Of a stretch of DNA of 64,000 nucleotides, positions 1 to 64,000 are shown piece by piece. Origin of the DNA: Parabacteroides gordonii MS-1 = DSM 23371 (lineage in GTDB: Bacteria > Bacteroidota > Bacteroidia > Bacteroidales > Tannerellaceae); the NCBI RefSeq assembly GCF_000969825.1, contig NZ_KQ033919.1, forward strand, positions 3,022,509 through 3,086,508. The letters are read 5' to 3'. Each line of letters begins with the position of its first letter. Within the stretch, counting starts at the first letter, position 1. Made by a program: the position numbers and the translations under genes. Below the pieces are notes generated by a model. The model made no database searches and was not told where the DNA came from. It saw nothing but the letters and a program-made list of their open reading frames with translations.

Positions 1-443
1 TTCACCTCTTCGCTTAACAGATAGTCATCGACAAACGGTTTGGTTGTCTCGCTGGAGAACTTCATCATCATACCCGCGGGCGTGTCTGCATTCATATTGG
101 CATTCTCGCGGGTGATATCATTCGATTTGATATTGATAATTTCCAGGAACATGTCGCGCGTTTTTGCTTTACGGGCAACGCTACGCTGATTGCGGTAGGC
201 AATATATTTTTGTGCTACGTCTTTACGGCTACTGTTCATCAGTTCCAGTTCGACTGCATCCTGAATCGCTTCCACCGTCATTTGTGGTTCCCCTTTGAAT
301 GAAATATGGTCGACGATCTGGCGAATTAGCTGCAAATCGTCTCCTATTTCTGTGTGTAGCATGGCTTTTCTGATTGCCGTCACGATTTTCTCCTCATTAA
401 ATCCGACGATACGACCATCCCTTTTGATAACTGTCTGAATCAT
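1..443 (-). CDS. nrdD: anaerobic ribonucleoside-triphosphate reductase, N-terminal part (cut by window edge)
   Basis: The minus strand reads from an ATG at 441-443 to the window edge as about 147 residues. It begins MIQTVIKRDGRIVGFNEEKI and continues with ELMNSSRKDVAQKYIAYR and MFLEIINIKSND. This is the N-terminal ATP-cone of class III ribonucleotide reductase, the allosteric nucleotide-binding module that precedes the glycyl-radical catalytic domain. The enzyme reduces ribonucleoside triphosphates to deoxy forms under anaerobic conditions in the cytoplasm and needs the NrdG activase, which is not in this window. A promoter box lies about 40 bp upstream. The radical-bearing C-terminus lies outside the window, so the assignment rests on the ATP-cone and the start of the linker. 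Class I or II reductases also carry ATP-cones, but these sequences match NrdD best. Confidence 0.8.
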   Translation of the reverse strand, partial: MIQTVIKRDGRIVGFNEEKIVTAIRKAMLHTEIGDDLQLIRQIVDHISFKGEPQMTVEAIQDAVELELMNSSRKDVAQKYIAYRNQRSVARKAKTRDMFLEIINIKSNDITRENANMNADTPAGMMMKFSSETTKPFVDDYLLSEEV

Positions 444-481
444 GATAATTGTATTGGTATATTACGTTGTTTTTGTACTTG

Positions 482-489
482 CAAAGGTA
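482..489 (-). promoter_or_regulatory. promoter -7 box for nrdD
   Basis: TACCTTTG on the minus strand matches the Bacteroidetes -7 consensus TAnnTTTG and would give a leader of about 30 nt before the nrdD start. No clear -33 TTTG is seen at the usual spacing. The stretch from 490 to about 725 is AT-rich; I see no convincing gene in it. Confidence 0.45.
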
Positions 490-729
490 TGTCGTAACTA
501 CATACGGTGTTCTTTTTGGAAAACTTTTGTCTGGTTAAATTATGTCAATTATCTGGTATTCAGTAGCGTTTTTGCTAAAAGTGGAAAACTTTTGAATTTT
601 GATGCTTTATTTTTTTTCCCAAAAAAGAAAATGTCGTTCTTTGTGCTGTTAGCTCTTATGTTTCAGCTTCTTTTGGTGGAACGCGAAAAAAATATATGAA
701 AAATGATCCTGATATGACTAATTTTTCTA

Positions 730-737
730 TACATTTG
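730..737 (+). promoter_or_regulatory. promoter -7 box for riboswitch-controlled carboxylase operon
   Basis: TACATTTG matches the Bacteroidetes TAnnTTTG box and sits just upstream of the cobalamin riboswitch, which places transcription start near 744. Confidence 0.5.
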
Positions 738-745
738 CACCGAAA

Positions 746-962
746 TGGTTCTGTATTTTCGGTTCCGGGAATACAGATTAAAAGGGAATCGGGTGTAAAT
801 CCCGGACAGTCCCGCTGCTGTGAAGCTCCGTTCAACATTCTGAAAACAACTTATGCCACTGACGATGCAGTAGATAGTCGTCGGGAAGGCTTCAGGATGG
901 GAGTCAGTCAGAAGACCTGCCGTTCGTTAAAGGCTCATATCCTCGTGGGTTAGGATACGGGT
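746..962 (+). ncRNA. cobalamin (AdoCbl) riboswitch
   Basis: Characteristic conserved parts occur in order: an AAAAGGGAATC segment, GGTGTAAATCCCGGACAGTC, CCGCTGCTGTGAA, GCCACTG, CGGGAAGGC and the B12-box-like GAGTCAGTCAGAAGACCTGCC. A short hairpin (TATCC/GGATA) near the 3' end may be the expression platform that controls access to the ribosome-binding site of the gene at 1000. Binding of cobalamin to this class normally represses. What is controlled here is a biotin-dependent acyl-CoA carboxylase operon, not the usual transport or biosynthesis genes. Confidence 0.93.
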
Positions 963-999
963 TCGAAAAGATTATTTATTATTATAAAGTTATTAGATC

Positions 1000-1215
1000 A
1001 TGGAGAAAGATTGTCCGCGTTGTGGTGTCTCCTTTGTTTGCCGGGTAGATAATATCGCTACCTGTCAATGTGCACCTGTGAATCTGGATGAGCTTCAACT
1101 TGCCTATGTAAAAATGCATTATCCGGGCTGTTTATGCAATTCCTGCCTGAATGAAATAAAGAAATATTTTTACGCCTGTGAAGTAAATCCTCACTATAAA
1201 CGATTAAAGCATTGA
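1000..1215 (+). CDS. small cysteine-rich CWC-type protein
   Basis: A 71-residue protein with nine cysteines, including CPRCGVSFVC, CQC, GCLCNSC and YFYAC. This resembles the Cys-rich CWC family of putative metal-binding proteins. It is the first gene after the cobalamin riboswitch and its stop is one base before the biotin carboxylase start, so the two are co-transcribed and probably translationally coupled. No signal peptide is present, so it is probably cytoplasmic. The cysteine pairs suggest zinc or another metal, but no activity can be assigned from sequence. Its position makes a link with B12-dependent propionate metabolism possible. Confidence 0.75.
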   Translation: MEKDCPRCGVSFVCRVDNIATCQCAPVNLDELQLAYVKMHYPGCLCNSCLNEIKKYFYACEVNPHYKRLKH

Positions 1216-1216
1216 T

Positions 1217-2731
1217 ATGATACGAAAAATACTAGTCGCGAACCGCGGTGAGATCGCTGTACGCGTGATGCGTTCCTGTCGTGAGATGGGAATACAGTCG
1301 GTCGCCGTCTTTTCGGAAGCCGACCGTACAGCCAGGCATGTCCTGTATGCCGATGAAGCCTGCCTGATCGGCCCTGCCGCATCAAAGGAAAGTTATCTGG
1401 ATATAGAGAAAATTATCCGGGCAGCCAAAGAGCATCAGGCGGATGCTATTCATCCGGGATATGGTTTCCTTTCCGAGAATGCCGGATTTGCCCGGAGATG
1501 CAAGGAGGAAAATATAATCTTCATCGGCCCGGCTGCTGAAACGATGGAAGCGATGGGGGATAAGATTTCAGCCCGTAAACGGATGATCGCGGCGGGGGTT
1601 CCGGTTGTTCCGGGTACACAGCAACCCTTACAGGATGCGGCCGAAGCTCTCCGTATCTGTAAAGAGATCGGTTTCCCGGTGATGCTGAAGGCTTCTATGG
1701 GCGGTGGTGGAAAAGGCATGCGATTGATCCACAAGGAAGAAGAGGTGGAGGAAGCTTATAACTCCGCCCGGTCGGAATCGCTTTCTTCTTTTGGGGATGA
1801 TACGGTTTACCTGGAAAAATTTGTGGAAGAGCCGCATCATATCGAATTTCAGATATTAGGTGATAATCACGGAAATGTGATCCAGCTGTGCGAACGTGAA
1901 TGTTCGGTTCAGCGCCGTAACCAGAAGATCGTGGAAGAAAGCCCTTCTCCCTTTATTACATCGGAGTTGAGAATGAATATGGGAGAGAAAGCGGTTGCAG
2001 CGGCGAAAGCTGTGAATTATTCCGGTGCAGGCACTATCGAGTTTCTGGTAGATAAACACCGGAATTTTTATTTTCTGGAAATGAATACCCGCCTGCAGGT
2101 GGAACATCCTATAACGGAAGAGGTCTTGGGTGTCGATCTTGTAAAAGAGCAGATCAGGGTGGCGAATAACGAGCAGCTTCACATCCGCCAGGAAGATATT
2201 GTGCAGCGCGGCCATGCCATCGAATGCCGTATCTGCGCCGAAGATACCGATGCCGGTTTTATGCCTTCGCCCGGTGTCATACGCCAACTGACCGAGCCCA
2301 ACGGTATCGGCGTTCGTGTAGACAGTTATGTGTATGAAGGGTATGAAATACCTGTTTATTATGACCCGATGATCGGAAAGCTGATCGTATGGGCTACTAC
2401 GCGGCAGTATGCTATCGAACGGATGCGTCGTGTGTTGCATGAATACAAGATCACCGGTCTGAAAACCAATATCAGCTATTTGCGCCGTATCATGGATTCT
2501 TCCGATTTCGTGAAAGGGAAATATGATACTTCCTTTATAGAGAAACATGCGGAGCAATTACAGCATCCGGTTGAAACCGGAGGTACGGAAACGGAGAATA
2601 TCGCTATGATCGCTGCTTACATCGATTATCTGATGAATCTGGAGGAAAACAGTTCCGGAACCGCTGCGGATGGCCGCCCGATCAGCCGCTGGCGTGAATT
2701 CGGCCTGCAAAAAGGGGTTCTGAGAATATAG
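1217..2731 (+). CDS. biotin carboxylase subunit of propionyl/acetyl-CoA carboxylase
   Basis: A 504-residue biotin carboxylase that uses ATP and bicarbonate to carboxylate biotin on the carrier protein. It begins MIRKILVANRGEIAVRVMRS, typical of the family. It contains the ATP-grasp glycine loop MGGGGKGMR near residue 165, the conserved FLEMNTRLQVEHPITE near 290, and the C-terminal biotin carboxylase domain. The length exceeds the usual roughly 450 residues by an extra tail, as in many acyl-CoA carboxylase alpha subunits. The genes for the carrier (2773) and carboxyltransferase (3296) follow on the same strand. AccC of fatty acid synthesis is the alternative, but the neighbouring carboxyltransferase is the PccB/MmdA type, so propionyl-CoA is the likelier substrate. 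Confidence 0.88.
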   Translation: MIRKILVANRGEIAVRVMRSCREMGIQSVAVFSEADRTARHVLYADEACLIGPAASKESYLDIEKIIRAAKEHQADAIHPGYGFLSENAGFARRCKEENIIFIGPAAETMEAMGDKISARKRMIAAGVPVVPGTQQPLQDAAEALRICKEIGFPVMLKASMGGGGKGMRLIHKEEEVEEAYNSARSESLSSFGDDTVYLEKFVEEPHHIEFQILGDNHGNVIQLCERECSVQRRNQKIVEESPSPFITSELRMNMGEKAVAAAKAVNYSGAGTIEFLVDKHRNFYFLEMNTRLQVEHPITEEVLGVDLVKEQIRVANNEQLHIRQEDIVQRGHAIECRICAEDTDAGFMPSPGVIRQLTEPNGIGVRVDSYVYEGYEIPVYYDPMIGKLIVWATTRQYAIERMRRVLHEYKITGLKTNISYLRRIMDSSDFVKGKYDTSFIEKHAEQLQHPVETGGTETENIAMIAAYIDYLMNLEENSSGTAADGRPISRWREFGLQKGVLRI

Positions 2732-2772
2732 AACCGGCACATGGCAATTAGTACATCGAATAATTATTATTT

Positions 2773-3294
2773 ATGGAAATACATATAGGAAAAAGGACTG
2801 CTGACGTGTCGCTGGTCAGTAAGGAGGGGAATAAGGTACAACTGACCGTCGACGGAGTTCCTTATGACGTCGATATCGTAATGGCGGAAAACGGAGCCTG
2901 TTCTATCTTGCATGACGGGGTGTCGTATAACGCCGAACTGATACGTGGAGCAGGCGGTAAGAACTATACTGTAAATACTTATTTCTTATCGTATAATATC
3001 GATATACTCGATACACAGGTGAAATATCTGCGTATGCGAAAGAGCAGTGAGGAAAAGCAGGAGAACCGGATTATTTCTCCGATGCCCGGTAAGGTGGTGA
3101 AGATCCCCGTACAGGTGGGCGACCGGTTGGAAGCCGGTGATATTGTCGCTGTAATCGAGGCAATGAAGATGCAGAGTAACTATAAGGTTAGTTCTGCCTG
3201 TACGGTTCGCGAAATCCTGGTGAAAGAGGGGGATTCAGTGACCAGCAACCAGGTGCTCTTGTCGTTGGATGTAATAACGGAAAAAGAAGATTAA
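2773..3294 (+). CDS. biotin carboxyl carrier protein of acyl-CoA carboxylase
   Basis: A 173-residue biotin-bearing subunit. The C-terminal half is a biotinyl domain starting at about residue 100 (SPMPGKVVKIPVQVGD) with the biotinylation motif VIEAMKMQ, in which Lys132 should carry the biotin. The N-terminal ~90 residues form a separate beta-rich segment that probably docks to the carboxylase subunit. It lies 41 bp after the carboxylase gene and its stop is one base before the ATG of the carboxyltransferase, indicating coupled expression. In the assembled enzyme it shuttles carboxybiotin between the two active sites. In decarboxylating Na+ pumps the same carrier type is used, but no membrane beta subunit is encoded here. 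Confidence 0.9.
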   Translation: MEIHIGKRTADVSLVSKEGNKVQLTVDGVPYDVDIVMAENGACSILHDGVSYNAELIRGAGGKNYTVNTYFLSYNIDILDTQVKYLRMRKSSEEKQENRIISPMPGKVVKIPVQVGDRLEAGDIVAVIEAMKMQSNYKVSSACTVREILVKEGDSVTSNQVLLSLDVITEKED

Positions 3295-3295
3295 A

Positions 3296-4828
3296 ATGGA
3301 AAAAGAACAATTATATAAAACCTTCGGGGAACTGGACAAGGCCGCTTTACAGGGTGGAGGCGTTGCCCGTATCGAGAAGCAGCATGAGTCGGGAAGGATG
3401 ACCGCCCGCGAACGTGTCGATATGTTGCTGGATAAAGGGACATTTAACGAACTGGATAAGTTTGTCGTTCACCGTTGTACGAATTTCGGTATGGATAAGA
3501 ATAAGATCCCGGGGGATGGGATTGTATCCGGTTATGGAAAGATCGACGGACGGCTGGTATTTGTCTATGCCTACGACTTTACGGCTTACGGCGGTACGCT
3601 GAGTGCCACGAATGCGGCCAAGATCGTAAAGGTTCAGCAACTGGCTCTGAAAAGCGGTGCGCCTGTCATTGCCCTGAACGACTCGGGAGGTGCCCGTATC
3701 CAGGAAGGGGTAAGCAGTTTGGCCGGGTATGCTTCCATTTTTTACCAGAATACGATGGCTTCGGGGGTTGTCCCGCAGATATCGGCTATCCTGGGGCCTT
3801 GTGCAGGTGGGGCTTGTTATTCTCCGGCATTGACCGACTTTATTTTTATGGTGAAGGAAAAGAGCCATATGTTCATAACCGGGCCGGATGTGGTGAAAGC
3901 CGTTACGCATGAAGAGGTCGGCAAGGAAGAACTGGGAGGCGCCTACACACATAGCAGTAAAAGCGGTGTGACTCATTTCATGTGTGACACGGAGGAGGAA
4001 ACTTTGATGAGCATTCGCGAATTGCTGAGTTTCCTTCCGTCTAATAATATGGAAGATGCGCCGGTAATTTCCTGTACCGATGATATCCGCCGGGAGGAAG
4101 AAGCATTGCAGCAAGTCATTCCCGATGATCCGAATATACCTTACGATATCAAAGATATTATTGAACCAGTGGTCGATAACCATTATTTCTTTGAAGTAAT
4201 GCCGCATTTTGCCAAAAACATCGTAGTCGGTTTTGCCCGTTTGGGAGGGCGTTCGGTCGGGATCGTCGCCAACCAACCGGCTTTTCTGGCAGGTGTACTG
4301 GATATCGATGCTTCAGACAAAGCCGCACGCTTTATCCGTTTCTGTGATTGTTTCAATATCCCCTTGATCACTTTTGAAGATGTTCCCGGATTCTTACCCG
4401 GCTGCCAGCAGGAGCATGACGGCATTATCCGCCACGGAGCCAAGATCGTCTATGCCTATGCCGAAGCTACGGTTCCTAAAATTACACTGATTACCCGGAA
4501 GGCTTACGGGGGTGCCTATATCGTGATGGCGAGCAAACCGACCGGAGCTGATATAAACCTGGCTTATCCGATGGCTGAAATAGCTGTGATGGGGGCCGAA
4601 GGTGCTGTTAATATCCTCTATCGGAAAGCGACAGGAGAGGAGAAGGTGCAGGCGATGGCTGAATATACGGAGAACTTCTCAAATCCGTACCGGGCAGCCG
4701 AACAGGGTTTTATCGATGAGATCATCATGCCCCGGCAGACACGTTTCAAACTTATACAGGCGTTGGAAATGGCAAAGAACAAAAGCCAGAGCAATCCGCC
4801 TAAAAAACATGGCAATATGCCATTATAA
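3296..4828 (+). CDS. propionyl/methylmalonyl-CoA carboxyltransferase (PccB/MmdA type)
   Basis: A 510-residue carboxyltransferase of the crotonase fold that moves CO2 between biotin and an acyl-CoA, in practice propionyl-CoA to or from methylmalonyl-CoA. The start MEKEQLYKTFGELDKAALQGG, the oxyanion loop LNDSGGARIQEGVSSLAGY, the second-half signature DVPGFLPGCQQEHDGIIRHG and KAYGGAYIVM are all family signatures. The length matches. With the two upstream subunits it forms a complete soluble carboxylase. Methylmalonyl-CoA is the product or substrate of the B12-dependent methylmalonyl-CoA mutase, which gives a metabolic reason for the upstream cobalamin riboswitch. The physiological direction cannot be read from sequence. 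Confidence 0.9.
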   Translation: MEKEQLYKTFGELDKAALQGGGVARIEKQHESGRMTARERVDMLLDKGTFNELDKFVVHRCTNFGMDKNKIPGDGIVSGYGKIDGRLVFVYAYDFTAYGGTLSATNAAKIVKVQQLALKSGAPVIALNDSGGARIQEGVSSLAGYASIFYQNTMASGVVPQISAILGPCAGGACYSPALTDFIFMVKEKSHMFITGPDVVKAVTHEEVGKEELGGAYTHSSKSGVTHFMCDTEEETLMSIRELLSFLPSNNMEDAPVISCTDDIRREEEALQQVIPDDPNIPYDIKDIIEPVVDNHYFFEVMPHFAKNIVVGFARLGGRSVGIVANQPAFLAGVLDIDASDKAARFIRFCDCFNIPLITFEDVPGFLPGCQQEHDGIIRHGAKIVYAYAEATVPKITLITRKAYGGAYIVMASKPTGADINLAYPMAEIAVMGAEGAVNILYRKATGEEKVQAMAEYTENFSNPYRAAEQGFIDEIIMPRQTRFKLIQALEMAKNKSQSNPPKKHGNMPL

Positions 4829-4846
4829 AATTGAAAATAAATAGAT

Positions 4847-6523
4847 ATGGAGTGGATAAATGAATTGCTGTGGGGAGAGGGAATAGGGCATTCTATCCTT
4901 TTATTATCTTTGGTAATCGCTGTCGGGATTCAGTTAGGTAAGATAAAAGTATTTGGTATCTCACTGGGTATCACACTGGTACTTTTTGTCGGTATTCTTC
5001 TGGGGCATTTCGGGTTTAGTATTAATCCCGCTGTTGTTCATTTCTTTAAAGAATTCGGATTGATCCTGTTTGTCTATTCGGTCGGTATGCAGGTTGGGCC
5101 GGGGTTCTTTTCTTCTTTTAAGAAAGGGGGAATGACGCTGAACGGGCTGGCATGCGGAATTGTTTTTCTGGGTGTCGTAACAACGTTAGCCATCCATTTT
5201 ATAACGGATATCCCTATGCCGACGATGGTCGGTATTTTATCGGGGGCGGTAACCAATACTCCCGGTCTGGGAGCCGCGCAACAGGCGTTTACGGATATGA
5301 CGGGGACATCGGATGAAACGATTGCGCTGGGATATGCCGTAGCCTATCCATTGGGTGTTGTCGGTATCATCCTTTCCATGTTGTTCGTCCGGTATATTTT
5401 TCATATTAGCTTTGAAAAAGAGACAGAGCAACTGGAAGCGGAGAACGATGTACATAACAGTGAAGCTACTCCTATATCGCTCGTTGTGAAGAATCCGGCT
5501 CTTTTTGGCCGTAAGGTGATGGAACTCGGAGCTTTTCTCGAACACCGGCAATATGTTATATCCCGTATCTGGCGGAAAAAGAGTAATAAGGTCGAAATTG
5601 TTACCGGAAGTACGATCCTCGAAGAGGATGATAAGATATTTGTGATTACCACGGAGCATGATGCGGAGACAATAAAAACGTTTGTCGGCCAGGAAATAGA
5701 AATGGATCGTAAACAATGGATCCCTGCTGAAAGTGAATTTGTCAGCCGCCGTATCCTGGTTACCAAACCGGAACTGACGGGCTCCCGGCTGGGAGATTTG
5801 CAGTTGCGGCGTTTACACGGTATCAACGTGACACGTGTAAACCGTGCCGGAGTCGAACTGGTGGCTACCCAGGGCTTGCAATTACAGGTGGGTGACCGCG
5901 TAACGGTGGTCGGTAGCGAACTGGCCGTTGATAAAGTCAGTATGATATTGGGTAATTCAATGAAGCGTTTGAATGAACCTAATCTGATCCCTATCTTTAT
6001 AGGTATTGCTTTAGGTATTATTTTGGGTAGTATTCCCTTCTCTATCCCGGGGATTCCGCAGCCAATCAAACTGGGTCTGGCTGGTGGCCCGTTGGTTGTT
6101 TCTATCCTGTTAAGCCGGTTCGGATACCGTTATAAACTGGTTACTTATACTACCCAGAGTGCCAACCTGATGTTGAGGGAGATCGGTATAACCATGTTCC
6201 TGGCCTGCGTAGGTTTGAGTGCCGGAGAGGAATTTGTGGATACGATTGTAAATAAGGGTGGTTTTGCCTGGATCGGTTACGGTTTCATTATCACTATGTT
6301 GCCTTTATTGATCATCGGACTGGTAGGGCGGCATTTCTTTAAATTGAACTATTATACGCTGATGGGATTACTGGCCGGAAGTACGACCGATCCCCCTGCA
6401 CTGGCTTATGCGAATGCAACGGCCGGGAATGATGCGCCGGCTGTAGGGTATGCAACGGTTTATCCTTTGACAATGTTTCTGCGCGTATTGACCGCGCAAC
6501 TAATGATACTATTCTTCTATTAA
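4847..6523 (+). CDS. AspT/YidE-type transporter with two TrkA-C domains
   Basis: A 558-residue inner-membrane protein made of two related membrane halves (about residues 1-180 and 380-558), each with several hydrophobic helices and the [12 protein letters not shown] and [11 protein letters not shown] type repeats of the AspT/YidE/YbjL duplication family. Between them lie two cytoplasmic TrkA-C (RCK_C) regulatory domains (about 200-375, ending [14 protein letters not shown]). Family members include the aspartate:alanine antiporter AspT; most others have unknown substrates. It begins 18 bp after the carboxylase operon on the same strand and is probably read through from it. Transport of a dicarboxylate or amino acid tied to fermentation is plausible but unproven. 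Confidence 0.82.
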
Positions 6524-6574
6524 ATTTATAAAATTTGGTTGTTAGAATATTGTTCAATAATAATTTTAAAGCCA

Positions 6575-6606
6575 GAAGCTCCGCCGAAGTGATTCGCCGG
6601 AGCTTC
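6575..6606. terminator. bidirectional terminator between convergent operons
   Basis: GAAGCTCCG at 6575-6583 pairs with CGGAGCTTC at 6598-6606, and the loop can extend the stem with CGAA/TTCG. A T-rich run follows on the plus strand and an A-rich run precedes it, so it can serve both the transporter gene and the ATP synthase operon that end here. Confidence 0.75.
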
Positions 6607-6643
6607 GTTCTTTTATAATATGTAAGGAAATGAAGTATTGTTA

Positions 6644-7498
6644 TTAACCTGCCCCTCCCATTATATCCAGCAGTTCATTGGTGATAGCCTGCTGGCGGTT
6701 CTTGTTGTATTGCAATGTCAGTTCCTGGATCAGGTCGTTGGCATTGTCGTTGGCGGTCTGCATAGCCAGCATACGGGCGGCATGTTCGGCAGTCGTATTG
6801 TCGAGCAGTGTCGTGTAGATATGCAGGTGAAGGACTTTGGGAAGCAATAAAGCCAGCAGATGTTCGGACGACGGCTCCAGGATGTAATTGGCCGACATGC
6901 TTGTGGAAGTTATCTCCGGTAACGTGATCGGAAGGAATACCTTTTCGGTCAGTATCTGTTCCGCCATATTTTTGAAATGATGGTAGAACAGTTCCACCCG
7001 GTCGGCCTGACCGGAAGTATAAAGCGTCATCATCGCAGTAGCCAGCTGGCTGGCATCTTCGTAGTTTAGCTTGTCACCTGCCTGAAGAAAGCTGTTGTCG
7101 GTCTGGTATCCGGCTTTATGCAGTTCGTCGGCGATCTTTTTGCCGACGGGATAAATGCGTACGGCAATGCCATCCGCCTCATACCGGTGAAGGCGGGCGG
7201 ACAACTCTTTCCATATGTTGGCATTGAAAGCACCACACAGACCCGTATTGGACGAAAAGGCAACGATAGCGACCTGCTTCACTTCCCGCCAGGCGGTATA
7301 AGGGGTATTCAGTTCGCTTTCGGCAGCCAGGGTTCCGTTCAATATAGTGCTCAGCTTACTTTCGTATGCAAGCATATGTTCGACAATCGTCTGTGTATGA
7401 TGCAGTTTGGCAGAAGATACCATCTTCATGGCGGAAGTGATCTTCTGTGTGTTCCTGATCGACGCAAGACGGATTTTTATCTCTTTCAGTGATGCCAT
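6644..7498 (-). CDS. atpG: F1Fo ATP synthase subunit gamma
   Basis: A 284-residue central-stalk subunit, last gene of the ATP synthase operon. The N-terminal MASLKEIKIRLASIRNTQKI and ITSAMKMVSSAKL helix and the C-terminal NDLIQELTLQYNKNRQQAIT helix are the two coiled-coil arms that rotate inside the alpha3beta3 head. The first gives the family signature. Length is normal for bacteria. It follows atpA by 16 bp, and a terminator hairpin lies just past its stop. Confidence 0.95.
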   Translation of the reverse strand: MASLKEIKIRLASIRNTQKITSAMKMVSSAKLHHTQTIVEHMLAYESKLSTILNGTLAAESELNTPYTAWREVKQVAIVAFSSNTGLCGAFNANIWKELSARLHRYEADGIAVRIYPVGKKIADELHKAGYQTDNSFLQAGDKLNYEDASQLATAMMTLYTSGQADRVELFYHHFKNMAEQILTEKVFLPITLPEITSTSMSANYILEPSSEHLLALLLPKVLHLHIYTTLLDNTTAEHAARMLAMQTANDNANDLIQELTLQYNKNRQQAITNELLDIMGGAG

Positions 7499-7514
7499 AA
7501 TCTAGTTTCTATAT

Positions 7515-9104
7515 TCAACCTGCTTTGTATGCTCCGCTTACCTGGTGAGCAGTTTCTTCCAGGATACGGCAAACATCGTCGTTTATCACTCCCGATTTCA
7601 GTACGTCGAGTACGTCCTTCCGGTGATTGGTAATCAATGTCTGAAGATAGGCATTTTCGAAATCATGCACTTTGTCCAGCGGCACTTCCTTCAACAGGCC
7701 TTTCGTTCCGCAATACAGGATCGCGATCTGATACTCGACAGGCATCGGGCTGTATTGGGGCTGTATCAGCAGTTGGGTATTTTTCTGTCCTTTATCGATC
7801 GTAAAGGCTGTTACCGCATCCATTTCGCCACCGAATTTCGTGAACGACTCGAGTTCACGGAACTGTGCCTGGTCTATCTTCAACGTACCGGCCACCTTCT
7901 TCATCGCCTTCAACTGGGCATTACCACCTACGCGGGATACCGAGATACCTACGTTGATAGCTGGGCGGTTCCCCTGATTGAACAGGTCTGTCTCCAGGAA
8001 TATCTGTCCGTCGGTGATAGAGATCACGTTGGTCGGGATATAGGCGGAAACGTCGCCCGCCTGTGTTTCGATGATCGGCAGGGCAGTTAGCGAGCCACCT
8101 CCTTTTACCAGATCCTTCATGCTTTCCGGCAGGTCGTTCATTTCGCGGGCTACTTCCTGCTGGTTGATGATCTTCGCCGCACGTTCCAATAAGCGGGAGT
8201 GCAGGTAGAAGATATCGCCCGGGTATGCTTCGCGTCCGGAAGGGCGGCGAAGGATCAGGGATACTTCACGGTAAGCAACAGCCTGCTTTGACAAGTCATC
8301 ATAAACCACCAGGGCATGACGTCCGCTATCGCGGAAATATTCGCCGATAGCAGCTCCGGCAAAAGGAGCGAAATATTGCATCGCAGCCGGATCGGAAGCG
8401 GTAGCACTGACAACGATCGTGTAGTCCATAGCTCCTTTCTCCTGAAGCGTACTGACCAAAGAGGCTACGGTAGAGCCCTTTTGTCCGATCGCTACATAAA
8501 TACAGTAAACAGGGTTGCCTGCTTCGTAATTGCTACGCTGGTTGATAATGGCATCGATCGCGATGGAAGTCTTACCGGTCTGGCGGTCGCCGATAATCAG
8601 CTCACGTTGTCCGCGTCCGATAGGTATCATGGCATCTACCGCCTTGATACCCGTCTGCAACGGTTCGTTGACCGGCTGACGGAAGATCACGCCCGGCGCT
8701 TTCCGCTCCAGAGGCATCTGGTATTTCTTACCGACGATTTCGCCTTTTCCGTCGATCGGGTTACCCAGCGGGTCGATCACACGGCCGATCATATCTTCAC
8801 TTACATTGATAGAAGCAATGCGGCGGGTACGTTTTACGGTATCACCTTCCTTCACCTGGTCGGTCGGGCCGAGCAATACGGCACCCACGTTATCTTCTTC
8901 CAGGTTCATGACGATGGCTTCCATGCCGTTGTCGAAGGCCAGCAGCTCGTTGGCTTCGGCATTATCCAGTCCGTAGATGCGTGCTACCCCGTCGCTTACC
9001 TGAAGCACGGTACCCACTTCCTCCAGATGGATGCTGGTATTGATACCTTCCAGTTGCTCGCGTAATATGGCGGAAACTTCACTTACTTTTATCTGGTCTG
9101 TCAT
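7515..9104 (-). CDS. atpA: F1Fo ATP synthase subunit alpha
   Basis: A 529-residue non-catalytic nucleotide-binding subunit of F1. The Walker A loop GDRQTGKTS lies near residue 170, the arginine-finger region follows in the VSRVGGNAQ segment, and the start [20 protein letters not shown] is typical of family members. It alternates with beta subunits in the alpha3beta3 ring and contributes the catalytic arginine. It lies between atpH (13 bp away) and atpG in one operon. Confidence 0.97.
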
Positions 9105-9117
9105 ACGTTTTTCTTTT

Positions 9118-9660
9118 TTAATTTCTTTCGATCAGCTTGTTTCTTATCTCCCGGAGTTGTCTGGAATAGCTGGCGTCGATCCGGATATTACCGATCCGGA
9201 GCACAAATCCTCCGATCAGTTCCGGCCTGATCACTCCTGTGAACTCGATCGTATCGCCAGTCTCTTCCTGCAACCGTTTCTTCAGATGCTCCCGGGTCGC
9301 TTCGTCTACCGGAACCGGTGTCTTGAACAATACCCGGGTGATCTTCTTATCCTTCCGGTACATATGGATATAGATATAGGCCATGAGCGGTAAGAGGCTT
9401 TCCCTTTTACGCTGCAGTACCAACCGGATAAACCGGGCAAACAGGTCGCATACTTCCAGACCGGCTGCCGTCGTCAGTAACTTTACTTTCTCCTCTTCGG
9501 GAAAGATCGGATTATCCAGTACGACTTTCAACCCCGGTTCCTGTTCGAAACTAACGGCCAGCATCTTCATATCATCATATACCCGGGTTTCCTGCTGCTT
9601 CTCTTTCGCAAGCGAAAAGAGCGCTTTGATATACCGGGAAGAGATTGTACCTACATCCAT
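9118..9660 (-). CDS. atpH: F1Fo ATP synthase subunit delta
   Basis: A 180-residue peripheral-stalk subunit (OSCP-like). It opens [18 protein letters not shown], the conserved helix that binds the top of alpha, and ends with the family motif [20 protein letters not shown]. It joins the b subunit to F1. It starts 3 bp after the atpF stop and precedes atpA by 13 bp, so expression is tightly coupled. Confidence 0.94.
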
Positions 9661-9663
9661 ATC

Positions 9664-10164
9664 TTACGATTTACTAAACGAAACATTGTCGAGCAGTCCG
9701 TTGATGATCTTTTCCTGCTCATCGGTACGGCTGATTTTCTCTTTCATTACTTTCTCTGCGATAGCGACGGACAAGTCGGCTATTTCGGTGCGGACTTCGC
9801 GGATCGCTTTCTCCTTTTCTTCCCGAATATGCCGGGTAGCCTCTTCTACCTGCAGATGGGCTTCAGCGGTAGCCTTCCTGTGGGCTTCGCTGATGATCTC
9901 TTCTTTTTCAACCAGGGCTTGTTTCAGGATCTCATTCTGCTGCTCTCTTGCCTGGGCAAGGATCTTTTCGCTTTCGGCCTGTATGCCGGCAAGCTGTTCG
10001 TTTGCTTGGCGTGCCGATTCGAGGGATTGGTCGATGTATTCTTTCCGTTGTTCCACGGCTTTGATGATCACCGGGAACCCATATTTGGAAAGAATGACAA
10101 AGACAATTCCGAAGGAAAGGATCATCCAGAATAAAAGCCCTGCGTCTGGTGTGAGCAATGACAT
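9664..10164 (-). CDS. atpF: F1Fo ATP synthase subunit b
   Basis: A 166-residue stator protein with one N-terminal membrane helix (about residues 8-28, FWMILSFGIVFVILSKYGFP) followed by a long charged coiled coil rich in Glu, Lys, Ala and Gln. This is the standard b-subunit layout, linking subunit a in the membrane with delta on F1. It lies between atpE and atpH in the operon. Confidence 0.95.
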   Translation of the reverse strand: MSLLTPDAGLLFWMILSFGIVFVILSKYGFPVIIKAVEQRKEYIDQSLESARQANEQLAGIQAESEKILAQAREQQNEILKQALVEKEEIISEAHRKATAEAHLQVEEATRHIREEKEKAIREVRTEIADLSVAIAEKVMKEKISRTDEQEKIINGLLDNVSFSKS

Positions 10165-10178
10165 AGTTTACTTTTATT

Positions 10179-11524
<1,346 letters not shown>

Positions 11525-11544
<20 letters not shown>

Positions 11545-11956
11545 CTTTTTCTCTTTTCTCACTTTTCAACCTCTTTTTCTCATACAGATACATGGTATAT
11601 GTCTCCAGTACGAGATAAATGAAATAAAACAACATCATCGTAAAGCCAAAGGCTTTCAGGTTCTGTCCGACAAATGCGGCATACAACCATAAGAAAACAA
11701 GCGCCAGTAAGATTTTGCATAACCGGACTACCATATAAGTAACGATCGTGACGTCGCCATGTTTTCGTTTTACATGGTCGAGGAAGAAAGTCATCAACAT
11801 GGCCATCAACCAGTAAAAGACCGGGATAGACGGATACCATTCGAAGTAAATCGAAGGCCATATCGTGTATAATAAACCTCCTAAAGTGACACCGATGACT
11901 ACATTTATAAAAGTAATCAGGCCCATTAGCTTCATTCTTAATCTACCGCTGCTCAT
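11525..11956 (-). CDS. AtpI-like small membrane protein of ATP synthase operon
   Basis: About 143 residues from the ATG at 11956, whose ATGA overlaps the atpC stop; an in-frame ATG at 11980 would overlap atpC further. Four hydrophobic segments (about 8-28, 35-55, 70-90, 97-117 in this numbering) are followed by a strongly basic and acidic tail (EKKRLKSEKREKDEQNKK). Position between atpC and atpB matches the uncharacterised i-type gene in many Bacteroidetes atp operons, and AtpI proteins help assemble the c ring. The sequence itself is not clearly homologous to Escherichia AtpI, so the role is inferred from place and topology. Confidence 0.72.
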
Positions 11957-12207
11957 GATCGTATTTTTTCTTCGATGCATACGGATAGGGTATCATCTTT
12001 TATTTCAACGAATCCGCTCTGTATCTTTATTTCCTGTTGTGTTTCCTTTTCTTTTGTCTGATACCGGATGACACCTTCTTCCAGCGCGGCTATCATAGGG
12101 GCGTGATGCGGCAATACGTCGAACGATCCGGCGATACCCGGAAAGGATACGTAGTCTGTTTCACCTTTGAATAAGATGCCTGCGGGTGATATGATTTCCA
12201 GTTCCAT
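11953..12207 (-). CDS. atpC: F1Fo ATP synthase subunit epsilon, short form
   Basis: An 84-residue epsilon subunit containing only the N-terminal beta-sandwich (MELEIISPAGILFKGETDYV, FDVLPHHAPMIAAL, FVEIKDDTLSVCIE). The usual C-terminal helical hairpin that inhibits ATP hydrolysis is missing, so this synthase lacks epsilon-type inhibition; short forms are common in this phylum. It lies 6 bp after atpD and overlaps the next gene by an ATGA. Confidence 0.92.
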   Translation of the reverse strand: MELEIISPAGILFKGETDYVSFPGIAGSFDVLPHHAPMIAALEEGVIRYQTKEKETQQEIKIQSGFVEIKDDTLSVCIEEKIRS

Positions 12208-12213
12208 ACGTTA

Positions 12214-13761
<1,548 letters not shown>

Positions 13762-14032
13762 TCAAGGTTGCAATATTACGAAAACAACCTGCCGGAATTC
13801 CGAAGATATTACTTTTTGGGCTTTTTTGCATTTAGTTAAACTTTAAACTATTTTTGAATGTGTACCTAAATGAACCAATAACTTTTTGATATGGAACAAT
13901 TCAGAGACGAATTGGCTAAAATCTTACTCCGGAAGTGATTATTTTTGGTCTCAATCAAAAGTAGGATGAAAATCCTTATTCTGTTTTTCTTTGTTAAAAT
14001 TCGGCTTTTTCAGAAGGTTTCGTATAAAAAGT

Positions 14033-14074
14033 GTAAGAGGCTGCCCCATATGTTATAATGAGACAGCCTCTTAC
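14033..14074. terminator. terminator hairpin after the ThrE-like gene
   Basis: GTAAGAGGCTG at 14033-14043 pairs perfectly with CAGCCTCTTAC at 14064-14074. It lies just past the minus-strand stop at 14097 and upstream of atpD. The rest of 13732-14096 holds the atpD leader and nothing else I can support. Confidence 0.6.
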
Positions 14075-14096
14075 TATGTATTATTACAATTTGTTT

Positions 14097-15431
14097 TTAC
14101 CATTCTAGGAATTTACCACGCTGACGGCGTTTTTCCAATTCCTCCTGCAGATACCTTTTACGGTCTTTGGCGATGTACTGGCGGGCAAAAATATTAGGAA
14201 CGGCTACTCCCAGCGAGATGCAGAGAATAATCAGTGCCGAATTGATACCGTTGGCAAAAGCGTTGGTGACTTCGCCAATCACTCCGTGCATATTGATAAA
14301 CGCCAGTAACGACCGGTACATCAGTACCCCCGGAATCATCGGGATAACGGAAGGGATCGTCAGTACGTGGTTAGGTACATGAAACCAATGGACTGCCTTT
14401 ACCGCAAGGAGACTGACTACGAAACTTCCCATGAACGAACCGATAACAGGCCCGTAACCCAGTTCGAAGTTGACGAAGTTACGTGTACATACCGCTATTA
14501 TACCTCCTACGGCCACCACCCATAACAGGCGGCGCTGGATATTGAAGATCATAGAGAACCCCATGGCGGCAATAGCGGCTGCGATTGCATATGTAAGATA
14601 GGATTCATGGGGAACCATACTCAGTTCACTGAACTTATGGTCGATCGCGATGTCATTCATCACAAGTACACGCATGGCAAATGTGATACCGAAAGTCATG
14701 GCTCCGACCATCATTGCCGTATTGGCGGCACGGGTGATCCCGACTAGCAAATGATTGTCGATCATATCATCCACGAAATTGATCAGCGGTACACCCGGCA
14801 CGATGAACAGGGCACAGGCCAATAGCGGATGATAAGGTGTAACGGATAACCCCGAAAAGGATGAAACATACGCCAGGCATGTGGAAACAAAAGCGGCGAG
14901 TGCTATAGCCATATACACATTCAGGCCGGCCTCTATGCAACGGGCACGAACCCTGAAGCCTATAAACGCACTAATGGAAGCAAACAAAAAGGCGATCCAG
15001 TCGCATCCGAACAACTTACAGAATCCTCCACAGGCAAACCCTGCTCCGATGGCTACTAGATAAGGTATATAGTTACGCGGTTTGCAGGCTATCTTTTCCA
15101 GTTCTTCCTCGTATCTGTCCAGCGAATAGTCTTGCTCGATGGCATGCCACGACAGATCGCTGATCTGTGAGATCATGGTCATATTAATACCATGCTTCTC
15201 GCATTTCTGGAATTTGGAGAATGAGTTTTTCTCATCGCTCACATTCACCATGATCATCGTCCACCGGATATCGATGTGTAATTTCTCTTCCGGGATACCC
15301 ATAAAGGCCGCTACCCGCTTCATGTTTCGTTCAATACGGTTCGTATCGGCAGCACTCTCCATCAATAGCTTGCCTGTACGGAGCAAAAGATCCAATTTGC
15401 GTCGTAGTAACAATACTTCTTTGTCTGTCAT
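14097..15431 (-). CDS. threonine/serine exporter, ThrE family (fused two-domain)
   Basis: A 444-residue inner-membrane protein. Residues 1-110 are soluble and amphipathic (KLLMESAADTNRIERNM, typical of the cytoplasmic start of ThrE/DUF1212 proteins), followed by about ten hydrophobic helices. The first half matches ThrE and the second half (from about 300, IPSVIPMIPGVLMYRSLLAF) matches the ThrE_2/DUF3815 domain, so this is the fused form. Relatives export L-threonine and L-serine in Corynebacterium; the substrate here is inferred. It is a single gene with its own terminator. Confidence 0.83.
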   Translation of the reverse strand: MTDKEVLLLRRKLDLLLRTGKLLMESAADTNRIERNMKRVAAFMGIPEEKLHIDIRWTMIMVNVSDEKNSFSKFQKCEKHGINMTMISQISDLSWHAIEQDYSLDRYEEELEKIACKPRNYIPYLVAIGAGFACGGFCKLFGCDWIAFLFASISAFIGFRVRARCIEAGLNVYMAIALAAFVSTCLAYVSSFSGLSVTPYHPLLACALFIVPGVPLINFVDDMIDNHLLVGITRAANTAMMVGAMTFGITFAMRVLVMNDIAIDHKFSELSMVPHESYLTYAIAAAIAAMGFSMIFNIQRRLLWVVAVGGIIAVCTRNFVNFELGYGPVIGSFMGSFVVSLLAVKAVHWFHVPNHVLTIPSVIPMIPGVLMYRSLLAFINMHGVIGEVTNAFANGINSALIILCISLGVAVPNIFARQYIAKDRKRYLQEELEKRRQRGKFLEW

Positions 15432-15585
15432 CTTTTTGTTTAATTCTAAATGTATCTAATAACCTAAACCCACAAGGGAACGAGTATGAGTGAATAGTAG
15501 GTCTTGAATCAATTTGGGCGCGAAGGTACTGATTTTTTCCGATATCAAAATGACATTAGTATAACGACTATTCCGATATATTTCG

Positions 15586-15593
15586 TACTTTTG
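15586..15593 (+). promoter_or_regulatory. promoter -7 box for the B12 uptake operon
   Basis: TACTTTTG matches TAnnTTTG and would start transcription near 15600, immediately before the riboswitch. The remaining 15432-15585 holds nothing else I can support. Confidence 0.5.
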
Positions 15594-15607
15594 CCATCGA
15601 ATTATGG

Positions 15608-15816
15608 TGTAGCGGTTTGGCTTTCGCTGGTCGCTAGTAAAAGGGAATCCGGTGCAAGTCCGGAACTGTACCCGTAGCTGTAAGTTCTGTAACCCCGGCA
15701 AATCTTGTTGCCACTGAGTCTTTATGACTTCGGGAAGGCGGCCGATCATGGGAGAACAAGTCAGAAAACCTGCCATTGTTTTGTATGCAATACCTCGGGT
15801 AAGGTGTTGGTAGACC
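15608..15816 (+). ncRNA. cobalamin riboswitch upstream of btuB
   Basis: Conserved parts appear in order: AAAAGGGAATCCGGTGCAAG, TCCGGAACTGTACCCG, AGCTGTAAG, TTGCCACTGAGTC, CGGGAAGGCGGCC and AAGTCAGAAAACCTGCC. It ends about 10 bp before the ATG of the TonB-dependent receptor, so it probably acts on translation initiation or early termination. Cobalamin binding should repress uptake. Confidence 0.95.
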
Positions 15817-15825
15817 AAAAGATAT

Positions 15826-17832
15826 ATGCGTAATTTATACATAATAAGAATGTTATGCCTGTTTGGCATATGGTTGCATGCGTCAGTGTTTGCGATTGCC
15901 CAACAGATCGATACGACGACTTATCACCAACTGAAGGGTGTCGAGGTGGTCGAGAAGGCGCGTCCTTCCACTACCCGCGAGGCTACTCCTCTTCAAGTGA
16001 TGGATCGTACCGGTATCGAACGGCTCGGCATACAGGATCTTTCGGAAGCGGTAAAACGCTTTTCTGGTGCTACCGTAAAGGATTACGGTGGGATAGGGGG
16101 ATTGAAGACTGTCTCGGTGCGAAGTCTGGGTGCGCAGCATACGGCTGTCAGCTATGACGGCGTAACGATCACGGATGCCCAGAGCGGACAGGTGGATATC
16201 AGCCGCTTCTCGCTCGATAACGTCGAAATGGTTTCGTTGTCGATCGGACAGACGGATGATATTTTCCAGACAGCCCGGATGTATGCTTCAGCGGGGGCGT
16301 TGAGTGTGAAGACGGAAACTCCGACTTTTAAAGAAAAAAACTTTAACTTGAAAGGATTGGTTAAAGCCGGTTCATTCGGTATGTTCAATCCATCGGCCCG
16401 TTACGAGCAGAAGCTTTCTGATAAATATGCGCTTTCTGTATTTGCTGACTGGCAACGTGCTGACGGACAATACCCCTATACATTTACTAATGGTGATATA
16501 GTAACTGAAGAGAAGAGGAAAAACAGCGATATTTCAGCCTGGCATGGTGAACTTAATTTATTTGCCGACTGGAATAAAGCAGGCAAGATGCAACTGAAAG
16601 GTTATTGGTTTGATTCCGACCGGGGATTACCGGGGTCGGTAATTTTGTATAATGATTATCATGAAGAACGACTGAAAAACAAAAACGGTTTTATCCAGGC
16701 GGGTTATGATAATAAACTGAATGATAAGCTGTCTTTTAAAGCAAAGGGAAAGTTTGATTATGCCTGGACTCGTTATCAGGATTTCCACAGTCGTCATCCA
16801 AATGGTGTACAGACAGATGTGTATACTCAACGTGAGTATTATGGTTCTGCTTCATTATTATATAAGCCGGTTTCATCGCTTTCTTTCTCTTTGGCAGAAG
16901 ACTTTTTTGTAAATACACTGGATGCGACAATCCCAAAATGTCCGTTTCCAACCCGCTATACATCTTTGACGGCTTTGGCTGCACAATATAAAGATACCCG
17001 GTTGACGGCAACTGCCAGCCTATTGGGAACTTTTGCCACGGAAGAACTGGAAATAGGAGATGCTGCCGATGATCGGAAAAAGTTATCACCTGCTGTCAGT
17101 CTTTCTTACCGTTTGTTGAAAAATGAGAATTTAAGATTACGTGCTTCTTATAAAGATATTTTCCGTTTGCCTACATTTAATGATCTTTATTATGACCGTT
17201 TCGGTAATAAAGACCTGAAGCCGGAAAAGGCAACTCAATATAATCTGGGACTTACCTGGAGCGGAACTTTCCCGAAAGCCAATATTGATTATCTGAGCTT
17301 TACTGTCGACGGTTATTACAACCGGGTAAAAGATAAGATTGTTGCTATCCCGACAATGTTTATCTGGAAGATGATGAATATGGGAGTTGTAGAGATAAAA
17401 GGAATAGATGCGAATATGTCAGCCCATTTTTCTTTGCCGTTAAACATGTCTTTACTGGTGGATGCTTCTTATACGTGGCAGCATGCTGTCGATAAAACGG
17501 AAGAGGGTTCTAAGATATATGATAATCAGATACCTTATACGCCCGAGCATACGGGAATGACTTCTGTCACTCTGGAAAACCCGTGGGTGAATATTGGCTG
17601 GACGCTTACTGCGGTGGGCGACCGTTATTCGCTCCCTCAGAATCTGGATATAAATCTAATAGATGGATATGTAGAGCAACAAATCACGCTGAATCGTTCC
17701 TTTACGATAGGAAAGTGTAACCTGCGGTTGCAGGCGGAAGTGGTAAACCTGGGTAATGTCACGTATGATGTAATACGTTATTATCCTATGCCCGGACGTT
17801 CTTACAGGGCTAGTCTGAAGATTACTTATTAA
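15826..17832 (+). CDS. btuB: TonB-dependent cobalamin receptor, BtuB-like
   Basis: A 668-residue outer-membrane receptor. A signal peptide (about 1-25, ending VFAIAQ) is followed by a TonB-box-like strand (LKGVEVVEK), a plug domain (LSEAVKRFSGATVKDYGGIG) and a beta-barrel ending ...RASLKITY with the usual terminal aromatic. It imports corrinoids across the outer membrane using TonB energy; that substrate is inferred from the riboswitch directly upstream and from BtuG/BtuF-type genes directly downstream. The barrel is similar in size to Escherichia BtuB, without the large SusC-type N-terminal extension. Confidence 0.88.
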   Translation: MRNLYIIRMLCLFGIWLHASVFAIAQQIDTTTYHQLKGVEVVEKARPSTTREATPLQVMDRTGIERLGIQDLSEAVKRFSGATVKDYGGIGGLKTVSVRSLGAQHTAVSYDGVTITDAQSGQVDISRFSLDNVEMVSLSIGQTDDIFQTARMYASAGALSVKTETPTFKEKNFNLKGLVKAGSFGMFNPSARYEQKLSDKYALSVFADWQRADGQYPYTFTNGDIVTEEKRKNSDISAWHGELNLFADWNKAGKMQLKGYWFDSDRGLPGSVILYNDYHEERLKNKNGFIQAGYDNKLNDKLSFKAKGKFDYAWTRYQDFHSRHPNGVQTDVYTQREYYGSASLLYKPVSSLSFSLAEDFFVNTLDATIPKCPFPTRYTSLTALAAQYKDTRLTATASLLGTFATEELEIGDAADDRKKLSPAVSLSYRLLKNENLRLRASYKDIFRLPTFNDLYYDRFGNKDLKPEKATQYNLGLTWSGTFPKANIDYLSFTVDGYYNRVKDKIVAIPTMFIWKMMNMGVVEIKGIDANMSAHFSLPLNMSLLVDASYTWQHAVDKTEEGSKIYDNQIPYTPEHTGMTSVTLENPWVNIGWTLTAVGDRYSLPQNLDINLIDGYVEQQITLNRSFTIGKCNLRLQAEVVNLGNVTYDVIRYYPMPGRSYRASLKITY

Positions 17833-17851
17833 TAACCTAATATAAAAACAA

Positions 17852-19276
17852 ATGAAACTTAGAAACTTATTCTTGCTGTTTACTTTGTGTACGCTGTTTA
17901 CAGTGTCTTTTTCTTCTTGTAGTGATGATGATGAGAAGGATGAAGTACGTGTGCCTTCAGTGGCTGTTACCAACCTGTCTTTTACTGATACGGATGAAGA
18001 GGTTCTTAAAATCGGAGGTACGTTGTCATGGACTCTTCCTTCATCAGAAACTGATGTCACTGGTTATGTTATTTACCTGGGCGGAAATGCTACTGATAAA
18101 GCAACGAAATTAGGAGAAGTAGCTGTAGGAAAGAATTCTTTTGATATTCCTGCCGGTACAACCTATAATACTAACCTGATCGTTGTGGCAAAGAATGTTG
18201 TAGGTGAATCCGAAAATATGGCAAGTATTGTAGTACAGGATATCAATGTAGATGTTCCCGAACCCCAGCCGCAGACGATAGGTTATTATATCCTGAATCG
18301 CGGTAATTTTAACGCGAACAATGCTTCAATCAGTTATTATGATCTTGCTACAGGTAAGATGGTATCAAATTATTACCAATCTGTTAACGGTAAAGGACTG
18401 GGTTCCGATGCTGAACAAATGTTTGTGTATGGCTCTAAAATTTATGTATCTGTTACTTCTTCCAACCGGTTGGTTGTTCTGGATAAACAAGGAAAGGAGA
18501 TTAAAGAATTTACTCCTAAGAACAGTGCGGGCGAAACGATGAATCCACGTTGCTTTACTGCACTGGATGGAAAAGTATATGTTTCTTATTATTATGGTAG
18601 TTCTGTCGCTGTACTCGATACGACTTCTTTGGAATTGGAAAAGGAAATATCTCTGGGAATGGCTACTACTACCGATAAGGATGGAAACGAAGTGAAATCT
18701 AGTCGTTATCCGGAACAGTTGGCTGCTGCTAACGGTAAGATCTATGTGGCTTTGTCTGAATATGGCAAAGGTAAGACTGTAGGAGTGATCGATCCAGCCA
18801 CTGCCAAATTGGAAAAAGAAATAGAAGTAATAGTCAACCCGTGTAACCTGGCTGCCAGCAGTAAAGGAGACGTATATGTTATTTCTATGGGTGACTATGG
18901 AGATATTAAAAATACAGTACAGCGTATCGATGCTTCGGATAAAGTTTCGGTTATTGGCAATGGCTCGAAAATGTCATTGGTTAACGATAAGTTGTATGTG
19001 GTATATGCACAATGGGGTGCACCGGCTCCTTCTTTCATGAAGTATGATGCATTGACAGGTGCTGTAGAATCTCAGAATCTGATTACCGACGGTACAACAT
19101 TGGCAAATCCGAACTCAATTGATGTAGACCCAATTACCGGTAAAATCTATATCAGTAATGCTGCTTATGGTGAAACAGCTTCTATGTATGTCTTCACTCC
19201 TGAAGGAAAGAAGGATGGCGAACCGTTTGATACTGGTGGTTATGATACTCAAAAAGTTTGTTTTATAGCACAGTAA
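17852..19276 (+). CDS. BtuG-like surface lipoprotein, beta-propeller cobalamin binder
   Basis: A 474-residue lipoprotein with lipobox Cys23 followed by an acidic run (CSDDDEKDE), the Bacteroidetes signal for surface export. Residues about 35-135 look like a fibronectin/Ig-like domain; the rest (from about 140) is a YncE-like propeller with repeated blades such as GKVYVSYYYGSSVAVLDT, GKIYVALSEYG and GKIYISNAAYG. BtuG of Bacteroides is a seven-bladed propeller that binds cobalamin very tightly at the cell surface and hands it to its partner BtuB. Place right after btuB under a cobalamin riboswitch supports that role. The extra N-terminal domain should be compared with known BtuG. Confidence 0.78.
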   Translation: MKLRNLFLLFTLCTLFTVSFSSCSDDDEKDEVRVPSVAVTNLSFTDTDEEVLKIGGTLSWTLPSSETDVTGYVIYLGGNATDKATKLGEVAVGKNSFDIPAGTTYNTNLIVVAKNVVGESENMASIVVQDINVDVPEPQPQTIGYYILNRGNFNANNASISYYDLATGKMVSNYYQSVNGKGLGSDAEQMFVYGSKIYVSVTSSNRLVVLDKQGKEIKEFTPKNSAGETMNPRCFTALDGKVYVSYYYGSSVAVLDTTSLELEKEISLGMATTTDKDGNEVKSSRYPEQLAAANGKIYVALSEYGKGKTVGVIDPATAKLEKEIEVIVNPCNLAASSKGDVYVISMGDYGDIKNTVQRIDASDKVSVIGNGSKMSLVNDKLYVVYAQWGAPAPSFMKYDALTGAVESQNLITDGTTLANPNSIDVDPITGKIYISNAAYGETASMYVFTPEGKKDGEPFDTGGYDTQKVCFIAQ

Positions 19277-19277
19277 C

Positions 19278-20387
19278 ATGAAACAAATACTGTTATTCTG
19301 GATTGCCTGTCTGGTTGTGTCTTGTGCGCAACCAAACAGGCAATCATCCCTCTCTACCGACTCTATCCGTTATGCCAGCGGTTTCACTGTACAGCATTTC
19401 GCGGATTATACGTCCGTTGAAGTACGCGACCCCTGGGACAGTACGCGTATTCTGCAACGTTATCTTCTGGTGGATCGCGATCTGTCCGCTGTGCCGGGCA
19501 ATCTGCCTAAAGGAACGGTTGTACGAACCCCTATTCATAATATAGTCGTTTATACCTCTGTGCATGCCGCCATTATCGACCAGTTGAATGAAGCCGATAA
19601 GGTTATCGGTGTATGTGAGCCCCGGTATATGGATACTCCTTCTATTCAGGAAGGTTTGCGTGCCGGAAAGATCGCCGATCTGGGAGAGGCTACGGCACCG
19701 AATATCGAGAAGATCATTGATATTGGTGCAGAGATCATCATTGCTTCCCCTTTCCAGAATGCAGGCTACGGCCCTGCCGAGAAACTGGGTATTCCTATCA
19801 TCGAAGCGGCCGACTATATGGAGTCGTTGCCTTTGGGGCGAACCGAATGGGTGCGCTTCTACGGCTTGCTGTTCAATAAAGCTGCGATGGCAGACTCTAT
19901 TTTCCGCGAAACGGAACAACGCTATCTGGCATTGAAGGAGTTGACAAAGACGGTTGCCGACCGACCTACCGTTATCTCCGAAAAGAAATTCGGCTCATCC
20001 TGGTATATGCCGGCCGGCGACAGTTATATCGCCCACCTGTATAAAGATGCCGGAGCCGATTATGTCTTTAAAGACCTTCCCGGAGCAGGCAGTACACCTC
20101 TGGCATTCGAAACGGTGCTCGACAAAGCGATCCATGCCGATATGTGGCTGATCAAGTATAATCAGGCAAACGATATGACATACAAGGATCTGCGTACCGA
20201 ATATACTCCTTACGAAAACTTCGATGCCTTCAAAAACCGTCGTATCTATACCTGCAATACAGGTGTTGTGCCTTATTATGAAGAGTTTCCGATCCATCCC
20301 GACTATCTGTTGAAAGACCTGGTGTGGGTGTTCCATCCGGAATTATTACCGGATTATACACCGCGTTATTACCGGAAGATGGAATAA
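19278..20387 (+). CDS. btuF: periplasmic cobalamin-binding protein, BtuF-like lipoprotein
   Basis: A 369-residue type III (BtuF/FhuD-class) ABC substrate-binding protein, anchored through lipobox Cys16 (VVSCAQ). Hallmarks are the N-lobe segment VYTSVHAAIIDQLNEADKVIGV, IADLGEATAPNIEKIIDIGAEIIIASP and the C-lobe WVRFYGLLFNK... The gene starts one base after the BtuG-like stop, so it belongs to the riboswitch operon. It would deliver corrinoid to an inner-membrane BtuCD transporter, but no btuC or btuD follows; these must be elsewhere. Siderophore binding is the alternative, made unlikely by the context. Confidence 0.82.
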   Translation: MKQILLFWIACLVVSCAQPNRQSSLSTDSIRYASGFTVQHFADYTSVEVRDPWDSTRILQRYLLVDRDLSAVPGNLPKGTVVRTPIHNIVVYTSVHAAIIDQLNEADKVIGVCEPRYMDTPSIQEGLRAGKIADLGEATAPNIEKIIDIGAEIIIASPFQNAGYGPAEKLGIPIIEAADYMESLPLGRTEWVRFYGLLFNKAAMADSIFRETEQRYLALKELTKTVADRPTVISEKKFGSSWYMPAGDSYIAHLYKDAGADYVFKDLPGAGSTPLAFETVLDKAIHADMWLIKYNQANDMTYKDLRTEYTPYENFDAFKNRRIYTCNTGVVPYYEEFPIHPDYLLKDLVWVFHPELLPDYTPRYYRKME

Positions 20388-20466
20388 CTTTTTTTATACA
20401 AGAGTTTTATGAATATTATCTGCCATCTGCAATAAAATGATTTATTTGATTGAATACTAGTTTTAT

Positions 20467-20522
20467 AAGGGTGGCAGATGATATGTTTTTATCTGTCATC
20501 CTATCTACCATCTGCCACCCTT
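20467..20522 (+). terminator. long hairpin after the B12 uptake operon
   Basis: A perfect 14-bp stem: AAGGGTGGCAGATG (20467-20480) with CATCTGCCACCCTT (20509-20522). The loop contains related ATCTGTCATCC words. It lies 80 bp past the btuF stop and may terminate the operon or protect the 3' end of its message; the T-run after it is short. Confidence 0.5.
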
Positions 20523-20610
20523 TATCTATCACTCCCTCTTGTGAAAATTATTCCTTTTCAGCCTGTCTTTTAGTTTAAAGCTTATTACCTATTAGTATAA
20601 AAGTAAGGAT

Positions 20611-20712
20611 TCAGTATTGCCAGGGTGTACAGGATAATCGGTTACCCAGTACACCCTGGTGAATTATCCTGTACACCCTGGCGGAATCCCCAGTACACCC
20701 TGGCAATACTGA
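20611..20712. repeat. four-unit 22-bp palindromic repeat element (element A)
   Basis: GTAC recurs at 20627, 20649, 20671 and 20693, exactly 22 bp apart. The three right copies are GTACACCCTGG and the left copy is the inverse CCAGGGTGTAC. The left arm 20611-20630 is a perfect 20-bp inverse of 20693-20712, and 20620-20638 is a perfect 19-bp inverse of 20663-20681, so alternative long hairpins are possible. It lies between convergent genes. Confidence 0.85.
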
Positions 20713-20751
20713 GTAAGGAGTTTACAATTAGTACTTATAGGCTTTTAAAAC

Positions 20752-20788
20752 AAAATCCCCGGTCTCAAGGAGTTGAGCCGGGGATTTT
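20752..20788. terminator. terminator after the SQR-like gene
   Basis: AAAATCCCCGG (20752-20762) pairs with CCGGGGATTTT (20778-20788). On the minus strand it is followed by a T-rich run, about 45 bp past the stop of the flavoprotein gene. Confidence 0.75.
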
Positions 20789-20834
20789 CTGTAGTTTGGC
20801 ATTTGAATTATAGGGAGTTGTTATTTTTGGTCCG

Positions 20835-22208
20835 TTAAGCGTAACCGTTCAGCATTCCGTAGAAATACATCGGTTTCAACATGTAAACTTTCAGTAACCA
20901 AGCCGCCCATTGTTCTTTCGATGTGTCCAGCATGCTGAACGGGAACGAGTGAACCGGCTTTTTATCATAGTCGAACTCGCACAAAAGTACGTGTCCATAG
21001 TCTGTTACAATCGGGCAGGCTGCGTAACCGTTGTATTTCTCAACAGGTTCTTTGCCTTCCATCAGCGAGATCAGGTTCTTTGCTGCGATCGGCACCTGCA
21101 TACGTACGGCAGCAGAGGTTTTACTGGTCGGTATTCCGGCAACATCTCCCAGGGAGACAATGTTCGGATACGTTTTATGAACCAGTGTCGCTTTGTCGAC
21201 CATCACCCAGGCTTCGGCAGCCAGTTTGCCTTCTGTCCATCCCAGGCCTGCTTCGCGAACGAAATCGGGAGCCGACATTGGCGGTGCGAAGTGAAAGAAA
21301 TCGTAATCTTCCACGAAAGGAGTGATCACCTTTTCTTCTCCGACTGTTTCAACCTTTTCAAAATGTACCTGTTTGGCTGCGGTATCGACACCTTTTACAC
21401 GCACGTTGAGATTGATTGGAATATTTCGTTCCTTATAGATCTCCAGTAGACGGGGAGTATAAAAAGGAATATCATACAGCTCTTTGGCGGCTGTGAAGTA
21501 ATCCAGTTTAACGTTGTCCCTTGTCCCGTGTTGGCGGGTGTAATCCTCTGTCAGCAAACAAATCTTTTTCGGTGCTCCTCCACATTTGTGTTTCGTGTAT
21601 GTATCGGTATAGATACCACGGCCACCTGTTTTAGAGAATTCCTGAAGCGCTTTCCAGGTTTTTTGTGCACCTTCGAAATCATATATACTGTGAGCGTTTC
21701 CTGCTCCTAACGTATCGTGTGTAATGCCTTCAACCTTTTCCCAGTTTGTTTGTACCCCCGGTGTCAATACCAGAAAGTCGTATGGGATCTTTTCGTTGTT
21801 GGCTGTTGTCACCTGGTTCATTACCGGGTCGACTGCTGCAACCGAATCTTTAATCCATTTCACGCCGTCCGGAATACAATTCTCCTGCTTCTTCCAAACA
21901 TCTTCCGGTTGGTAAACCCCTGAAGCAATTAAAGTAAAACCGGGTTGATAATACTGACGGTCGCTTGGATCGATCAATGTAATATCCGGGTTATCCAGCC
22001 AGTGCATCAGGCGTGCTGCCATACTGATTCCGGCTGCCCCTCCACCGATAACTACAATTTTACCTTTTGCATCACTTGAGAATGCGTGAACTTTTTGTGT
22101 ACCTACAGCTGTTATAATACCAGCGGCTGTTAATATTTTCAGGAAATGGCGGCGACTGATGCCTTGCCTTTCCAACTCTTCAAGTTGTTCTTCCAGCTCG
22201 TGTTTCAT
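20835..22208 (-). CDS. Tat-exported FAD-dependent oxidoreductase, sulfide:quinone oxidoreductase-like
   Basis: A 457-residue flavoprotein. The N-terminus carries a twin-arginine motif SRRHFLKIL and a hydrophobic stretch, so it is probably sent folded across or to the outer face of the inner membrane. The dinucleotide fold begins KIVVIGGGAAGISMAARL, and the second glycine-rich region VSLGDVAGIPTSKT is present. The KCGGAPKK segment matches the active-site cysteine motif of type-III-like SQR enzymes, and the C-terminal CPIVTDYGHVLLCEF could supply the partner cysteine. Such enzymes oxidise sulfide to sulfane sulfur and reduce quinone. The C-terminal amphipathic region (YMLKPMYFYGML) fits membrane attachment. 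A type II NADH dehydrogenase is less likely. Confidence 0.78.
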   Translation of the reverse strand: MKHELEEQLEELERQGISRRHFLKILTAAGIITAVGTQKVHAFSSDAKGKIVVIGGGAAGISMAARLMHWLDNPDITLIDPSDRQYYQPGFTLIASGVYQPEDVWKKQENCIPDGVKWIKDSVAAVDPVMNQVTTANNEKIPYDFLVLTPGVQTNWEKVEGITHDTLGAGNAHSIYDFEGAQKTWKALQEFSKTGGRGIYTDTYTKHKCGGAPKKICLLTEDYTRQHGTRDNVKLDYFTAAKELYDIPFYTPRLLEIYKERNIPINLNVRVKGVDTAAKQVHFEKVETVGEEKVITPFVEDYDFFHFAPPMSAPDFVREAGLGWTEGKLAAEAWVMVDKATLVHKTYPNIVSLGDVAGIPTSKTSAAVRMQVPIAAKNLISLMEGKEPVEKYNGYAACPIVTDYGHVLLCEFDYDKKPVHSFPFSMLDTSKEQWAAWLLKVYMLKPMYFYGMLNGYA

Positions 22209-22413
22209 CGTGTCTTAGAAATTAAGATTCATTTGCACTGGCAAAGGAAGTATATTTAAAAGTATATCGGATAAAAAGTACTACTACACTACTTGCACAA
22301 TTTATTTGTGAGGTGGAAAATAATGCTACAATACTTTCTCATCGCTACTACAATGATAGGTATATCATTGATATGTAGCTTATTGCCGAATGTGGAAAAA
22401 TAGAAAATATTTT

Positions 22414-24486
22414 TTAGTAATTCATAAGGAAATCGATGAGGTTGGTGTCCCCATCCAGTGAAAGGCGCTTTCTTAAACGGTATCTGCGTAGTTCTATGGC
22501 ACGTACGGATACGTTTAGAAGCGATGCAATTTCTTTTGTAGAGAGATTCATCCGCAACAAACAGCAGATACGCAGATCACCTGTTGTGATATCCGAATAT
22601 TGCTGGCGTAAACGTTCGATGAAATTCTGATGTGCACTGTTAAAGTGGCTTTCAAACAACAGCCAGTCTGCCTGGTCGTTCAGAGATTCTTCTATCAGAT
22701 TCTTCATCCGTATATATAACTTATTCGGATAACGGTCGCCCAGCGTTTCTTTCTGACGCTCCAACTCGTCCAGCAATGCCTGTATGGCCTGGTTTCTTTT
22801 CAGGAGTGCCGAGGTTTGCAGGCTCAGCTCATTGTTCTTATTTTGCAGTTCGGCTTCCAGCATGTCGCTTTTCATCTGCTGGATCTTCTGTTTTTCAGCC
22901 TGTCTTTCGGCTTCCTGCCGGGCAAGTTCTTCCTTACGCAGATTTCGCAGGTGATAACCGAGTACGAACTTGGCTATTATCCCGGTAAGGATAATATAGG
23001 CCAGCCATGCCCAAATGGTATTATACCAGGGGGGACGGACGGTGATCGGGATCGCTATTTCCATATAAGGGCCTCTGACCACGTATTTTCGTATCTTCAG
23101 GGTGTATTTGCCTTCCGGTAGCTGAAGGAAGGATATCTCCCCGTCTTTCTGCCAGGGCGACCAATCGGACGACACTCCCTCTATCATATAGCTGATCAGA
23201 TGGTTGGGCGTAAAGATCGTACTTCCCACGTAAACGGATAGTTCCTGGAAATTATGGGGTAATGTGATCTTTTCCGAGTTGACGGGTAAATTATGCTCGC
23301 CGTGCTTGTCTACATATTCTATTTCCGATATTTGCAGGGGCGTTCCGGCTCCCAGGCCACTGCCGATCAGGTCGCGTATATTGACCAGTAATACGCCTTG
23401 CATGGCCGAGATCAGGTGTAAAGAGTCGCTAAGTGGGAACATTCTCCTGTCTCTGCTCACCATATTCATATTGTAATTGTCGAGCAGCAGCCTACATTTT
23501 AGTGTCCCGTTGCCGTTTTCGTTATGGAACAGTCCGGCTTCGTTCTTCACGCAGAGCCAGTAGAGGTCATTTCCGATCGGGTAAACCTGGTCGGCATCGG
23601 CGAAATTACCCAATGCTTCGGGATTATTGAATATGGAATTGACCTGAAGTGTATCGTAAGCGATTGTCTGAGGAGGAAAATAAAACAGCTCCTTGCTGAT
23701 GTCAAGAGGCTGGAAGCTGTCGCCGCCTTTTAATGTCCTTTTGAAATAGCCGGTATTGGTCTGGATATATAACGTGTCGTTGCGCAGAAAAGCATTTTTG
23801 AGCTTGCCTATCTCGCTTCTCTTTCCCAGTCTGACGAGGGAGGGTTCGAATGATATCTGTGACAGCCCGTTATCGAAAGCGACCCATATCTGCTGGGCGT
23901 CCTGTATACAGATAGCACGCACGATATTGTCGGGCAACGATTGATCCTGTGTCGATAAATGGCGGAGAATAGTTCCGTCGGGGCTTGTGATATACAGCCC
24001 ACGATTCTGTGTCCCTATGAAATACATATCATCTATCGTCATAAAGACAGATGGCTGCGCATGAAGTATTTCATCGGGAAGAACGAAGGGAATGGATGCC
24101 GGCGGTTCCTTGAATTTAACTTCGGCCGGTATCTTGTTGAGTTTGTGGTAACGCATTACGCCGAGATTGTCGCGTGTCCACCCTCCGAAAGAACCCTCGC
24201 TGATGGTGTAAATCGTATCGTTCAGGAAAGTGACGCCGTTAATGGCTTCCTTGTCCGGTGTTTCATAGTGTTTCCAGGTGTTGCCGTCGAAGGTGAGCAA
24301 GCCCATGTTGTTGGCTACATACAACACCCCGTCGGAGGCTACCGATAGTCCCCAGTTCTGGCAACTGGCTTTATAATCGTCTACAGTAAAATTTTTGATG
24401 AAGATATTAGGAACATCTACCGATGATGCACGCGCCACCCAGAAGGTGAGCATGAAGGCAAGGAATAATATCGGTAGTCTATACAT
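22414..24486 (-). CDS. membrane regulator: propeller sensor, triple-Tyr domain, coiled coil, LuxR-type HTH
   Basis: About 690 residues from the ATG at 24486. I chose this over the in-frame ATG at 24552 because it begins directly with the signal peptide (MYRLPILFLAFMLTFWVARA) and a promoter box lies at 24552-24559. Order: exported propeller (blades such as GLSVASDGVLYVANNMG), Y_Y_Y-like domain (SYMIEGVSSDWSPWQKDGE), one membrane helix near residue 500, a Gln/Glu/Lys-rich coiled coil, and a C-terminal LuxR-type HTH (LSTKEIASLLNVSVRAIELR). It resembles hybrid two-component sensors in which the kinase has been replaced by a DNA-binding domain. The signal and targets are unknown; no polysaccharide locus is adjacent. 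Confidence 0.82.
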   Translation of the reverse strand: MYRLPILFLAFMLTFWVARASSVDVPNIFIKNFTVDDYKASCQNWGLSVASDGVLYVANNMGLLTFDGNTWKHYETPDKEAINGVTFLNDTIYTISEGSFGGWTRDNLGVMRYHKLNKIPAEVKFKEPPASIPFVLPDEILHAQPSVFMTIDDMYFIGTQNRGLYITSPDGTILRHLSTQDQSLPDNIVRAICIQDAQQIWVAFDNGLSQISFEPSLVRLGKRSEIGKLKNAFLRNDTLYIQTNTGYFKRTLKGGDSFQPLDISKELFYFPPQTIAYDTLQVNSIFNNPEALGNFADADQVYPIGNDLYWLCVKNEAGLFHNENGNGTLKCRLLLDNYNMNMVSRDRRMFPLSDSLHLISAMQGVLLVNIRDLIGSGLGAGTPLQISEIEYVDKHGEHNLPVNSEKITLPHNFQELSVYVGSTIFTPNHLISYMIEGVSSDWSPWQKDGEISFLQLPEGKYTLKIRKYVVRGPYMEIAIPITVRPPWYNTIWAWLAYIILTGIIAKFVLGYHLRNLRKEELARQEAERQAEKQKIQQMKSDMLEAELQNKNNELSLQTSALLKRNQAIQALLDELERQKETLGDRYPNKLYIRMKNLIEESLNDQADWLLFESHFNSAHQNFIERLRQQYSDITTGDLRICCLLRMNLSTKEIASLLNVSVRAIELRRYRLRKRLSLDGDTNLIDFLMNY

Positions 24487-24510
24487 AAGCTTCGAATAAG
24501 AATTAAACGT

Positions 24511-24539
24511 GTAGAGACAGGGTTTTGTCCTGTCTCTAC
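24511..24539 (-). terminator. hairpin between carB and the LuxR-type regulator gene
   Basis: GTAGAGACAGG (24511-24521) pairs perfectly with CCTGTCTCTAC (24529-24539). It lies 35 bp past the carB stop, so it may end the carB message. It also sits in the leader of the downstream regulator if the TATATTTG box at 24552-24559 is used. Confidence 0.55.
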
Positions 24540-24551
24540 GTATTATGGTCA

Positions 24552-24559
24552 CAAATATA
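24552..24559 (-). promoter_or_regulatory. promoter -7 box for the LuxR-type regulator
   Basis: TATATTTG on the minus strand matches TAnnTTTG and lies between the carB stop and the regulator start. Confidence 0.4.
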
Positions 24560-24573
24560 ATAAAAATATTTGC

Positions 24574-27500
24574 TTATTTATAATCCTGCCAATCTTTGAT
24601 CTGGATATCTTTCACATCCATAGTGCAGAAAGCTTCGATAAACGCGCTGGCCAGACGTGCGTTGGTGATCAGCGGAATGTTATGGTCGATCGCTGCACGG
24701 CGGATCTTGTAACCGTTGGTCAGCTCGCGTTTGCTATGGTCTTTCGGGATGTTTACAACCAGTTCGAATACGTGGTTGCTGAACATATCCATGATATTCA
24801 GGTCGCCCTGTTCATCCGGCCAGCATACGGCTGTAGCGGCAATGCCGTTTTCGTTCAGGAATTTAGCAGTTCCGGCAGTACCATAGATCTGGTATCCTTT
24901 CTCATTCAGCAGGCGGCAGGGTTCCAGCAAATCTACTTTGCTCTTGGCTGCACCCGAAGAAACCAGGACATTCTTTTTAGGAATGGTATTACCTACGGCG
25001 ATCATGGCAGAAAGCAATGCTTCGTTGAAATCATCGCCGATGCAACCTACTTCTCCGGTTGAGCTCATATCCACACCCAGTACAGGGTCTGCTTTATGCA
25101 GACGGGCGAATGAGAACTGGGAAGCCTTGATACCGATCCAGTCAATGTCGAAAGCGCTCTTGTCCGGTTTTGTATAAGGAGCATCCAACATGATGCGTGT
25201 GGCCGTTTCGATGAAGTTGCGTTTCAGGACCTTTGATACGAACGGGAAACTACGTGATGCACGCAGGTTACATTCGATAACCTTCACATCGTTGTTCTTA
25301 GCCAGGAACTGGATATTGAACGGGCCGCTGATGTTCAGTTCTTTTGCGATCATCTTGCTCACCTTCTTGATACGGCGTGCCGTTTCGAAGTAGATCTTCT
25401 GAGCCGGGAATACCAGTGTGGCGTCACCTGAGTGGACACCGGCAAACTCGATATGTTCAGAGATGGCGTATTCAACTACTTCGCCGTTCATGGCTACTGC
25501 GTCGAATTCCACTTCTTTTGCTCCCTGAAGGAATTCGGAAACAACGACCGGATATTCTTTAGATACCTTAGCGGCCAGATCCAGGAATTCGATCATCTGT
25601 TCCTTGTTGTGGCATACGTTCATCGCAGCACCTGAAAGAACATAAGACGGACGGATCAGGATCGGGAAGCCTACCTTTTCGATAAAGCCGTCGATCTCTT
25701 CCATACTGGTCAACTCTGCCCAACGCGGCTGGTCGATACCCAGTGTATCCAGCATCGCGGAGAATTTGTGGCGGTTTTCAGCGCGGTCGATCGATAGCGG
25801 AGAAGTACCCAGTACCGGAACATTCTGGCGATACAGCTTCATGGCCAGGTTGTTAGGTATCTGACCACCTACGGATACGATTACACCCTTCGGCATTTCC
25901 AGATCCATTACGTCGAGTACACGTTCGAAAGAAAGTTCGTCGAAGTACAGACGGTCGCACATATCGTAGTCGGTAGAAACCGTTTCCGGGTTGTAGTTGA
26001 TCATGATCGACTTGTAACCCAGTTTGCGGGCTGTCTGTGCAGCGTTCACCGAACACCAGTCGAACTCTACGGAAGAACCGATACGGTAAGCACCTGAACC
26101 CAGGATAACCACGCTCTTGTCGTTCTTGTAGTAAGGAATATCATGTTCGCTACCATCATAAGTCATATACAGGTAGTTCGTCAGTTCCGGATGTTCGGAA
26201 GCGATTGTGTTGATACGTTTTACGCTTGGCAGGATACCCATTTTCTTACGCAGGTTACGTACACGGATGTTTTCCTTTTCCATGTTTCCTTCCGGATTCT
26301 CAACGTAACGGGCGATCTGGAAGTCGGAGAAACCTAAGCGTTTAGCTTCCTTCATCACTTCTTCGGGCAGATCTTCGATCTTATTGTATTGAGACAATAC
26401 CTTGGTATAGTCTACGATATTTTTCAAACCGTTCAGGAACCACGGAGTGATCTTCGACAGTTCGTGGATACGTTCTACGGTGTAACCTTCTTCCAGCGCT
26501 TTTGCTACGGCGAAGATACGCAGGTCGGTCGGGTTGGCCAGTGCATCGTCGAGGTTGTCGAATTCCAGGTCGTTGTTGCCAACGAAACCGTGCATGCCCT
26601 GTCCGATCATACGCAGACCCTTCTGCATGATCTCTTCGAAGCTCTTACCGATCGACATGATTTCGCCGACAGACTTCATGCTCGAACCGATCAGGCGGCT
26701 GACACCGACGAACTTTGTCAAGTCCCAACGCGGGATCTTCACGATCATATAGTCTACTTCCGGAGCTTTATAAGCAGAGTTCGGAGTACCCATTTCGCCG
26801 ATTTCGTCGAGGCTGTAGCCTAACGCCAACTTAGCAGCAACGAAAGCCAGAGGATAACCGCTTGCTTTGGATGCCAGGGCAGAAGAACGGCTCAGACGGG
26901 CGTTTACTTCGATCACGCGGTAGTCGCAAGTGTCGGAGTTGAATGCATATTGAATGTTACATTCGCCTACGATACCCAGGTGGCGGATTGTCTTGGTAGA
27001 CAGTTCTTTCAGCAGATCCAGCTCTTTGTCGGTCAGTGAGCAGGTAGGAGCAACTACGATACTTTCACCGGTATGTACACCCAGCGGGTCTACATTTTCC
27101 ATGCTTACAACCGTGAAGCAATGGTCGTTCTTATCGCGGATTACTTCGAATTCAATTTCTTTCCAGCCTTTCAGCGATTCTTCCACCAGGATCTGTGAAG
27201 AATAAGCGAAAGCGCTTTCTGCCAGCGTACGCAGTTCTGCTTCGTCCTTGCAGATACCGCTACCCATACCGCCCAGTGCATAAGCGGAGCGGATCATTAC
27301 CGGGAAGCCGATCTTGTAGGCAGCTTTCACGGCATCATCCATTGTCTCAACAGCCTGGCTTACCGGAGTTTTTACGTCGATCTCATTCAGTTTCTTTACA
27401 AACAGGTCGCGGTCTTCCGTGTACATGATAGCTTCGACAGAAGTACCCAGTACCTTTACGCCATATTTAGCAAGTGTGCCGCTGGTGTATAACTGGGTTC

Positions 27501-27792
27501 CGCAGTTCAGGGCAGTCTGGCCACCAAAAGCCAGCAGGATTCCGTCCGGTTGTTCTTTTTTGATTACTTCTTCAACAAAATACGGAGTGATAGGCAGGAA
27601 GTACACCTTGTCTGCTACCCCTTCCGATGTTTGAATAGTTGCAATGTTCGGATTCAGCAATACGGTACTGATACCTTCTTCTTTCAGTGCCTTCAATGCT
27701 TGTGAACCAGAGTAGTCAAACTCTCCGGCCTGTCCGATCTTCAGGGCACCCGAGCCCAGAACAATCACCTTTTTGATTCCAATTTTCGACAT
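24574..27792 (-). CDS. carB: carbamoyl phosphate synthase large subunit
   Basis: A 1072-residue protein, the normal length. Two homologous ATP-grasp halves are visible, the first starting KVIVLGSGALKIGQAGEFDYS and the second near residue 560 (VVILGSGAYRIGSSVEFDWC), followed by the oligomerisation region and a C-terminal MGS-like allosteric domain (about 930-1072, GYQIYGTAGTAKFLNENG). It makes carbamoyl phosphate from bicarbonate, ammonia from glutamine, and two ATP, for pyrimidines and arginine. The glutaminase subunit carA is not adjacent. The leader contains a small ORF and an intrinsic terminator, suggesting attenuation control. Confidence 0.96.
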   Translation of the reverse strand: MSKIGIKKVIVLGSGALKIGQAGEFDYSGSQALKALKEEGISTVLLNPNIATIQTSEGVADKVYFLPITPYFVEEVIKKEQPDGILLAFGGQTALNCGTQLYTSGTLAKYGVKVLGTSVEAIMYTEDRDLFVKKLNEIDVKTPVSQAVETMDDAVKAAYKIGFPVMIRSAYALGGMGSGICKDEAELRTLAESAFAYSSQILVEESLKGWKEIEFEVIRDKNDHCFTVVSMENVDPLGVHTGESIVVAPTCSLTDKELDLLKELSTKTIRHLGIVGECNIQYAFNSDTCDYRVIEVNARLSRSSALASKASGYPLAFVAAKLALGYSLDEIGEMGTPNSAYKAPEVDYMIVKIPRWDLTKFVGVSRLIGSSMKSVGEIMSIGKSFEEIMQKGLRMIGQGMHGFVGNNDLEFDNLDDALANPTDLRIFAVAKALEEGYTVERIHELSKITPWFLNGLKNIVDYTKVLSQYNKIEDLPEEVMKEAKRLGFSDFQIARYVENPEGNMEKENIRVRNLRKKMGILPSVKRINTIASEHPELTNYLYMTYDGSEHDIPYYKNDKSVVILGSGAYRIGSSVEFDWCSVNAAQTARKLGYKSIMINYNPETVSTDYDMCDRLYFDELSFERVLDVMDLEMPKGVIVSVGGQIPNNLAMKLYRQNVPVLGTSPLSIDRAENRHKFSAMLDTLGIDQPRWAELTSMEEIDGFIEKVGFPILIRPSYVLSGAAMNVCHNKEQMIEFLDLAAKVSKEYPVVVSEFLQGAKEVEFDAVAMNGEVVEYAISEHIEFAGVHSGDATLVFPAQKIYFETARRIKKVSKMIAKELNISGPFNIQFLAKNNDVKVIECNLRASRSFPFVSKVLKRNFIETATRIMLDAPYTKPDKSAFDIDWIGIKASQFSFARLHKADPVLGVDMSSTGEVGCIGDDFNEALLSAMIAVGNTIPKKNVLVSSGAAKSKVDLLEPCRLLNEKGYQIYGTAGTAKFLNENGIAATAVCWPDEQGDLNIMDMFSNHVFELVVNIPKDHSKRELTNGYKIRRAAIDHNIPLITNARLASAFIEAFCTMDVKDIQIKDWQDYK

Positions 27793-27872
27793 AGTAATTG
27801 GGTTGTTTTGTTTATTAATATTTTATAGAATGTTATTCCTTATATAATCGCCACTCGCGGGACACAAAAAAA

Positions 27873-27899
27873 ATGCGTTAGTAAAAATAACTAACGCAT
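27873..27899 (-). terminator. intrinsic terminator in the carB leader (putative attenuator)
   Basis: On the minus strand ATGCGTTAGT (27899-27890), loop TATTTTT, ACTAACGCAT (27882-27873) is followed at once by a run of T. It is a textbook intrinsic terminator placed about 80 bp before the carB ATG and starting 1-2 bases after the stop of a 34-codon leader ORF. Confidence 0.75.
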
Positions 27900-27900
27900 C

Positions 27901-28005
27901 CTATATAAACAAATTATATTCCCGTAAAGTAAAGAAATGAGCTTCAATGTCCGGCGTTGAACCGGAGATAAACATCGGATTACACTTATGTATCTTATTC
28001 GTCAT
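27901..28005 (-). CDS. putative 34-residue leader peptide of carB
   Basis: An ATG at 28005 opens 34 codons ending in TAG at 27901-27903. A purine-rich stretch (GAGGAAGAG) lies before the ATG. The promoter box at 28031-28038 puts transcription start about 20 nt upstream. The last 12 codons (HFFTLREYNLFI) are encoded by a U-rich message directly before the terminator stem. This is the layout of the enteric pyrBI leader, where ribosome-polymerase coupling senses UTP. Too short for routine gene calling; supported by layout only. Confidence 0.5.
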   Translation of the reverse strand: MTNKIHKCNPMFISGSTPDIEAHFFTLREYNLFI

Positions 28006-28030
28006 GAAACTCTTCCTCGCAAAATTTCGG

Positions 28031-28038
28031 CAAAGATA
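28031..28038 (-). promoter_or_regulatory. promoter -7 box for the carB leader
   Basis: TATCTTTG on the minus strand matches TAnnTTTG, about 25 bp before the leader ORF start. Confidence 0.5.
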
Positions 28039-28118
28039 GGGCATATAATTTAATTGTGCAATAAAAATGGAGGGAATAGTGGTCCTAAAATGGTATTGCT
28101 TGTCCGATAATCAGTTAT

Positions 28119-29948
28119 TTATTTGTTGTTTGTTATTGCATGCTGAAGAAGTCTGTTTACATCCTCCTTCATCGATTCGCTCGCTTTTGATTTATCCGCA
28201 GGTTGACTGGTAAGAACGGAGTAGGCGGCTAACTTTAATTTATCAGGTTGATAATAAGAGTCTTCCGAGTATAATTTTGTCAACTGATAATAAGTCTCTA
28301 TCCGTTCCGGCAGAATGTGGAGACATTGCAGCAAGCATTTTTCGGCTTGTTTGTAAAGTCCGAGTTGCCGGTGGCTCTCTGCCATTATATCATAGAACTC
28401 AGGGTCTGCGCTTAGCTGTAAGGCGCGGTTCGTCCAGATAACCGCATCTGCGAATTGTTTGTTCTGCTGGAGACACTTCGCTCCTTCCCGTAAAAATTCT
28501 ACCTGGTGCGATAACTTGGGATACAGGCTCTGGTAGCCCTGGGCTGCCACACTGTGTTCGTCCTTCTGTTCCAGTATCCGTAGCGTTTTCCATTCCTTAT
28601 AAGACTGGTAATAACTTCTCTGCCCGAAAAATAACATACAGGCGGCCAATGCTGCAAATGTTCCGATATATGGGAATGTTTTCGGGGAAGGCTTCTGTAG
28701 TTTGCCCGGTATCGTTACGCAGGTAGCGGAGAAAAACAACAGTAACACCCAGAATGACGGCAGCTGCAACGGATAGGAATACATGGAGAAGAAGAGCAGG
28801 GCAATGATACATCCTGTCGATCCGACCTGTTTATTCTTTAGTCCGTAGTAGAGGACAAACCCGATCCACAAAGAGAAAAGCAGCAATCCGACGATACCGT
28901 ACTCCAGTCCCATTTGCAGATACTCGTTGAATGCAAATCTCGGACAACAGGCTGCCAGCCGTTCCATGTCGGAAGCTTTTCCGGATGAAAAGTAATCGGC
29001 TTGTGATTTTGCATAGGAGGTGGGAAAACCGCCCAGCCCTGTTCCTGTTACGGGTTGTTCCAGTATGGCTTTGGTGGTGACATTCCACATCAGCATACGC
29101 CCGGCCGACTTATCGGGATGGATAAGACCTCCCAGAGTGGGTAGCCCCGCAATGAAAAGAAATAAGAAAGCACAAGTGATCACAACGGTTTTGCTATGTG
29201 TTAGAACCCTTTGTTTGAGTATTTTCCACCCGGATTTGCGAAGAAAGAATACCCAACTGCAAGAAGCGATTGCAGCCAGCCATGCCGGGCGGCTCAATCC
29301 TCCCGGAAGAGCGATGAGAATGATAATAATACCGAACACGGCCAGGTAAAACAGCATTGTTCTGGTTTCCCACCAGGCTATTTTGTCGCAGTCGCGAAAT
29401 CGCAATGCAACATTCAAGCATAAGGGGAGTACGATTGCCAGGTAACCGGAAAACGGCCCCGGGCTAAATTCCAGTCCGCTCCCATTAAACAGGGGATGGT
29501 TGTCCGCCGGAGTTCCGTATAGTTGCCCCATTCCCCAAAAGGCCTCAAACACACCGGTACACATGATGATTGAAAGGAAAAAGAGCCTGATTTCAGGATG
29601 TGTCTGCATAACGGCCCGCAGCATGAACCATAGTATGGTCAATTGGCCGACAAAGAGTAGTCTTTCCGGTTGGGGATTCAGATCATGGTCGTAGTTCAGC
29701 AGAACCAGTCCGGAGAACAGTAGCAAAAGTCCGTCAGGCAGTGTAAAGGTAAAGTTACATTTTCTGATAGTGGCTTCCATAAAAAGAACGCTGAATGCAA
29801 GTAATAAAATGGTAAAATGAAACCAGAATATTTTGCCGGTAATAGTCCCTTCCGCAATATTGGGATTAGCGGCAAATACAATGCACAGAAGTAACGCTCC
29901 ACTCGTAGAGAGGGAGAATAGTCGTAGGTACTTGAATAAAACTTTCAT
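28119..29948 (-). CDS. O-antigen ligase-like membrane protein with C-terminal TPR repeats
   Basis: A 609-residue protein. About ten to twelve membrane helices cover residues 10-445. The WaaL/Wzy-like segment GRMLMWNVTTKAILEQPVTG followed by GTGLGGFPTSY is the family hallmark of glycan ligases and polymerases. Residues 450-609 are soluble and consist of TPR-like helices (CLQQNKQFADAVIWTNRALQ, LGLYKQAEKCLLQCLHILPE). It is a clear paralogue of the 615-residue protein at 39354, which belongs to the peptide/propeller operon. No glycosyltransferases are adjacent, so O-antigen synthesis is unlikely; O-linked protein glycosylation or another polymer transfer is possible. It is transcribed alone, with a promoter box at 30166. 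Confidence 0.75.
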   Translation of the reverse strand: MKVLFKYLRLFSLSTSGALLLCIVFAANPNIAEGTITGKIFWFHFTILLLAFSVLFMEATIRKCNFTFTLPDGLLLLFSGLVLLNYDHDLNPQPERLLFVGQLTILWFMLRAVMQTHPEIRLFFLSIIMCTGVFEAFWGMGQLYGTPADNHPLFNGSGLEFSPGPFSGYLAIVLPLCLNVALRFRDCDKIAWWETRTMLFYLAVFGIIIILIALPGGLSRPAWLAAIASCSWVFFLRKSGWKILKQRVLTHSKTVVITCAFLFLFIAGLPTLGGLIHPDKSAGRMLMWNVTTKAILEQPVTGTGLGGFPTSYAKSQADYFSSGKASDMERLAACCPRFAFNEYLQMGLEYGIVGLLLFSLWIGFVLYYGLKNKQVGSTGCIIALLFFSMYSYPLQLPSFWVLLLFFSATCVTIPGKLQKPSPKTFPYIGTFAALAACMLFFGQRSYYQSYKEWKTLRILEQKDEHSVAAQGYQSLYPKLSHQVEFLREGAKCLQQNKQFADAVIWTNRALQLSADPEFYDIMAESHRQLGLYKQAEKCLLQCLHILPERIETYYQLTKLYSEDSYYQPDKLKLAAYSVLTSQPADKSKASESMKEDVNRLLQHAITNNK

Positions 29949-30165
29949 CTTTAATTTATTTTTAGGGTGATATCGGACTCTGCTTCTTGCAATAAAGAGA
30001 GGACTTCTTTTCCCTTTTCTTATATAATCCCAGATGTCGCCATAGAAAAAGATCGATAAAATTCAAGTTTAGATGTTCTCTTAGGCGCTACTTTTCAGCT
30101 CCTAGAATAAACATTCCGGGGGTAAGAAGGGTTTAGAGGATTTAACAAATTGTCTATTAATCCCG

Positions 30166-30173
30166 CAAATTTA
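30166..30173 (-). promoter_or_regulatory. promoter -7 box for the O-antigen ligase-like gene
   Basis: TAAATTTG on the minus strand matches TAnnTTTG and would give a leader of roughly 215 nt. I see nothing else that I can support in 29949-30217. Confidence 0.4.
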
Positions 30174-30217
30174 GGAAAGAAAATAGTTTTAGATCGTTTA
30201 AACCGATTACAATATGA

Positions 30218-33200
30218 TTATTTTTTCAGGGTAAAAATAGGCAGGTAAATAAAGATTCCGGCAATAGACATGATCAGTCCTCCGATAGTTCCGGCTGCCA
30301 GCGGAAACCAGAATGCTTCTTTGTCTGGGCCTAGCATAAAAGGTATGAATCCCAGGATGGTAGAGATCACGGTCAGGAAGATTGGCGTGATCTTTGCGTT
30401 CCATGCTTTCAGGTAAGCACGCCAGGCCGGCATCAGCGGTTTGTTGGTGCGCAATTGGTTGTACTCGTTCAATATATAAATACTGGCGTTCACGGTAATA
30501 CCACACAACAGGACGAAAGAGGCGAACCCTCCCTGGTCGAAATTCAGTTTGAACCAGTAGAAAGTCAGGAATACCCCGATATAAGAGATCGGAATAACGA
30601 AGATAACAGCCAGCGGTTGCTTAAGCGAATTGAACAGGATACTGGTTGTAAAGAAAATAATCACGATGATCAGCAATAATAACAGATACTGTTTATTATC
30701 TTTTGTATTCCAGCTCCAGTAATAACTTTCCGACTTGGCGGTGTACCCCATCGGCAGGGCTGCGTTAAACTCTTTCAGTACGCGTTCCTGTATTTTCGTC
30801 CCCTGGTTGGAAGCACCGATATATTCGTATTGCAGGCACAGGCGGTATTGCTGGTTCACTTTGGCCACCTTCTGGGGCATCTGGCCTTTCTCGACGGTAG
30901 CCAGTTCCGACAGTTTGTAGGATCGTCCTTTGATCTGCTGCGGGACGTGCTGCATGCTCCACACGTCATAGTCGCGTGCCTGGCGGGAACTCAGTTTCAG
31001 TTTCTCCGTTTCGTTGTCCACGATGATCGTTCCGCTATAAATGTCTTTGCCGAATACCGGATTGATAGAGGCGAACAGTTCGATCGGCAGGATGTTCTCC
31101 TGTGCCATCCGGGCTTTGTTCAGGTTGAAATAGAACTCCTGGTAATCGTCTTTCCACCAGGAGAACTCCGAGTTGATAAGTACTTCCTTGATACGGCGGT
31201 AGGTGAGGAGTTTCGACTTTAACTGTTCCGCCCACTCATATAATTCATCATAATTATAGCCATACATCTCTATACGGAAAGAACCGGCTCCTTCCCTTAC
31301 ATCGTTGCTGAAGCCCTGATCCTGTAATCCGTATACGTTCCAACTGCCGCCACCCAGTTCGAGTGCCTTGCTGATGATCCTGCTTTTCAGTGTATACGGG
31401 AAACCGCTCCGTTCGGCCGCTTTGGTGAAATAGATGCGTATCCCTGCCTGCCGGGCGCTGTAGATATTGGTCTGGAACTGGCGTATATCCTTGAATGTAC
31501 TCAGATAGGCCTCCATACGTCCCATCAGTTGGTTCATCTGTTCCAGCGTAGTTCCGTTGGGGAGCGAAGCGCTGACGGAAAGAACCGTTTCGTCATTTCG
31601 GGTAAAATAACTGCCTTCGTACACTTTCTGGACGAAGAGGCGCAAGGTTCCTCCGAGCGCCTTGTCGATGACGGGCTTAACTTTCTCTTTGTATGTTTCG
31701 CCGGAAACTATTTTGTTATACTTCTCGACAAGCAGCGAGTCGGTAGCGGTATATACCTTGTCCTTGTCGTCCATCTCGATCTTCTCCGGTAGAAGGAATA
31801 CGGGGAGTCCGAAAATCAGGACAAGAACCAGGCAGGCCGTCTTCTTCCAGCGGCAGAGGAAGTGGATCTGTCCCAGGTAAAACCGATTGAACCGGACAGG
31901 GAACCGTTTGATCTGCCTGTTGACCTGCTTTTTGAAACGTACCCATCGCGTCGGTTCCGCACCGGCTGTTAATGCACCGGCTTTCCGGGCTGTCTTTTTC
32001 TTTTGTCCCAGCCCCAGCTTCTCTATCATGGCTGGAACAAAGAACAGGGCGACGGCCAGCGATACCGCCAGGTTGATAATTACCACGGCAGCAAAGTCCT
32101 GCAGGTTCAGCCGGATCTTTTCATCCAGGAAGAAGATGATGACGAGCGCACCGATTGTAGTCAGTGTAGCGGTCAGGATGGAGAGGAAGGCTCTCCGGTT
32201 ATGCCGGTTGCGGATATGGTCGGTCATGACGATCGTATTGTCGATCACCAGGCTTAAAGATATGGTAACCCCGGCCAGCGAATACAACTGCATCTCCAAT
32301 CCGGCCAGGTAAAAGAAGATGACGGCGATACAGAGATTTACACTCAGGCTGACGACGATCAGGAAGAGATAGCGCACGTTCCGCGTGATCAGCAGGACAA
32401 ACAATAACAGGATCAGGATAGTCAGTCCGGTACGTATGTAGATCTTATTCAGCTCATTCTGGATGAATTCGGTCGCGTCGTAACTGGTATGTATCTCATA
32501 TCCCTGGGGCAGTAGTCCGCGTATATGCTCCATTTCCTCTTTCACCTGTTTGGCCAGTTCCAGCTGGTTAGCCGTTTCTTCTGCCCGGATAGACAAATAG
32601 ATCGAATTCAGCCCGTTGATACGATAATAACTTTGCGGTGCTTCTTCCTGCCGGGTCACCTTAAGCAATTGATCCAGCCGGATCAGCTTCCCTTCCTTAT
32701 TCGTGACGGTGATACGCGACGGGTCGAAGTCCTGCTGTCCGGCTTCGGGTATCAGAGCCAGGCGGATCCATTCTTCGTGCCCTTTCCTGTTGACATTTCC
32801 TGTCCCGAGGAATTCCTTTTTGTAATATTGGTTGATGGCAGACTGTATCTCTTCCGTCGTGATACCGAGCGTGGCCAGTTGCCGGCTGTCATATTCCAAC
32901 CGCCATTCCATCGGGGTGGCTCCCCGCACGTCGATCCGGTAGATACCCGGGATACCAGCCAGGCGCGGTTTTATCTGGTCTTCAGCAAACCGTTGTATGA
33001 AGATCGGGGTGGCCGCGGCATTCAGCGTATAGGTCATAAAAGGCCCCGACTCCTTATCGTCGGGACGACTCATTTCAAGTACCGGATAACTAAGCCCGTC
33101 GGGCAAGCCCGGCCAGGTCTGGCGGATGATCGTGGAGGCTTCGAAACGGGCGGCATCGATATTCGTATGTTTATCCAGCTCCAGCGTCACATAGCCCCAG

Positions 33201-33454
33201 CCGTTGCCGGAAGTGGAGTTGATCTCCTTGATCCCCTTGATACGTGCCAGCATCGACTCCAGCCGCGAAGTCACTTCCATCTCGATTACACGTGCCGAAT
33301 TACCCGGCATGTTGTAGCTGACAGTCAGCCGGGGCAAGGTGCGCGACGGCGACAGCTTGATCGGCAGGAGAGGTATAAACGCCAGTCCTGTCAGCGCCAC
33401 ACAAAGGAAGGTGACGATGATCGTAAAGGATGATATTTTAGGAGATGCGGACAT
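30218..33454 (-). CDS. RND efflux transporter, second copy of the operon
   Basis: A 1078-residue inner-membrane RND protein with the standard twelve-helix layout and two large periplasmic loops. It begins ITIV-like FTIIVTFLCVALTGLAF and has the fourth-helix segment SLSLVIDNTIVMTDHI with one acidic residue, where AcrB has two. The tenth helix (LCGITVNASIYILNEYN) lacks the AcrB lysine. It is divergent from the first RND of the operon (35107) and begins 143 bp after the outer-membrane factor; the gap is filled by the four-unit repeat B. Substrate unknown: multidrug, bile salt or lipid export are all possible. Confidence 0.83.
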   Translation of the reverse strand: MSASPKISSFTIIVTFLCVALTGLAFIPLLPIKLSPSRTLPRLTVSYNMPGNSARVIEMEVTSRLESMLARIKGIKEINSTSGNGWGYVTLELDKHTNIDAARFEASTIIRQTWPGLPDGLSYPVLEMSRPDDKESGPFMTYTLNAAATPIFIQRFAEDQIKPRLAGIPGIYRIDVRGATPMEWRLEYDSRQLATLGITTEEIQSAINQYYKKEFLGTGNVNRKGHEEWIRLALIPEAGQQDFDPSRITVTNKEGKLIRLDQLLKVTRQEEAPQSYYRINGLNSIYLSIRAEETANQLELAKQVKEEMEHIRGLLPQGYEIHTSYDATEFIQNELNKIYIRTGLTILILLLFVLLITRNVRYLFLIVVSLSVNLCIAVIFFYLAGLEMQLYSLAGVTISLSLVIDNTIVMTDHIRNRHNRRAFLSILTATLTTIGALVIIFFLDEKIRLNLQDFAAVVIINLAVSLAVALFFVPAMIEKLGLGQKKKTARKAGALTAGAEPTRWVRFKKQVNRQIKRFPVRFNRFYLGQIHFLCRWKKTACLVLVLIFGLPVFLLPEKIEMDDKDKVYTATDSLLVEKYNKIVSGETYKEKVKPVIDKALGGTLRLFVQKVYEGSYFTRNDETVLSVSASLPNGTTLEQMNQLMGRMEAYLSTFKDIRQFQTNIYSARQAGIRIYFTKAAERSGFPYTLKSRIISKALELGGGSWNVYGLQDQGFSNDVREGAGSFRIEMYGYNYDELYEWAEQLKSKLLTYRRIKEVLINSEFSWWKDDYQEFYFNLNKARMAQENILPIELFASINPVFGKDIYSGTIIVDNETEKLKLSSRQARDYDVWSMQHVPQQIKGRSYKLSELATVEKGQMPQKVAKVNQQYRLCLQYEYIGASNQGTKIQERVLKEFNAALPMGYTAKSESYYWSWNTKDNKQYLLLLLIIVIIFFTTSILFNSLKQPLAVIFVIPISYIGVFLTFYWFKLNFDQGGFASFVLLCGITVNASIYILNEYNQLRTNKPLMPAWRAYLKAWNAKITPIFLTVISTILGFIPFMLGPDKEAFWFPLAAGTIGGLIMSIAGIFIYLPIFTLKK

Positions 33455-33508
33455 CTGTATATTCTATTATTATTTATCTGTTTTTTCGATAATGATTCTC
33501 AGCAGCCA

Positions 33509-33594
33509 TTGACGGCAGTCGTCAAAGCTCGTTGACGGTGGTCGTCAGTTACCGTTGACGATGGTCGTCAAGCCTCGTTGACGGGTGCCGTCAT
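33509..33594. repeat. four tandem 23-bp palindromic units (element B)
   Basis: TTGACG starts at 33509, 33532, 33555 and 33578, exactly 23 bp apart, and each is followed after five bases by CGTCA, giving four short hairpins TTGACG-N5-CGTCA(A). The element fills the gap between the outer-membrane factor stop (33598) and the second RND start (33454), inside the presumed operon transcript. Confidence 0.9.
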
Positions 33595-33597
33595 TTT

Positions 33598-35085
33598 TTA
33601 CAGTCCCTGCGCATAGTCGAATTCACTGGACAGGGATATCCCCGTTTCAAAATCATGTAATGTCAGTTTTCGTATCTTGAAATAACTCAGCCAGTAATTT
33701 TGAAGGGCGGAGATGTAGTTGCGCTGTGCCTCCTGCTGGCGGTTCAGCGAGAGGGTCAGGCTGTTGATATCCGCCTTCCCGATCATAAACCGCTGTTTGG
33801 TTTCGCTGTAAGCCATAAGAGCCAGGTCGAGCGCTTCTTCCGCACTGCTGATCAGGTTCTGTTGGATATTGAAATCGCCTACCGTCATGATCACATCTTC
33901 TTCTACGGTCAGTTCTTCCTGCCGGGCGGAGATCTGCGTCACGTTCAGGTTATTTTTGGCGATATTGTGTTTCCCTTTGCGTACGCCCCAGTCTACAAGC
34001 GGGATGGAGACGGAGACAGAGACAATATCCTGTTGCAGCGGATCGCGATAAGCATCTTTCAACTTGCTCGCCACCTGGTTGAAACCGATACTGGCATTGA
34101 TGGAGGCATTGAACATGGCCTCTTTCTTTGTCTTGTCCACCTGCTGTTCCGCTTCCATAATCTCCTGGCGGAGACCGAGGAACTTCGGGTTGTTCTCCCG
34201 GGCGAGCACCAACGCTTCATCTACCGAGATCTGCATATCCCGCGGACGCCCCGGCAGCCTTAACCGTATCTCCGTATTCTTATCGAAGTTGAGGAAAGAT
34301 GCCAGGCTGAACATCGCCCTTTTCAAAGCGATCTCCGTGTTTTGCAGGGTATTGCGGGCATTGACGGCATCCAGTTTCAGGGTCAGGAGTTCGGCCTTGT
34401 TGATCGATGCGATCTTATGCCGCTCCTGGCCGGTACGATAGAGCGTATCGGTAGAAGCCACATTCTCTTTGGCCAGGTCGTATTCGGCTTGTGCCATAGC
34501 GAGGGCGAAGAAATAGGTCGTAGCCTGTTCGCTGATCTGTTCGATATTATAGAGCAATTCTTTTTTCACTTTCTCGTATTTAAGCGGTTCGATCTTCCGT
34601 TCCCATCGGAAGGGGTTATAACCGAACAGGCTCTGTTGATAACCGAGCCGGATAGGAACGGTGGTGAACTGGTTGTTTGCGGGGTTATCGTCGTTTCCGA
34701 AATTACGCATATAGCCCAGGTCGGAGTCCAGATAGAAAGTACCCCCGAGCAGGTCGAAGTTTTGTTTGATCTCTACATTTCCGCTGGCGTAGAACGATTG
34801 TTGCTTTTTATATACATCCACATCATTCTGAGAGTCATACCTACGCGTAATATCCCGGTAATACTGTGCCGGTGTCAGGTTCAGCGTCAGGCTCGGCAAA
34901 CGGTCTGCTTTATATGTCCTGTATTGCCAGTACCCGGCCAGATACATATTCTTTGTCCTGAACGCTTCCAGCGAACTGTCCGCCGCCAGCGAAATCGTCC
35001 TTTCCAGCGACAGGGAAAGCGGCTGAGCCTGCAAATAGACAGAGGTGAATAACAGAAATGATAATATTATCTTACCTATCTTCAT
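33598..35085 (-). CDS. TolC-family outer-membrane efflux protein
   Basis: A 495-residue outer-membrane factor. Signal peptide (about 1-20, LLFTSVYLQAQ), then two repeats of long helices with the OEP pattern (TYFFALAMAQAEYDLAKENV and ISSAEEALDLALMAYSETKQ) that build the TolC channel tunnel. It completes the tripartite pump made with the adaptor (38193) and RND proteins (35107, 30218). It starts 21 bp after the first RND gene. Confidence 0.87.
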   Translation of the reverse strand: MKIGKIILSFLLFTSVYLQAQPLSLSLERTISLAADSSLEAFRTKNMYLAGYWQYRTYKADRLPSLTLNLTPAQYYRDITRRYDSQNDVDVYKKQQSFYASGNVEIKQNFDLLGGTFYLDSDLGYMRNFGNDDNPANNQFTTVPIRLGYQQSLFGYNPFRWERKIEPLKYEKVKKELLYNIEQISEQATTYFFALAMAQAEYDLAKENVASTDTLYRTGQERHKIASINKAELLTLKLDAVNARNTLQNTEIALKRAMFSLASFLNFDKNTEIRLRLPGRPRDMQISVDEALVLARENNPKFLGLRQEIMEAEQQVDKTKKEAMFNASINASIGFNQVASKLKDAYRDPLQQDIVSVSVSIPLVDWGVRKGKHNIAKNNLNVTQISARQEELTVEEDVIMTVGDFNIQQNLISSAEEALDLALMAYSETKQRFMIGKADINSLTLSLNRQQEAQRNYISALQNYWLSYFKIRKLTLHDFETGISLSSEFDYAQGL

Positions 35086-35106
35086 AACGGCATTCTATAT
35101 AATTCG

Positions 35107-38100
35107 TTAAACTTCCGTTTGTTTTTCAATCGTCAAATGCGACCGGTCATGTTTCCTGTAAATAAACCAGTACACCAGCGGAATGACAAAGAGGCTGACG
35201 GCGGTACCGATCAGCATGGCTGATATCATGGCGATGGAAAGCGGTTTCTGCAACTCGCTACCCATATCGAATGAGAATAACAGGGGAACCATACCGAATA
35301 TCGTAGTCAGCGAAGTCATGATAATGGGACGCAAACGGCGTCTGCCCGCTTCATGGATCGCTTCCATCAACGGGGTACCTTCTTTCCGCAACTCGTTGAT
35401 CGCATCCAGTTTCAGGATCGAGTCGTTGATAACGATACCGCAAGTCACCACGATACCGATCGCACTCATCAGGTTCATTGTATGCCCGCATATCCAAAGT
35501 ATCAACAGCGCGGCCGCCACGTCGATCGGTATTTCCAGCAGTACAATAAGCGGTTGCAGGAAACTCTCGAACTGGGCTGCCAGGATGAAATACATCAGCA
35601 ACAAGGATATCAGCAGGATCACGACCAACTCACTCAACATCTTCTGGTTGGAGAAGAAGCTGCCGGAGAAATCTATCTCCCAGTCCTGTCCGCCTAACTT
35701 TCTCACCTCTTCCATCAACGGTTCTGCCTTATCAACATCGTAGAAACTGAACGGGATGTATTCGCCGTTCTTTCCGGCAGAGATCGTTTTCAGGTCTTCC
35801 CCCTGCGTCACCCGTACCAGCGATTGCAAAGGGATATACTGGCTTTTACCCTCTTTGTCCGGCAGGGTCTGTACCAATGTTTGCTGCAAGACACTGTTGA
35901 CTGTCTTGCCGTCACCGGCCAGCGTTATCGGCAGATATTGCTGGTAGGAGCGGAGGGTGGCGACTTCATTTTCCTTGAAAGCCGTTTTCAGCAAACGATA
36001 CACCTCGTTGTAATCCACATTATAAAGTAACAGCTTCTGCCGGTCGACCGATATATTCATCTGGTTCTCGAAAGCGACGCCTACCGGTACCTGTCCGGCT
36101 TCTGTCTTGATCTTCGACTCCAACGATTTTAAAGCCTGTGCTTCCGGAGCTTCCGCCTTGTTGCGTGCATAAAACTCGGCAACGATATCCGCTTCGCCGG
36201 TTACAAATAACTTCTCAAACACGGTAACCGGAGGGGAGAAAGAGAAAACGGCTTGCGGATAGTTCTTGTCGAGCCAGCCCGTCACTTTCTCCTGCAAGGG
36301 TGCAATATCCGACGTCTTTACTGTTTTAAAGTATAACTCAGCTTCCGAAGTCGATAACTCACGATCCCTGTTTAACAGGAATTGCTGCTGTCCCACATAC
36401 GAGGTATATTCCTGTACGTCATTTTCCATCTGGGTGAACAACCTGCTTACCCGTTCCCGGTTTTCATCGATATGGATGTTCTCGTTCCATTCGATATGTG
36501 CGATCAGCTCGTTCTGGTCGATCTCCGGCATCCTGCTTTTCGGTACTTCATAAAACAGGATGGCGCAAAGCGGAAGCATAGCGATGAGGAACAACATATT
36601 CGATCTTTTATGACGGAATACGAAATCGATTCCCGCATCATAAAAACGATCGAGCGTATGTTCTTTGATCAGATTATTGATCCGTAGATTGAATCCGGTA
36701 TGTTTGATGTCAGGAATGCTGTAAACCAGCTTGTAAAGAACAGGAAGCAACATGATCCCGGTGAAGTATGAAACCATCAGCCCGACAGTTACGGCAAATG
36801 CCTGGTCGTAGAAGATAGCCCCGGCTATCCCGCTCATAAATACCAGCGGTACAAATACCGCGATCGTGGTAAATGTGGAACTCAGCATCGGAGTAATAAC
36901 TTCCGAAGTCCCTTTATTGCATGCTTCTTCCAATGAACATCCTTTGTTCCTGTATTGCGTGATGTTTTCCGTCACGATGATCGAACTGTCGATCATCATA
37001 CCCAGTGCCATGATCAGTCCTGAAAGGGATATGATATTCAGCGACATCTTGAACATATAGAAGAACAGGAAACTGATAACCAGGCTGACCACCATACTCA
37101 GGCCGATCACGGCCGGGCTTTTGATGTCTCCCAGGAAAAGTATCGCCACGATACAAATGAAAAGGAAACCGAGCGACAGGTTCTGCTTCAGGTTGGAGAT
37201 CGTATAATCGAGCAACTCCGTCTGGTTACGGCTGATACTGAACTCGATATCCGGATAGACCGTGGCAAAGTAATCCGTCACCTCGCCGAGCGCCTCTTTC
37301 ATATTATCCATATTCTCGTCCGCCTGCTTGATCACAGCCAGTGTAACCGCCCGCTTCCCGCCCGACAGCGAAGCCCCGACCTCTTTTTCAGGCACTACCG
37401 CCACTTTTGCCAACTCTTTCAGCTGGAAGATACGGTCGTTTTTCCGGATATAGATATTCTGTACATCTTCCGGCGTGCGCAGCAGGGTCGAGAATTTGAT
37501 GTTGTATTCATAGTATCCGTCCCGTACGGTCATGCTTCCCGGTTCGATATTGTTCGAACTCAATGCCGACTCCAGATCACTCAGCGTAATCCCCGCCATT
37601 TCCATCATATTGATATCGGGCACGATCTGCAACTGGCGTTTCAGTATTCCCGTAATATCTACCATAGCCACTTCCGGCAACTGCTCGATACGCCGTTTGA
37701 TCACCGTCTCGGCAAATTGGCAAAGATCGAGGAAAGCAGTTTCGCTATCCCCCGATTTAAGCGTCAGATTCAGACAAAATACCGGGATGTCCGTTGCACT
37801 GGCCTTGATCACCCGTGGACGTTCTACCTCGCGCGGCAGATAATTCATTGCCGCATCTATCTTTTCGTTCACCTCGATGAAAGCCAGATCCGTATTTGTC
37901 CCGAAGTCGAAGCTCAGCCGGATAATACCTGCCCCGTCGCGTGTTTCGCTCTGGATATCACGTAAGGCGGCTACCTGCATCAATTGCTGCCGGATCGGTT
38001 TAACGACCGTATTTTCCAGTTCGCGGGCCGACGTATTCTGTCCGGATACCTGTATCGTGATTTCCGGTATAGCAATATCGGGCAACAACGATATAGGAAT

Positions 38101-38187
38101 GGTAAAGTAAGTGACCAATCCCACGATAAAACAGGCCGTAAAAGCCATCAGTACCGCGATAGGACGTTGTAGTAGGAATTTAACCAT
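35107..38187 (-). CDS. RND efflux transporter, first copy of the operon
   Basis: A 1026-residue RND protein, twelve membrane helices, two periplasmic porter/docking loops. Starts MVKFLLQRPIAVLMAFTACF; the fourth helix contains LIMALGMMIDSSIIVTENI with a single Asp at the proton-relay position, and the tenth CGIVINDSILKLDAINEL. It follows the adaptor gene by 5 bp and precedes the outer-membrane factor by 21 bp. The presence of two different RND genes in one operon recalls heteromeric MdtBC-type pumps. Confidence 0.88.
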   Translation of the reverse strand: MVKFLLQRPIAVLMAFTACFIVGLVTYFTIPISLLPDIAIPEITIQVSGQNTSARELENTVVKPIRQQLMQVAALRDIQSETRDGAGIIRLSFDFGTNTDLAFIEVNEKIDAAMNYLPREVERPRVIKASATDIPVFCLNLTLKSGDSETAFLDLCQFAETVIKRRIEQLPEVAMVDITGILKRQLQIVPDINMMEMAGITLSDLESALSSNNIEPGSMTVRDGYYEYNIKFSTLLRTPEDVQNIYIRKNDRIFQLKELAKVAVVPEKEVGASLSGGKRAVTLAVIKQADENMDNMKEALGEVTDYFATVYPDIEFSISRNQTELLDYTISNLKQNLSLGFLFICIVAILFLGDIKSPAVIGLSMVVSLVISFLFFYMFKMSLNIISLSGLIMALGMMIDSSIIVTENITQYRNKGCSLEEACNKGTSEVITPMLSSTFTTIAVFVPLVFMSGIAGAIFYDQAFAVTVGLMVSYFTGIMLLPVLYKLVYSIPDIKHTGFNLRINNLIKEHTLDRFYDAGIDFVFRHKRSNMLFLIAMLPLCAILFYEVPKSRMPEIDQNELIAHIEWNENIHIDENRERVSRLFTQMENDVQEYTSYVGQQQFLLNRDRELSTSEAELYFKTVKTSDIAPLQEKVTGWLDKNYPQAVFSFSPPVTVFEKLFVTGEADIVAEFYARNKAEAPEAQALKSLESKIKTEAGQVPVGVAFENQMNISVDRQKLLLYNVDYNEVYRLLKTAFKENEVATLRSYQQYLPITLAGDGKTVNSVLQQTLVQTLPDKEGKSQYIPLQSLVRVTQGEDLKTISAGKNGEYIPFSFYDVDKAEPLMEEVRKLGGQDWEIDFSGSFFSNQKMLSELVVILLISLLLMYFILAAQFESFLQPLIVLLEIPIDVAAALLILWICGHTMNLMSAIGIVVTCGIVINDSILKLDAINELRKEGTPLMEAIHEAGRRRLRPIIMTSLTTIFGMVPLLFSFDMGSELQKPLSIAMISAMLIGTAVSLFVIPLVYWFIYRKHDRSHLTIEKQTEV

Positions 38188-38192
38188 AACTT

Positions 38193-39272
38193 TTAGTTCT
38201 CAATGATAGTGACAGGAGCCTCATGTGCCAGATTGATATTGCCGCTGGTTATTACGATATCGTCCTCTTTCAGGCCGTCCACCACCGTGTAGTTCTCCGC
38301 ATTCTCAAGTCCGGTGTGTACGTAAGTCCAGTATGCCTTTGTTTTTGTGCTGTCGAGAATGAACACGACCTGTTTGCCGGAACGTAAAACGACGGCTTTT
38401 TTCGGTACGACCAACTGCCTGCCAACTGAACGATGGATGCTGACCCGTACATTCATCCCTTCAAACAGTTTCCCTTTGTCGGTAACGGCCGCTTTCACCT
38501 GTACCATGCCGTTCTCGTCTACCAGCGGGTTGATCTCGGAGATACGCCCTTCCGTTTTTCCTTCGTTGAAGGCAAAAGGAGTCACTTCCACCCGGTCGCC
38601 GTTTTTTATCAGGGGTAATTCGTTTTCCAGTACGGTGAACGCCGCTTCCAGGCTACGCGGATCGATGATCGTACAGAATGCTTCGGAAGTGGAAGCCGTA
38701 TTATATTGTTTGGCAAAGAGGTTGGCTACGATCCCGTCGAAAGGAGCGGTCAGCACCGCATTCTTCTCTTCATATTCCGCCAGTTGATATTGAACCAATG
38801 CCTGGTCGTAACCGCTTTTGACCCTTACCAGTTGCATGGTGGCGGGAGGTACTTTTCCGGAATCAGCCAGTGCATATCCCTGACCGATCAGGACATCCTG
38901 TAGTTCCAGTTTGGCCCGTTCCAAGGCATCTTTTGCTACTGCCGTTTTATTTTTCAGCCGGAAGGTGGATAGTTCCGCCAGCTTTTGCCCTTTCGTCACC
39001 CGGTCGCCGTTCTTCACAAAGATAGAAGCGATCGGTTCGGCCGATTCGAACCGCAGGTCGACATGACGGCGGGCGGACAATTTGCCGTTACTCACCAGTT
39101 CGTGGTTGAAGTCGGTTGTCTTCAGTGTCATCACGGTCACCTCATTGGTCTCGTCCGGTAGAACTGTTTCTACAGTTTCTTCCTTTGCACTGTCTCCTTT
39201 TTTCTCACCGGAACAGGCTATCATTCCGAAAAAGACCAGTATTGCCAGCAAATTGTAGTATTTCATATTCAT
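38193..39272 (-). CDS. RND pump periplasmic adaptor (membrane fusion lipoprotein)
   Basis: A 359-residue adaptor with lipobox Cys20 (GMIACSGEKK). It has the split biotinyl-lipoyl hairpin (SAEPIASIFVKNGDRVTKGQ and DGIVANLFAKQYNTA), an alpha-helical hairpin between them (residues about 110-160), and the beta-barrel and proximal domains (QVKAAVTDKGKLFEGMNVRV). It bridges RND and TolC-type proteins. It is the first gene of the operon, with a promoter box at 39302. An in-frame ATG two codons downstream is an equally possible start. Confidence 0.9.
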   Translation of the reverse strand: MNMKYYNLLAILVFFGMIACSGEKKGDSAKEETVETVLPDETNEVTVMTLKTTDFNHELVSNGKLSARRHVDLRFESAEPIASIFVKNGDRVTKGQKLAELSTFRLKNKTAVAKDALERAKLELQDVLIGQGYALADSGKVPPATMQLVRVKSGYDQALVQYQLAEYEEKNAVLTAPFDGIVANLFAKQYNTASTSEAFCTIIDPRSLEAAFTVLENELPLIKNGDRVEVTPFAFNEGKTEGRISEINPLVDENGMVQVKAAVTDKGKLFEGMNVRVSIHRSVGRQLVVPKKAVVLRSGKQVVFILDSTKTKAYWTYVHTGLENAENYTVVDGLKEDDIVITSGNINLAHEAPVTIIEN

Positions 39273-39301
39273 ATAAACTGTGATTCTGTTTTCAATATTC
39301 G

Positions 39302-39309
39302 CAAATATA
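39302..39309 (-). promoter_or_regulatory. promoter -7 box for the efflux operon
   Basis: TATATTTG on the minus strand matches TAnnTTTG, about 30 bp before the adaptor gene. Confidence 0.45.
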
Positions 39310-39353
39310 CAAATTTATTGTTACGATGTTCTCGTAATTTGTTCATAAATATA

Positions 39354-41201
39354 TTAATTACGATTTTGTCGTATGTTGTTGAGCATGCTTTTAACTTCTG
39401 TTCTCATTTCCCGGATAGCTGTACTTTCCACTTTCGGTTCTTTCGTCAGTACGGCATCGGTAGCTTTGATAAACTTATCTTCCTGAAAGAAAGTCGGTTC
39501 CGCATAGAGTTTTGTTAACAGATAATACGGATAGATCCGTTCCGGTAACATATCGATTGCGTGCAGCAATAATCGTTCGGCCTCCGGGAAATTTCCCTGT
39601 GCCTGCTCATTTTTTGCCGCCATATAATGTATCATGGGATCTCCGCTTAACTTCATCGCCCGTTCCAGCAACACATTCGCATCAGTAAAGCGCTCCGCCT
39701 TGCTCAAGCACTGTGCCGTCTCGAACAGCAGTTCCGGCTTATGCCCTAGCAACGGCACCAATTCTTCATACCCGTCGCAAGCCGCTTCATAAGCCTTGTT
39801 ATTGTACAACATCTTCATCGTATTCCACTTTTTATACCCTTGATAATATCCTTTCTGCTGCCAGAAAATCCATCCGCAACAGAAGGTTAAACATCCGATC
39901 ATAGCGACCGAAAGTATCTTCCTCCCCTTTCGAGAGGGGGTAGGGGGTGTGTCACTGGCAACAGATGTACAAATCACTCCCATCAATACCACCAACACCA
40001 CCCAGAACTCCGGCAGCTGCAACGGATACGACGCCAGGCTGAATACCATCAACGCCAATATCCCCCCGGCCGCCCCGATCTGCCTGTTTTTCACCCCCCG
40101 GAACAAGGAATAACTTAACAACAATACAAAAACCATTAAACCCACCAGCCCCTGTTCCAAACCTATTTGTAAGAATTCATTAAATCCATATTCCGGACAT
40201 CCGGCCACCAGCATTTCTGTTTCCGAAGCCTTACCGGAAGAAAAATATTCTGCTTGTGCTTCGGCATAAGCCGCCGGGAAACCGCCGAGTCCGGTTCCTG
40301 TCCAGGGCTGTTTCGTTATAGCCTGTGTCGTTATTTTCCATAAAAGTAGCCGGCCATCGGCCGATTCTTTTTTCAGCATGTAAATACCTGCCAATGCACC
40401 GGCTACCAGGATCAGTATCACAAAAGATGATACTGTAGTTAAGATTCGGTGTCCATTTATAAACCGTTTCGTCTTTTCCCATCCGATACGTTGTACCCAA
40501 TAAACCCATCCGCACGACACGACCGCAGCGATCCAGGCCGCCCGGCTCATCCCTGCGGGAAGGACAATAATTATTGCCAGCAGGCTGATCCATCCCAGAT
40601 AGTACAGGTAAATATTTACTTGCCGCCATCCTGCTTTTTTATAATTATCAAATTGCAGGATCATCCATAGGCAAATGGGTAACACCATCGCAAGATACCC
40701 GGAATAAGGCCCCGGATTATAAAAATCCCCGGTCAGTCTGAACAGCGAATGGTTCGAACCTTCAAATCCATGTAACTGTCGCATCCCCGACACGGCTTCA
40801 ATCAATCCGGTTCCTGCAATCATTACCAGGAAAAAAATCTTCGACTGCGGCCATCCTGTAAATATGAACCGTAACAGGAACCATAGTATAACTAATTGTC
40901 CCCCAAACAACATTTTTTCCGGTTCGGGATTCAGTTGCCAGTTGTAAGTAAGCGCAACAATAGCTGTTAAAGCTAATACCAGCCCATCTGCCACCGAAGG
41001 AACAAATGTTTTTTCCGTCTTTATCAGAACAGTAGCCACCAGACAGCATGCTGCCAGCAGCAACATCGCCAGATGAAACCAGTAAACCTTCCCCATCACC
41101 AATCCGTTTACCAAACTGATGTCCGTGGCAAAAACGGTGCACAGCAGGAGAATTCCGCTGATAGCGAGTAGGGAGTAACTTATGTATAGTCTATATTTCA
41201 T
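39354..41201 (-). CDS. O-antigen ligase-like membrane protein with TPR tail, last gene of the peptide operon
   Basis: A 615-residue paralogue of the protein at 28119, sharing the same plan: multiple membrane helices to about residue 445, the segment GRLLLWKITTQAITKQPWTG then GTGLGGFPAAYAEAQAEYFSSGKASE, and a C-terminal TPR region (CLSKAERFTDANVLLERAMK, QGNFPEAERLLLHAIDMLPE). Its ATG overlaps the stop of the transglutaminase-like gene upstream (ATGA), so it is translated with the peptide/propeller operon. Glycan or other polymer transfer to a secreted product is a reasonable inference from the ligase fold; nothing shows the substrate. Confidence 0.77.
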   Translation of the reverse strand: MKYRLYISYSLLAISGILLLCTVFATDISLVNGLVMGKVYWFHLAMLLLAACCLVATVLIKTEKTFVPSVADGLVLALTAIVALTYNWQLNPEPEKMLFGGQLVILWFLLRFIFTGWPQSKIFFLVMIAGTGLIEAVSGMRQLHGFEGSNHSLFRLTGDFYNPGPYSGYLAMVLPICLWMILQFDNYKKAGWRQVNIYLYYLGWISLLAIIIVLPAGMSRAAWIAAVVSCGWVYWVQRIGWEKTKRFINGHRILTTVSSFVILILVAGALAGIYMLKKESADGRLLLWKITTQAITKQPWTGTGLGGFPAAYAEAQAEYFSSGKASETEMLVAGCPEYGFNEFLQIGLEQGLVGLMVFVLLLSYSLFRGVKNRQIGAAGGILALMVFSLASYPLQLPEFWVVLVVLMGVICTSVASDTPPTPSRKGRKILSVAMIGCLTFCCGWIFWQQKGYYQGYKKWNTMKMLYNNKAYEAACDGYEELVPLLGHKPELLFETAQCLSKAERFTDANVLLERAMKLSGDPMIHYMAAKNEQAQGNFPEAERLLLHAIDMLPERIYPYYLLTKLYAEPTFFQEDKFIKATDAVLTKEPKVESTAIREMRTEVKSMLNNIRQNRN

Positions 41202-43117
41202 AAATCAACTGTAAAATACTGTTTTCCATCTTTGTGAATAAAAACCTGTTCCTCTCGCCCTTTAGTCCAATCGCGTAACCATAACAATGCGTTATCAGGA
41301 ACTAGATAATTCAGTACCCTCCCGCTAGCCGTTTGCGTTCCGAGCGATTTCCAACCGTTTATCCCATCCTGATAGAAAAGCTCGTATTCGTCTCCCGGCC
41401 AAACATAATTATCATCATTGCGCGGAGAGAAAAGTATTTTTTTTACAGTTGTCGCTTTCCCCATGTCAAAAACGATCGAACAATTTGTGTCATCGGAGTA
41501 AAAATAGGTAAGAATATTTCCATCGATACAATTTTCCTGTGTACGCATGGGACTTGGTAAATCCGCAATATTCAAAGGTATAGCTTGCGTACATGCCGTA
41601 TCGCTATACATGGATATCTCAGCAATCTCGATGTGTTTGTCCAAAGGAGATACATAACGTATGTATCTATATTTTTTGTCCGGATTGTATGATTCCAATT
41701 CATTGTAATTGGTAGGTAACGTGTCATTAAATTGATACAATAATTCCGCATTAGCGAAAGACAATCGATTGGCTCCTTCAATTTTTGCTCCGATAATATT
41801 CAGATATAATCCTTCTTTGATTTTTCTGACAAGCGACATTTTTCTTTTCAATATGGCATTTTTCCGGGAAACTGTATCCGGTTCCAGATAATGTATGCCT
41901 TTCTCTGTGTAAATGAACGGATATCCTGCGGGGCTATGATTGGTTCCGTCCGAGACGAGCGGTTGGTAGATAATATCCGGCTCTATATTTAAGAATGTCA
42001 CATCTCCTTTTTTGTTTCGTGCTATGTCAATAGGAATCCATCCATCCAGACTGAAGATGCCTAAATAGATGTAAGGCTCTTTTTTATTTTGAACATGAAT
42101 GTGTACTTCATTTTCGAAATAGTCTTTTGTGACATCTTTTATAAAACGATTTCTGAACAAACCGGGTACTTTGGGGTTGGCTGTAATTCCGGGGAAACGT
42201 TCCTCCTGCATACCATAACAAAAGCGATATACTTTCCCTTTTTTCCTCCCATCCGTATTCTTCCTTTCCCGGTCGGCAACCTGTTCGTTCATCCCGAATG
42301 GGATAAATAACCCACTTGTGTCACGTAAACAATTCCATTCATGGCTTTGCTGGTATTCCGGTGAGTAGACGAAAAAGTCAGCTGTAACCGGAATGCCGCA
42401 TGATCGCATGGCATATAGTGTAATATCCGAGGCATCCCGGCAATAACCTATCCGATGATAAAAAAGAAAGTCTGCACTTTGGTGTGGTAAAGAGAAATCA
42501 GTATTCCAGATGCAGTTAGCCTGGTTCAGGTCAGCATTAATAATTTCAAAAGCTTCAAATACATCATTTCCCTGATAAGCAGAATCGAGCATTGCCGAAT
42601 AATGATCATGATATAATTTTCTCCATGACGATAACGGTTCATTACCAATTCGGTAAGGAAGAATAAGTTCGCAAAAATCATCGAAGCCCAGATGCTTGTT
42701 CCACGGATACCGTTTCCAGACATCGAAAGACAAATCGATATTCTCTATCAAATAATCGGCAGAAATAACGTGTGCATCATATATTTTCGGTAAAGAATGG
42801 AATGAAACCTTTTTCCATTTTTGTATAACCTCTTCGGCAAAGAACCCGTCTTTAGCTCCTTGCGCTAATATCGGCTGGATAGAATCCAGTTGCCACCCCT
42901 CATATCCATACCATCGCGGCATATTACGAATCAGGAAACGAGCCGCTTCCAGTTTCTCCGGATTGTTCTCATAATGTGTTAATACCTTTTCCAGTTCGCC
43001 CCGATTTTCTCCGGCAAACAGGAGGGCTTGTTCCAAACGTTTGCTATTCGACGAATTGCAAGCCACCAGAATGATGCTGATAAATATGTTTAATCCTATA
43101 ATAAATAGACTTTTCAT
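41198..43117 (-). CDS. transglutaminase-like lipoprotein with C-terminal discoidin-like domain (copy 1)
   Basis: A 639-residue lipoprotein (lipobox Cys20, ILVACNSS). Residues about 25-190 are helical. A papain-like transglutaminase core follows, with the putative catalytic Cys226 (YHRIGYCRDASD) and His259 (QSHEWN), the usual Cys-His pair. The last ~150 residues look like an F5/8 type C (discoidin-like) domain (IVFDMGKATTVKKILFSPRN). Proteins of this fold act as transglutaminases, peptidases or peptide N-glycanases. It shares its plan with the 671-residue protein at 44021 and lies between lepB and the O-antigen ligase-like gene. A role in cleaving or cross-linking an exported peptide or glycopeptide is inference. 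Confidence 0.78.
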   Translation of the reverse strand: MKSLFIIGLNIFISIILVACNSSNSKRLEQALLFAGENRGELEKVLTHYENNPEKLEAARFLIRNMPRWYGYEGWQLDSIQPILAQGAKDGFFAEEVIQKWKKVSFHSLPKIYDAHVISADYLIENIDLSFDVWKRYPWNKHLGFDDFCELILPYRIGNEPLSSWRKLYHDHYSAMLDSAYQGNDVFEAFEIINADLNQANCIWNTDFSLPHQSADFLFYHRIGYCRDASDITLYAMRSCGIPVTADFFVYSPEYQQSHEWNCLRDTSGLFIPFGMNEQVADRERKNTDGRKKGKVYRFCYGMQEERFPGITANPKVPGLFRNRFIKDVTKDYFENEVHIHVQNKKEPYIYLGIFSLDGWIPIDIARNKKGDVTFLNIEPDIIYQPLVSDGTNHSPAGYPFIYTEKGIHYLEPDTVSRKNAILKRKMSLVRKIKEGLYLNIIGAKIEGANRLSFANAELLYQFNDTLPTNYNELESYNPDKKYRYIRYVSPLDKHIEIAEISMYSDTACTQAIPLNIADLPSPMRTQENCIDGNILTYFYSDDTNCSIVFDMGKATTVKKILFSPRNDDNYVWPGDEYELFYQDGINGWKSLGTQTASGRVLNYLVPDNALLWLRDWTKGREEQVFIHKDGKQYFTVDL

Positions 43118-43127
43118 GGCTTTCGGT

Positions 43128-44027
43128 TTAATGAATTACTTTTAAAAAACGATCCCATCTGAACTTATTCGTATACGGATCAACTGATTTCCAGATAATC
43201 CAGGCTTTCCCAACAATATATTCTTCAGGCAATACCCCCCAATAGCGCGAATCCTGTGAGTTCATTCCGTTATCGCCCGCCATGAAGTAATAGTTTTTCC
43301 GGAAACGATACCCGTTGATCGGGTTCCCCTTAAGAAAGGTTGTTGAATCCTTATATTGAAGCTCTCCTTGCTGTTCCCATTCGATCAGCTTTTTATACAA
43401 CCGGTAGTTTGTCCGATCCAATGTGATGGAATCTCCTTTTCCCGGAATATAAAGAGGACCAAAGTCTTTGATATTCCAACCGATGATACTATCATAAGGA
43501 AAACTGTGAAATACTCCGTCCTGAAATTTCTCTGTAACAGCAATCTCTTTTTGTGACTCTATATTGCCAAGGGGTATTTGTACACCTTCAATATGAAAAG
43601 ATCCGTTTCGGATAGATAATGTATCGCCAGGTAACCCGATACACCGTTTGATATAATATTTGAGAATATGCATTTCAATTTTATCCCAGTTATTTGGATG
43701 GGGAAAATTGAAAACCAGAATATCATTTCGTTTGATCTTTTTGAAGCCGGGGATTCTGTAAATCTCTGTTTGCTCATTTCGCATGGAAGCAAACAGGTTG
43801 AAAATACGTGGACCGATTGCCGGTTTCCAAACCAATACATTATCTCCGGTAGTCAATTCTGCTTCCATCGAGTTGCTGGGGATTTTGAAGGAAGCTAACA
43901 AAAACACTTGTGTCATAAACCAAGCAACAGCTAGCAGGCATAACCAGAACATACCGTCTACAGCCCGATTAGTCCATGTTAGTAAATGTCTTTTTAAGTT
44001 CTTTTTATGTAAGTCTATAATTACCAC
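43128..44027 (-). CDS. lepB: signal peptidase I, operon-specific copy
   Basis: A 299-residue type I signal peptidase. One N-terminal membrane helix (about 24-47) is followed by box B with catalytic Ser53 (FKIPSNSMEAEL), box D with the catalytic Lys127 (YIKRCIGLPGD), and box E (GDNGMNSQDSRYWG). It removes signal peptides at the outer face of the inner membrane. Its ATG overlaps the end of the upstream transglutaminase-like gene by 7 bp, and the next gene begins 10 bp downstream, so it is embedded in this operon and not in a housekeeping context. This suggests a dedicated substrate, perhaps the NVEALA peptides. Confidence 0.9.
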   Translation of the reverse strand: MVIIDLHKKNLKRHLLTWTNRAVDGMFWLCLLAVAWFMTQVFLLASFKIPSNSMEAELTTGDNVLVWKPAIGPRIFNLFASMRNEQTEIYRIPGFKKIKRNDILVFNFPHPNNWDKIEMHILKYYIKRCIGLPGDTLSIRNGSFHIEGVQIPLGNIESQKEIAVTEKFQDGVFHSFPYDSIIGWNIKDFGPLYIPGKGDSITLDRTNYRLYKKLIEWEQQGELQYKDSTTFLKGNPINGYRFRKNYYFMAGDNGMNSQDSRYWGVLPEEYIVGKAWIIWKSVDPYTNKFRWDRFLKVIH

Positions 44028-46036
44028 CAGTATATCCTCCCTTTTTTATATGTAAATATTCTTTCTGCATAATAAGAATCCACTGGTTTAGTAGATTTTA
44101 TGAGATATAAAGCATCGGAAGGGATATTGTGGAAAGTGATGCATTCCTGATCTCCTTTTCCGGTTTTTTCCGGTTTCCATTCATTGTCCCAATAGTACAA
44201 TGTAAAGTTTTCATTGTTATTTACCTGTATTCCTGACTTAGGAATGATCGATATGGCAGATACTTCTATTTCTTTGCCTAAATCGAATAATATATCTCTG
44301 TCTTTTTTGTCTTTGCAATCGAAAGATCCCAAAAATCCGGTTCCGAATAGGCCATCTACGATTTTATGAAGTTCTTTGATCGAATCTTTTTTTATGTTTG
44401 CGGTTACTTTGACATTGGGTATTTCTTTTAATTGATTGTCATGTCTTTCATAGAAAGTAATTTCACTTATGGCAATGGTATTTTGTGGCAAAGCCAGACG
44501 AATCTTCCGATATTTTTTTGAGGTATGGGGCGTGATATAATTGTAGCTGACATCTATTGAATCGGTTAATGTATATAAAGTATCCAATCGTTCTTCATTG
44601 CCTGAATTATTGCATCCGATCAAATGAGCTCCGGCAAGCGTTTTTATGAATCGCGTGCTTAAAGGAGTCGTTGTATTGACTGTGATATTTTCTTTTTCAT
44701 TCCGGTTATGTTTTAGCTGTTTGTAATTACCGTCTTTATCAAGAATGAATGCCGGGGCGGCGGGTATAATAGCGTCGTTTCGGAAAAAAGCCGGTAAATA
44801 AACAATATCGCGTCCCATTCCTTTAAATGTCGCCTTTTTCTTATTTATTTTCCCCCATTGGACAGGATTCCAAGTCATATTTTGTGCATTGTAAACACAC
44901 AAATAACAATAACCGGTTTTATCAGGAATGGTTTCCGATATATCAACCGTAATGTCGGACGTTTGAAAGTATTCGGATGAGACATCCCGTATCCAAGGGT
45001 TTTTAAATAATCCGGGAATGTTGTTGTTATTTTCGCCCTTGTCACTCATAGGACCGTCCAGGTAATATTCAAACGATTTGCGGAACACTTTGGGAAGTCT
45101 GAATTTCCCTGCTCTCAAATCAAATGATTTGTTGTTGTAAAGTTTGTCATACTTCCATCTTTCGTTATCCCAAAATGGTTCGAAAGGATATGCTTTCCCA
45201 TCAACGATTAGTGTATTCCAACTGTGGCCTTCTGTCCGATTCCCCCACGTGGGTACAAAATCTATAGTGACAGCCATTCCCAAAGCAGACATAAGGTGTG
45301 CATTGAATTGGGTCTGGATATCGCATGTCCCTCTTTTAATCAGTTTATAACTGGCAATATCGCATATCGGCATGGAGGCAGCATAGCCGACACTGTTCAT
45401 GATGTCGCTATATATAAAGTGTAGTGAATCTGTAATCTCCTTGAAATCTTTCGATGTATCATTGAATATTCCGTGATGTTGGTTATAAAAAAACTCCCGG
45501 TTATTATCGAAACAAAATTTGTCACTGAAGCGATAGGGTAGGATATACTTGCAGAACTCATCAAAAGGAGCATCTTTTGTATAAGTATTTTCTTTCCATG
45601 CCTTGAACACCAGATCGATCTCTTTTATCAACCTATCGGCTTTGATGGTTTGTATATCCTGTTTGTTTGAATATTTGTATAAATCTATTTTCATCCTTTC
45701 TTCATTCCACAGTTCGTTGACCTCTTTTCGCCAGCCGTCCGGTCGTTTCCAATCGTATTTTTCAGATATGGCTACATGTTTTTTGTAAACAGGCTGTAAA
45801 ACGGGAATGATGGCAGGATCGTATCCTGTATGACCTGGCATATTCATTATAAGAAATTGGGCAGCCTTCAGTTTTAAAGTGTCATTTTTATAATGTTTCA
45901 GTACTTTTTCCAATTCATTACGGTTATCCCTGGCAAATTGTAAAGCTTGCTCCAGGCGTTTATCGTTCGGAGAAGTACATGCTGTCAAGAAAAAAGTCAA
46001 GATAAGAATAATATTTAGCGGCAATGACTGTTTCAT
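44021..46036 (-). CDS. transglutaminase-like lipoprotein (copy 2)
   Basis: A 671-residue lipoprotein (lipobox Cys20, LTACTSPN) homologous to the 639-residue protein at 41198; the first 70 residues align closely (KRLEQALQFARDNRNELEKV here, KRLEQALLFAGENRGELEKV there). The transglutaminase core contains Cys238 (KRGTCDIQTQF) and His271 (TEGHSWNT), and the C-terminal ~150 residues look discoidin-like (ILFDLGKEIEVSAISIIPKS). The duplication flanking lepB indicates two substrates or a heteromeric enzyme. It lies 28 bp after the propeller gene at 46065. Confidence 0.78.
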   Translation of the reverse strand: MKQSLPLNIILILTFFLTACTSPNDKRLEQALQFARDNRNELEKVLKHYKNDTLKLKAAQFLIMNMPGHTGYDPAIIPVLQPVYKKHVAISEKYDWKRPDGWRKEVNELWNEERMKIDLYKYSNKQDIQTIKADRLIKEIDLVFKAWKENTYTKDAPFDEFCKYILPYRFSDKFCFDNNREFFYNQHHGIFNDTSKDFKEITDSLHFIYSDIMNSVGYAASMPICDIASYKLIKRGTCDIQTQFNAHLMSALGMAVTIDFVPTWGNRTEGHSWNTLIVDGKAYPFEPFWDNERWKYDKLYNNKSFDLRAGKFRLPKVFRKSFEYYLDGPMSDKGENNNNIPGLFKNPWIRDVSSEYFQTSDITVDISETIPDKTGYCYLCVYNAQNMTWNPVQWGKINKKKATFKGMGRDIVYLPAFFRNDAIIPAAPAFILDKDGNYKQLKHNRNEKENITVNTTTPLSTRFIKTLAGAHLIGCNNSGNEERLDTLYTLTDSIDVSYNYITPHTSKKYRKIRLALPQNTIAISEITFYERHDNQLKEIPNVKVTANIKKDSIKELHKIVDGLFGTGFLGSFDCKDKKDRDILFDLGKEIEVSAISIIPKSGIQVNNNENFTLYYWDNEWKPEKTGKGDQECITFHNIPSDALYLIKSTKPVDSYYAERIFTYKKGRIYWW

Positions 46037-46064
46037 GGCTCTTTTGCTGTTTGTTACAATATAC

Positions 46065-47237
46065 CTACAATTCAGATGCCGACCTAATAGGAGAGGTATA
46101 CACTTTGAGTACTATCGGGTTCGACTCTTCTAATAAGTTGACCGTAGAGGATGTGTGCCTTTCCACATCCTGCTTTCCTTTAGTCGTCATTTTTTCGACA
46201 GGGAGCAAACAATACATCTCATCAGAATCGCTGACGAATGACGGCCAAAAACAGGATTTGTCTATATAGTCATTTTTCAAACCTCCACCCATTTGTGGAA
46301 TATTTATAACCTGATTGTATTCCAAATGTCCCGTTTCTTTATTTGCAATAATCCCCCTGAGAGTGTTGTCATGCACAATCAGAAAATAGAATTGTTTTTT
46401 CGTTTCCTTTATATCGACCAATTGCGCAAAATCTCTCATCAGAGCTTCTTTTTGAGCTACATTTTCCAGAACTTCCCTTGAAGGAGCATAACCTCCTAAA
46501 TTTAAAACCCATTCGCGATCATAAGAATTTTTACTGAATGAGTATAGAATATCACCATTAATATCTTTGTATTTTATGGTGTCCCTCGCATGATACAGAA
46601 TGGGAACCGTATGCATGCTCCGACTTACCGTTTGTTCGTCTTCACAGATTGGAATTTTTTTCAACAGTTCTCCTTCTTGGTTGAAAATATCTATATCTAT
46701 CTTTAACCCATTGTCCGAATAGGTTCTGCTTTCGGCTATTATTTGATCTTGCCCCAAAATATTGACGGCCGTCAATTCTCCATCATCTTGTAGCTTAATC
46801 TCTTTCATGAATTCTCCGTCATATCCCCAAAACTGTATTTTATTCTGTCCTATATAATACAAGAAACATTTGCGCTCTTTGTCCGCTGAAATAGAATATG
46901 CCCTATTATATTCACCGGGAGCATTTCCGCGCCGACCGATCTTGTTCAGAAAATCTCCGTTCGAGCTAAAACGGTATAATACATTATTGGACATTATAAA
47001 TAAATTTTGTTCATCCGCATAAGATAAATAAGCTCTGTTTCCAAGCAATGAAGAATCATTGGTTTCCAGAGGAATGCATTCTAAAGAATCACACAAGTCG
47101 CTCAATACAATCTGCTTTTCTGTATGCATTGCCATTTCAAGGTTGAGGACATTCCCTTGCTTTATAAAACTACTATCGGTACATGCGCATAACATTCCCC
47201 AAAGCAGGAATACTAAATATGTGATTTTATTTTTCAT
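46065..47237 (-). CDS. lipoprotein six-bladed beta-propeller
   Basis: A 390-residue lipoprotein (lipobox Cys19 in MLCACTDSS). Repeated blade motifs such as NVLYRFSSNGDFLNKIGRRG followed by NAPGEYNRAYSISAD are typical of the 6-bladed propeller (DUF5128-like) family of Bacteroidetes. No catalytic residues are evident; such propellers bind ligands or proteins. Its start overlaps the stop of the thioredoxin-like gene (ATGA). It belongs to the operon headed by the peptide at 48947. Confidence 0.8.
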   Translation of the reverse strand: MKNKITYLVFLLWGMLCACTDSSFIKQGNVLNLEMAMHTEKQIVLSDLCDSLECIPLETNDSSLLGNRAYLSYADEQNLFIMSNNVLYRFSSNGDFLNKIGRRGNAPGEYNRAYSISADKERKCFLYYIGQNKIQFWGYDGEFMKEIKLQDDGELTAVNILGQDQIIAESRTYSDNGLKIDIDIFNQEGELLKKIPICEDEQTVSRSMHTVPILYHARDTIKYKDINGDILYSFSKNSYDREWVLNLGGYAPSREVLENVAQKEALMRDFAQLVDIKETKKQFYFLIVHDNTLRGIIANKETGHLEYNQVINIPQMGGGLKNDYIDKSCFWPSFVSDSDEMYCLLPVEKMTTKGKQDVERHTSSTVNLLEESNPIVLKVYTSPIRSASEL

Positions 47238-47707
47238 TTCGTTAAATCTTTTTCTAATTGTTCCAATATATTTTCTGAATACGGTGATTGATATTCTGCT
47301 TTTATGATTTTTCCATTCTTCAAATGCAGTACTAAGGGGTATATTGAATTATTTCCACCGACTAAATAATTGTTTTCCAAATCTAAATAACAATTGAAAT
47401 CCGCTAGAGAAGTTAGTTCTAATGTGCGAAACAATTGCTTTTTTGAGTTTACTGCCGTAAAAACAATAAAATTTTTTTTCTGTGTCTTCAAAAAAAAGTC
47501 TTTGTTGTTTAAGAAGAAGCCTACACCTGAGGCAATACATCCTATACAGCCAACTTCTGGTAATATTATGCAATATTCCAATTCTTTATCAAAGGATATT
47601 CCTTTTTCTTGATAAAACTTTGTTACCTCATTTGTTGTCTTGTCTTTTTCTTTGCAAGAGATAACAATAATGCATAATAATAACAGCAAATAAATTTTAT
47701 TTTTCAT
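47234..47707 (-). CDS. thioredoxin-like lipoprotein with CxxC
   Basis: About 157 residues from the ATG at 47707, chosen because it directly precedes the lipoprotein signal (MKNKIYLLLLLCIIVISC, lipobox Cys18); an ATG 14 codons upstream lies deeper inside the preceding gene. A CxxC pair (VGCIGCIAS, residues 54 and 57) follows a predicted strand, and further segments (KNFIVFTAVNSKKQLF, VLHLKNGKIIKAEY) fit a thioredoxin fold. It could form or reshuffle disulfides in the Cys-containing peptides of the locus. The 293-residue protein at 51912 shows a similar pairing of CxxC thioredoxin-like domain with a propeller and peptide gene. Confidence 0.65.
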   Translation of the reverse strand: MKNKIYLLLLLCIIVISCKEKDKTTNEVTKFYQEKGISFDKELEYCIILPEVGCIGCIASGVGFFLNNKDFFLKTQKKNFIVFTAVNSKKQLFRTLELTSLADFNCYLDLENNYLVGGNNSIYPLVLHLKNGKIIKAEYQSPYSENILEQLEKDLTK

Positions 47708-48842
47708 TGGATAATAATTTGTAGATAGCAAATTCGATAACATTTTCATCTAGAGTATTCATTTGTATCAATAATCCATCTTTAGTTACATGCATATTGT
47801 GTAAATTCAATTCCTTATAATTTTTTTGGATGGGAGTTTCAGAAATCAAGTTCCCATTGATATCCATGACTATAATTGAAAAAGGTTTAAGAAATGCTCC
47901 CCGTTCCCATCCAGTCAAAGGATGCTGGGCTATCCGATAATAAACTTTTCTATATTGGTCATACAACAGATTCGAATAAGAATGTTGACTGATGAAATAC
48001 TTTATTCTTAAATCTTTGTCTTTCATCAATTCCAGAGAATTGCAATCAGATGAATTAATCGTTGGAGTATAACGGCTTCCCATATAAAATTTCCGATATG
48101 TGGAGAAATCCGTTGAATAAGAATAAACATAATGATCGGCAGGAAAACTGTAGAGGCAATTATTGTCGTCACCCAAAGCGTGATAGATTGTGTTAAAATA
48201 AACTCCTCCGAAATCACCCTCTACATATTGATCGGGATAATTTATCCCATATATAATCTTGTTATTCGATATGTTGATATTACAACTGACTGGATGTTCT
48301 TTTTCGTCTTTCTTAAATAGTCCTAATTTGGTTCCTGACAATATGATTCTGTCTTGGAAATACAAAATGGGAGAATCTGTTAAAGCTTCCGGATCGAAAG
48401 TGTTTTTATGACTCTCTCCATTTATAACACTCCAATGTTTGATTGTTTTGAATGAAGGATCTAACATATATACCATTTTCTGTTTATAATTATACACAAA
48501 AGTGGTGTCTCCTTTGCAAAGGAATCCAGAATAATTATTCAGATTACCACAATTATTTATTTTGTTTGTTCGTAATAATTCGTTTGTCTTTACATCAAAC
48601 CAATGTAACGTATTTTCATCCAGTATAACATAAAATATATTTCCTTTCTCGTTTTCTACAAATTGTGAAACTAATGGCTTAGGTATTAAATGGTCTCCTA
48701 TCTGTATTTTTATTGTTGAGTCCTGTCGGCAAAACAATGTTGAATCAGCAGCAACAGTTCCTTCATTTTTTACCTGAATAATTTTTTTTTCACAAGAATT
48801 GAAGAACAATAAAGATAGTAACAATATTGCAACTTTTTTCAT
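47697..48842 (-). CDS. DUF4221-like lipoprotein propeller, partner of peptide 1
   Basis: A 381-residue lipoprotein (lipobox Cys17, FFNSCEKK). Strand-rich repeats such as NENTLHWF-like DENTLHWFDVKTNELL and DDNNCLYSFPADHYVYSYS match DUF4221/TolB-like propellers that are common in Bacteroidales. It follows the peptide gene at 48947 by about 100 bp, with a hairpin in the gap, and overlaps the next gene by 11 bp. The pairing peptide then propeller occurs three times in this locus, pointing to a physical peptide-receptor or carrier relation. Confidence 0.72.
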   Translation of the reverse strand: MKKVAILLLSLLFFNSCEKKIIQVKNEGTVAADSTLFCRQDSTIKIQIGDHLIPKPLVSQFVENEKGNIFYVILDENTLHWFDVKTNELLRTNKINNCGNLNNYSGFLCKGDTTFVYNYKQKMVYMLDPSFKTIKHWSVINGESHKNTFDPEALTDSPILYFQDRIILSGTKLGLFKKDEKEHPVSCNINISNNKIIYGINYPDQYVEGDFGGVYFNTIYHALGDDNNCLYSFPADHYVYSYSTDFSTYRKFYMGSRYTPTINSSDCNSLELMKDKDLRIKYFISQHSYSNLLYDQYRKVYYRIAQHPLTGWERGAFLKPFSIIVMDINGNLISETPIQKNYKELNLHNMHVTKDGLLIQMNTLDENVIEFAIYKLLSNEK

Positions 48843-48881
48843 GCTATTTCCCTCTTATATAATTAGTTTAATAGTGAGAAT

Positions 48882-48925
48882 AATGAAGAATCTCCATCAT
48901 TCCTAAAAGATTTCGATTCTCCATT
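48882..48925 (-). promoter_or_regulatory. intercistronic hairpin between peptide 1 and its propeller gene
   Basis: AATGAAGAATC (48882-48892) pairs with GATTCTCCATT (48915-48925) with one mismatch. There is no proper T-run after it on the minus strand. It could partly terminate transcription or protect the short peptide message so that the peptide is made in excess. Confidence 0.45.
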
Positions 48926-48946
48926 ATTTTTCATAAAATCAGGATG

Positions 48947-49189
48947 TTATTGTTCACAATCCGTTAGTGCTGGCCAAGAATCTGATTTGCAGAAATAGGT
49001 CCCAGCATCATTCTTAACACAATTACCATCATTATCCCACCAGCCAATACTTTCACATGCAGCCATTGACTCTATGTCTGTGGATATAAGGCTAATATTA
49101 TTTTTATTATTTTGACTTTGGCTGAAACTCCAGCTTGCTGCAACAGCCATAGCAGCGATAATAGCTACCCCGAAGATTTTTTTCTTCAT
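48947..49189 (-). CDS. NVEALA-type exported peptide 1 (four cysteines after the motif)
   Basis: An 80-residue peptide precursor. Residues 1-24 form a hydrophobic leader (MKKKIFGVAIIAAMAVAASW then SFSQ) very similar to that of peptide 2. A degenerate NVEALA motif (DIESMA, 38-43) precedes a 37-residue C-terminal part with four cysteines, able to form two disulfides, and several Trp residues. NVEALA proteins are a Bacteroidetes family of unknown function. It heads the operon that includes a propeller, thioredoxin-like protein, second propeller, transglutaminase-like proteins and signal peptidase. Confidence 0.75.
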   Translation of the reverse strand: MKKKIFGVAIIAAMAVAASWSFSQSQNNKNNISLISTDIESMAACESIGWWDNDGNCVKNDAGTYFCKSDSWPALTDCEQ

Positions 49190-49229
49190 GTTCTTTTTCT
49201 TTTATTGAATTATAAGTTAGTTTATTTTT

Positions 49230-49237
49230 TACCTTTG
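49230..49237 (+). promoter_or_regulatory. promoter -7 box of candidate sRNA 1
   Basis: TACCTTTG on the plus strand is followed by GCCTACT, which is shared with the box at 51757. It points away from the peptide gene. Confidence 0.5.
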
Positions 49238-49243
49238 CCTACT

Positions 49244-49405
49244 CTTATTCAGTTTAGATATTCGAAAGATACAAGTATCAGTTGATACCGATATCATTCT
49301 GGTTGTTGATCTTAAATGATTTTGATATACCTCCTTTCCTTTTTAGGAGAGCAGTCGGGGAGTTTGCCGTAACAGTTGTCAACCTATAGGCAGACTCCCT
49401 TTTGT
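49244..49405 (+). ncRNA. candidate small RNA 1, divergent from peptide 1
   Basis: About 160 nt from the likely start after the box at 49230 to an intrinsic terminator: GGGAGTTTGCC (49358-49368) with GGCAGACTCCC (49389-49399) and TTTTGTTC. The same layout and the same words (GCCTACT, TTAGATA, ACCTCCTTT, GGGAGTTTGC, CTCCCTTTTGTTC) occur at 51771-51906 upstream of peptide 2. Between these blocks the two differ. No ORF is conserved. It covers the promoter/leader region of the minus-strand peptide gene, so it may be antisense to that leader. Confidence 0.55.
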
Positions 49406-49438
49406 TCTTTGAACTTACCTCTCCTGTTTGTGATCCTC

Positions 49439-49512
49439 AAACACCGTTGTTTGCCATCCCTAAACACCTCTGTTTGCGGTGCCTAAACAGGCCTTGTTTG
49501 GGTTGGTAAACA
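49439..49512. repeat. tandem 23-bp palindromic units (element C)
   Basis: AAACA begins at 49439, 49462, 49485 and 49508, exactly 23 bp apart. On the minus strand the array reads as repeated TGTTT-N8/9-AAACA palindromes separated by about four bases. It lies between the terminator of sRNA 1 and the stop of the DUF4469 gene (49525). Same design as elements A and B with a different core. Confidence 0.85.
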
Positions 49513-49524
49513 AAAATGCCTCTT

Positions 49525-50286
49525 TTATTCAATTACGGGACGGTCGTCTTCCCCTTCTTCTCCCTTGTTGGTACCAACGTACACAATACGGCTGACACTG
49601 CGCGCCGTTTTCAGGATACGCTGAGTATTCCCGGAGTATTGTGTTGTCAGCGTCATTTCATATTCTCCGTCAGCCAGGCCCGTCGGAGCAATGAATATCA
49701 GTTCCGAAGGATTGTTTGTGCCGAACATGTCGGGAGTAACTTTCGTCACCGCGTCGTCTGTCAGGCTGCGGAAGGAGATGCCGACATTTTCATCTGTTCC
49801 CTCGATACGGATGCGCGAACCGGTGATGCGGAAGTTACGTCCCGGCGTGATATGTCCGTCTTTTACGTTGTTACTGCAATCCTGAACGCCGGTGATATAA
49901 ATAGCGTCGGCTTTTTCGCCCAGGATTTCAACTTTGGTGTTTCGTATCTCTTCACGCAGGACGCGGTTTTGAGTGAATGAAACATAGATGTCGTTTTTTG
50001 CCGGATTCCATTGTCCTTCTTCGATCGGCCCGATGAAGCGGGGAACGGCGTAGAACAATCCGGTGTTGACATTGTGTCCGTTCATCAAAGCACGTGCCAC
50101 GATGCGTTCGTAGAGAGTTACTACGTGAACGAGTGTTTCCCGACGCAAACCGGTATCTTCTTCGCGCATGTCTTCGTAGAGTTGTTCGTTATCTACTGTG
50201 CCGGCGGAGTTAAGAACTAAAATACGATCGTTCGTGTCTTCTGTCAGTGTGTTAGGGGCTAACCAGCCTTGGAGTTTGTTGCTCAT
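49525..50286 (-). CDS. HU-like DNA-binding domain protein with DUF4469
   Basis: A 253-residue cytoplasmic protein. Residues 1-125 resemble the HU-DNA-binding domain family found in Bacteroidales (DRILVLNSAGTVDNEQLYED, TLVHVVTLYERIVARALMNG, GLFYAVPRFIGPIEEGQW), and about 130-230 match DUF4469, an Ig-like domain (ITGSRIRIEGTDENVGISF). It ends in GEEGEDDRPVIE. A degraded HU-like gene at 55852 ends in almost the same residues. It interrupts the peptide/propeller genes but is in the same direction. Role unknown: nucleoid or scaffold protein are possible. Confidence 0.78.
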   Translation of the reverse strand: MSNKLQGWLAPNTLTEDTNDRILVLNSAGTVDNEQLYEDMREEDTGLRRETLVHVVTLYERIVARALMNGHNVNTGLFYAVPRFIGPIEEGQWNPAKNDIYVSFTQNRVLREEIRNTKVEILGEKADAIYITGVQDCSNNVKDGHITPGRNFRITGSRIRIEGTDENVGISFRSLTDDAVTKVTPDMFGTNNPSELIFIAPTGLADGEYEMTLTTQYSGNTQRILKTARSVSRIVYVGTNKGEEGEDDRPVIE

Positions 50287-50340
50287 GGTGTTAAATTGTT
50301 TATTGTTTTTAAATGTAATTTCTTTTTTTGCTAAATGAAA

Positions 50341-51396
50341 TCAGAGAACTTTCGATAAGTTGAAAGAATATAGGCAGAAATCTTTTTCCCATCCTATTGC
50401 AATTAATTCTTTATCATCATCTGTTATACAAATGTTAAATAGTTTTTTATCGGAAAATAGTCTACATACACACTCTCCGTTCCAATTGTATATAAGAATA
50501 TTATTACTTAGCATAGCATCCATCATTCCTTCATTATTGTGTTGCGCTAATTTTTTTCCAGAATATAAAGTATAGATGTATTTGTCGGTTGCATATATAT
50601 CTGTATAACCAATAACATTTTCTTGTCCGTGTTTAATGCTATTAATCCCAGGACTACTGTCGTTTATATATATAGGATATATATCGTGATAACTTTTTAT
50701 AAGATTAGGAGTTGCGTTTACTTGATATAATTCAAATATGGCTCCCGATGATGTTACTGATGCAAACCTATCTAATAATGGATTATAAACTATCCAACCT
50801 TGATAAGCAAGTGTTTTACTTTTAATTCCAGATTCATTTCCATCTTTAGGAAAGCCCCCAAAAGATTTTATAAATTCCCCTTCATTGTTTAATATTGCAT
50901 ATCTATTATTATCATTTTCATTTTTATCCAAAAGACCTGAAACTATATATCCATATTTTGTTTGTATTATCGAAAGAGGCATACATTTCAATTTTGTTAT
51001 ATCTGAAATGTTTTTTGATAAATCTTTTGTTACTATTTGTTTTTTTTGCAAATCGAATATGTTAATGCTTGACTTATCTTTCTTCTGCATTAAACGTGGC
51101 ATAATACTCTCATCTGGTCCTTCTCCTAGTTGTGCAAATGATTGAAGGCTATCTTTTGTATAATAAATTTTATCTAAAAGAGATTGCCCTAAGTAGTTCT
51201 CTTTAATTATACATTGATGATCTTCAAATGGAATCATCCTACCAAAAGAATTTAATTTGTAAGTATTGACATTGAGTTTTTTAGCCTTTATATTAAATGC
51301 ATGTTTAAAATGATTTTTTGGATCAGTTTCTTTATGTTCACACGATAAAAGAAACATAAAGAATAGGATGACTATTAAAATATCATTGATTTTCAT
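50341..51396 (-). CDS. TolB-like lipoprotein propeller (BF3164 type), partner of peptide 2
   Basis: A 351-residue lipoprotein (lipobox Cys19, FLLSCEHK) with strand repeats such as KSSINIFDLQKKQIVTKDLS, GEFIKSFGGFPKDG, KYIYTLYSGKKLAQHN and NILIYNWNGECVCRLFSDKK, matching the TolB-like six-blade propellers of Bacteroidales. It follows the peptide gene at 51478 by about 80 bp with a hairpin in the gap. It is the same length as the propeller at 52802, to which it is related. The AT-rich composition is stronger than in the neighbouring core genes. Confidence 0.75.
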   Translation of the reverse strand: MKINDILIVILFFMFLLSCEHKETDPKNHFKHAFNIKAKKLNVNTYKLNSFGRMIPFEDHQCIIKENYLGQSLLDKIYYTKDSLQSFAQLGEGPDESIMPRLMQKKDKSSINIFDLQKKQIVTKDLSKNISDITKLKCMPLSIIQTKYGYIVSGLLDKNENDNNRYAILNNEGEFIKSFGGFPKDGNESGIKSKTLAYQGWIVYNPLLDRFASVTSSGAIFELYQVNATPNLIKSYHDIYPIYINDSSPGINSIKHGQENVIGYTDIYATDKYIYTLYSGKKLAQHNNEGMMDAMLSNNILIYNWNGECVCRLFSDKKLFNICITDDDKELIAIGWEKDFCLYSFNLSKVL

Positions 51397-51411
51397 ATAT
51401 ATTGTATTAGT

Positions 51412-51443
51412 CCTAAGAGGAGTTTCTCGTAACTCCTCTTAGG
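51412..51443 (-). promoter_or_regulatory. perfect 13-bp intercistronic hairpin between peptide 2 and its propeller
   Basis: CCTAAGAGGAGTT (51412-51424) pairs perfectly with AACTCCTCTTAGG (51431-51443), loop of six. It has no T-run on the minus strand, so it looks like a processing or stabilising hairpin and not a full terminator. Confidence 0.6.
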
Positions 51444-51477
51444 AATTGAAGTAATAATAATTTAATCAGGATAATTA

Positions 51478-51702
51478 TTATTTGTATCCAGGTATAATAG
51501 TATGACCTAAATCATCATTAATTTCGTAGCACGTTGCAGTTGATATAATGCAAGGTACTCCTACTTCGATTTCGTATCTAGCCAACGCTTCCACATTAGC
51601 CAGTGCCAAGTCTGACAGTTCCACCTCGTTTTGACTCAGGCCGTAATTCCAGCCTGCTGCTGCGATAGCTGCTATAGCAATGATACCAAATAACTTTTTC
51701 AT
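51478..51702 (-). CDS. NVEALA exported peptide 2
   Basis: A 74-residue precursor. Hydrophobic leader (MKKLFGIIAIAAIAAAGWNY then GLSQ) followed by an acidic linker and the exact NVEALA motif at residues 36-41. The 33 residues after it contain two cysteines eight positions apart (VPCIISTATCYE), able to form one disulfide. Leader similarity with peptide 1 shows common origin. Upstream is the second candidate small RNA. The ending ALA fits the small-x-small rule of signal peptidase I, but the motif also could be a recognition site for another enzyme. Confidence 0.85.
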   Translation of the reverse strand: MKKLFGIIAIAAIAAAGWNYGLSQNEVELSDLALANVEALARYEIEVGVPCIISTATCYEINDDLGHTIIPGYK

Positions 51703-51756
51703 ATTCGTATCTGTTTAATTGTTTATTTTAAAACTTTATTTGATCGGGTTATTTTC

Positions 51757-51764
51757 TATCTTTG
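51757..51764 (+). promoter_or_regulatory. promoter -7 box of candidate sRNA 2
   Basis: TATCTTTG followed by GCCTACT, as at 49230. Points away from the peptide gene. Confidence 0.5.
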
Positions 51765-51770
51765 CCTACT

Positions 51771-51906
51771 GTTTTTCAGATTAGATAGCCGAATGGCACC
51801 TGTACCATTTTGTTCTGTCGGTTATATTACCATCATACACCTCCTTTTCGGGGTCCCTGGGAGTTTGCTTGTACAATTTTGAGGTCGTGCAGCAAACTCC
51901 CTTTTG
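51771..51906 (+). ncRNA. candidate small RNA 2, divergent from peptide 2
   Basis: About 135 nt from the start after the box at 51757 to an intrinsic terminator: GGGAGTTTGCT (51859-51869) with AGCAAACTCCC (51891-51901), perfect 11 bp, then TTTTG. Shares ordered blocks with sRNA 1 at 49244. The terminator points in plus direction, away from the peptide gene and into the 3' end of the DUF1573 gene, so it is not the terminator of that minus-strand gene. Confidence 0.55.
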
Positions 51907-51911
51907 TTCGA

Positions 51912-52793
51912 TCACCGAACATTCCCCTTTATCCTACCCTTGATAGGTTGGTTGTTAATACTATTGTACTTGATCGTTACGACTTCATCGAAAAATCCTG
52001 TGTCTTTCGGTGTCATCTTAATTCCTACTCGGAGAGTTTCTCCGGATTTTGCTGGTCGTTTATCATAGGTGGCTGCTGTACAGCCGCAGGTGGTACTTAC
52101 GTCCACTATTACGAGAGGATTGTCCCCGGTGTTTTTTATTTCGAAGGTAGCCTCTTTTATTTCTGATTTGTCGAATGTGCCGAAGTCTATCTCTGTTTGT
52201 ATAGCTTCAGCAGTTGTTTTCAACATATTTTTAGTCTGACTTTCTTTTCCGGTTATTTGTTTTAGATAGAGGTCTTTTATGGCTGTGTTGTGTACCGGAT
52301 TTCCTAAAGCTGCTACTTTATTATTTTTGTCTAGCAAGAAAGTTTGGAAAGTCATATCAGCCGGGAACTTGTTCAGTTTGTTCAGCCGATCGTCCATATC
52401 GATACACACAGGGCGGTCAAAGCCATCACGTTTCAGCAAATAACGTATTTCTTTGTAATCCTTTGAGTGGAAGAAAAAGAGGAAAGGAATTTTCCCTTGT
52501 GTTACGGAATCTGTATATTCAATCAGTTCTTTCCACTTAGGTAGTTGTAGTTTACAGCTGGTGCAGCCGATAGAGTCTACATATATCAATACCTTATATT
52601 CCGAATTTGGAATCTGATAGTCAGTTGTATCTGTCAGATAACGTGTGAAGGTTATGCTTTCTGGAAACACAATTTGTTTCCCTTGCCATTCGTTGACAAG
52701 TTGTACAATCCGTGTTTCCTTTTCTTTCTGTTCATTTTTACAGGAGAAGAAGATCGGTAATAATACTAGTATGATCAGATTTAAAGTTTTCAT
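51912..52793 (-). CDS. lipoprotein with thioredoxin-like and DUF1573 domains
   Basis: A 293-residue lipoprotein (lipobox Cys18, IFFSCKNE). Residues about 40-180 form a thioredoxin-like domain with Cys77-x-x-Cys80 (DSIGCTSCKLQ), then PFLFFFHSKDY and TFQTFLLDKNNKVAAL. Residues about 195-293 are a DUF1573 domain with FEIKNTGDNPLVIVDVSTTC and CGCTAATY. This pairing is common in Bacteroidetes. It lies 8 bp after the propeller gene at 52802. Likely a periplasmic or surface redox protein for the disulfide peptides of the locus (inference). Confidence 0.82.
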   Translation of the reverse strand: MKTLNLIILVLLPIFFSCKNEQKEKETRIVQLVNEWQGKQIVFPESITFTRYLTDTTDYQIPNSEYKVLIYVDSIGCTSCKLQLPKWKELIEYTDSVTQGKIPFLFFFHSKDYKEIRYLLKRDGFDRPVCIDMDDRLNKLNKFPADMTFQTFLLDKNNKVAALGNPVHNTAIKDLYLKQITGKESQTKNMLKTTAEAIQTEIDFGTFDKSEIKEATFEIKNTGDNPLVIVDVSTTCGCTAATYDKRPAKSGETLRVGIKMTPKDTGFFDEVVTIKYNSINNQPIKGRIKGNVR

Positions 52794-52801
52794 CTTGTTC
52801 T

Positions 52802-53857
52802 TTAAATTTTGAATTCTATAATTGGATCATCGCTTTTCACTTCGGTTGCGACGATCGTATTCGTTTCTTCGTTTATGTCGATGCCGTATATAGCATGATC
52901 AAGGGTGTATTTGCAAACCGGGTTCCCTTGCAGGTCGAAAACGTAGATGAATCTTCCTCCGTCTTCCGGCCGTTCTCCACGCTGATAGGTGGCTAGCTTG
53001 TCTTTGAATTTAATACCCTGAAATACAGCGTAGATATGTTTGTTTGTTACTTTTATGTCACTAAACCCCATAATTCCGCTAGGTATACCCGAACCGTCTT
53101 TACCCGTTTGAAACTCAGGTTCTCCTGCCGGACCATACAGGACTTTATGTGTATTGTCATTTAAGTTATAAATTTCGATTGTTTCTCCTAACTGGGTAGC
53201 CATAGCTAAGACACCATTGTCGGGATTATAGTCCATAAAACTTCGCCATGCCTGTGCCAATGCCGGGCGTGATGTCTCTTTATTGACAATTTCACTAGGG
53301 ATTGTACCATTACTTTTGGTCGCTTTACCATTCTTGTTTACTTCCCAAAAACGATGCTCTCCCATATAGTCAGGAATCAAAAAGCCCGATTCCATCGTGC
53401 GAAAGTCTAAAGAACGGACAAGTTTTTTGTCTAGTTTAATCTCCTCTACCCGTTCCGCAGAACCGGTAGAAGGAGATATTTTCCAGCGGGTAATCTCCAT
53501 CTTATTGGGATCGAGAGCCCATAAAGAATCTAAGGAGTTAAATTGAATGTTCGCTGCTGATAGCATCTCCTCCGGGGCTTCTCCACGTCTGCCGAATGAA
53601 GCAATATGTTTCCACGCCGGATAGGTAAACGCATGTAAATAATGATCTATATTATGCAGATCCATTACAACGGCAATACTATCTCTGACCGTTACCCGGA
53701 ATGGATAACGGAACAGGATAGTATCCAGGTTGATAACCTGTGCACTGAGCGCCTTGGTTTCGGTAAAGTCTGAGTATCTCGGGAAGTGCGAATCCGGAGA
53801 GCTCGTGCAGGCGCCCAGGCAGCTAATACCTATTAATATATATAGGAGATGCTTCAT
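52802..53857 (-). CDS. TolB-like lipoprotein propeller, partner of peptide 3
   Basis: A 351-residue lipoprotein (lipobox Cys17, CLGACTSS). Blades such as HIASFGRRGEAPEEMLSAAN, GETIEIYNLNDNTHKVLYGP, KHIYAVFQGIKFKD and RFIYVFDLQGNPVCKYTLDH are typical of TolB-like propellers. It begins 3 bp after the peptide gene at 53861, the tightest of the three peptide-propeller pairs, and is followed by the DUF1573 gene. Related C-terminal fragments of such a gene are found at 56105 and 57722. Confidence 0.8.
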   Translation of the reverse strand: MKHLLYILIGISCLGACTSSPDSHFPRYSDFTETKALSAQVINLDTILFRYPFRVTVRDSIAVVMDLHNIDHYLHAFTYPAWKHIASFGRRGEAPEEMLSAANIQFNSLDSLWALDPNKMEITRWKISPSTGSAERVEEIKLDKKLVRSLDFRTMESGFLIPDYMGEHRFWEVNKNGKATKSNGTIPSEIVNKETSRPALAQAWRSFMDYNPDNGVLAMATQLGETIEIYNLNDNTHKVLYGPAGEPEFQTGKDGSGIPSGIMGFSDIKVTNKHIYAVFQGIKFKDKLATYQRGERPEDGGRFIYVFDLQGNPVCKYTLDHAIYGIDINEETNTIVATEVKSDDPIIEFKI

Positions 53858-53860
53858 TGT

Positions 53861-54082
53861 TTATTCGAGGCTTAATCCTTCAATTCTCATTTCGACCCAA
53901 TCTCCGTCACAGTCTACAGAGCCATCGCCATAACATTTGGCTCCATCTCCATGTTCACCGTAAGCCAATGCTTCCACATTTTCTAATAATAGAGACGGTA
54001 AATCGTTTTTTGGGGTGGACCCAAAATAACAACCAGCGATCAGGCAAGTTACAAATCCTACTAATTTTAGTTTTTTCTCCAT
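53861..54082 (-). CDS. NVEALA exported peptide 3
   Basis: A 73-residue precursor from the ATG at 54082; a longer reading from 54109 would start inside the -7 box, so it is rejected. A short hydrophobic leader (LKLVGFVTCLIAGCYFG) contains LIAGC, which could act as a lipobox. The exact NVEALA motif is at residues 35-40. The 33-residue C-terminal part is acidic and has two cysteines eight positions apart (AKCYGDGSVDCDGD), the same spacing as in peptide 2. It is the first gene after the divergent promoter shared with the regulator at 54250. Confidence 0.83.
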   Translation of the reverse strand: MEKKLKLVGFVTCLIAGCYFGSTPKNDLPSLLLENVEALAYGEHGDGAKCYGDGSVDCDGDWVEMRIEGLSLE

Positions 54083-54106
54083 ATTTGTATTACGTGTTTG
54101 TTGATG

Positions 54107-54114
54107 CAAAAATA
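54107..54114 (-). promoter_or_regulatory. promoter -7 box for the peptide 3 operon
   Basis: TATTTTTG on the minus strand matches TAnnTTTG; start about 20 nt before the peptide ATG. Confidence 0.55.
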
Positions 54115-54134
54115 GAGAGTCTTTTTCGGATGAA

Positions 54135-54178
54135 CTCCTATAATTCTCTTATAAATCTCCTATATTATGCTTATAAAG
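54135..54178. promoter_or_regulatory. two direct 22-bp repeats in the divergent promoter, likely operator
   Basis: Units at 54135-54156 and 54157-54178 both begin CTCCTATA and contain CTTATAAA at the same place (17 of 22 bases identical). The near unit ends 20 bp from the peptide -7 box, where an activator would sit at the -33 region. Direct repeats two helical turns apart fit winged-helix (OmpR/PhoB-type) dimers, and such a protein is encoded by the divergent gene. Confidence 0.6.
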
Positions 54179-54221
54179 GCATTTATTTATTCGTTTTATC
54201 TCTTTTTGAACGGTTCTTTTC

Positions 54222-54229
54222 TATTTTTG
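54222..54229 (+). promoter_or_regulatory. promoter -7 box for the membrane regulator
   Basis: TATTTTTG on the plus strand, identical to the divergent box at 54107. Transcription start would be about 15 nt before the ATG at 54250. Confidence 0.5.
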
Positions 54230-54249
54230 CAGTCAAATAGAATGTGAAA

Positions 54250-55401
54250 ATGAAGAATGGTTCATTATATGGGTTAATGGGGATTTTTGTGGTTTGGCTT
54301 ATCTTTATAAGTGGAGGATATTGGTATTCTTGTAGTTTGCGAACCCAAGTGACTGAAATCTGGAAGCAGACTTTATGGGAAGATCGCACGAACAGGATGA
54401 GAGAAGCCAAAGTAAAGACGAAATATATATTTGTTCCGACAGCTTCCCCTGATATTAAAATAATAACTGAAGGTCAGACTTTGCATTTTAAAAAGGATAG
54501 TATTAAACCTTATACTCCTGATGAAAGAGATTTTCTGGCTGATCAGCAGTATTTGTCACTCAAGAACCCTGTAAAACTGGAAAAGTTGGATAGTCTTTTT
54601 CAGTTAAAGTTGAGAGGGAATGGGCTGGAGTATAAAACGGCAGTATCACTTTATAATAATGATACAGATAAAAAGACATTTTACGGCCAAGAGGATGTGA
54701 AAGTCTTACATGATTACTTGAAGTTGACATACAAAGTAGATATTCAGGATATTATTCTTTTGGAAGGATATGTTAAGGGTGGTTGGATAGAAAACTTGGT
54801 GTGGGGGACATCTTATTATATTGTGTTGTCTATAGCCCTTGTGATTTTGGGAATATTGATAGTAAAAAGAAGACAGAACAATAAGTCTTCAAAATATCCG
54901 GATCAATTTGTTTCTGAAAATGAACAGCCCATGGAAACAGAGCTGGTTTTACCTGTTGAACCTGTTGGGCAAAAGGTAGAACTGCTAACAGAACCTGAGA
55001 CAGAACTTGTGGCAGAACCTGAGGTAGAATCGTTGGAGGAATCATTGGAGTTGCCTTTGCTACCAATTGATAATGTTGTTCGGTATGACGAAAGACTATG
55101 TTCTTTGATGTATGGTGATCAAACGATACAACTTGCTCCTAGAGTCTTTGAGTTGTTTTATTCTTTGTTGCAGGGAAAAGACCTTTTTCAATCGTATGAA
55201 TCTCTCTATCAAACTCTTGGGGATGGAGATGTTGATGCCGATAAAAAAACAGTGGAACAGTTAGTGTTTCGTTTGCGGAAAGATTTGAACCAGGCTATCC
55301 CCGTTTTGAGTATTGAAACTATACGGGCTAAAGGATACCAAATCAAGGGAAAGGATGAGATGGAAATACGAATAGAACGGATAGAGGATAAAGAAGTGTA
55401 G
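54250..55401 (+). CDS. membrane-anchored regulator with periplasmic sensor and C-terminal winged helix
   Basis: About 383 residues from the ATG at 54250 (a GTG two codons upstream is possible). One membrane helix near residues 6-27 (LYGLMGIFVVWLIFISGG), a periplasmic domain of about 150 residues, a second helix near 190-210 (YYIVLSIALVILGILIV), an acidic linker with a repeated EPE/ELVAEPEVE pattern, then a winged-helix DNA-binding domain of the Trans_reg_C type (about 275-370: LAPRVFELFYSLLQGKDLF, VEQLVFRLRKDLNQ, ETIRAKGYQIKG). No kinase or receiver domain. It faces the peptide operon across a shared promoter region with 22-bp direct repeats, so it probably controls it in response to a periplasmic signal. 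Confidence 0.8.
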   Translation: MKNGSLYGLMGIFVVWLIFISGGYWYSCSLRTQVTEIWKQTLWEDRTNRMREAKVKTKYIFVPTASPDIKIITEGQTLHFKKDSIKPYTPDERDFLADQQYLSLKNPVKLEKLDSLFQLKLRGNGLEYKTAVSLYNNDTDKKTFYGQEDVKVLHDYLKLTYKVDIQDIILLEGYVKGGWIENLVWGTSYYIVLSIALVILGILIVKRRQNNKSSKYPDQFVSENEQPMETELVLPVEPVGQKVELLTEPETELVAEPEVESLEESLELPLLPIDNVVRYDERLCSLMYGDQTIQLAPRVFELFYSLLQGKDLFQSYESLYQTLGDGDVDADKKTVEQLVFRLRKDLNQAIPVLSIETIRAKGYQIKGKDEMEIRIERIEDKEV

Positions 55402-55771
55402 TATTATTGATTGGTAAGGTGCGGGAAAAAAGTCTCCTTACAAATTTTCGTTTCATAATTATTAAACAAAAGAAACTCAATTGTCAAACGAAAAGAACAT
55501 ATATGTGTTTTATTCGTTTGATATATATCGAACGCAAATTTGAAAACGAACTCATGAAAATGTATTAGAATAATTTTACCTCCAAACCAGAGTAAATGTG
55601 ATTCTCAACAAAAATATTGAAGTTCTTGTGTAAAAACAAATTAACCGGAATGATTTTTATTTTTACCTTTCTGCTGTACAGATACTATGTCCTTTTTTAT
55701 TCTTGCAAATCCAATAGCTTGTATCATGTCTCGTTATTTAAATAAAAGACCCGATCTGAGATCCATAATAA
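55402..55771. other. AT-rich intergenic stretch, no gene seen
   Basis: No ORF with recognisable features. A partly symmetric region near 55478-55530 contains CAAACGAA and TTCGTTTG around the palindrome ACATATATGT; it could be a weak operator or hairpin but nothing else supports it. Confidence 0.4.
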
Positions 55772-55801
55772 AAAAGTCCCAGGATCTAACCCGGGACTTT
55801 T
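55772..55801. terminator. terminator after the HU-like remnant
   Basis: AAAAGTCCC and GGGACTTTT form the stem around AGGATCTAACCC, with A and T runs at both edges. It lies past the minus-strand end of the degraded HU-like gene. Confidence 0.7.
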
Positions 55802-55851
55802 CAATGAAGAAATATCTGAATTATTATGAGATTTTCTGTCTATTTTACAGC

Positions 55852-56109
55852 CTATTCGATCACCGGTCTGTCATCCTCGCCTCCCGGTTTGCTCTCTGTT
55901 GTTACGACTCCTGCTTTTTTGAAATCGGTCTCCTTACGGGCTTTACGCAAGGCAGAGCCGGGTGTGAAAACGATTCGTGGGGTTTTGATCATAGATGTTT
56001 CAAATCCCTCTTCAGTAACAGCCCCTGTCGAGCCTACCCCATAACGGAAGTTACTATCAGCCCAAAACACAAAATCGGAATAGGTCGGGTTGTCAGGATA
56101 TCGGTTAGC
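55852..56109 (-). pseudogene. C-terminal remnant of an HU-family DNA-binding protein
   Basis: The minus-strand frame from 56109 to the stop at 55852 encodes FRYGVGSTGAVTEEGFETS, IKTPRIVFTPGSALRKA and ends GGEDDRPVIE. This matches the last half of HU-related proteins (strand with GxxGxxTEEEF, then RIVFTPG, then KKA...). The N-terminal half is missing: an in-frame TAA lies at 56110-56112, and upstream sequence is from another gene (propeller remnant). The tail GGEDDRPVIE is nearly the same as in the DUF4469 protein at 49525. The terminator downstream is intact. It is a decayed gene. Confidence 0.65.
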
Positions 56110-56217
56110 TTATCTGGTAGTAACTATTTAGATCCAGATAACCGAACTGTATATCGTCATTCATGCACATGATAATGCGGTTATTTTCTTTGTCGTAGCA
56201 GAAATCGGCAATCTTAT
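56105..56217 (-). pseudogene. C-terminal remnant of a propeller lipoprotein gene, copy 1
   Basis: The minus strand encodes KIADFCYDKENNRIIMCMND followed by DIQFGYLDLN and a short run to a stop at 56105. This is the pattern of the last blade of TolB-like propellers. The same 86 bp occur at 57731-57816 with one mismatch. The rest of the gene is absent. Confidence 0.55.
56132..56217. repeat. 86-bp direct repeat, left copy
   Basis: Matches 57731-57816 with 85 of 86 bases. The two copies are in the same orientation 1,599 bp apart and flank the AlbA_2 gene with its promoter. Confidence 0.92.
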
Positions 56218-56251
56218 AGTTTTGATATTTTCTATTCCTCATTTTTTGTTC

Positions 56252-56259
56252 TACATTTG
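56252..56259 (+). promoter_or_regulatory. promoter -7 box for the AlbA_2 gene
   Basis: TACATTTG matches TAnnTTTG. A longer reading of the gene from an ATG at 56257 would start inside this box, which supports the ATG at 56287. Confidence 0.5.
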
Positions 56260-56286
56260 TGTGTCTGTCACAAACAAGATAAGAAT

Positions 56287-57681
56287 ATGAATAGTAAAGA
56301 ATTACAACTCCTTGTAAGATGTGGAGAAACTAGTACAGTACAATTCAAAGAACGTTTCTCAAATCAGGACAGTATTGCTGCTGAAATGGTTGCTATGTCT
56401 AATGCACGTGGAGGTATGATCTTGTTTGGGATCAAAGACAAAACAGGCGAAGTGGTAGGACTGTCTTATCAAGAGATACAACAAATCAATTCAATGTTGG
56501 CTAATGTTGCCACAAACTTATTACGTCCAGTAATTTACATACAAACAGAAACTGTAATAATAGAAGATCGATCTATCCTTGTTGCCCATATAGACGAAGG
56601 AGACAATAAACCATATAAAGATTTGAGTGGAGTTATTTGGACAAAGCAAGGGGCGGACAAGCGTAAGGTGATGGAGAATAGTGAAATAGTTCGTTTATTT
56701 CAATGTTCGGGTATGATGTACGCCGACGAGCAACCTATTCCTTTTACATCAGATAAAGATATTAATAGTAGCGTATTGGATGATTTTGTGCGAAAAGAAT
56801 ATGGACGTGAAATAGATACATTTGGAATTCCTTATTTGGAATTGCTACAAAATCTAAATATAATAAGAGACGGTAAAATGACTTTGGCGGGCTTGTTGTT
56901 TTTTGGGAAATATCCTCAGCAATACCGCCCAACGTTTGTTCTAAAAGCTGTTGCGTTTTGGGGTATTGATATGGCTGGAATTAATTATAGAGATAGCAAA
57001 GATATTTCAGGTACTTTGCCTGAACTTTTTGAAAGAGGAATGTCTTTCTTTAAAGCTAATCTGCGTAATATCCAAGCTGGGCAGGGTTTTAATTCAATTG
57101 GTAAGCTCGAAGTTTCAGAAATTGCATTAGAAGAAATACTCCAAAATGCACTTGTGCATCGTGATTATACAAAGAATGCCCCAGTGAGGCTACTAATTTT
57201 TGATGATCGTATAGAGATTATTAGCCCGGGATGCCTTCCCGATGGACTGACTGTGGAGAACATAAAGTTTGGGAATGCAGTTGTTCGTAATCCGTTTATT
57301 GCTAATTTTTGTGCAAAGACAATGCCTTATCGTGGCTTAGGTTCAGGTATTATACGTGCACTCAAAGAAGAGCCCGATTTAAAATTTGTCAATGATTTAG
57401 ATGGCTTGCAGTTCATCTCGATTATTAGACGATCCTATAATGAGGGAATAAATGAGGGAATAAATGAGGGAATAAATGAGGGAATAAATGAGGGAATAAA
57501 TGAGATTGAAACTCTCATTCTATCTTTTTTGGAAAAAAATTCACAACCTAAAGTAAAAGATATATCCAAGCACATAAATAAAGGTATTGCTACAACAGAA
57601 CGCTATATCAAATCGCTGAAAGAGAAAGGACTAATAGAATATAGAGGCTCTCGTAAAACAGGAGGCTATTATAAAAAATAA
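56287..57681 (+). CDS. AlbA_2/Schlafen-like DNA-binding protein with ATPase-like domain
   Basis: 464 residues from the ATG at 56287. The N-terminal AlbA_2 domain (about 1-120) shows ETSTVQFKERFSNQDSIAAE, MVAMSNARGGMILFGIKD and VIWTKQGADKRKV. A middle linker precedes a HATPase_c_4-like region (about 280-400: VSEIALEEILQNALVHRDYT, IEIISPGCLPDGL, YRGLGSGIIRAL). Then come tandem NEGI repeats and a C-terminal winged-helix (VKDISKHINKGIATTERYIK). Family members are putative transcription regulators or ATP-dependent helicase-like proteins; function unproven. Flanked by an 86-bp direct repeat, which suggests acquisition or duplication as a unit. Confidence 0.82.
   Translation: MNSKELQLLVRCGETSTVQFKERFSNQDSIAAEMVAMSNARGGMILFGIKDKTGEVVGLSYQEIQQINSMLANVATNLLRPVIYIQTETVIIEDRSILVAHIDEGDNKPYKDLSGVIWTKQGADKRKVMENSEIVRLFQCSGMMYADEQPIPFTSDKDINSSVLDDFVRKEYGREIDTFGIPYLELLQNLNIIRDGKMTLAGLLFFGKYPQQYRPTFVLKAVAFWGIDMAGINYRDSKDISGTLPELFERGMSFFKANLRNIQAGQGFNSIGKLEVSEIALEEILQNALVHRDYTKNAPVRLLIFDDRIEIISPGCLPDGLTVENIKFGNAVVRNPFIANFCAKTMPYRGLGSGIIRALKEEPDLKFVNDLDGLQFISIIRRSYNEGINEGINEGINEGINEGINEIETLILSFLEKNSQPKVKDISKHINKGIATTERYIKSLKEKGLIEYRGSRKTGGYYKK
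57439..57504 (+). repeat. in-frame 12-bp tandem repeat (5.5 copies)
   Basis: AATGAGGGAATA repeats five times exactly from 57439 to 57498, then AATGAG. It encodes Asn-Glu-Gly-Ile repeats in the linker between the ATPase-like region and the C-terminal winged helix. Copy-number change would alter linker length without frameshift. Confidence 0.95.
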
Positions 57682-57721
57682 CCTCTGTTTGTTGTAAATA
57701 TATTCAAAGTATTCCTAAAAT

Positions 57722-57830
57722 TCAATCCAAATCCAGATAACCGAACTGTATATCGTCATTCATGCACATGATAATACGGTTATTTTCTTTGTCGTAGCAG
57801 AAATCGGCAATCTTATCCGTTTTGGCTTAC
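57722..57830 (-). pseudogene. C-terminal remnant of a propeller lipoprotein gene, copy 2
   Basis: Encodes DKIADFCYDKENNRIIMCMN followed by DDIQFGYLDLD and a proper TGA at 57722-57724. An in-frame stop lies a few codons upstream of the homologous part, so nothing more of the gene is left. Probably the original 3' end of the propeller gene; copy 1 at 56105 runs past this stop. Confidence 0.55.
57731..57816. repeat. 86-bp direct repeat, right copy
   Basis: Same sequence as 56132-56217 with one base change (AATACGG here, AATGCGG there). Confidence 0.92.
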
Positions 57831-57843
57831 TTAACATGATGTA

Positions 57844-58812
57844 TCATATTTTGATTTCTATTTTGTTCCTTGGATGTTTGTTGTGTAGAATCTTTTTCTG
57901 TTTATTGGAATTGACGTGTGTGTAAATTTGGGTGGTAACAATACTGCTATGCCCTAATAGGCTTTGAATATACTTGATATCTACATCTTCTTCTAATAAT
58001 AATGTGGCAAAAGTGTGGCGAAAAGTGTGTGGCGTGATATGTTTTGATAGATTAAGTTCTTTAATGCATCTTTTTACAAGCTGCCTTACCGATTGGGGTG
58101 ATATTTCATGGCCAAGCCTATTCGTGAAAAATGACGTTGTAGGTTGAGTTTGTTTATAATACTCTTTCATAATTGTAATTATCCCCTTGGAACAAATTTG
58201 TATTATCCGTTCTCTACTTCCTTTCCCGTATACTTTAATTGTACCTTGTGTCAAATCAATATCATTCCATTGAAGCTGACATAGTTCAGAGACTCGGACA
58301 CCTGTGGCAAATAGTAATTCAATTATTGCGATATTCCGGGTTTTAGCTTTATATGTATAACTGTCATGGTTGGCTTCTTTCATTCGTTCTTTATATAAAT
58401 ATTCCAATATCAGTTTTATTTCGTTACTGCACATGACAGTCGGTAAAATGTAAGGTTCCTTCATCTGTATTTTTATTTTTCGGAAAGGATTGATAAATGT
58501 GTCATTCTCAAATTCATAGAAAGAGAAAAATGCTTTTGATGATGCGATTTTTCGCTTTATGGTCTTGGGCTTGAAGTCTGAAATCTTTTGTAGATAGGCT
58601 TTTATCATATCTTTTGAGACAGATTCCATCACTTCTATGGAGTATACTTCATAGAGAAAGTCTTTTAATTGTTCCAGGTCAATTTGATAAGCTGTTATAG
58701 TTTTCTTGCTCAATGCTTTTTCATATTGGCAGTGAAATATGAAGTCAGATAGAGCGCTACTTACCTTTTTTGCTCCTTTTGAGTCAGCTGTTTGTATTTC
58801 CATATTCATCAT
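57844..58812 (-). CDS. Xer-type tyrosine recombinase
   Basis: A 322-residue site-specific recombinase. N-terminal SAM-like core-binding domain (about 15-110, ALSDFIFHCQYEKALSKKTI), then the catalytic domain with Arg I (FATGVRVSELCQLQW), HTFRHTF (His-x-x-Arg), GHSSIVTTQIYTHV (His and the nucleophile Tyr). All catalytic residues are present. It cuts and rejoins DNA through a 3'-phosphotyrosine. Size fits XerC/D or an invertase. It lies next to decayed genes; no inverted repeats that would mark an invertible segment were found. Start could be any of three close ATG codons. Confidence 0.87.
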   Translation of the reverse strand: MMNMEIQTADSKGAKKVSSALSDFIFHCQYEKALSKKTITAYQIDLEQLKDFLYEVYSIEVMESVSKDMIKAYLQKISDFKPKTIKRKIASSKAFFSFYEFENDTFINPFRKIKIQMKEPYILPTVMCSNEIKLILEYLYKERMKEANHDSYTYKAKTRNIAIIELLFATGVRVSELCQLQWNDIDLTQGTIKVYGKGSRERIIQICSKGIITIMKEYYKQTQPTTSFFTNRLGHEISPQSVRQLVKRCIKELNLSKHITPHTFRHTFATLLLEEDVDIKYIQSLLGHSSIVTTQIYTHVNSNKQKKILHNKHPRNKIEIKI

Positions 58813-58924
58813 AAAATTTAATAATGCTGCGAAGTAACGTGAATAACATATATAAAGCTAATTATCAGGTAGAAAGTAGGAGGGTGAACAACTGATAACT
58901 TAATATTATCATGCAAATAGTAAA

Positions 58925-59281
58925 ATGGGAATATCTGTAGACTGGAAAAATATAAAAGATGGATTCAGAACTTTTGAAGAACTTGCCTATACTTATGTAC
59001 AGGAAAAATATCCCAATTCTACATGGAAAAAGACTGGCGAAACACGCGATGGCAATAAAGATGCTGTAGCCTTAGTGTTTGGTTATCAACCTTATCCAGA
59101 TAAGGAAGAGCAATGGTGGATGGAAGCAAAGTATTCCACTGAAAGTCTGATTATCAGTCGTTATAAACTTGATGCAACTATTGTAAGTGCTATTTTAAAT
59201 GGTTCTGTCAGTCGGATTTTCTTTGTAACAAATATACGAAGAATTCGTGAGATTCAGGCAGATTTTGGCGGAATAAAGTAA
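58925..59281 (+). pseudogene. truncated restriction-endonuclease-like gene (N-terminal part)
   Basis: 118 residues: FRTFEELAYTYVQEKYPNST, then GNKDAVALVFGYQP and EQWWMEAKYS. The Asp...Glu-x-Lys pattern (KDA...MEAKYS) fits the PD-(D/E)XK nuclease core near the N-terminus of larger restriction or defence proteins. The frame ends abruptly after QADFGGIK with no domain end, about 340 bp before the mobile-element integrase. It is probably a defence gene cut by insertion or deletion. It could also be a complete small protein, less likely. Confidence 0.5.
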
Positions 59282-59593
59282 GTGGTTGGAGACTAAAGGA
59301 ATTGGGTGTTGAATGACTGTATTCTTCCTTTTTCCAAAAAAGCGGGATATTGAGGAGTTGTGAGGTAATTTTGCTACCTATCCGTTGCCTTTTTTAGTGT
59401 CGAACGACATCGAAAATGAAACGTGAAACTACTCTGATTTCGCCTCTGCCATCTCAAAGAACCCTTGTTTGAGAGAATAAAGATACGCAGAATTTTCCGT
59501 ATATCGGTAAAATATGCCTATTGTTTTCTGTTTCAAGGGGCTGTTTCTATGTTCTGCCATATTTTTCATGCTGACAGGTAACTCTATACCGGT
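59282..59593. other. intergenic stretch before the integrase gene; probable element end
   Basis: No supportable gene. The left end (att site) of the mobile element is expected here, between the truncated gene and the integrase, but the sequence alone does not show the exact border. Confidence 0.4.
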
Positions 59594-59601
59594 TAATTTT
59601 G
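59594..59601 (+). promoter_or_regulatory. promoter -7 box for the first integrase
   Basis: TAATTTTG matches TAnnTTTG, 20 bp before the integrase ATG. Confidence 0.4.
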
Positions 59602-59620
59602 CAATTAAAAGTATAGAGCT

Positions 59621-60844
59621 ATGAATCAAGAAGATGTAAGGGTTTCGTTCTACCTGAAAAAGAGCGAAGCGGACGAGCAGGGAGAGTGCCCGATTATGGG
59701 CAGGTTGAATGTAGGCAAGTATTCCGAGGCGGCCTTCAGCATGAAGATGACGGCTCCGGAATCGGCATGGCTTTCCGGTCGTGCCACGGGGAAGAGCGCA
59801 AGGTCAAGGGAAATCAACCGGCAGTTGGACGAGATACGCGCTTCGGCACTCTCCATCTATCAGGACTTGTTTGCCCTTCGGGAGAAAGTATCAGCCGAGG
59901 AGGTGAAATGTATCCTTTTGGGCATGGCTTACGGGCAGGAAACTTTGGTGGCGTTCTTCCTCAGTTTCATAAAGAAATTCGAGAAAAAAGTCGGAATCAA
60001 TCGTGAGGAAAGCACGGCCACATCCTACAAGTATGCTTGTGGCCAACTCATGCAGTTTCTCAACAAGGAATACAACCTTTCGGACATTCCCTTCACGGCA
60101 TTGGACAGGTCTTTCATAGACAAATATGATCTATACCTGCGGACGGACTGCCAACTGAGTGCGGGAACTATTCTGCTGCTGACCACACAGCTGATGACGG
60201 TTATCCGGAAAGCGAAGTCGGCAGGTATCCTGACGTCCAATCCGTTTGCAGGCTATGAGGCGGAACGACCGGCAAGGGAAATAAAGTATCTCACGGAGCA
60301 TGAACTGGAACGCATCATGTCGACACCGCTCCATAACAGGAAACTCTACCATATCCGTGATCTGTTTCTCTTTTCCTGCTTTACCGGCATTCCATACGGG
60401 GATATGTGCCGCTTGTCGGATGAAGACCTCGTGGCTGTCGAGGACGGCACATTGTGGATTAAGACCTCCCGCAAGAAAACAAAAATCAGCTATGAGGTCC
60501 CCTTACTGGATATTCCGCTCTATATCCTTGAAAAGTACAGGGATGCCGCACCGGAAGGAAAACTGCTGCCGATGTACAGCAACAGCGAATTGAATAACGC
60601 GCTGAAAACCATCGCAGACCTGTGCGGTATCAAGCAACGACTCGTATTCCATCAGGCCCGCCATACCAGCGCGACGACCGTACTTCTGTCGAACGGAGTC
60701 CCGCTTGAAACCGTGAGCAAGATATTGGGGCATGAACGGATAAGCACCACCCAGATTTATGCCCATGTGACCGATGATAAAGTAGAGAACGACACCCGTA
60801 TGCTCGATGCCAAGATTGCCGAGCGGTTCTCGGTTGCCATTTAA
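59621..60844 (+). CDS. tyrosine integrase 1 of a mobile element
   Basis: A 407-residue integrase with N-terminal arm-binding domain (VRVSFYLKKSEADEQGECPI), core-binding domain (about 110-205) and catalytic domain. Arg I of the classical set is replaced (FTGIPYGDMC), as in the Bacteroides IntDOT family; HQARHT and GHERISTTQIYAHV supply His-x-x-Arg, His and the Tyr nucleophile. It is followed 30 bp later by a second integrase of the same type. Such tandem pairs are typical of Bacteroides conjugative or mobilisable elements. Confidence 0.87.
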   Translation: MNQEDVRVSFYLKKSEADEQGECPIMGRLNVGKYSEAAFSMKMTAPESAWLSGRATGKSARSREINRQLDEIRASALSIYQDLFALREKVSAEEVKCILLGMAYGQETLVAFFLSFIKKFEKKVGINREESTATSYKYACGQLMQFLNKEYNLSDIPFTALDRSFIDKYDLYLRTDCQLSAGTILLLTTQLMTVIRKAKSAGILTSNPFAGYEAERPAREIKYLTEHELERIMSTPLHNRKLYHIRDLFLFSCFTGIPYGDMCRLSDEDLVAVEDGTLWIKTSRKKTKISYEVPLLDIPLYILEKYRDAAPEGKLLPMYSNSELNNALKTIADLCGIKQRLVFHQARHTSATTVLLSNGVPLETVSKILGHERISTTQIYAHVTDDKVENDTRMLDAKIAERFSVAI

Positions 60845-60874
60845 CCTGTATGTCTAATATTAAACTTATCAGCC

Positions 60875-62176
60875 ATGAACGTAAATAACAACATTCGGAA
60901 TAAAGAGATAAAGCACCGCAGCACGTTTGCCATCCTGTTCTATATCAACCGCACAAAGGTACGCAAAGATGGAACATGCCAGCTGTTGTGCAAGGTAAGT
61001 GTCGATGCCAAATGGGAACAAATAGGCATCAAGGTAGCCGTAAATCCCGCCCTGTGGAATCCGGAAACAGGACGTGCCGACGGCAGAAGCGAAAATGCCA
61101 TTACCGTGAACCGCGCCATAGTCGACCTGGACAAACAGATCCGTGGACATTACAAGCGTATCAAAAACAGTCTGGGTTTCGTTACAGCGGAATTGATCAA
61201 GAATGCCATGCTGGGTATCGGTGAGAAAAAACTGACCTTACTGGCACTGTTTACGGAACATAACGAGGAGTTCAAGAAAAGAATCGGCGTGGACCGGGAG
61301 GAAGGGAGTTACGAAAGCTATACCCGTTCCTACAGACACTTGCATGAGTTTATACGGGATAAAAAGAAAACGGAAGATGTCACCCTGAAAAGTCTCGACC
61401 AGGATTTTTATGATGATTTCGAGTTGTACCTGCGAAGCAATTGCGGTATGCAGCAGAAAACCGTGCATGAACACTTGTACCGCTTGAAAAAGATGACCAA
61501 ACGAGCGGTGAGCCAGGGAACATTACGCCGCGACCCTTACGATGAACTGCATCCGGCACTTCCGAAGCGCAAAAGCCGCCATCTGAAATACGAGGACCTG
61601 ACGAAACTGATGGCGACACAACTCGATAAACCCAACCTGCAACGTGTCCGTGACTGGTTCATTTTTTCGACGTTCACGGGTCTGGCTTATGCCGACCTGA
61701 AACGCTTGTCGGAAAAGGATATCATACAGAAGGAGGACGGAAGTCAGTGGATTCGTATCCGGCGAAAAAAAACGGATGTCGCCTCTTATATCCGATTGTT
61801 GGATATTCCCTTGCGGATTATAGAGAAGTACAAGCCGGAACGTCGGAGCGACAAGATTTTCAACGTGTATTGTCGCGGATATTTGATTAAACTCACGAAA
61901 GAGGTCGGAAAACAATACGGATTCTACATGACTTTCCACAAGGCGAGGCATAATTTCGGAACGCATATCACGCTCTCGTTGGGTATTCCGATAGAAACCG
62001 TGAGCCGCATGATGGGACATACCAGCATCACGACTACCCAGATATATGCTGAGGTGAAAAGCCGGAAAGTGGACGAGGACACGAAAGCATTACGTGAAAT
62101 GTCGGCAAAACGGCCGGTAAACCTCTACGAAGAAGAAGTTATCGCCAAGCCCAAGCGGAAAAGAAAGACTGTGTAA
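60875..62176 (+). CDS. tyrosine integrase 2 of a mobile element
   Basis: A 433-residue integrase related to the previous one: arm-binding start (STFAILFYINRTKVRKDGTC), core domain (about 130-220), catalytic domain with FTGLAYADLKRLS (no Arg I), HKARHNFGTH and GHTSITTTQIYAEV. It ends in a basic tail (KPKRKRKTV). Both integrases may be needed for integration and excision. Ends at a shared terminator with the opposite-strand HTH genes. Confidence 0.87.
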   Translation: MNVNNNIRNKEIKHRSTFAILFYINRTKVRKDGTCQLLCKVSVDAKWEQIGIKVAVNPALWNPETGRADGRSENAITVNRAIVDLDKQIRGHYKRIKNSLGFVTAELIKNAMLGIGEKKLTLLALFTEHNEEFKKRIGVDREEGSYESYTRSYRHLHEFIRDKKKTEDVTLKSLDQDFYDDFELYLRSNCGMQQKTVHEHLYRLKKMTKRAVSQGTLRRDPYDELHPALPKRKSRHLKYEDLTKLMATQLDKPNLQRVRDWFIFSTFTGLAYADLKRLSEKDIIQKEDGSQWIRIRRKKTDVASYIRLLDIPLRIIEKYKPERRSDKIFNVYCRGYLIKLTKEVGKQYGFYMTFHKARHNFGTHITLSLGIPIETVSRMMGHTSITTTQIYAEVKSRKVDEDTKALREMSAKRPVNLYEEEVIAKPKRKRKTV

Positions 62177-62194
62177 ACAAGCGGCAATAAAAAT

Positions 62195-62230
62195 GAGAGG
62201 AACAATCCGTATTATCGGGCTGTTCCTCTC
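62195..62230. terminator. bidirectional terminator between integrase 2 and HTH genes
   Basis: GAGAGGAACA (62195-62204) pairs with TGTTCCTCTC (62221-62230), between convergent genes. Confidence 0.65.
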
Positions 62231-62260
62231 GTACTGTTCCGTTGGAACCGCTTGCTCAGA

Positions 62261-62575
62261 TCATAACCATTTCTGTTGTTCGTCAAGGCACTTTCTATGC
62301 GCCTCTTCCAGCAGTTGCTGAATTTCCGATTCCTTGTACAGCACCTTGCCTTGTATCAGGTAGTAAGGCAGGATGCGCAATGACCGGTATTCCTGCAAGG
62401 TGCGGCGGCTGATACGCAGGAGTTTTGCCAGTTCCACATCATTCATGAAACGTTCGCCGTTGAACGAGCGTTGACAGTTCGGTTCCATTTTCTTCAGTGC
62501 CCTGCCGGTATTCTCCAGACGGCGGAGAAGGTCGGCTACACGCGGGTCTTGCTTGTCAATGAAATAATGGTTCAT
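62261..62575 (-). CDS. excisionase-like HTH protein 1
   Basis: A 104-residue protein with an HTH_17/MerR-like domain (MNDVELAKLLRISRRTLQEY, then LRILPYYLIQGKVLYKESEI). This class acts as recombination directionality factor or small regulator in Bacteroides elements. Its ATG overlaps the stop of the upstream HTH gene (ATGA). Confidence 0.8.
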   Translation of the reverse strand: MNHYFIDKQDPRVADLLRRLENTGRALKKMEPNCQRSFNGERFMNDVELAKLLRISRRTLQEYRSLRILPYYLIQGKVLYKESEIQQLLEEAHRKCLDEQQKWL

Positions 62576-62865
62576 AGTTTCTTTGAATTAGCATGATAAT
62601 ACGACTGTAATACTTTCTCCACGTCTTCAGGCTTGTAGAACAGCTTGTTCTTGATCCTGCCGAAAGGCAGTAATCCTTTGGCCCGGTACTCCTGTAGGGT
62701 ACGCTTCGATATGCCAAGAATGTCGCATACCTCCTGGTTGTCCAGCCATTTTTTCAAGCCGAGGTCTTCCTGCCGTTTACATAGTATGTCGGCCTTTTCC
62801 TCGATGGTTTTCACACGCGTCATGAGCGCGTCGAAAGTCCGGATGTCCATACTGATAATTTCCAT
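62572..62865 (-). CDS. excisionase-like HTH protein 2
   Basis: A 97-residue relative of protein 1: KKWLDNQEVCDILGISKRTL, then LPFGRIKNKLFYKPEDVEKV. Same HTH_17 class, with an N-terminal helical segment (about 5-35). Second of three tandem minus-strand HTH genes, 22 bp after the third. Confidence 0.8.
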   Translation of the reverse strand: MEIISMDIRTFDALMTRVKTIEEKADILCKRQEDLGLKKWLDNQEVCDILGISKRTLQEYRAKGLLPFGRIKNKLFYKPEDVEKVLQSYYHANSKKL

Positions 62866-62887
62866 TGCAATTCTTCATTTTAATTTG

Positions 62888-63208
62888 TTAAACATTGATT
62901 CTGTTTCGCTCCATTTCCGCGAGGGAGAGCCTGCCTTTCCGGTTCAGAAATTCCTTGACCTCGGATGATTTGTAATAGGTACGCCCGTCTATCATGTAGT
63001 AAGTCACGAGTTTTTTCTGGCGGTACCGTGCAAGGGTACGTTTCGTGATACCGAGCAACTCGCACATGTCCTGGTTATCCAGCAGCTTGTCGCCGTCAAG
63101 GGCAGAGGTCTGCCGGTTCATGCGGCTCAGCTTGTCTTCAATCTTGTCGAACCGTTCCATGATTTGGTGAAGCATCATCTGGAACGTCTCACGGTCTATC
63201 TGTATCAT
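62888..63208 (-). CDS. excisionase-like HTH protein 3
   Basis: A 106-residue protein: LLDNQDMCELLGITKRTLAR, then KKLVTYYMIDGRTYYKSSEV. HTH_17 class with an N-terminal coiled segment (FQMMLHQIMERFDKIEDKLS). Probably the first gene of the HTH operon. Three different HTH proteins next to two integrases suggest a multi-protein excision control as in CTnDOT-like elements. Confidence 0.8.
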   Translation of the reverse strand: MIQIDRETFQMMLHQIMERFDKIEDKLSRMNRQTSALDGDKLLDNQDMCELLGITKRTLARYRQKKLVTYYMIDGRTYYKSSEVKEFLNRKGRLSLAEMERNRINV

Positions 63209-63423
63209 AATATGATCTGTCTTTTGAGTGTAAATAATGACTGATTACACCTTGTCGCGCAACAGGTTATACTATGATATAGGGCTAATGGCATACCAAT
63301 GACCCTGCATTTCACGGAATAACACAGGCATTCCGCTGAAATACAGCGAAATAAAAATTATCAGAGGAAAGTTGAAATGAAAAAACGGTCTTGCAAAATG
63401 CAAGGATTCCCGCAATGTGCAAG

Positions 63424-63840
63424 TTACATCTTGCGAGGGTTGCGATAAATCAACCGGCAGATACCGTTGGAAAAGGTAGTGGCTTCATGCAACCGCCATT
63501 GCAGAGTAGGAAGAATGTTTTGTATGGAAGTTCCCCCGCCGGAGGAAATGGGAAGCAGGTAAACGATCAGTTCGTCCACGAGGTTGTAAAAGGAAAGCCC
63601 TCGGAGCAGTTCCAACGATTCGGAATCGGAAACTTCGGCCAAATAGGTAAAGGTATTGCCTTTGCCGTCTTTTTCGCAAAGCAGGTCCAAAATGGAATGG
63701 GGTAAAATCCTTGCGTCACAGCGTTCCCGCCAATGGGCAAAACCTTTCCTGTGGTTCATTACCCATCGCATCGACATATCGGCGGCATCCGGCAGAAAGC
63801 CGTCCAGTGTCATAGCCGTTACTGCTTGGATTTTTGGCAT
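63424..63840 (-). CDS. RibD C-terminal/dihydrofolate-reductase-like protein
   Basis: A 138-residue protein that starts PKIQAVTAMTLDGFLPD and has LLRGLSFYNLVDELIVYLLP and PISSGGGTSIQ, the pattern of the RibD C-terminal/DHFR fold, shorter than usual (about 170-200). Such small reductase-like proteins are carried by Bacteroides mobile elements. Substrate unknown: a pterin or flavin precursor is possible. The region 63209-63423 upstream of the HTH genes holds no other gene I can support. Confidence 0.65.
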   Translation of the reverse strand: MPKIQAVTAMTLDGFLPDAADMSMRWVMNHRKGFAHWRERCDARILPHSILDLLCEKDGKGNTFTYLAEVSDSESLELLRGLSFYNLVDELIVYLLPISSGGGTSIQNILPTLQWRLHEATTFSNGICRLIYRNPRKM

Positions 63841-64000
63841 ATACCCCGGTTTTTAATTTTACTCTCAACCGGAAGCCGTCAAAAAAAAGAAGCGTGCAAA
63901 CACGCTACTTCTAATGGAGGCTCTGGAATGCCTTAACAGGAATAGGTGAATGCACGCTATGCGTAGGCATAGCATAAGCAATCACGCAATAGTTCCTGTT
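63841..64000. other. window end, structured stretch without gene
   Basis: AGAAGCGTG/CACGCTACTTCT around 63890-63915 forms a small hairpin, and AACAGGAA (63935-63942) is inverse to TTCCTGTT (63993-64000) around CTATGCGTAGGCATAG. No gene seen. It may be the leader or end of another element beyond the window. Confidence 0.3.

Follow-up and report, generated by a model that had tools for sequence, protein, structure and literature searches.

What do the small exported peptides of this locus do, and do the genes around them belong with them? The window, by which we mean the whole 64-kb stretch of DNA analysed, carries three NVEALA-type peptide genes, which a first-pass annotation of the sequence had placed in a compact exported-peptide system. 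All of the genes that it named are present, and the annotation, correct as an observation, said too little: these genes form a conserved multi-gene system, apparently undescribed, that is carried by gut-type Bacteroidales bacteria. Its apparent role is the export of small disulfide-rich peptides, which come in families, and a membrane-bound gene switch may sense one of the peptides. In order, a regulator (REG; 54244..55401, plus strand) is divergent from the peptide gene nvA, which is followed by a TolB-like propeller, a CxxC/DUF1573 lipoprotein and nvB-plus-propeller cassettes, and then by transglutaminase-like lipoproteins, a dedicated signal peptidase I and a Wzy_C protein. Features below are on the minus strand unless stated otherwise.

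By score, all three peptides are members of the NVEALA family: nvA (53861..54082, 73 aa), nvB1 (51478..51702, 74 aa) and nvB2 (48947..49189, 80 aa) reach 41.9, 39.4 and 27.7 bits against a gathering cut-off of 27 for PF14055, and the genome (6.79 Mb) has no other match at E≤0.001, although the motif of nvB2 is degenerate (DIESMA). The notion that they are three equivalents had to be given up. They fall into two classes under different control, with nvA adjoining REG and a set of direct repeats, and the nvB genes accompanied by a divergent RNA element. The class A pattern (in nvA, a CX7C mature part with two cysteines) matched 29/31 REG-adjacent peptides and 5/77 others, a descriptive contrast, as the pattern was drawn up after the sequences were seen. 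Later loci serve as the check, and there the pattern was found by eye in 7/7 REG-divergent peptides, although three of these loci, L060, L061 and L063, appear nearly to duplicate loci seen before. An earlier version of the pattern matched 0/31 and was dropped, as was the reading of nvA as a lipoprotein; by eye, some leaders read as lipoboxes and others have no cysteine. Within loci, identity was 0.72 for leaders versus 0.16 for mature parts, the leader being the more similar in 68/70 pairs. An even number of cysteines was present in 133 of 146 unique mature parts, and none had zero. A close relative of nvB1, with a similar propeller, was found in genome G049 (L010).

Co-occurrence across genomes, proposed as the check on the annotation, was clearly positive for propellers, CxxC/DUF1573 lipoproteins, winged-helix regulator, signal peptidase I, transglutaminase-like proteins and Wzy_C. 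NVEALA genes are patchily distributed (58/118 family genomes; 40 NVEALA-anchored loci were mapped) and were present in 33/37 REG-positive versus 25/81 REG-negative genomes (p=1.9e-9), the latter 25 being NVEALA-positive genomes with no REG match of 100 bits. The signal peptidase, transglutaminase-like and Wzy_C subfamilies were detected in 14/14 NVEALA-positive and 0/6 NVEALA-negative genomes. When named loci were anchored on signal peptidases, NVEALA genes accompanied 16/27 system enzymes versus 0/51 housekeeping enzymes.

A lipoprotein propeller had been reported behind each peptide, and one does lie directly after each on the same strand: TolB_like with six blades after nvA (52802..53857; PF15869, 286 bits), TolB_like after nvB1 (50341..51396; PF15869, 75.1 bits) and DUF4221 after nvB2 (47697..48842; PF13970, 70.3 bits; PDB relative 3s9j). 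A fourth propeller in the window is a six-bladed DUF5128/DUF4934 lipoprotein (46065..47237; PF17170, 76.2 bits). In gene maps, the next same-strand gene encoded a propeller for 84/103 NVEALA genes, as compared to 14/75 at position +7; pairing is therefore beyond chance, and most exported peptides seem to be paired with a lipoprotein of their own. The nvB–propeller correlation over all pairs was weak (rho 0.05; 24 of 500 shuffles were as high). The array is interrupted by an HU-DNA_bdg/DUF4469 gene (49525..50286; Pfam), which is not a regular part and was labelled in two other loci (L024 and L025).

The divergent membrane regulator carries a Trans_reg_C domain (38.5 bits), as had been expected, and is predicted to consist of TM1, a periplasmic a/b domain, TM2 and a cytoplasmic, C-terminal winged helix of the OmpR/PhoB type. 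In its AlphaFold model (mean pLDDT 75.1, pTM 0.47), helices at residues 6-54 and 190-214 flank the a/b domain, and the winged helix occupies residues 278-379 with a pLDDT of about 90. The best Foldseek matches were DNA-binding domains of SaeR, PhoB, ToxR and CadC (best E 1.1e-3), and the periplasmic domain was covered by none of the PDB sequence matches listed. The whole-model Foldseek list consisted of winged helices throughout. In ToxR and CadC the winged helix is N-terminal and there is a single TM segment. REG differs from them in its two predicted TM segments and C-terminal winged helix, and in that it adjoins, and covaries with, a peptide gene. It shares with ToxR, TcpP and CadC, as described in the available portion of PMC10269533, a one-component, membrane-bound plan with an OmpR/PhoB-type winged helix, and by its model it also combines that helix with TM segments and a periplasmic domain, so that it would work like a ToxR-type regulator without having the ToxR layout.

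Four 11-bp direct repeats (TATArGAG-type; 54135..54175) lie 5′ of nvA. In the window, p was 0.005, the floor of 200 shuffles; three overlapping matches were present versus 0.18 expected, and the exact repeat occurs in the genome only in the REG–nvA intergenic region. Repeats at a lag of 11 were detected at p<0.01 in 7/34 REG–nvA intergenic regions, as opposed to at most two for any other lag from 7 to 19, and at p<0.05 in 11/34 (the window and 10/33 others), an arrangement of 11-bp-spaced direct repeats beside a promoter like that of PhoB-type sites. Judged by sequence, the repeats are PhoB-box-like and are a predicted REG binding site. About 20 bp past the last repeat is TATTTTTG (54107..54114), a candidate -7 element of nvA called by a match to what we take to be the Bacteroides-type -7 consensus; matches to the pattern by itself do not exceed chance across the window (59 found, 50 expected), and scans for sigma-70 promoters and terminators gave no excess over chance.

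The nvA peptide covaries with the periplasmic domain of REG rather than with its DNA-binding domain. Given the winged helix, TolB and the leader, the partial correlation of mature nvA with the periplasmic domain was 0.354 (p=0.002, 29 loci), 0.350 when only the immediately following propeller was used (p=0.002, 19 loci) and 0.274 after harder de-replication (p=0.022, 13 loci), in partial Mantel tests whose significance is overstated where loci are related. The corresponding values for nvA versus the winged helix, given the periplasmic domain, were 0.07, -0.115 and -0.111 (not significant). The nvA leader, included as a linkage control, gave 0.086 with the REG sensor in 29 loci (not significant). 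In the stricter sets its raw correlations were 0.291 and 0.322, and given winged helix and TolB they were 0.112 (not significant) and 0.21 (p=0.048), so linked inheritance accounts for part of the covariation signal. TolB also covaries with the REG sensor (0.183 to 0.312), and mature nvA correlated with TolB at 0.216 with a loosely chosen partner, 0.424 with the immediate propeller and 0.79 with near-duplicates kept. The test was run four times, one run being class A peptide versus propeller, and the main result held; the final rerun was made because the TolB partner in the 29-locus test had been loosely chosen. Of the maturation plus sensing or signalling system first proposed, the sensing part gains support from the 11-bp repeats and from nvA–REG sensor covariation, while maturation, with cleavage, disulfides, export and signalling, is something we infer.

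RNA element 1 (51751..51919, plus strand; model R1 match 51839-51919) is divergent from nvB1, ends in a hairpin and T-run at its 3′ end, and has a -7-like element, TATCTTTG, at 51757-51764. RNA element 2 (49224..49422, plus strand; R1 match 49329-49422) is divergent from nvB2 and contains TACCTTTG at 49230-49237. With model R1, this strongly folded, divergent element of about 90 nt was detected 5′ of 43/75 nvB versus 2/36 nvA-class genes; R1 was not found at 32/75 nvB genes or in 2/14 NVEALA-positive genomes. The start of the element resembles the 3′ tail of 16S rRNA, with at least 8 identical bases in 45/50. An Rfam scan of 46000-55600 returned no known RNA family. The RNAalifold consensus on alignment A7, in which the stems are out of register, was for that reason limited to 4 pairs, and the strand was judged from single-sequence folds. 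Bacteroidia ribosomes normally hide the anti-Shine-Dalgarno (anti-SD) tail. With the anti-SD/SD regulation of Bacteroidia (PMC9976891) the element shares the likeness to the 16S 3′ tail, but it is a separate small RNA element tied to nvB genes.

The remaining genes could act in peptide processing. Two CxxC lipoproteins are present, as annotated: one with CTSC (Trx-like) and DUF1573 (51912..52793; PF07610, 83.8 bits), in which CxxC is found in 41/41 homologues of at least 240 aa, and one with CIGC (47234..47749), thioredoxin-like by eye and with no Pfam match. The larger putative transglutaminase-fold lipoprotein (44021..46036) has a helical N-terminus, a core in which C238 and H271 are invariant in 21/21 homologues, and a carbohydrate-binding-like (CBM-like) C-terminus. 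The second (41198..43117) likewise has an invariant Cys and His among homologues; neither has a Pfam transglutaminase match. Foldseek aligned the larger protein to 3isr/TglA with probability 1.00 over 116 columns, a weak match (E ~0.01) in a weak search whose top three rows were low-probability pilin matches. The O-antigen ligase-like membrane protein is Wzy_C (39354..41201; PF04932, 60.9 bits versus a cut-off of 31.7), with a C-terminal TPR-like region whose TPR matches are below cut-off.

The signal peptidase I (43128..44027) is Peptidase_S26 (PF10502, 108.8 bits), and its box sequences are intact; S53 and K127, which by the box sequences would be the catalytic pair, are invariant in 15/15. 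A gap of 430 versus 135 bits sets it apart as a dedicated subfamily. The ALA of the motif lies about 25 residues past the hydrophobic core, which is far for an ordinary signal peptidase I. The Bacteroidetes signal peptidase I Q-rule, as given in the accessible parts of PMC5837995 and PMC10653852, expects Q at +1. The window enzyme shares the S/K pair and boxes with that pathway but belongs to a distinct subfamily that follows NVEALA presence, and the proposed site, ALA|xGE, departs from the rule, with Q at +1 in only 27/146.

In the likeliest explanation, REG is a sensor of the nvA peptide that controls a maturation and export operon with nvB as variable cargo and switches it on; to the whole of it, a self-contained exported-peptide system, we would give slightly less than an even chance. 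The hydrophobic N-terminus would take NVEALA precursors into the inner membrane, where cleavage by the dedicated signal peptidase I would follow the conserved motif N(V/I)EALA, which offers an A-x-A site, and a CxxC lipoprotein may form or isomerise disulfides. REG would bind the repeats just 5′ of nvA and turn the operon on, and nvA, the first and conserved peptide, would be the cognate partner of the REG periplasmic domain, perhaps by direct binding and together with the TolB-like propeller; with nvA as its partner, the system would monitor or amplify its own output. As the variable cargo, every nvB peptide would be inherited together with a propeller lipoprotein in one cassette, and the propeller most likely binds its peptide as receptor, carrier or immunity protein. 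Many nvB genes may also be gated by the divergent RNA, and the transglutaminase-like lipoproteins and Wzy_C could act at the envelope on mature peptides or their partners. Possible, though on balance doubtful, is the broader proposal of a new class of Bacteroidales peptide communication or effector system, in which a constant CX7C peptide is sensed by its own membrane winged-helix regulator, fast-changing disulfide peptides, each with its own propeller receptor or immunity protein, are released by a private signal peptidase, and RNA gating uses a near-copy of the anti-SD tail.

A constant leader with a variable, Cys-rich mature part, cassettes with a lipoprotein for most peptides, arrays that vary between relatives and the patchy presence would also fit a bacteriocin-like system, with nvB peptides as toxins against neighbours, propeller lipoproteins as immunity and REG plus nvA as the producer switch. 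We consider this unlikely, as the cluster proteins scanned included no bacteriocin transporter or immunity family, none of 8 peptides scanned exceeded an NCBIfam cut-off (AimP, DsbE and other matches were all below it), and the window's three peptide-following propellers, at 351-381 aa, are large for immunity proteins. Were nvB a toxin with its immunity protein, the system would become a bacteriocin-system variant instead. The portion of PMC10352776 available describes bacteroidetocins and GG-leader peptides with PCAT exporters, likewise small Bacteroidales peptides with a conserved leader and variable core; NVEALA precursors differ in their hydrophobic Sec-type N-terminus, with no GG motif by eye, and no PCAT or C39-peptidase transporter was found among the cluster proteins scanned.

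Envelope assembly is improbable as the function: peptides processed by signal peptidase I would be subunits or anchors cross-linked by the transglutaminase-like lipoproteins and joined to glycan by Wzy_C, with REG sensing assembly status. Signal peptidase, transglutaminase-like proteins (conserved C-H, carbohydrate-binding-like C-terminus) and Wzy_C do travel together, but class B mature parts have no overall sequence in common, and no constant acceptor residue was seen by eye among the listed peptides. That the cluster is a genomic island whose parts are together by position only, at an insertion-prone place (a hot spot) next to an RND pump of the core genome, and share no function is very improbable. 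The pump occurs in 5/6 NVEALA-negative genomes and often adjoins the system, and the leader–REG covariation in the stricter sets is what mere linkage would give; against this, presence of the three enzyme subfamilies tracks NVEALA presence in 20/20 genomes, two-array genomes (G060, G049 and G066) have two array-linked signal peptidases and at least two Wzy_C genes, and the mature nvA–REG sensor link stays once the leader is removed.

The sensing-and-cargo reading joins the functionally uncharacterised Pfam families NVEALA, TolB_like, DUF4221, DUF5128 and DUF1573 in one function-sized hypothesis. Commensals have these families too, among them Phocaeicola vulgatus ATCC 8482 (L073; NC_009614.1, about 82-103 kb). 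The Pfam entry for PF14055 as shown holds a name only, and the two classes, gene system and RNA element go beyond it; neither these nor NVEALA were found in the literature searched. New here are the 11-bp repeats, the nvA–REG sensor covariation and the RNA element upstream of nvB. If nvA is the REG ligand, Bacteroidales would have here a one-component system that senses a peptide. In the nvB peptides, gut bacteria would hold a large and still unread stock of disulfide peptides. The RNA element, for its part, would tie a small RNA to the anti-SD tail in a new way, and would do so in a phylum in which the tail is hidden.

Past 39354 the co-directional run continues down to 28119 with an MFP-RND-OMF pump (33598..39272: MFP 38193-39272, RND 35107-38187, outer-membrane efflux protein 33598-35085), a second RND gene (30218-33454) and a second Wzy_C gene (28119-29948). 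An RND pump was linked in 19/27 system loci versus 3/51 controls. Its candidacy as a dedicated exporter was rejected: the same MFP subfamily is present in 5/6 NVEALA-negative genomes, so the pump was treated as a conserved neighbour, and it is probably only that. In the available part of an iron-stimulon paper (PMC10434189), B. thetaiotaomicron BT0662, BT0663, BT0664, BT0667 and BT0669 are listed with matching annotations, in rows whose p values run from about 0.1 to 0.44.

Three matches to the NVEALA family of small, putatively exported peptides (PF14055, E ≤ 0.001) were found in the 6.79-Mb genome, all of them inside the window. The first-pass annotation had proposed a compact peptide maturation and sensing system at 39354-55401, and its gene list was borne out, each gene being found where it had been placed. 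REG, a membrane winged-helix regulator, lies on the plus strand and is divergent from the rest of the cluster. On the minus strand, in order of transcription, are nvA (the peptide gene beside REG), a TolB-like propeller, a CxxC-DUF1573 lipoprotein, the peptide gene nvB1 and a further TolB-like propeller; an HU/DUF4469 gene, the third peptide gene nvB2, a DUF4221 propeller, a CIGC lipoprotein and a DUF5128 propeller; and a transglutaminase-like (TG-like) lipoprotein, signal peptidase I (SPase), another TG-like lipoprotein and an O-antigen ligase-like (Wzy_C) gene. Past the annotated edge come the pump genes (MFP, RND and outer-membrane efflux protein), then another RND gene and another Wzy_C gene. 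In five further genomes (G014, G049, G063, G066 and G090) a copy of the latter, which lies behind the pump at 28119-29948, is located at a similar distance past MFP. The HU-DNA_bdg/DUF4469 gene within the peptide array (49525-50286) shares its GGEDDRPVIE tail with a short ORF on the opposite side of REG (55852-56070), probably a remnant, and HU/DUF4469-type genes are also labelled in loci L024 and L025. At 56281-58812 the system is adjoined by an AlbA/Schlafen-type gene, which contains NEGI repeats, and by a tyrosine integrase.

Of 118 genomes in the family, 58 matched PF14055, often in tandem arrays; of 295 sampled across the order, 17 did so, three of these 17 (own genome counted) belonging to the window's family. 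The highest count among the 118, 24 matches, came from a genome of 2.5 Mb (G092). Gene maps of 40 loci extracted around NVEALA matches revealed a recurring plan, with REG divergent from the first peptide, a propeller, DUF1573, peptide-propeller cassettes, TG-like genes, SPase and Wzy_C; its parts vary, some loci lacking one or more. A propeller was the next same-strand gene after NVEALA in 84/103 cases and stood at position +7 in 14/75. For 31/104 peptides, usually those heading an array, the divergent neighbour was REG. Among 68 tabulated REG-profile matches of at least 100 bits, a partial NVEALA list placed a divergent NVEALA gene no more than 3 kb away from 45; of the other 23, two show one in gene maps (L035, L021), three showed a divergent one once their loci were extracted (L047, L056, L057), and the remainder had no NVEALA or had REG at a contig end. 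NVEALA was present in 33/37 REG-positive vs. 25/81 REG-negative genomes (p = 1.9e-9). The REG-positive exceptions were G010, G112, G035 and G030, the last of which has a peptide by our own peptide profile.

Peptide statistics were drawn from 146 unique precursors, each with a motif that could be recognised and at least 18 mature residues; 19 of 165 peptides were left out (17 for motif or length, 2 with identical mature parts). An even number of cysteines was counted in the mature part of 133 and an odd number in that of 13, and no mature part lacked cysteine. The motif ends about 25 residues past the hydrophobic core (quartiles 22-25), and glutamate occupies +3 past the motif in 139/146, partly by selection, since the motif search favoured E at +2 to +4. 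Judged from their sequences, REG-adjacent peptides are a distinct class (class A). Two cysteines were present in 28/31 of them, and the CX7C pattern C...[GP].[VIL].C in 29/31 vs. 5/77 other peptides, 3 of these 5 resembling class A by eye. All seven REG-divergent peptides from later loci also matched class A by eye, three being near-duplicates of earlier loci. Same-locus paralogues of class B, to which nvB1 and nvB2 belong, had median identities of 0.72 in the leader and 0.16 in the mature part, the leader being higher in 68/70 pairs. In locus L085 (Prevotella aff. ruminicola Tc2-24) seven ORFs encode NVEALA-type peptides, most of them with NVEALS, and the final five are consecutive with no labelled gene between.

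When class B peptides from different genomes were more than 0.45 similar (16 pairs), their partner propellers had a median similarity of 0.825 vs. 0.01 overall, which argues that peptide and propeller are inherited as a cassette. Over all pairs the class B peptide-propeller correlation was weak (0.05), and 24/500 shuffles of partners within genomes reached as high a value. The class A correlation, with near-duplicates kept, was 0.79, a level reached in 3/500 shuffles.

Both nvB genes in the window have paralogous elements upstream on the opposite strand. A DNA profile seeded with these two found 38 places in the extracted loci. The pattern TAnnTTTG-N2..8-RCCTCCTT, composed after the elements were seen, matched 30 times in 2.32 Mb, and all 30 matches lay no more than 300 nt from an NVEALA gene in divergent orientation; the counts for four control 8-mers were 0, 0, 1 and 3. 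The window copies fall outside the pattern, with TAnnTTTG 83 and 100 nt upstream. Predicted folds were stabler on the element strand in 24/25 aligned copies (G-U pairs 113 vs. 28), and the mean z against dinucleotide shuffles was -3.50 for the element strand and -2.61 for the other, the element strand having the lower value in 21/25 copies (p = 1.6e-4). Given this strand bias, the transcript most likely heads away from nvB, with a predicted end in a hairpin and T-run. Rfam contained no match for the element. A covariance model was run on 20 genomes, 14 of them with and 6 without a PF14055 match, scoring the 150 best candidates in each. It gave 38 matches at E ≤ 0.01, in 12/14 NVEALA-positive and 0/6 NVEALA-negative genomes; among these candidates the own genome had the two nvB sites only, and G090 and G033 had NVEALA and no match. 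Two of the 38 (G084, G077) were marginal and distant from listed NVEALA genes, and several stronger matches had no detected peptide adjoining. No listed NVEALA gene adjoins the matches at G060:C2:539845, G063:C77:14705 (L020), G024:C2:510694 and G002:C5:4314801, which are possibly cassettes whose peptide has been lost. Across 41 sources the model, trained on 25 sequences, gave 50 matches, and a divergent peptide start lay within 450 nt in 45/50 (median 127). The element was present at 43/75 class B vs. 2/36 class A genes, and both class A cases look misclassified by eye. Its start resembles the 3′ end of the 16S rRNA of the window's genome, AACACCTCCTTTCT, sharing an exact 8-mer in 45/50, a 10-mer in 28/50 and a 13-mer in 4/50. 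Bacteroidia ribosomes are described, in PMC9976891, as hiding the 16S 3′ tail from SD sequences.

REG is predicted to span the membrane twice, with a periplasmic a/b domain between TM1 and TM2 and an OmpR/PhoB-type winged helix at its C-terminus. In the window, four copies of a direct repeat stand between REG and nvA at 54135-54175 with a period of 11 bp, and a -7-like box lies about 20 bp past the last copy. Genome-wide, the double repeat was matched exactly at this site only, and two-mismatch matches elsewhere were not above control (16 vs. 32). At the 0.05 level, period 11 was significant in 11 of the 34 non-redundant REG-nvA intergenics (from 40), and none of the other twelve periods from 7 to 19 in more than 4; at the 0.01 level the figures were 7 and at most 2. 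From locus to locus the repeat sequence varies and the period is constant, as expected of a PhoB-like regulator that, we infer, has drifted along with its putative site.

The mature part of nvA covaried with the REG periplasmic domain (0.472, 29 loci), also when winged helix, TolB and leader were taken into account (partial 0.354, p = 0.002, in a partial Mantel test, which exaggerates significance where loci are related). A first run over 34 loci had given 0.47 and a partial of 0.383. With DUF1573 as control the value was 0.391 (p = 0.001, 25 loci), and for nvA against the winged helix given the periplasmic domain it was 0.07 (p = 0.26, 29 loci). Because the TolB partner was here any propeller within 2.5 kb, the test was repeated with the immediately following propeller, giving partials of 0.350 over 19 loci (p = 0.002) and of 0.274 over the 13 loci left by a harder de-replication (p = 0.022); the winged-helix values in these stricter sets were -0.115 and -0.111. 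The nvA leader, which lies physically nearer REG, gave no signal against the REG sensor over the 29 loci (0.086). In the stricter sets it did correlate (0.291 and 0.322); with winged helix and TolB taken into account, the values were 0.112 (not significant) and 0.21 (p = 0.048), and linked inheritance therefore contributes to the covariation. TolB against the REG sensor, given winged helix and nvA, gave 0.212, 0.183 and 0.312. The comparisons favour nvA as the partner of REG, and perhaps nvA, REG and TolB form a trio.

The system SPases form a subfamily scoring 430-536 bits in the same 20 genomes, other SPases reaching at most 135 bits, and were found in 14/14 NVEALA-positive and 0/6 NVEALA-negative genomes, as were TG-like proteins above 190 bits and Wzy_C above 185 bits. 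Two system SPases were found in genomes that carry two arrays, G060, G049 and G066 among them. Some TG-like genes are distant from every listed NVEALA match; full-length examples (G002:C5:4314946, G003:C2:1181834, G033:C138:56760) extend the family beyond the arrays. An independent sample from named genomes was anchored on SPase and took the best 80 out of 583 confirmed candidates, with flanks of at most 10 kb and, in places, short contigs. In it, 27 system SPases (at least 240 bits) were compared with 51 lower-scoring, mostly housekeeping ones; L065 and L136, which yielded no SPase ORF, belong to neither set. Neighbours were NVEALA (16 vs. 0), propeller (19 vs. 2), TG-like (16 vs. 1), Wzy_C (22 vs. 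2), DUF1573 (12 vs. 2), REG (3 vs. 0) and pump (19 vs. 3), with L090 (221 bits) counted among the controls yet system-like in gene content. The co-occurrence of propeller, CxxC and regulator genes with NVEALA, which the first-pass annotation had proposed surveying, thus holds for the next-gene propellers, the REG association and DUF1573. As the pump was also found in 5/6 NVEALA-negative genomes, its linkage may be positional.

The data show gene linkage, peptide classes, even cysteine numbers, the repeats, the covariation and the RNA element. The biochemical steps that we infer in the favoured model would begin with Sec inserting NVEALA precursors, the private SPase I cleaving after NVEALA and the CxxC lipoprotein helping to oxidise the peptides. 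nvA would signal to REG, which would drive the operon; nvB peptides would be variable cargo bound by their own propellers, often gated by the divergent RNA, and TG-like proteins and Wzy_C would work at the envelope. The names NVEALA and DUF4221 were absent from the literature searched, and searches by component or function gave no description of such a system among the matches listed, most subscription papers being outside the scope of both. We therefore, with caution, call the system new as an architecture; its function could still prove bacteriocin-like. The laboratory strain Bacteroides thetaiotaomicron VPI-5482 likely carries it. PMC10434189 was the sole match for locus tags of that species in the literature searched, and in its gene tables BT0662 (O-antigen ligase), BT0663 (hypothetical), BT0664 (6-bladed propeller), BT0667 (SPase I) and BT0669 (RND adaptor) occupy separate rows, annotations that fit a Wzy_C-peptide-propeller-SPase-RND order across BT0662-BT0669.
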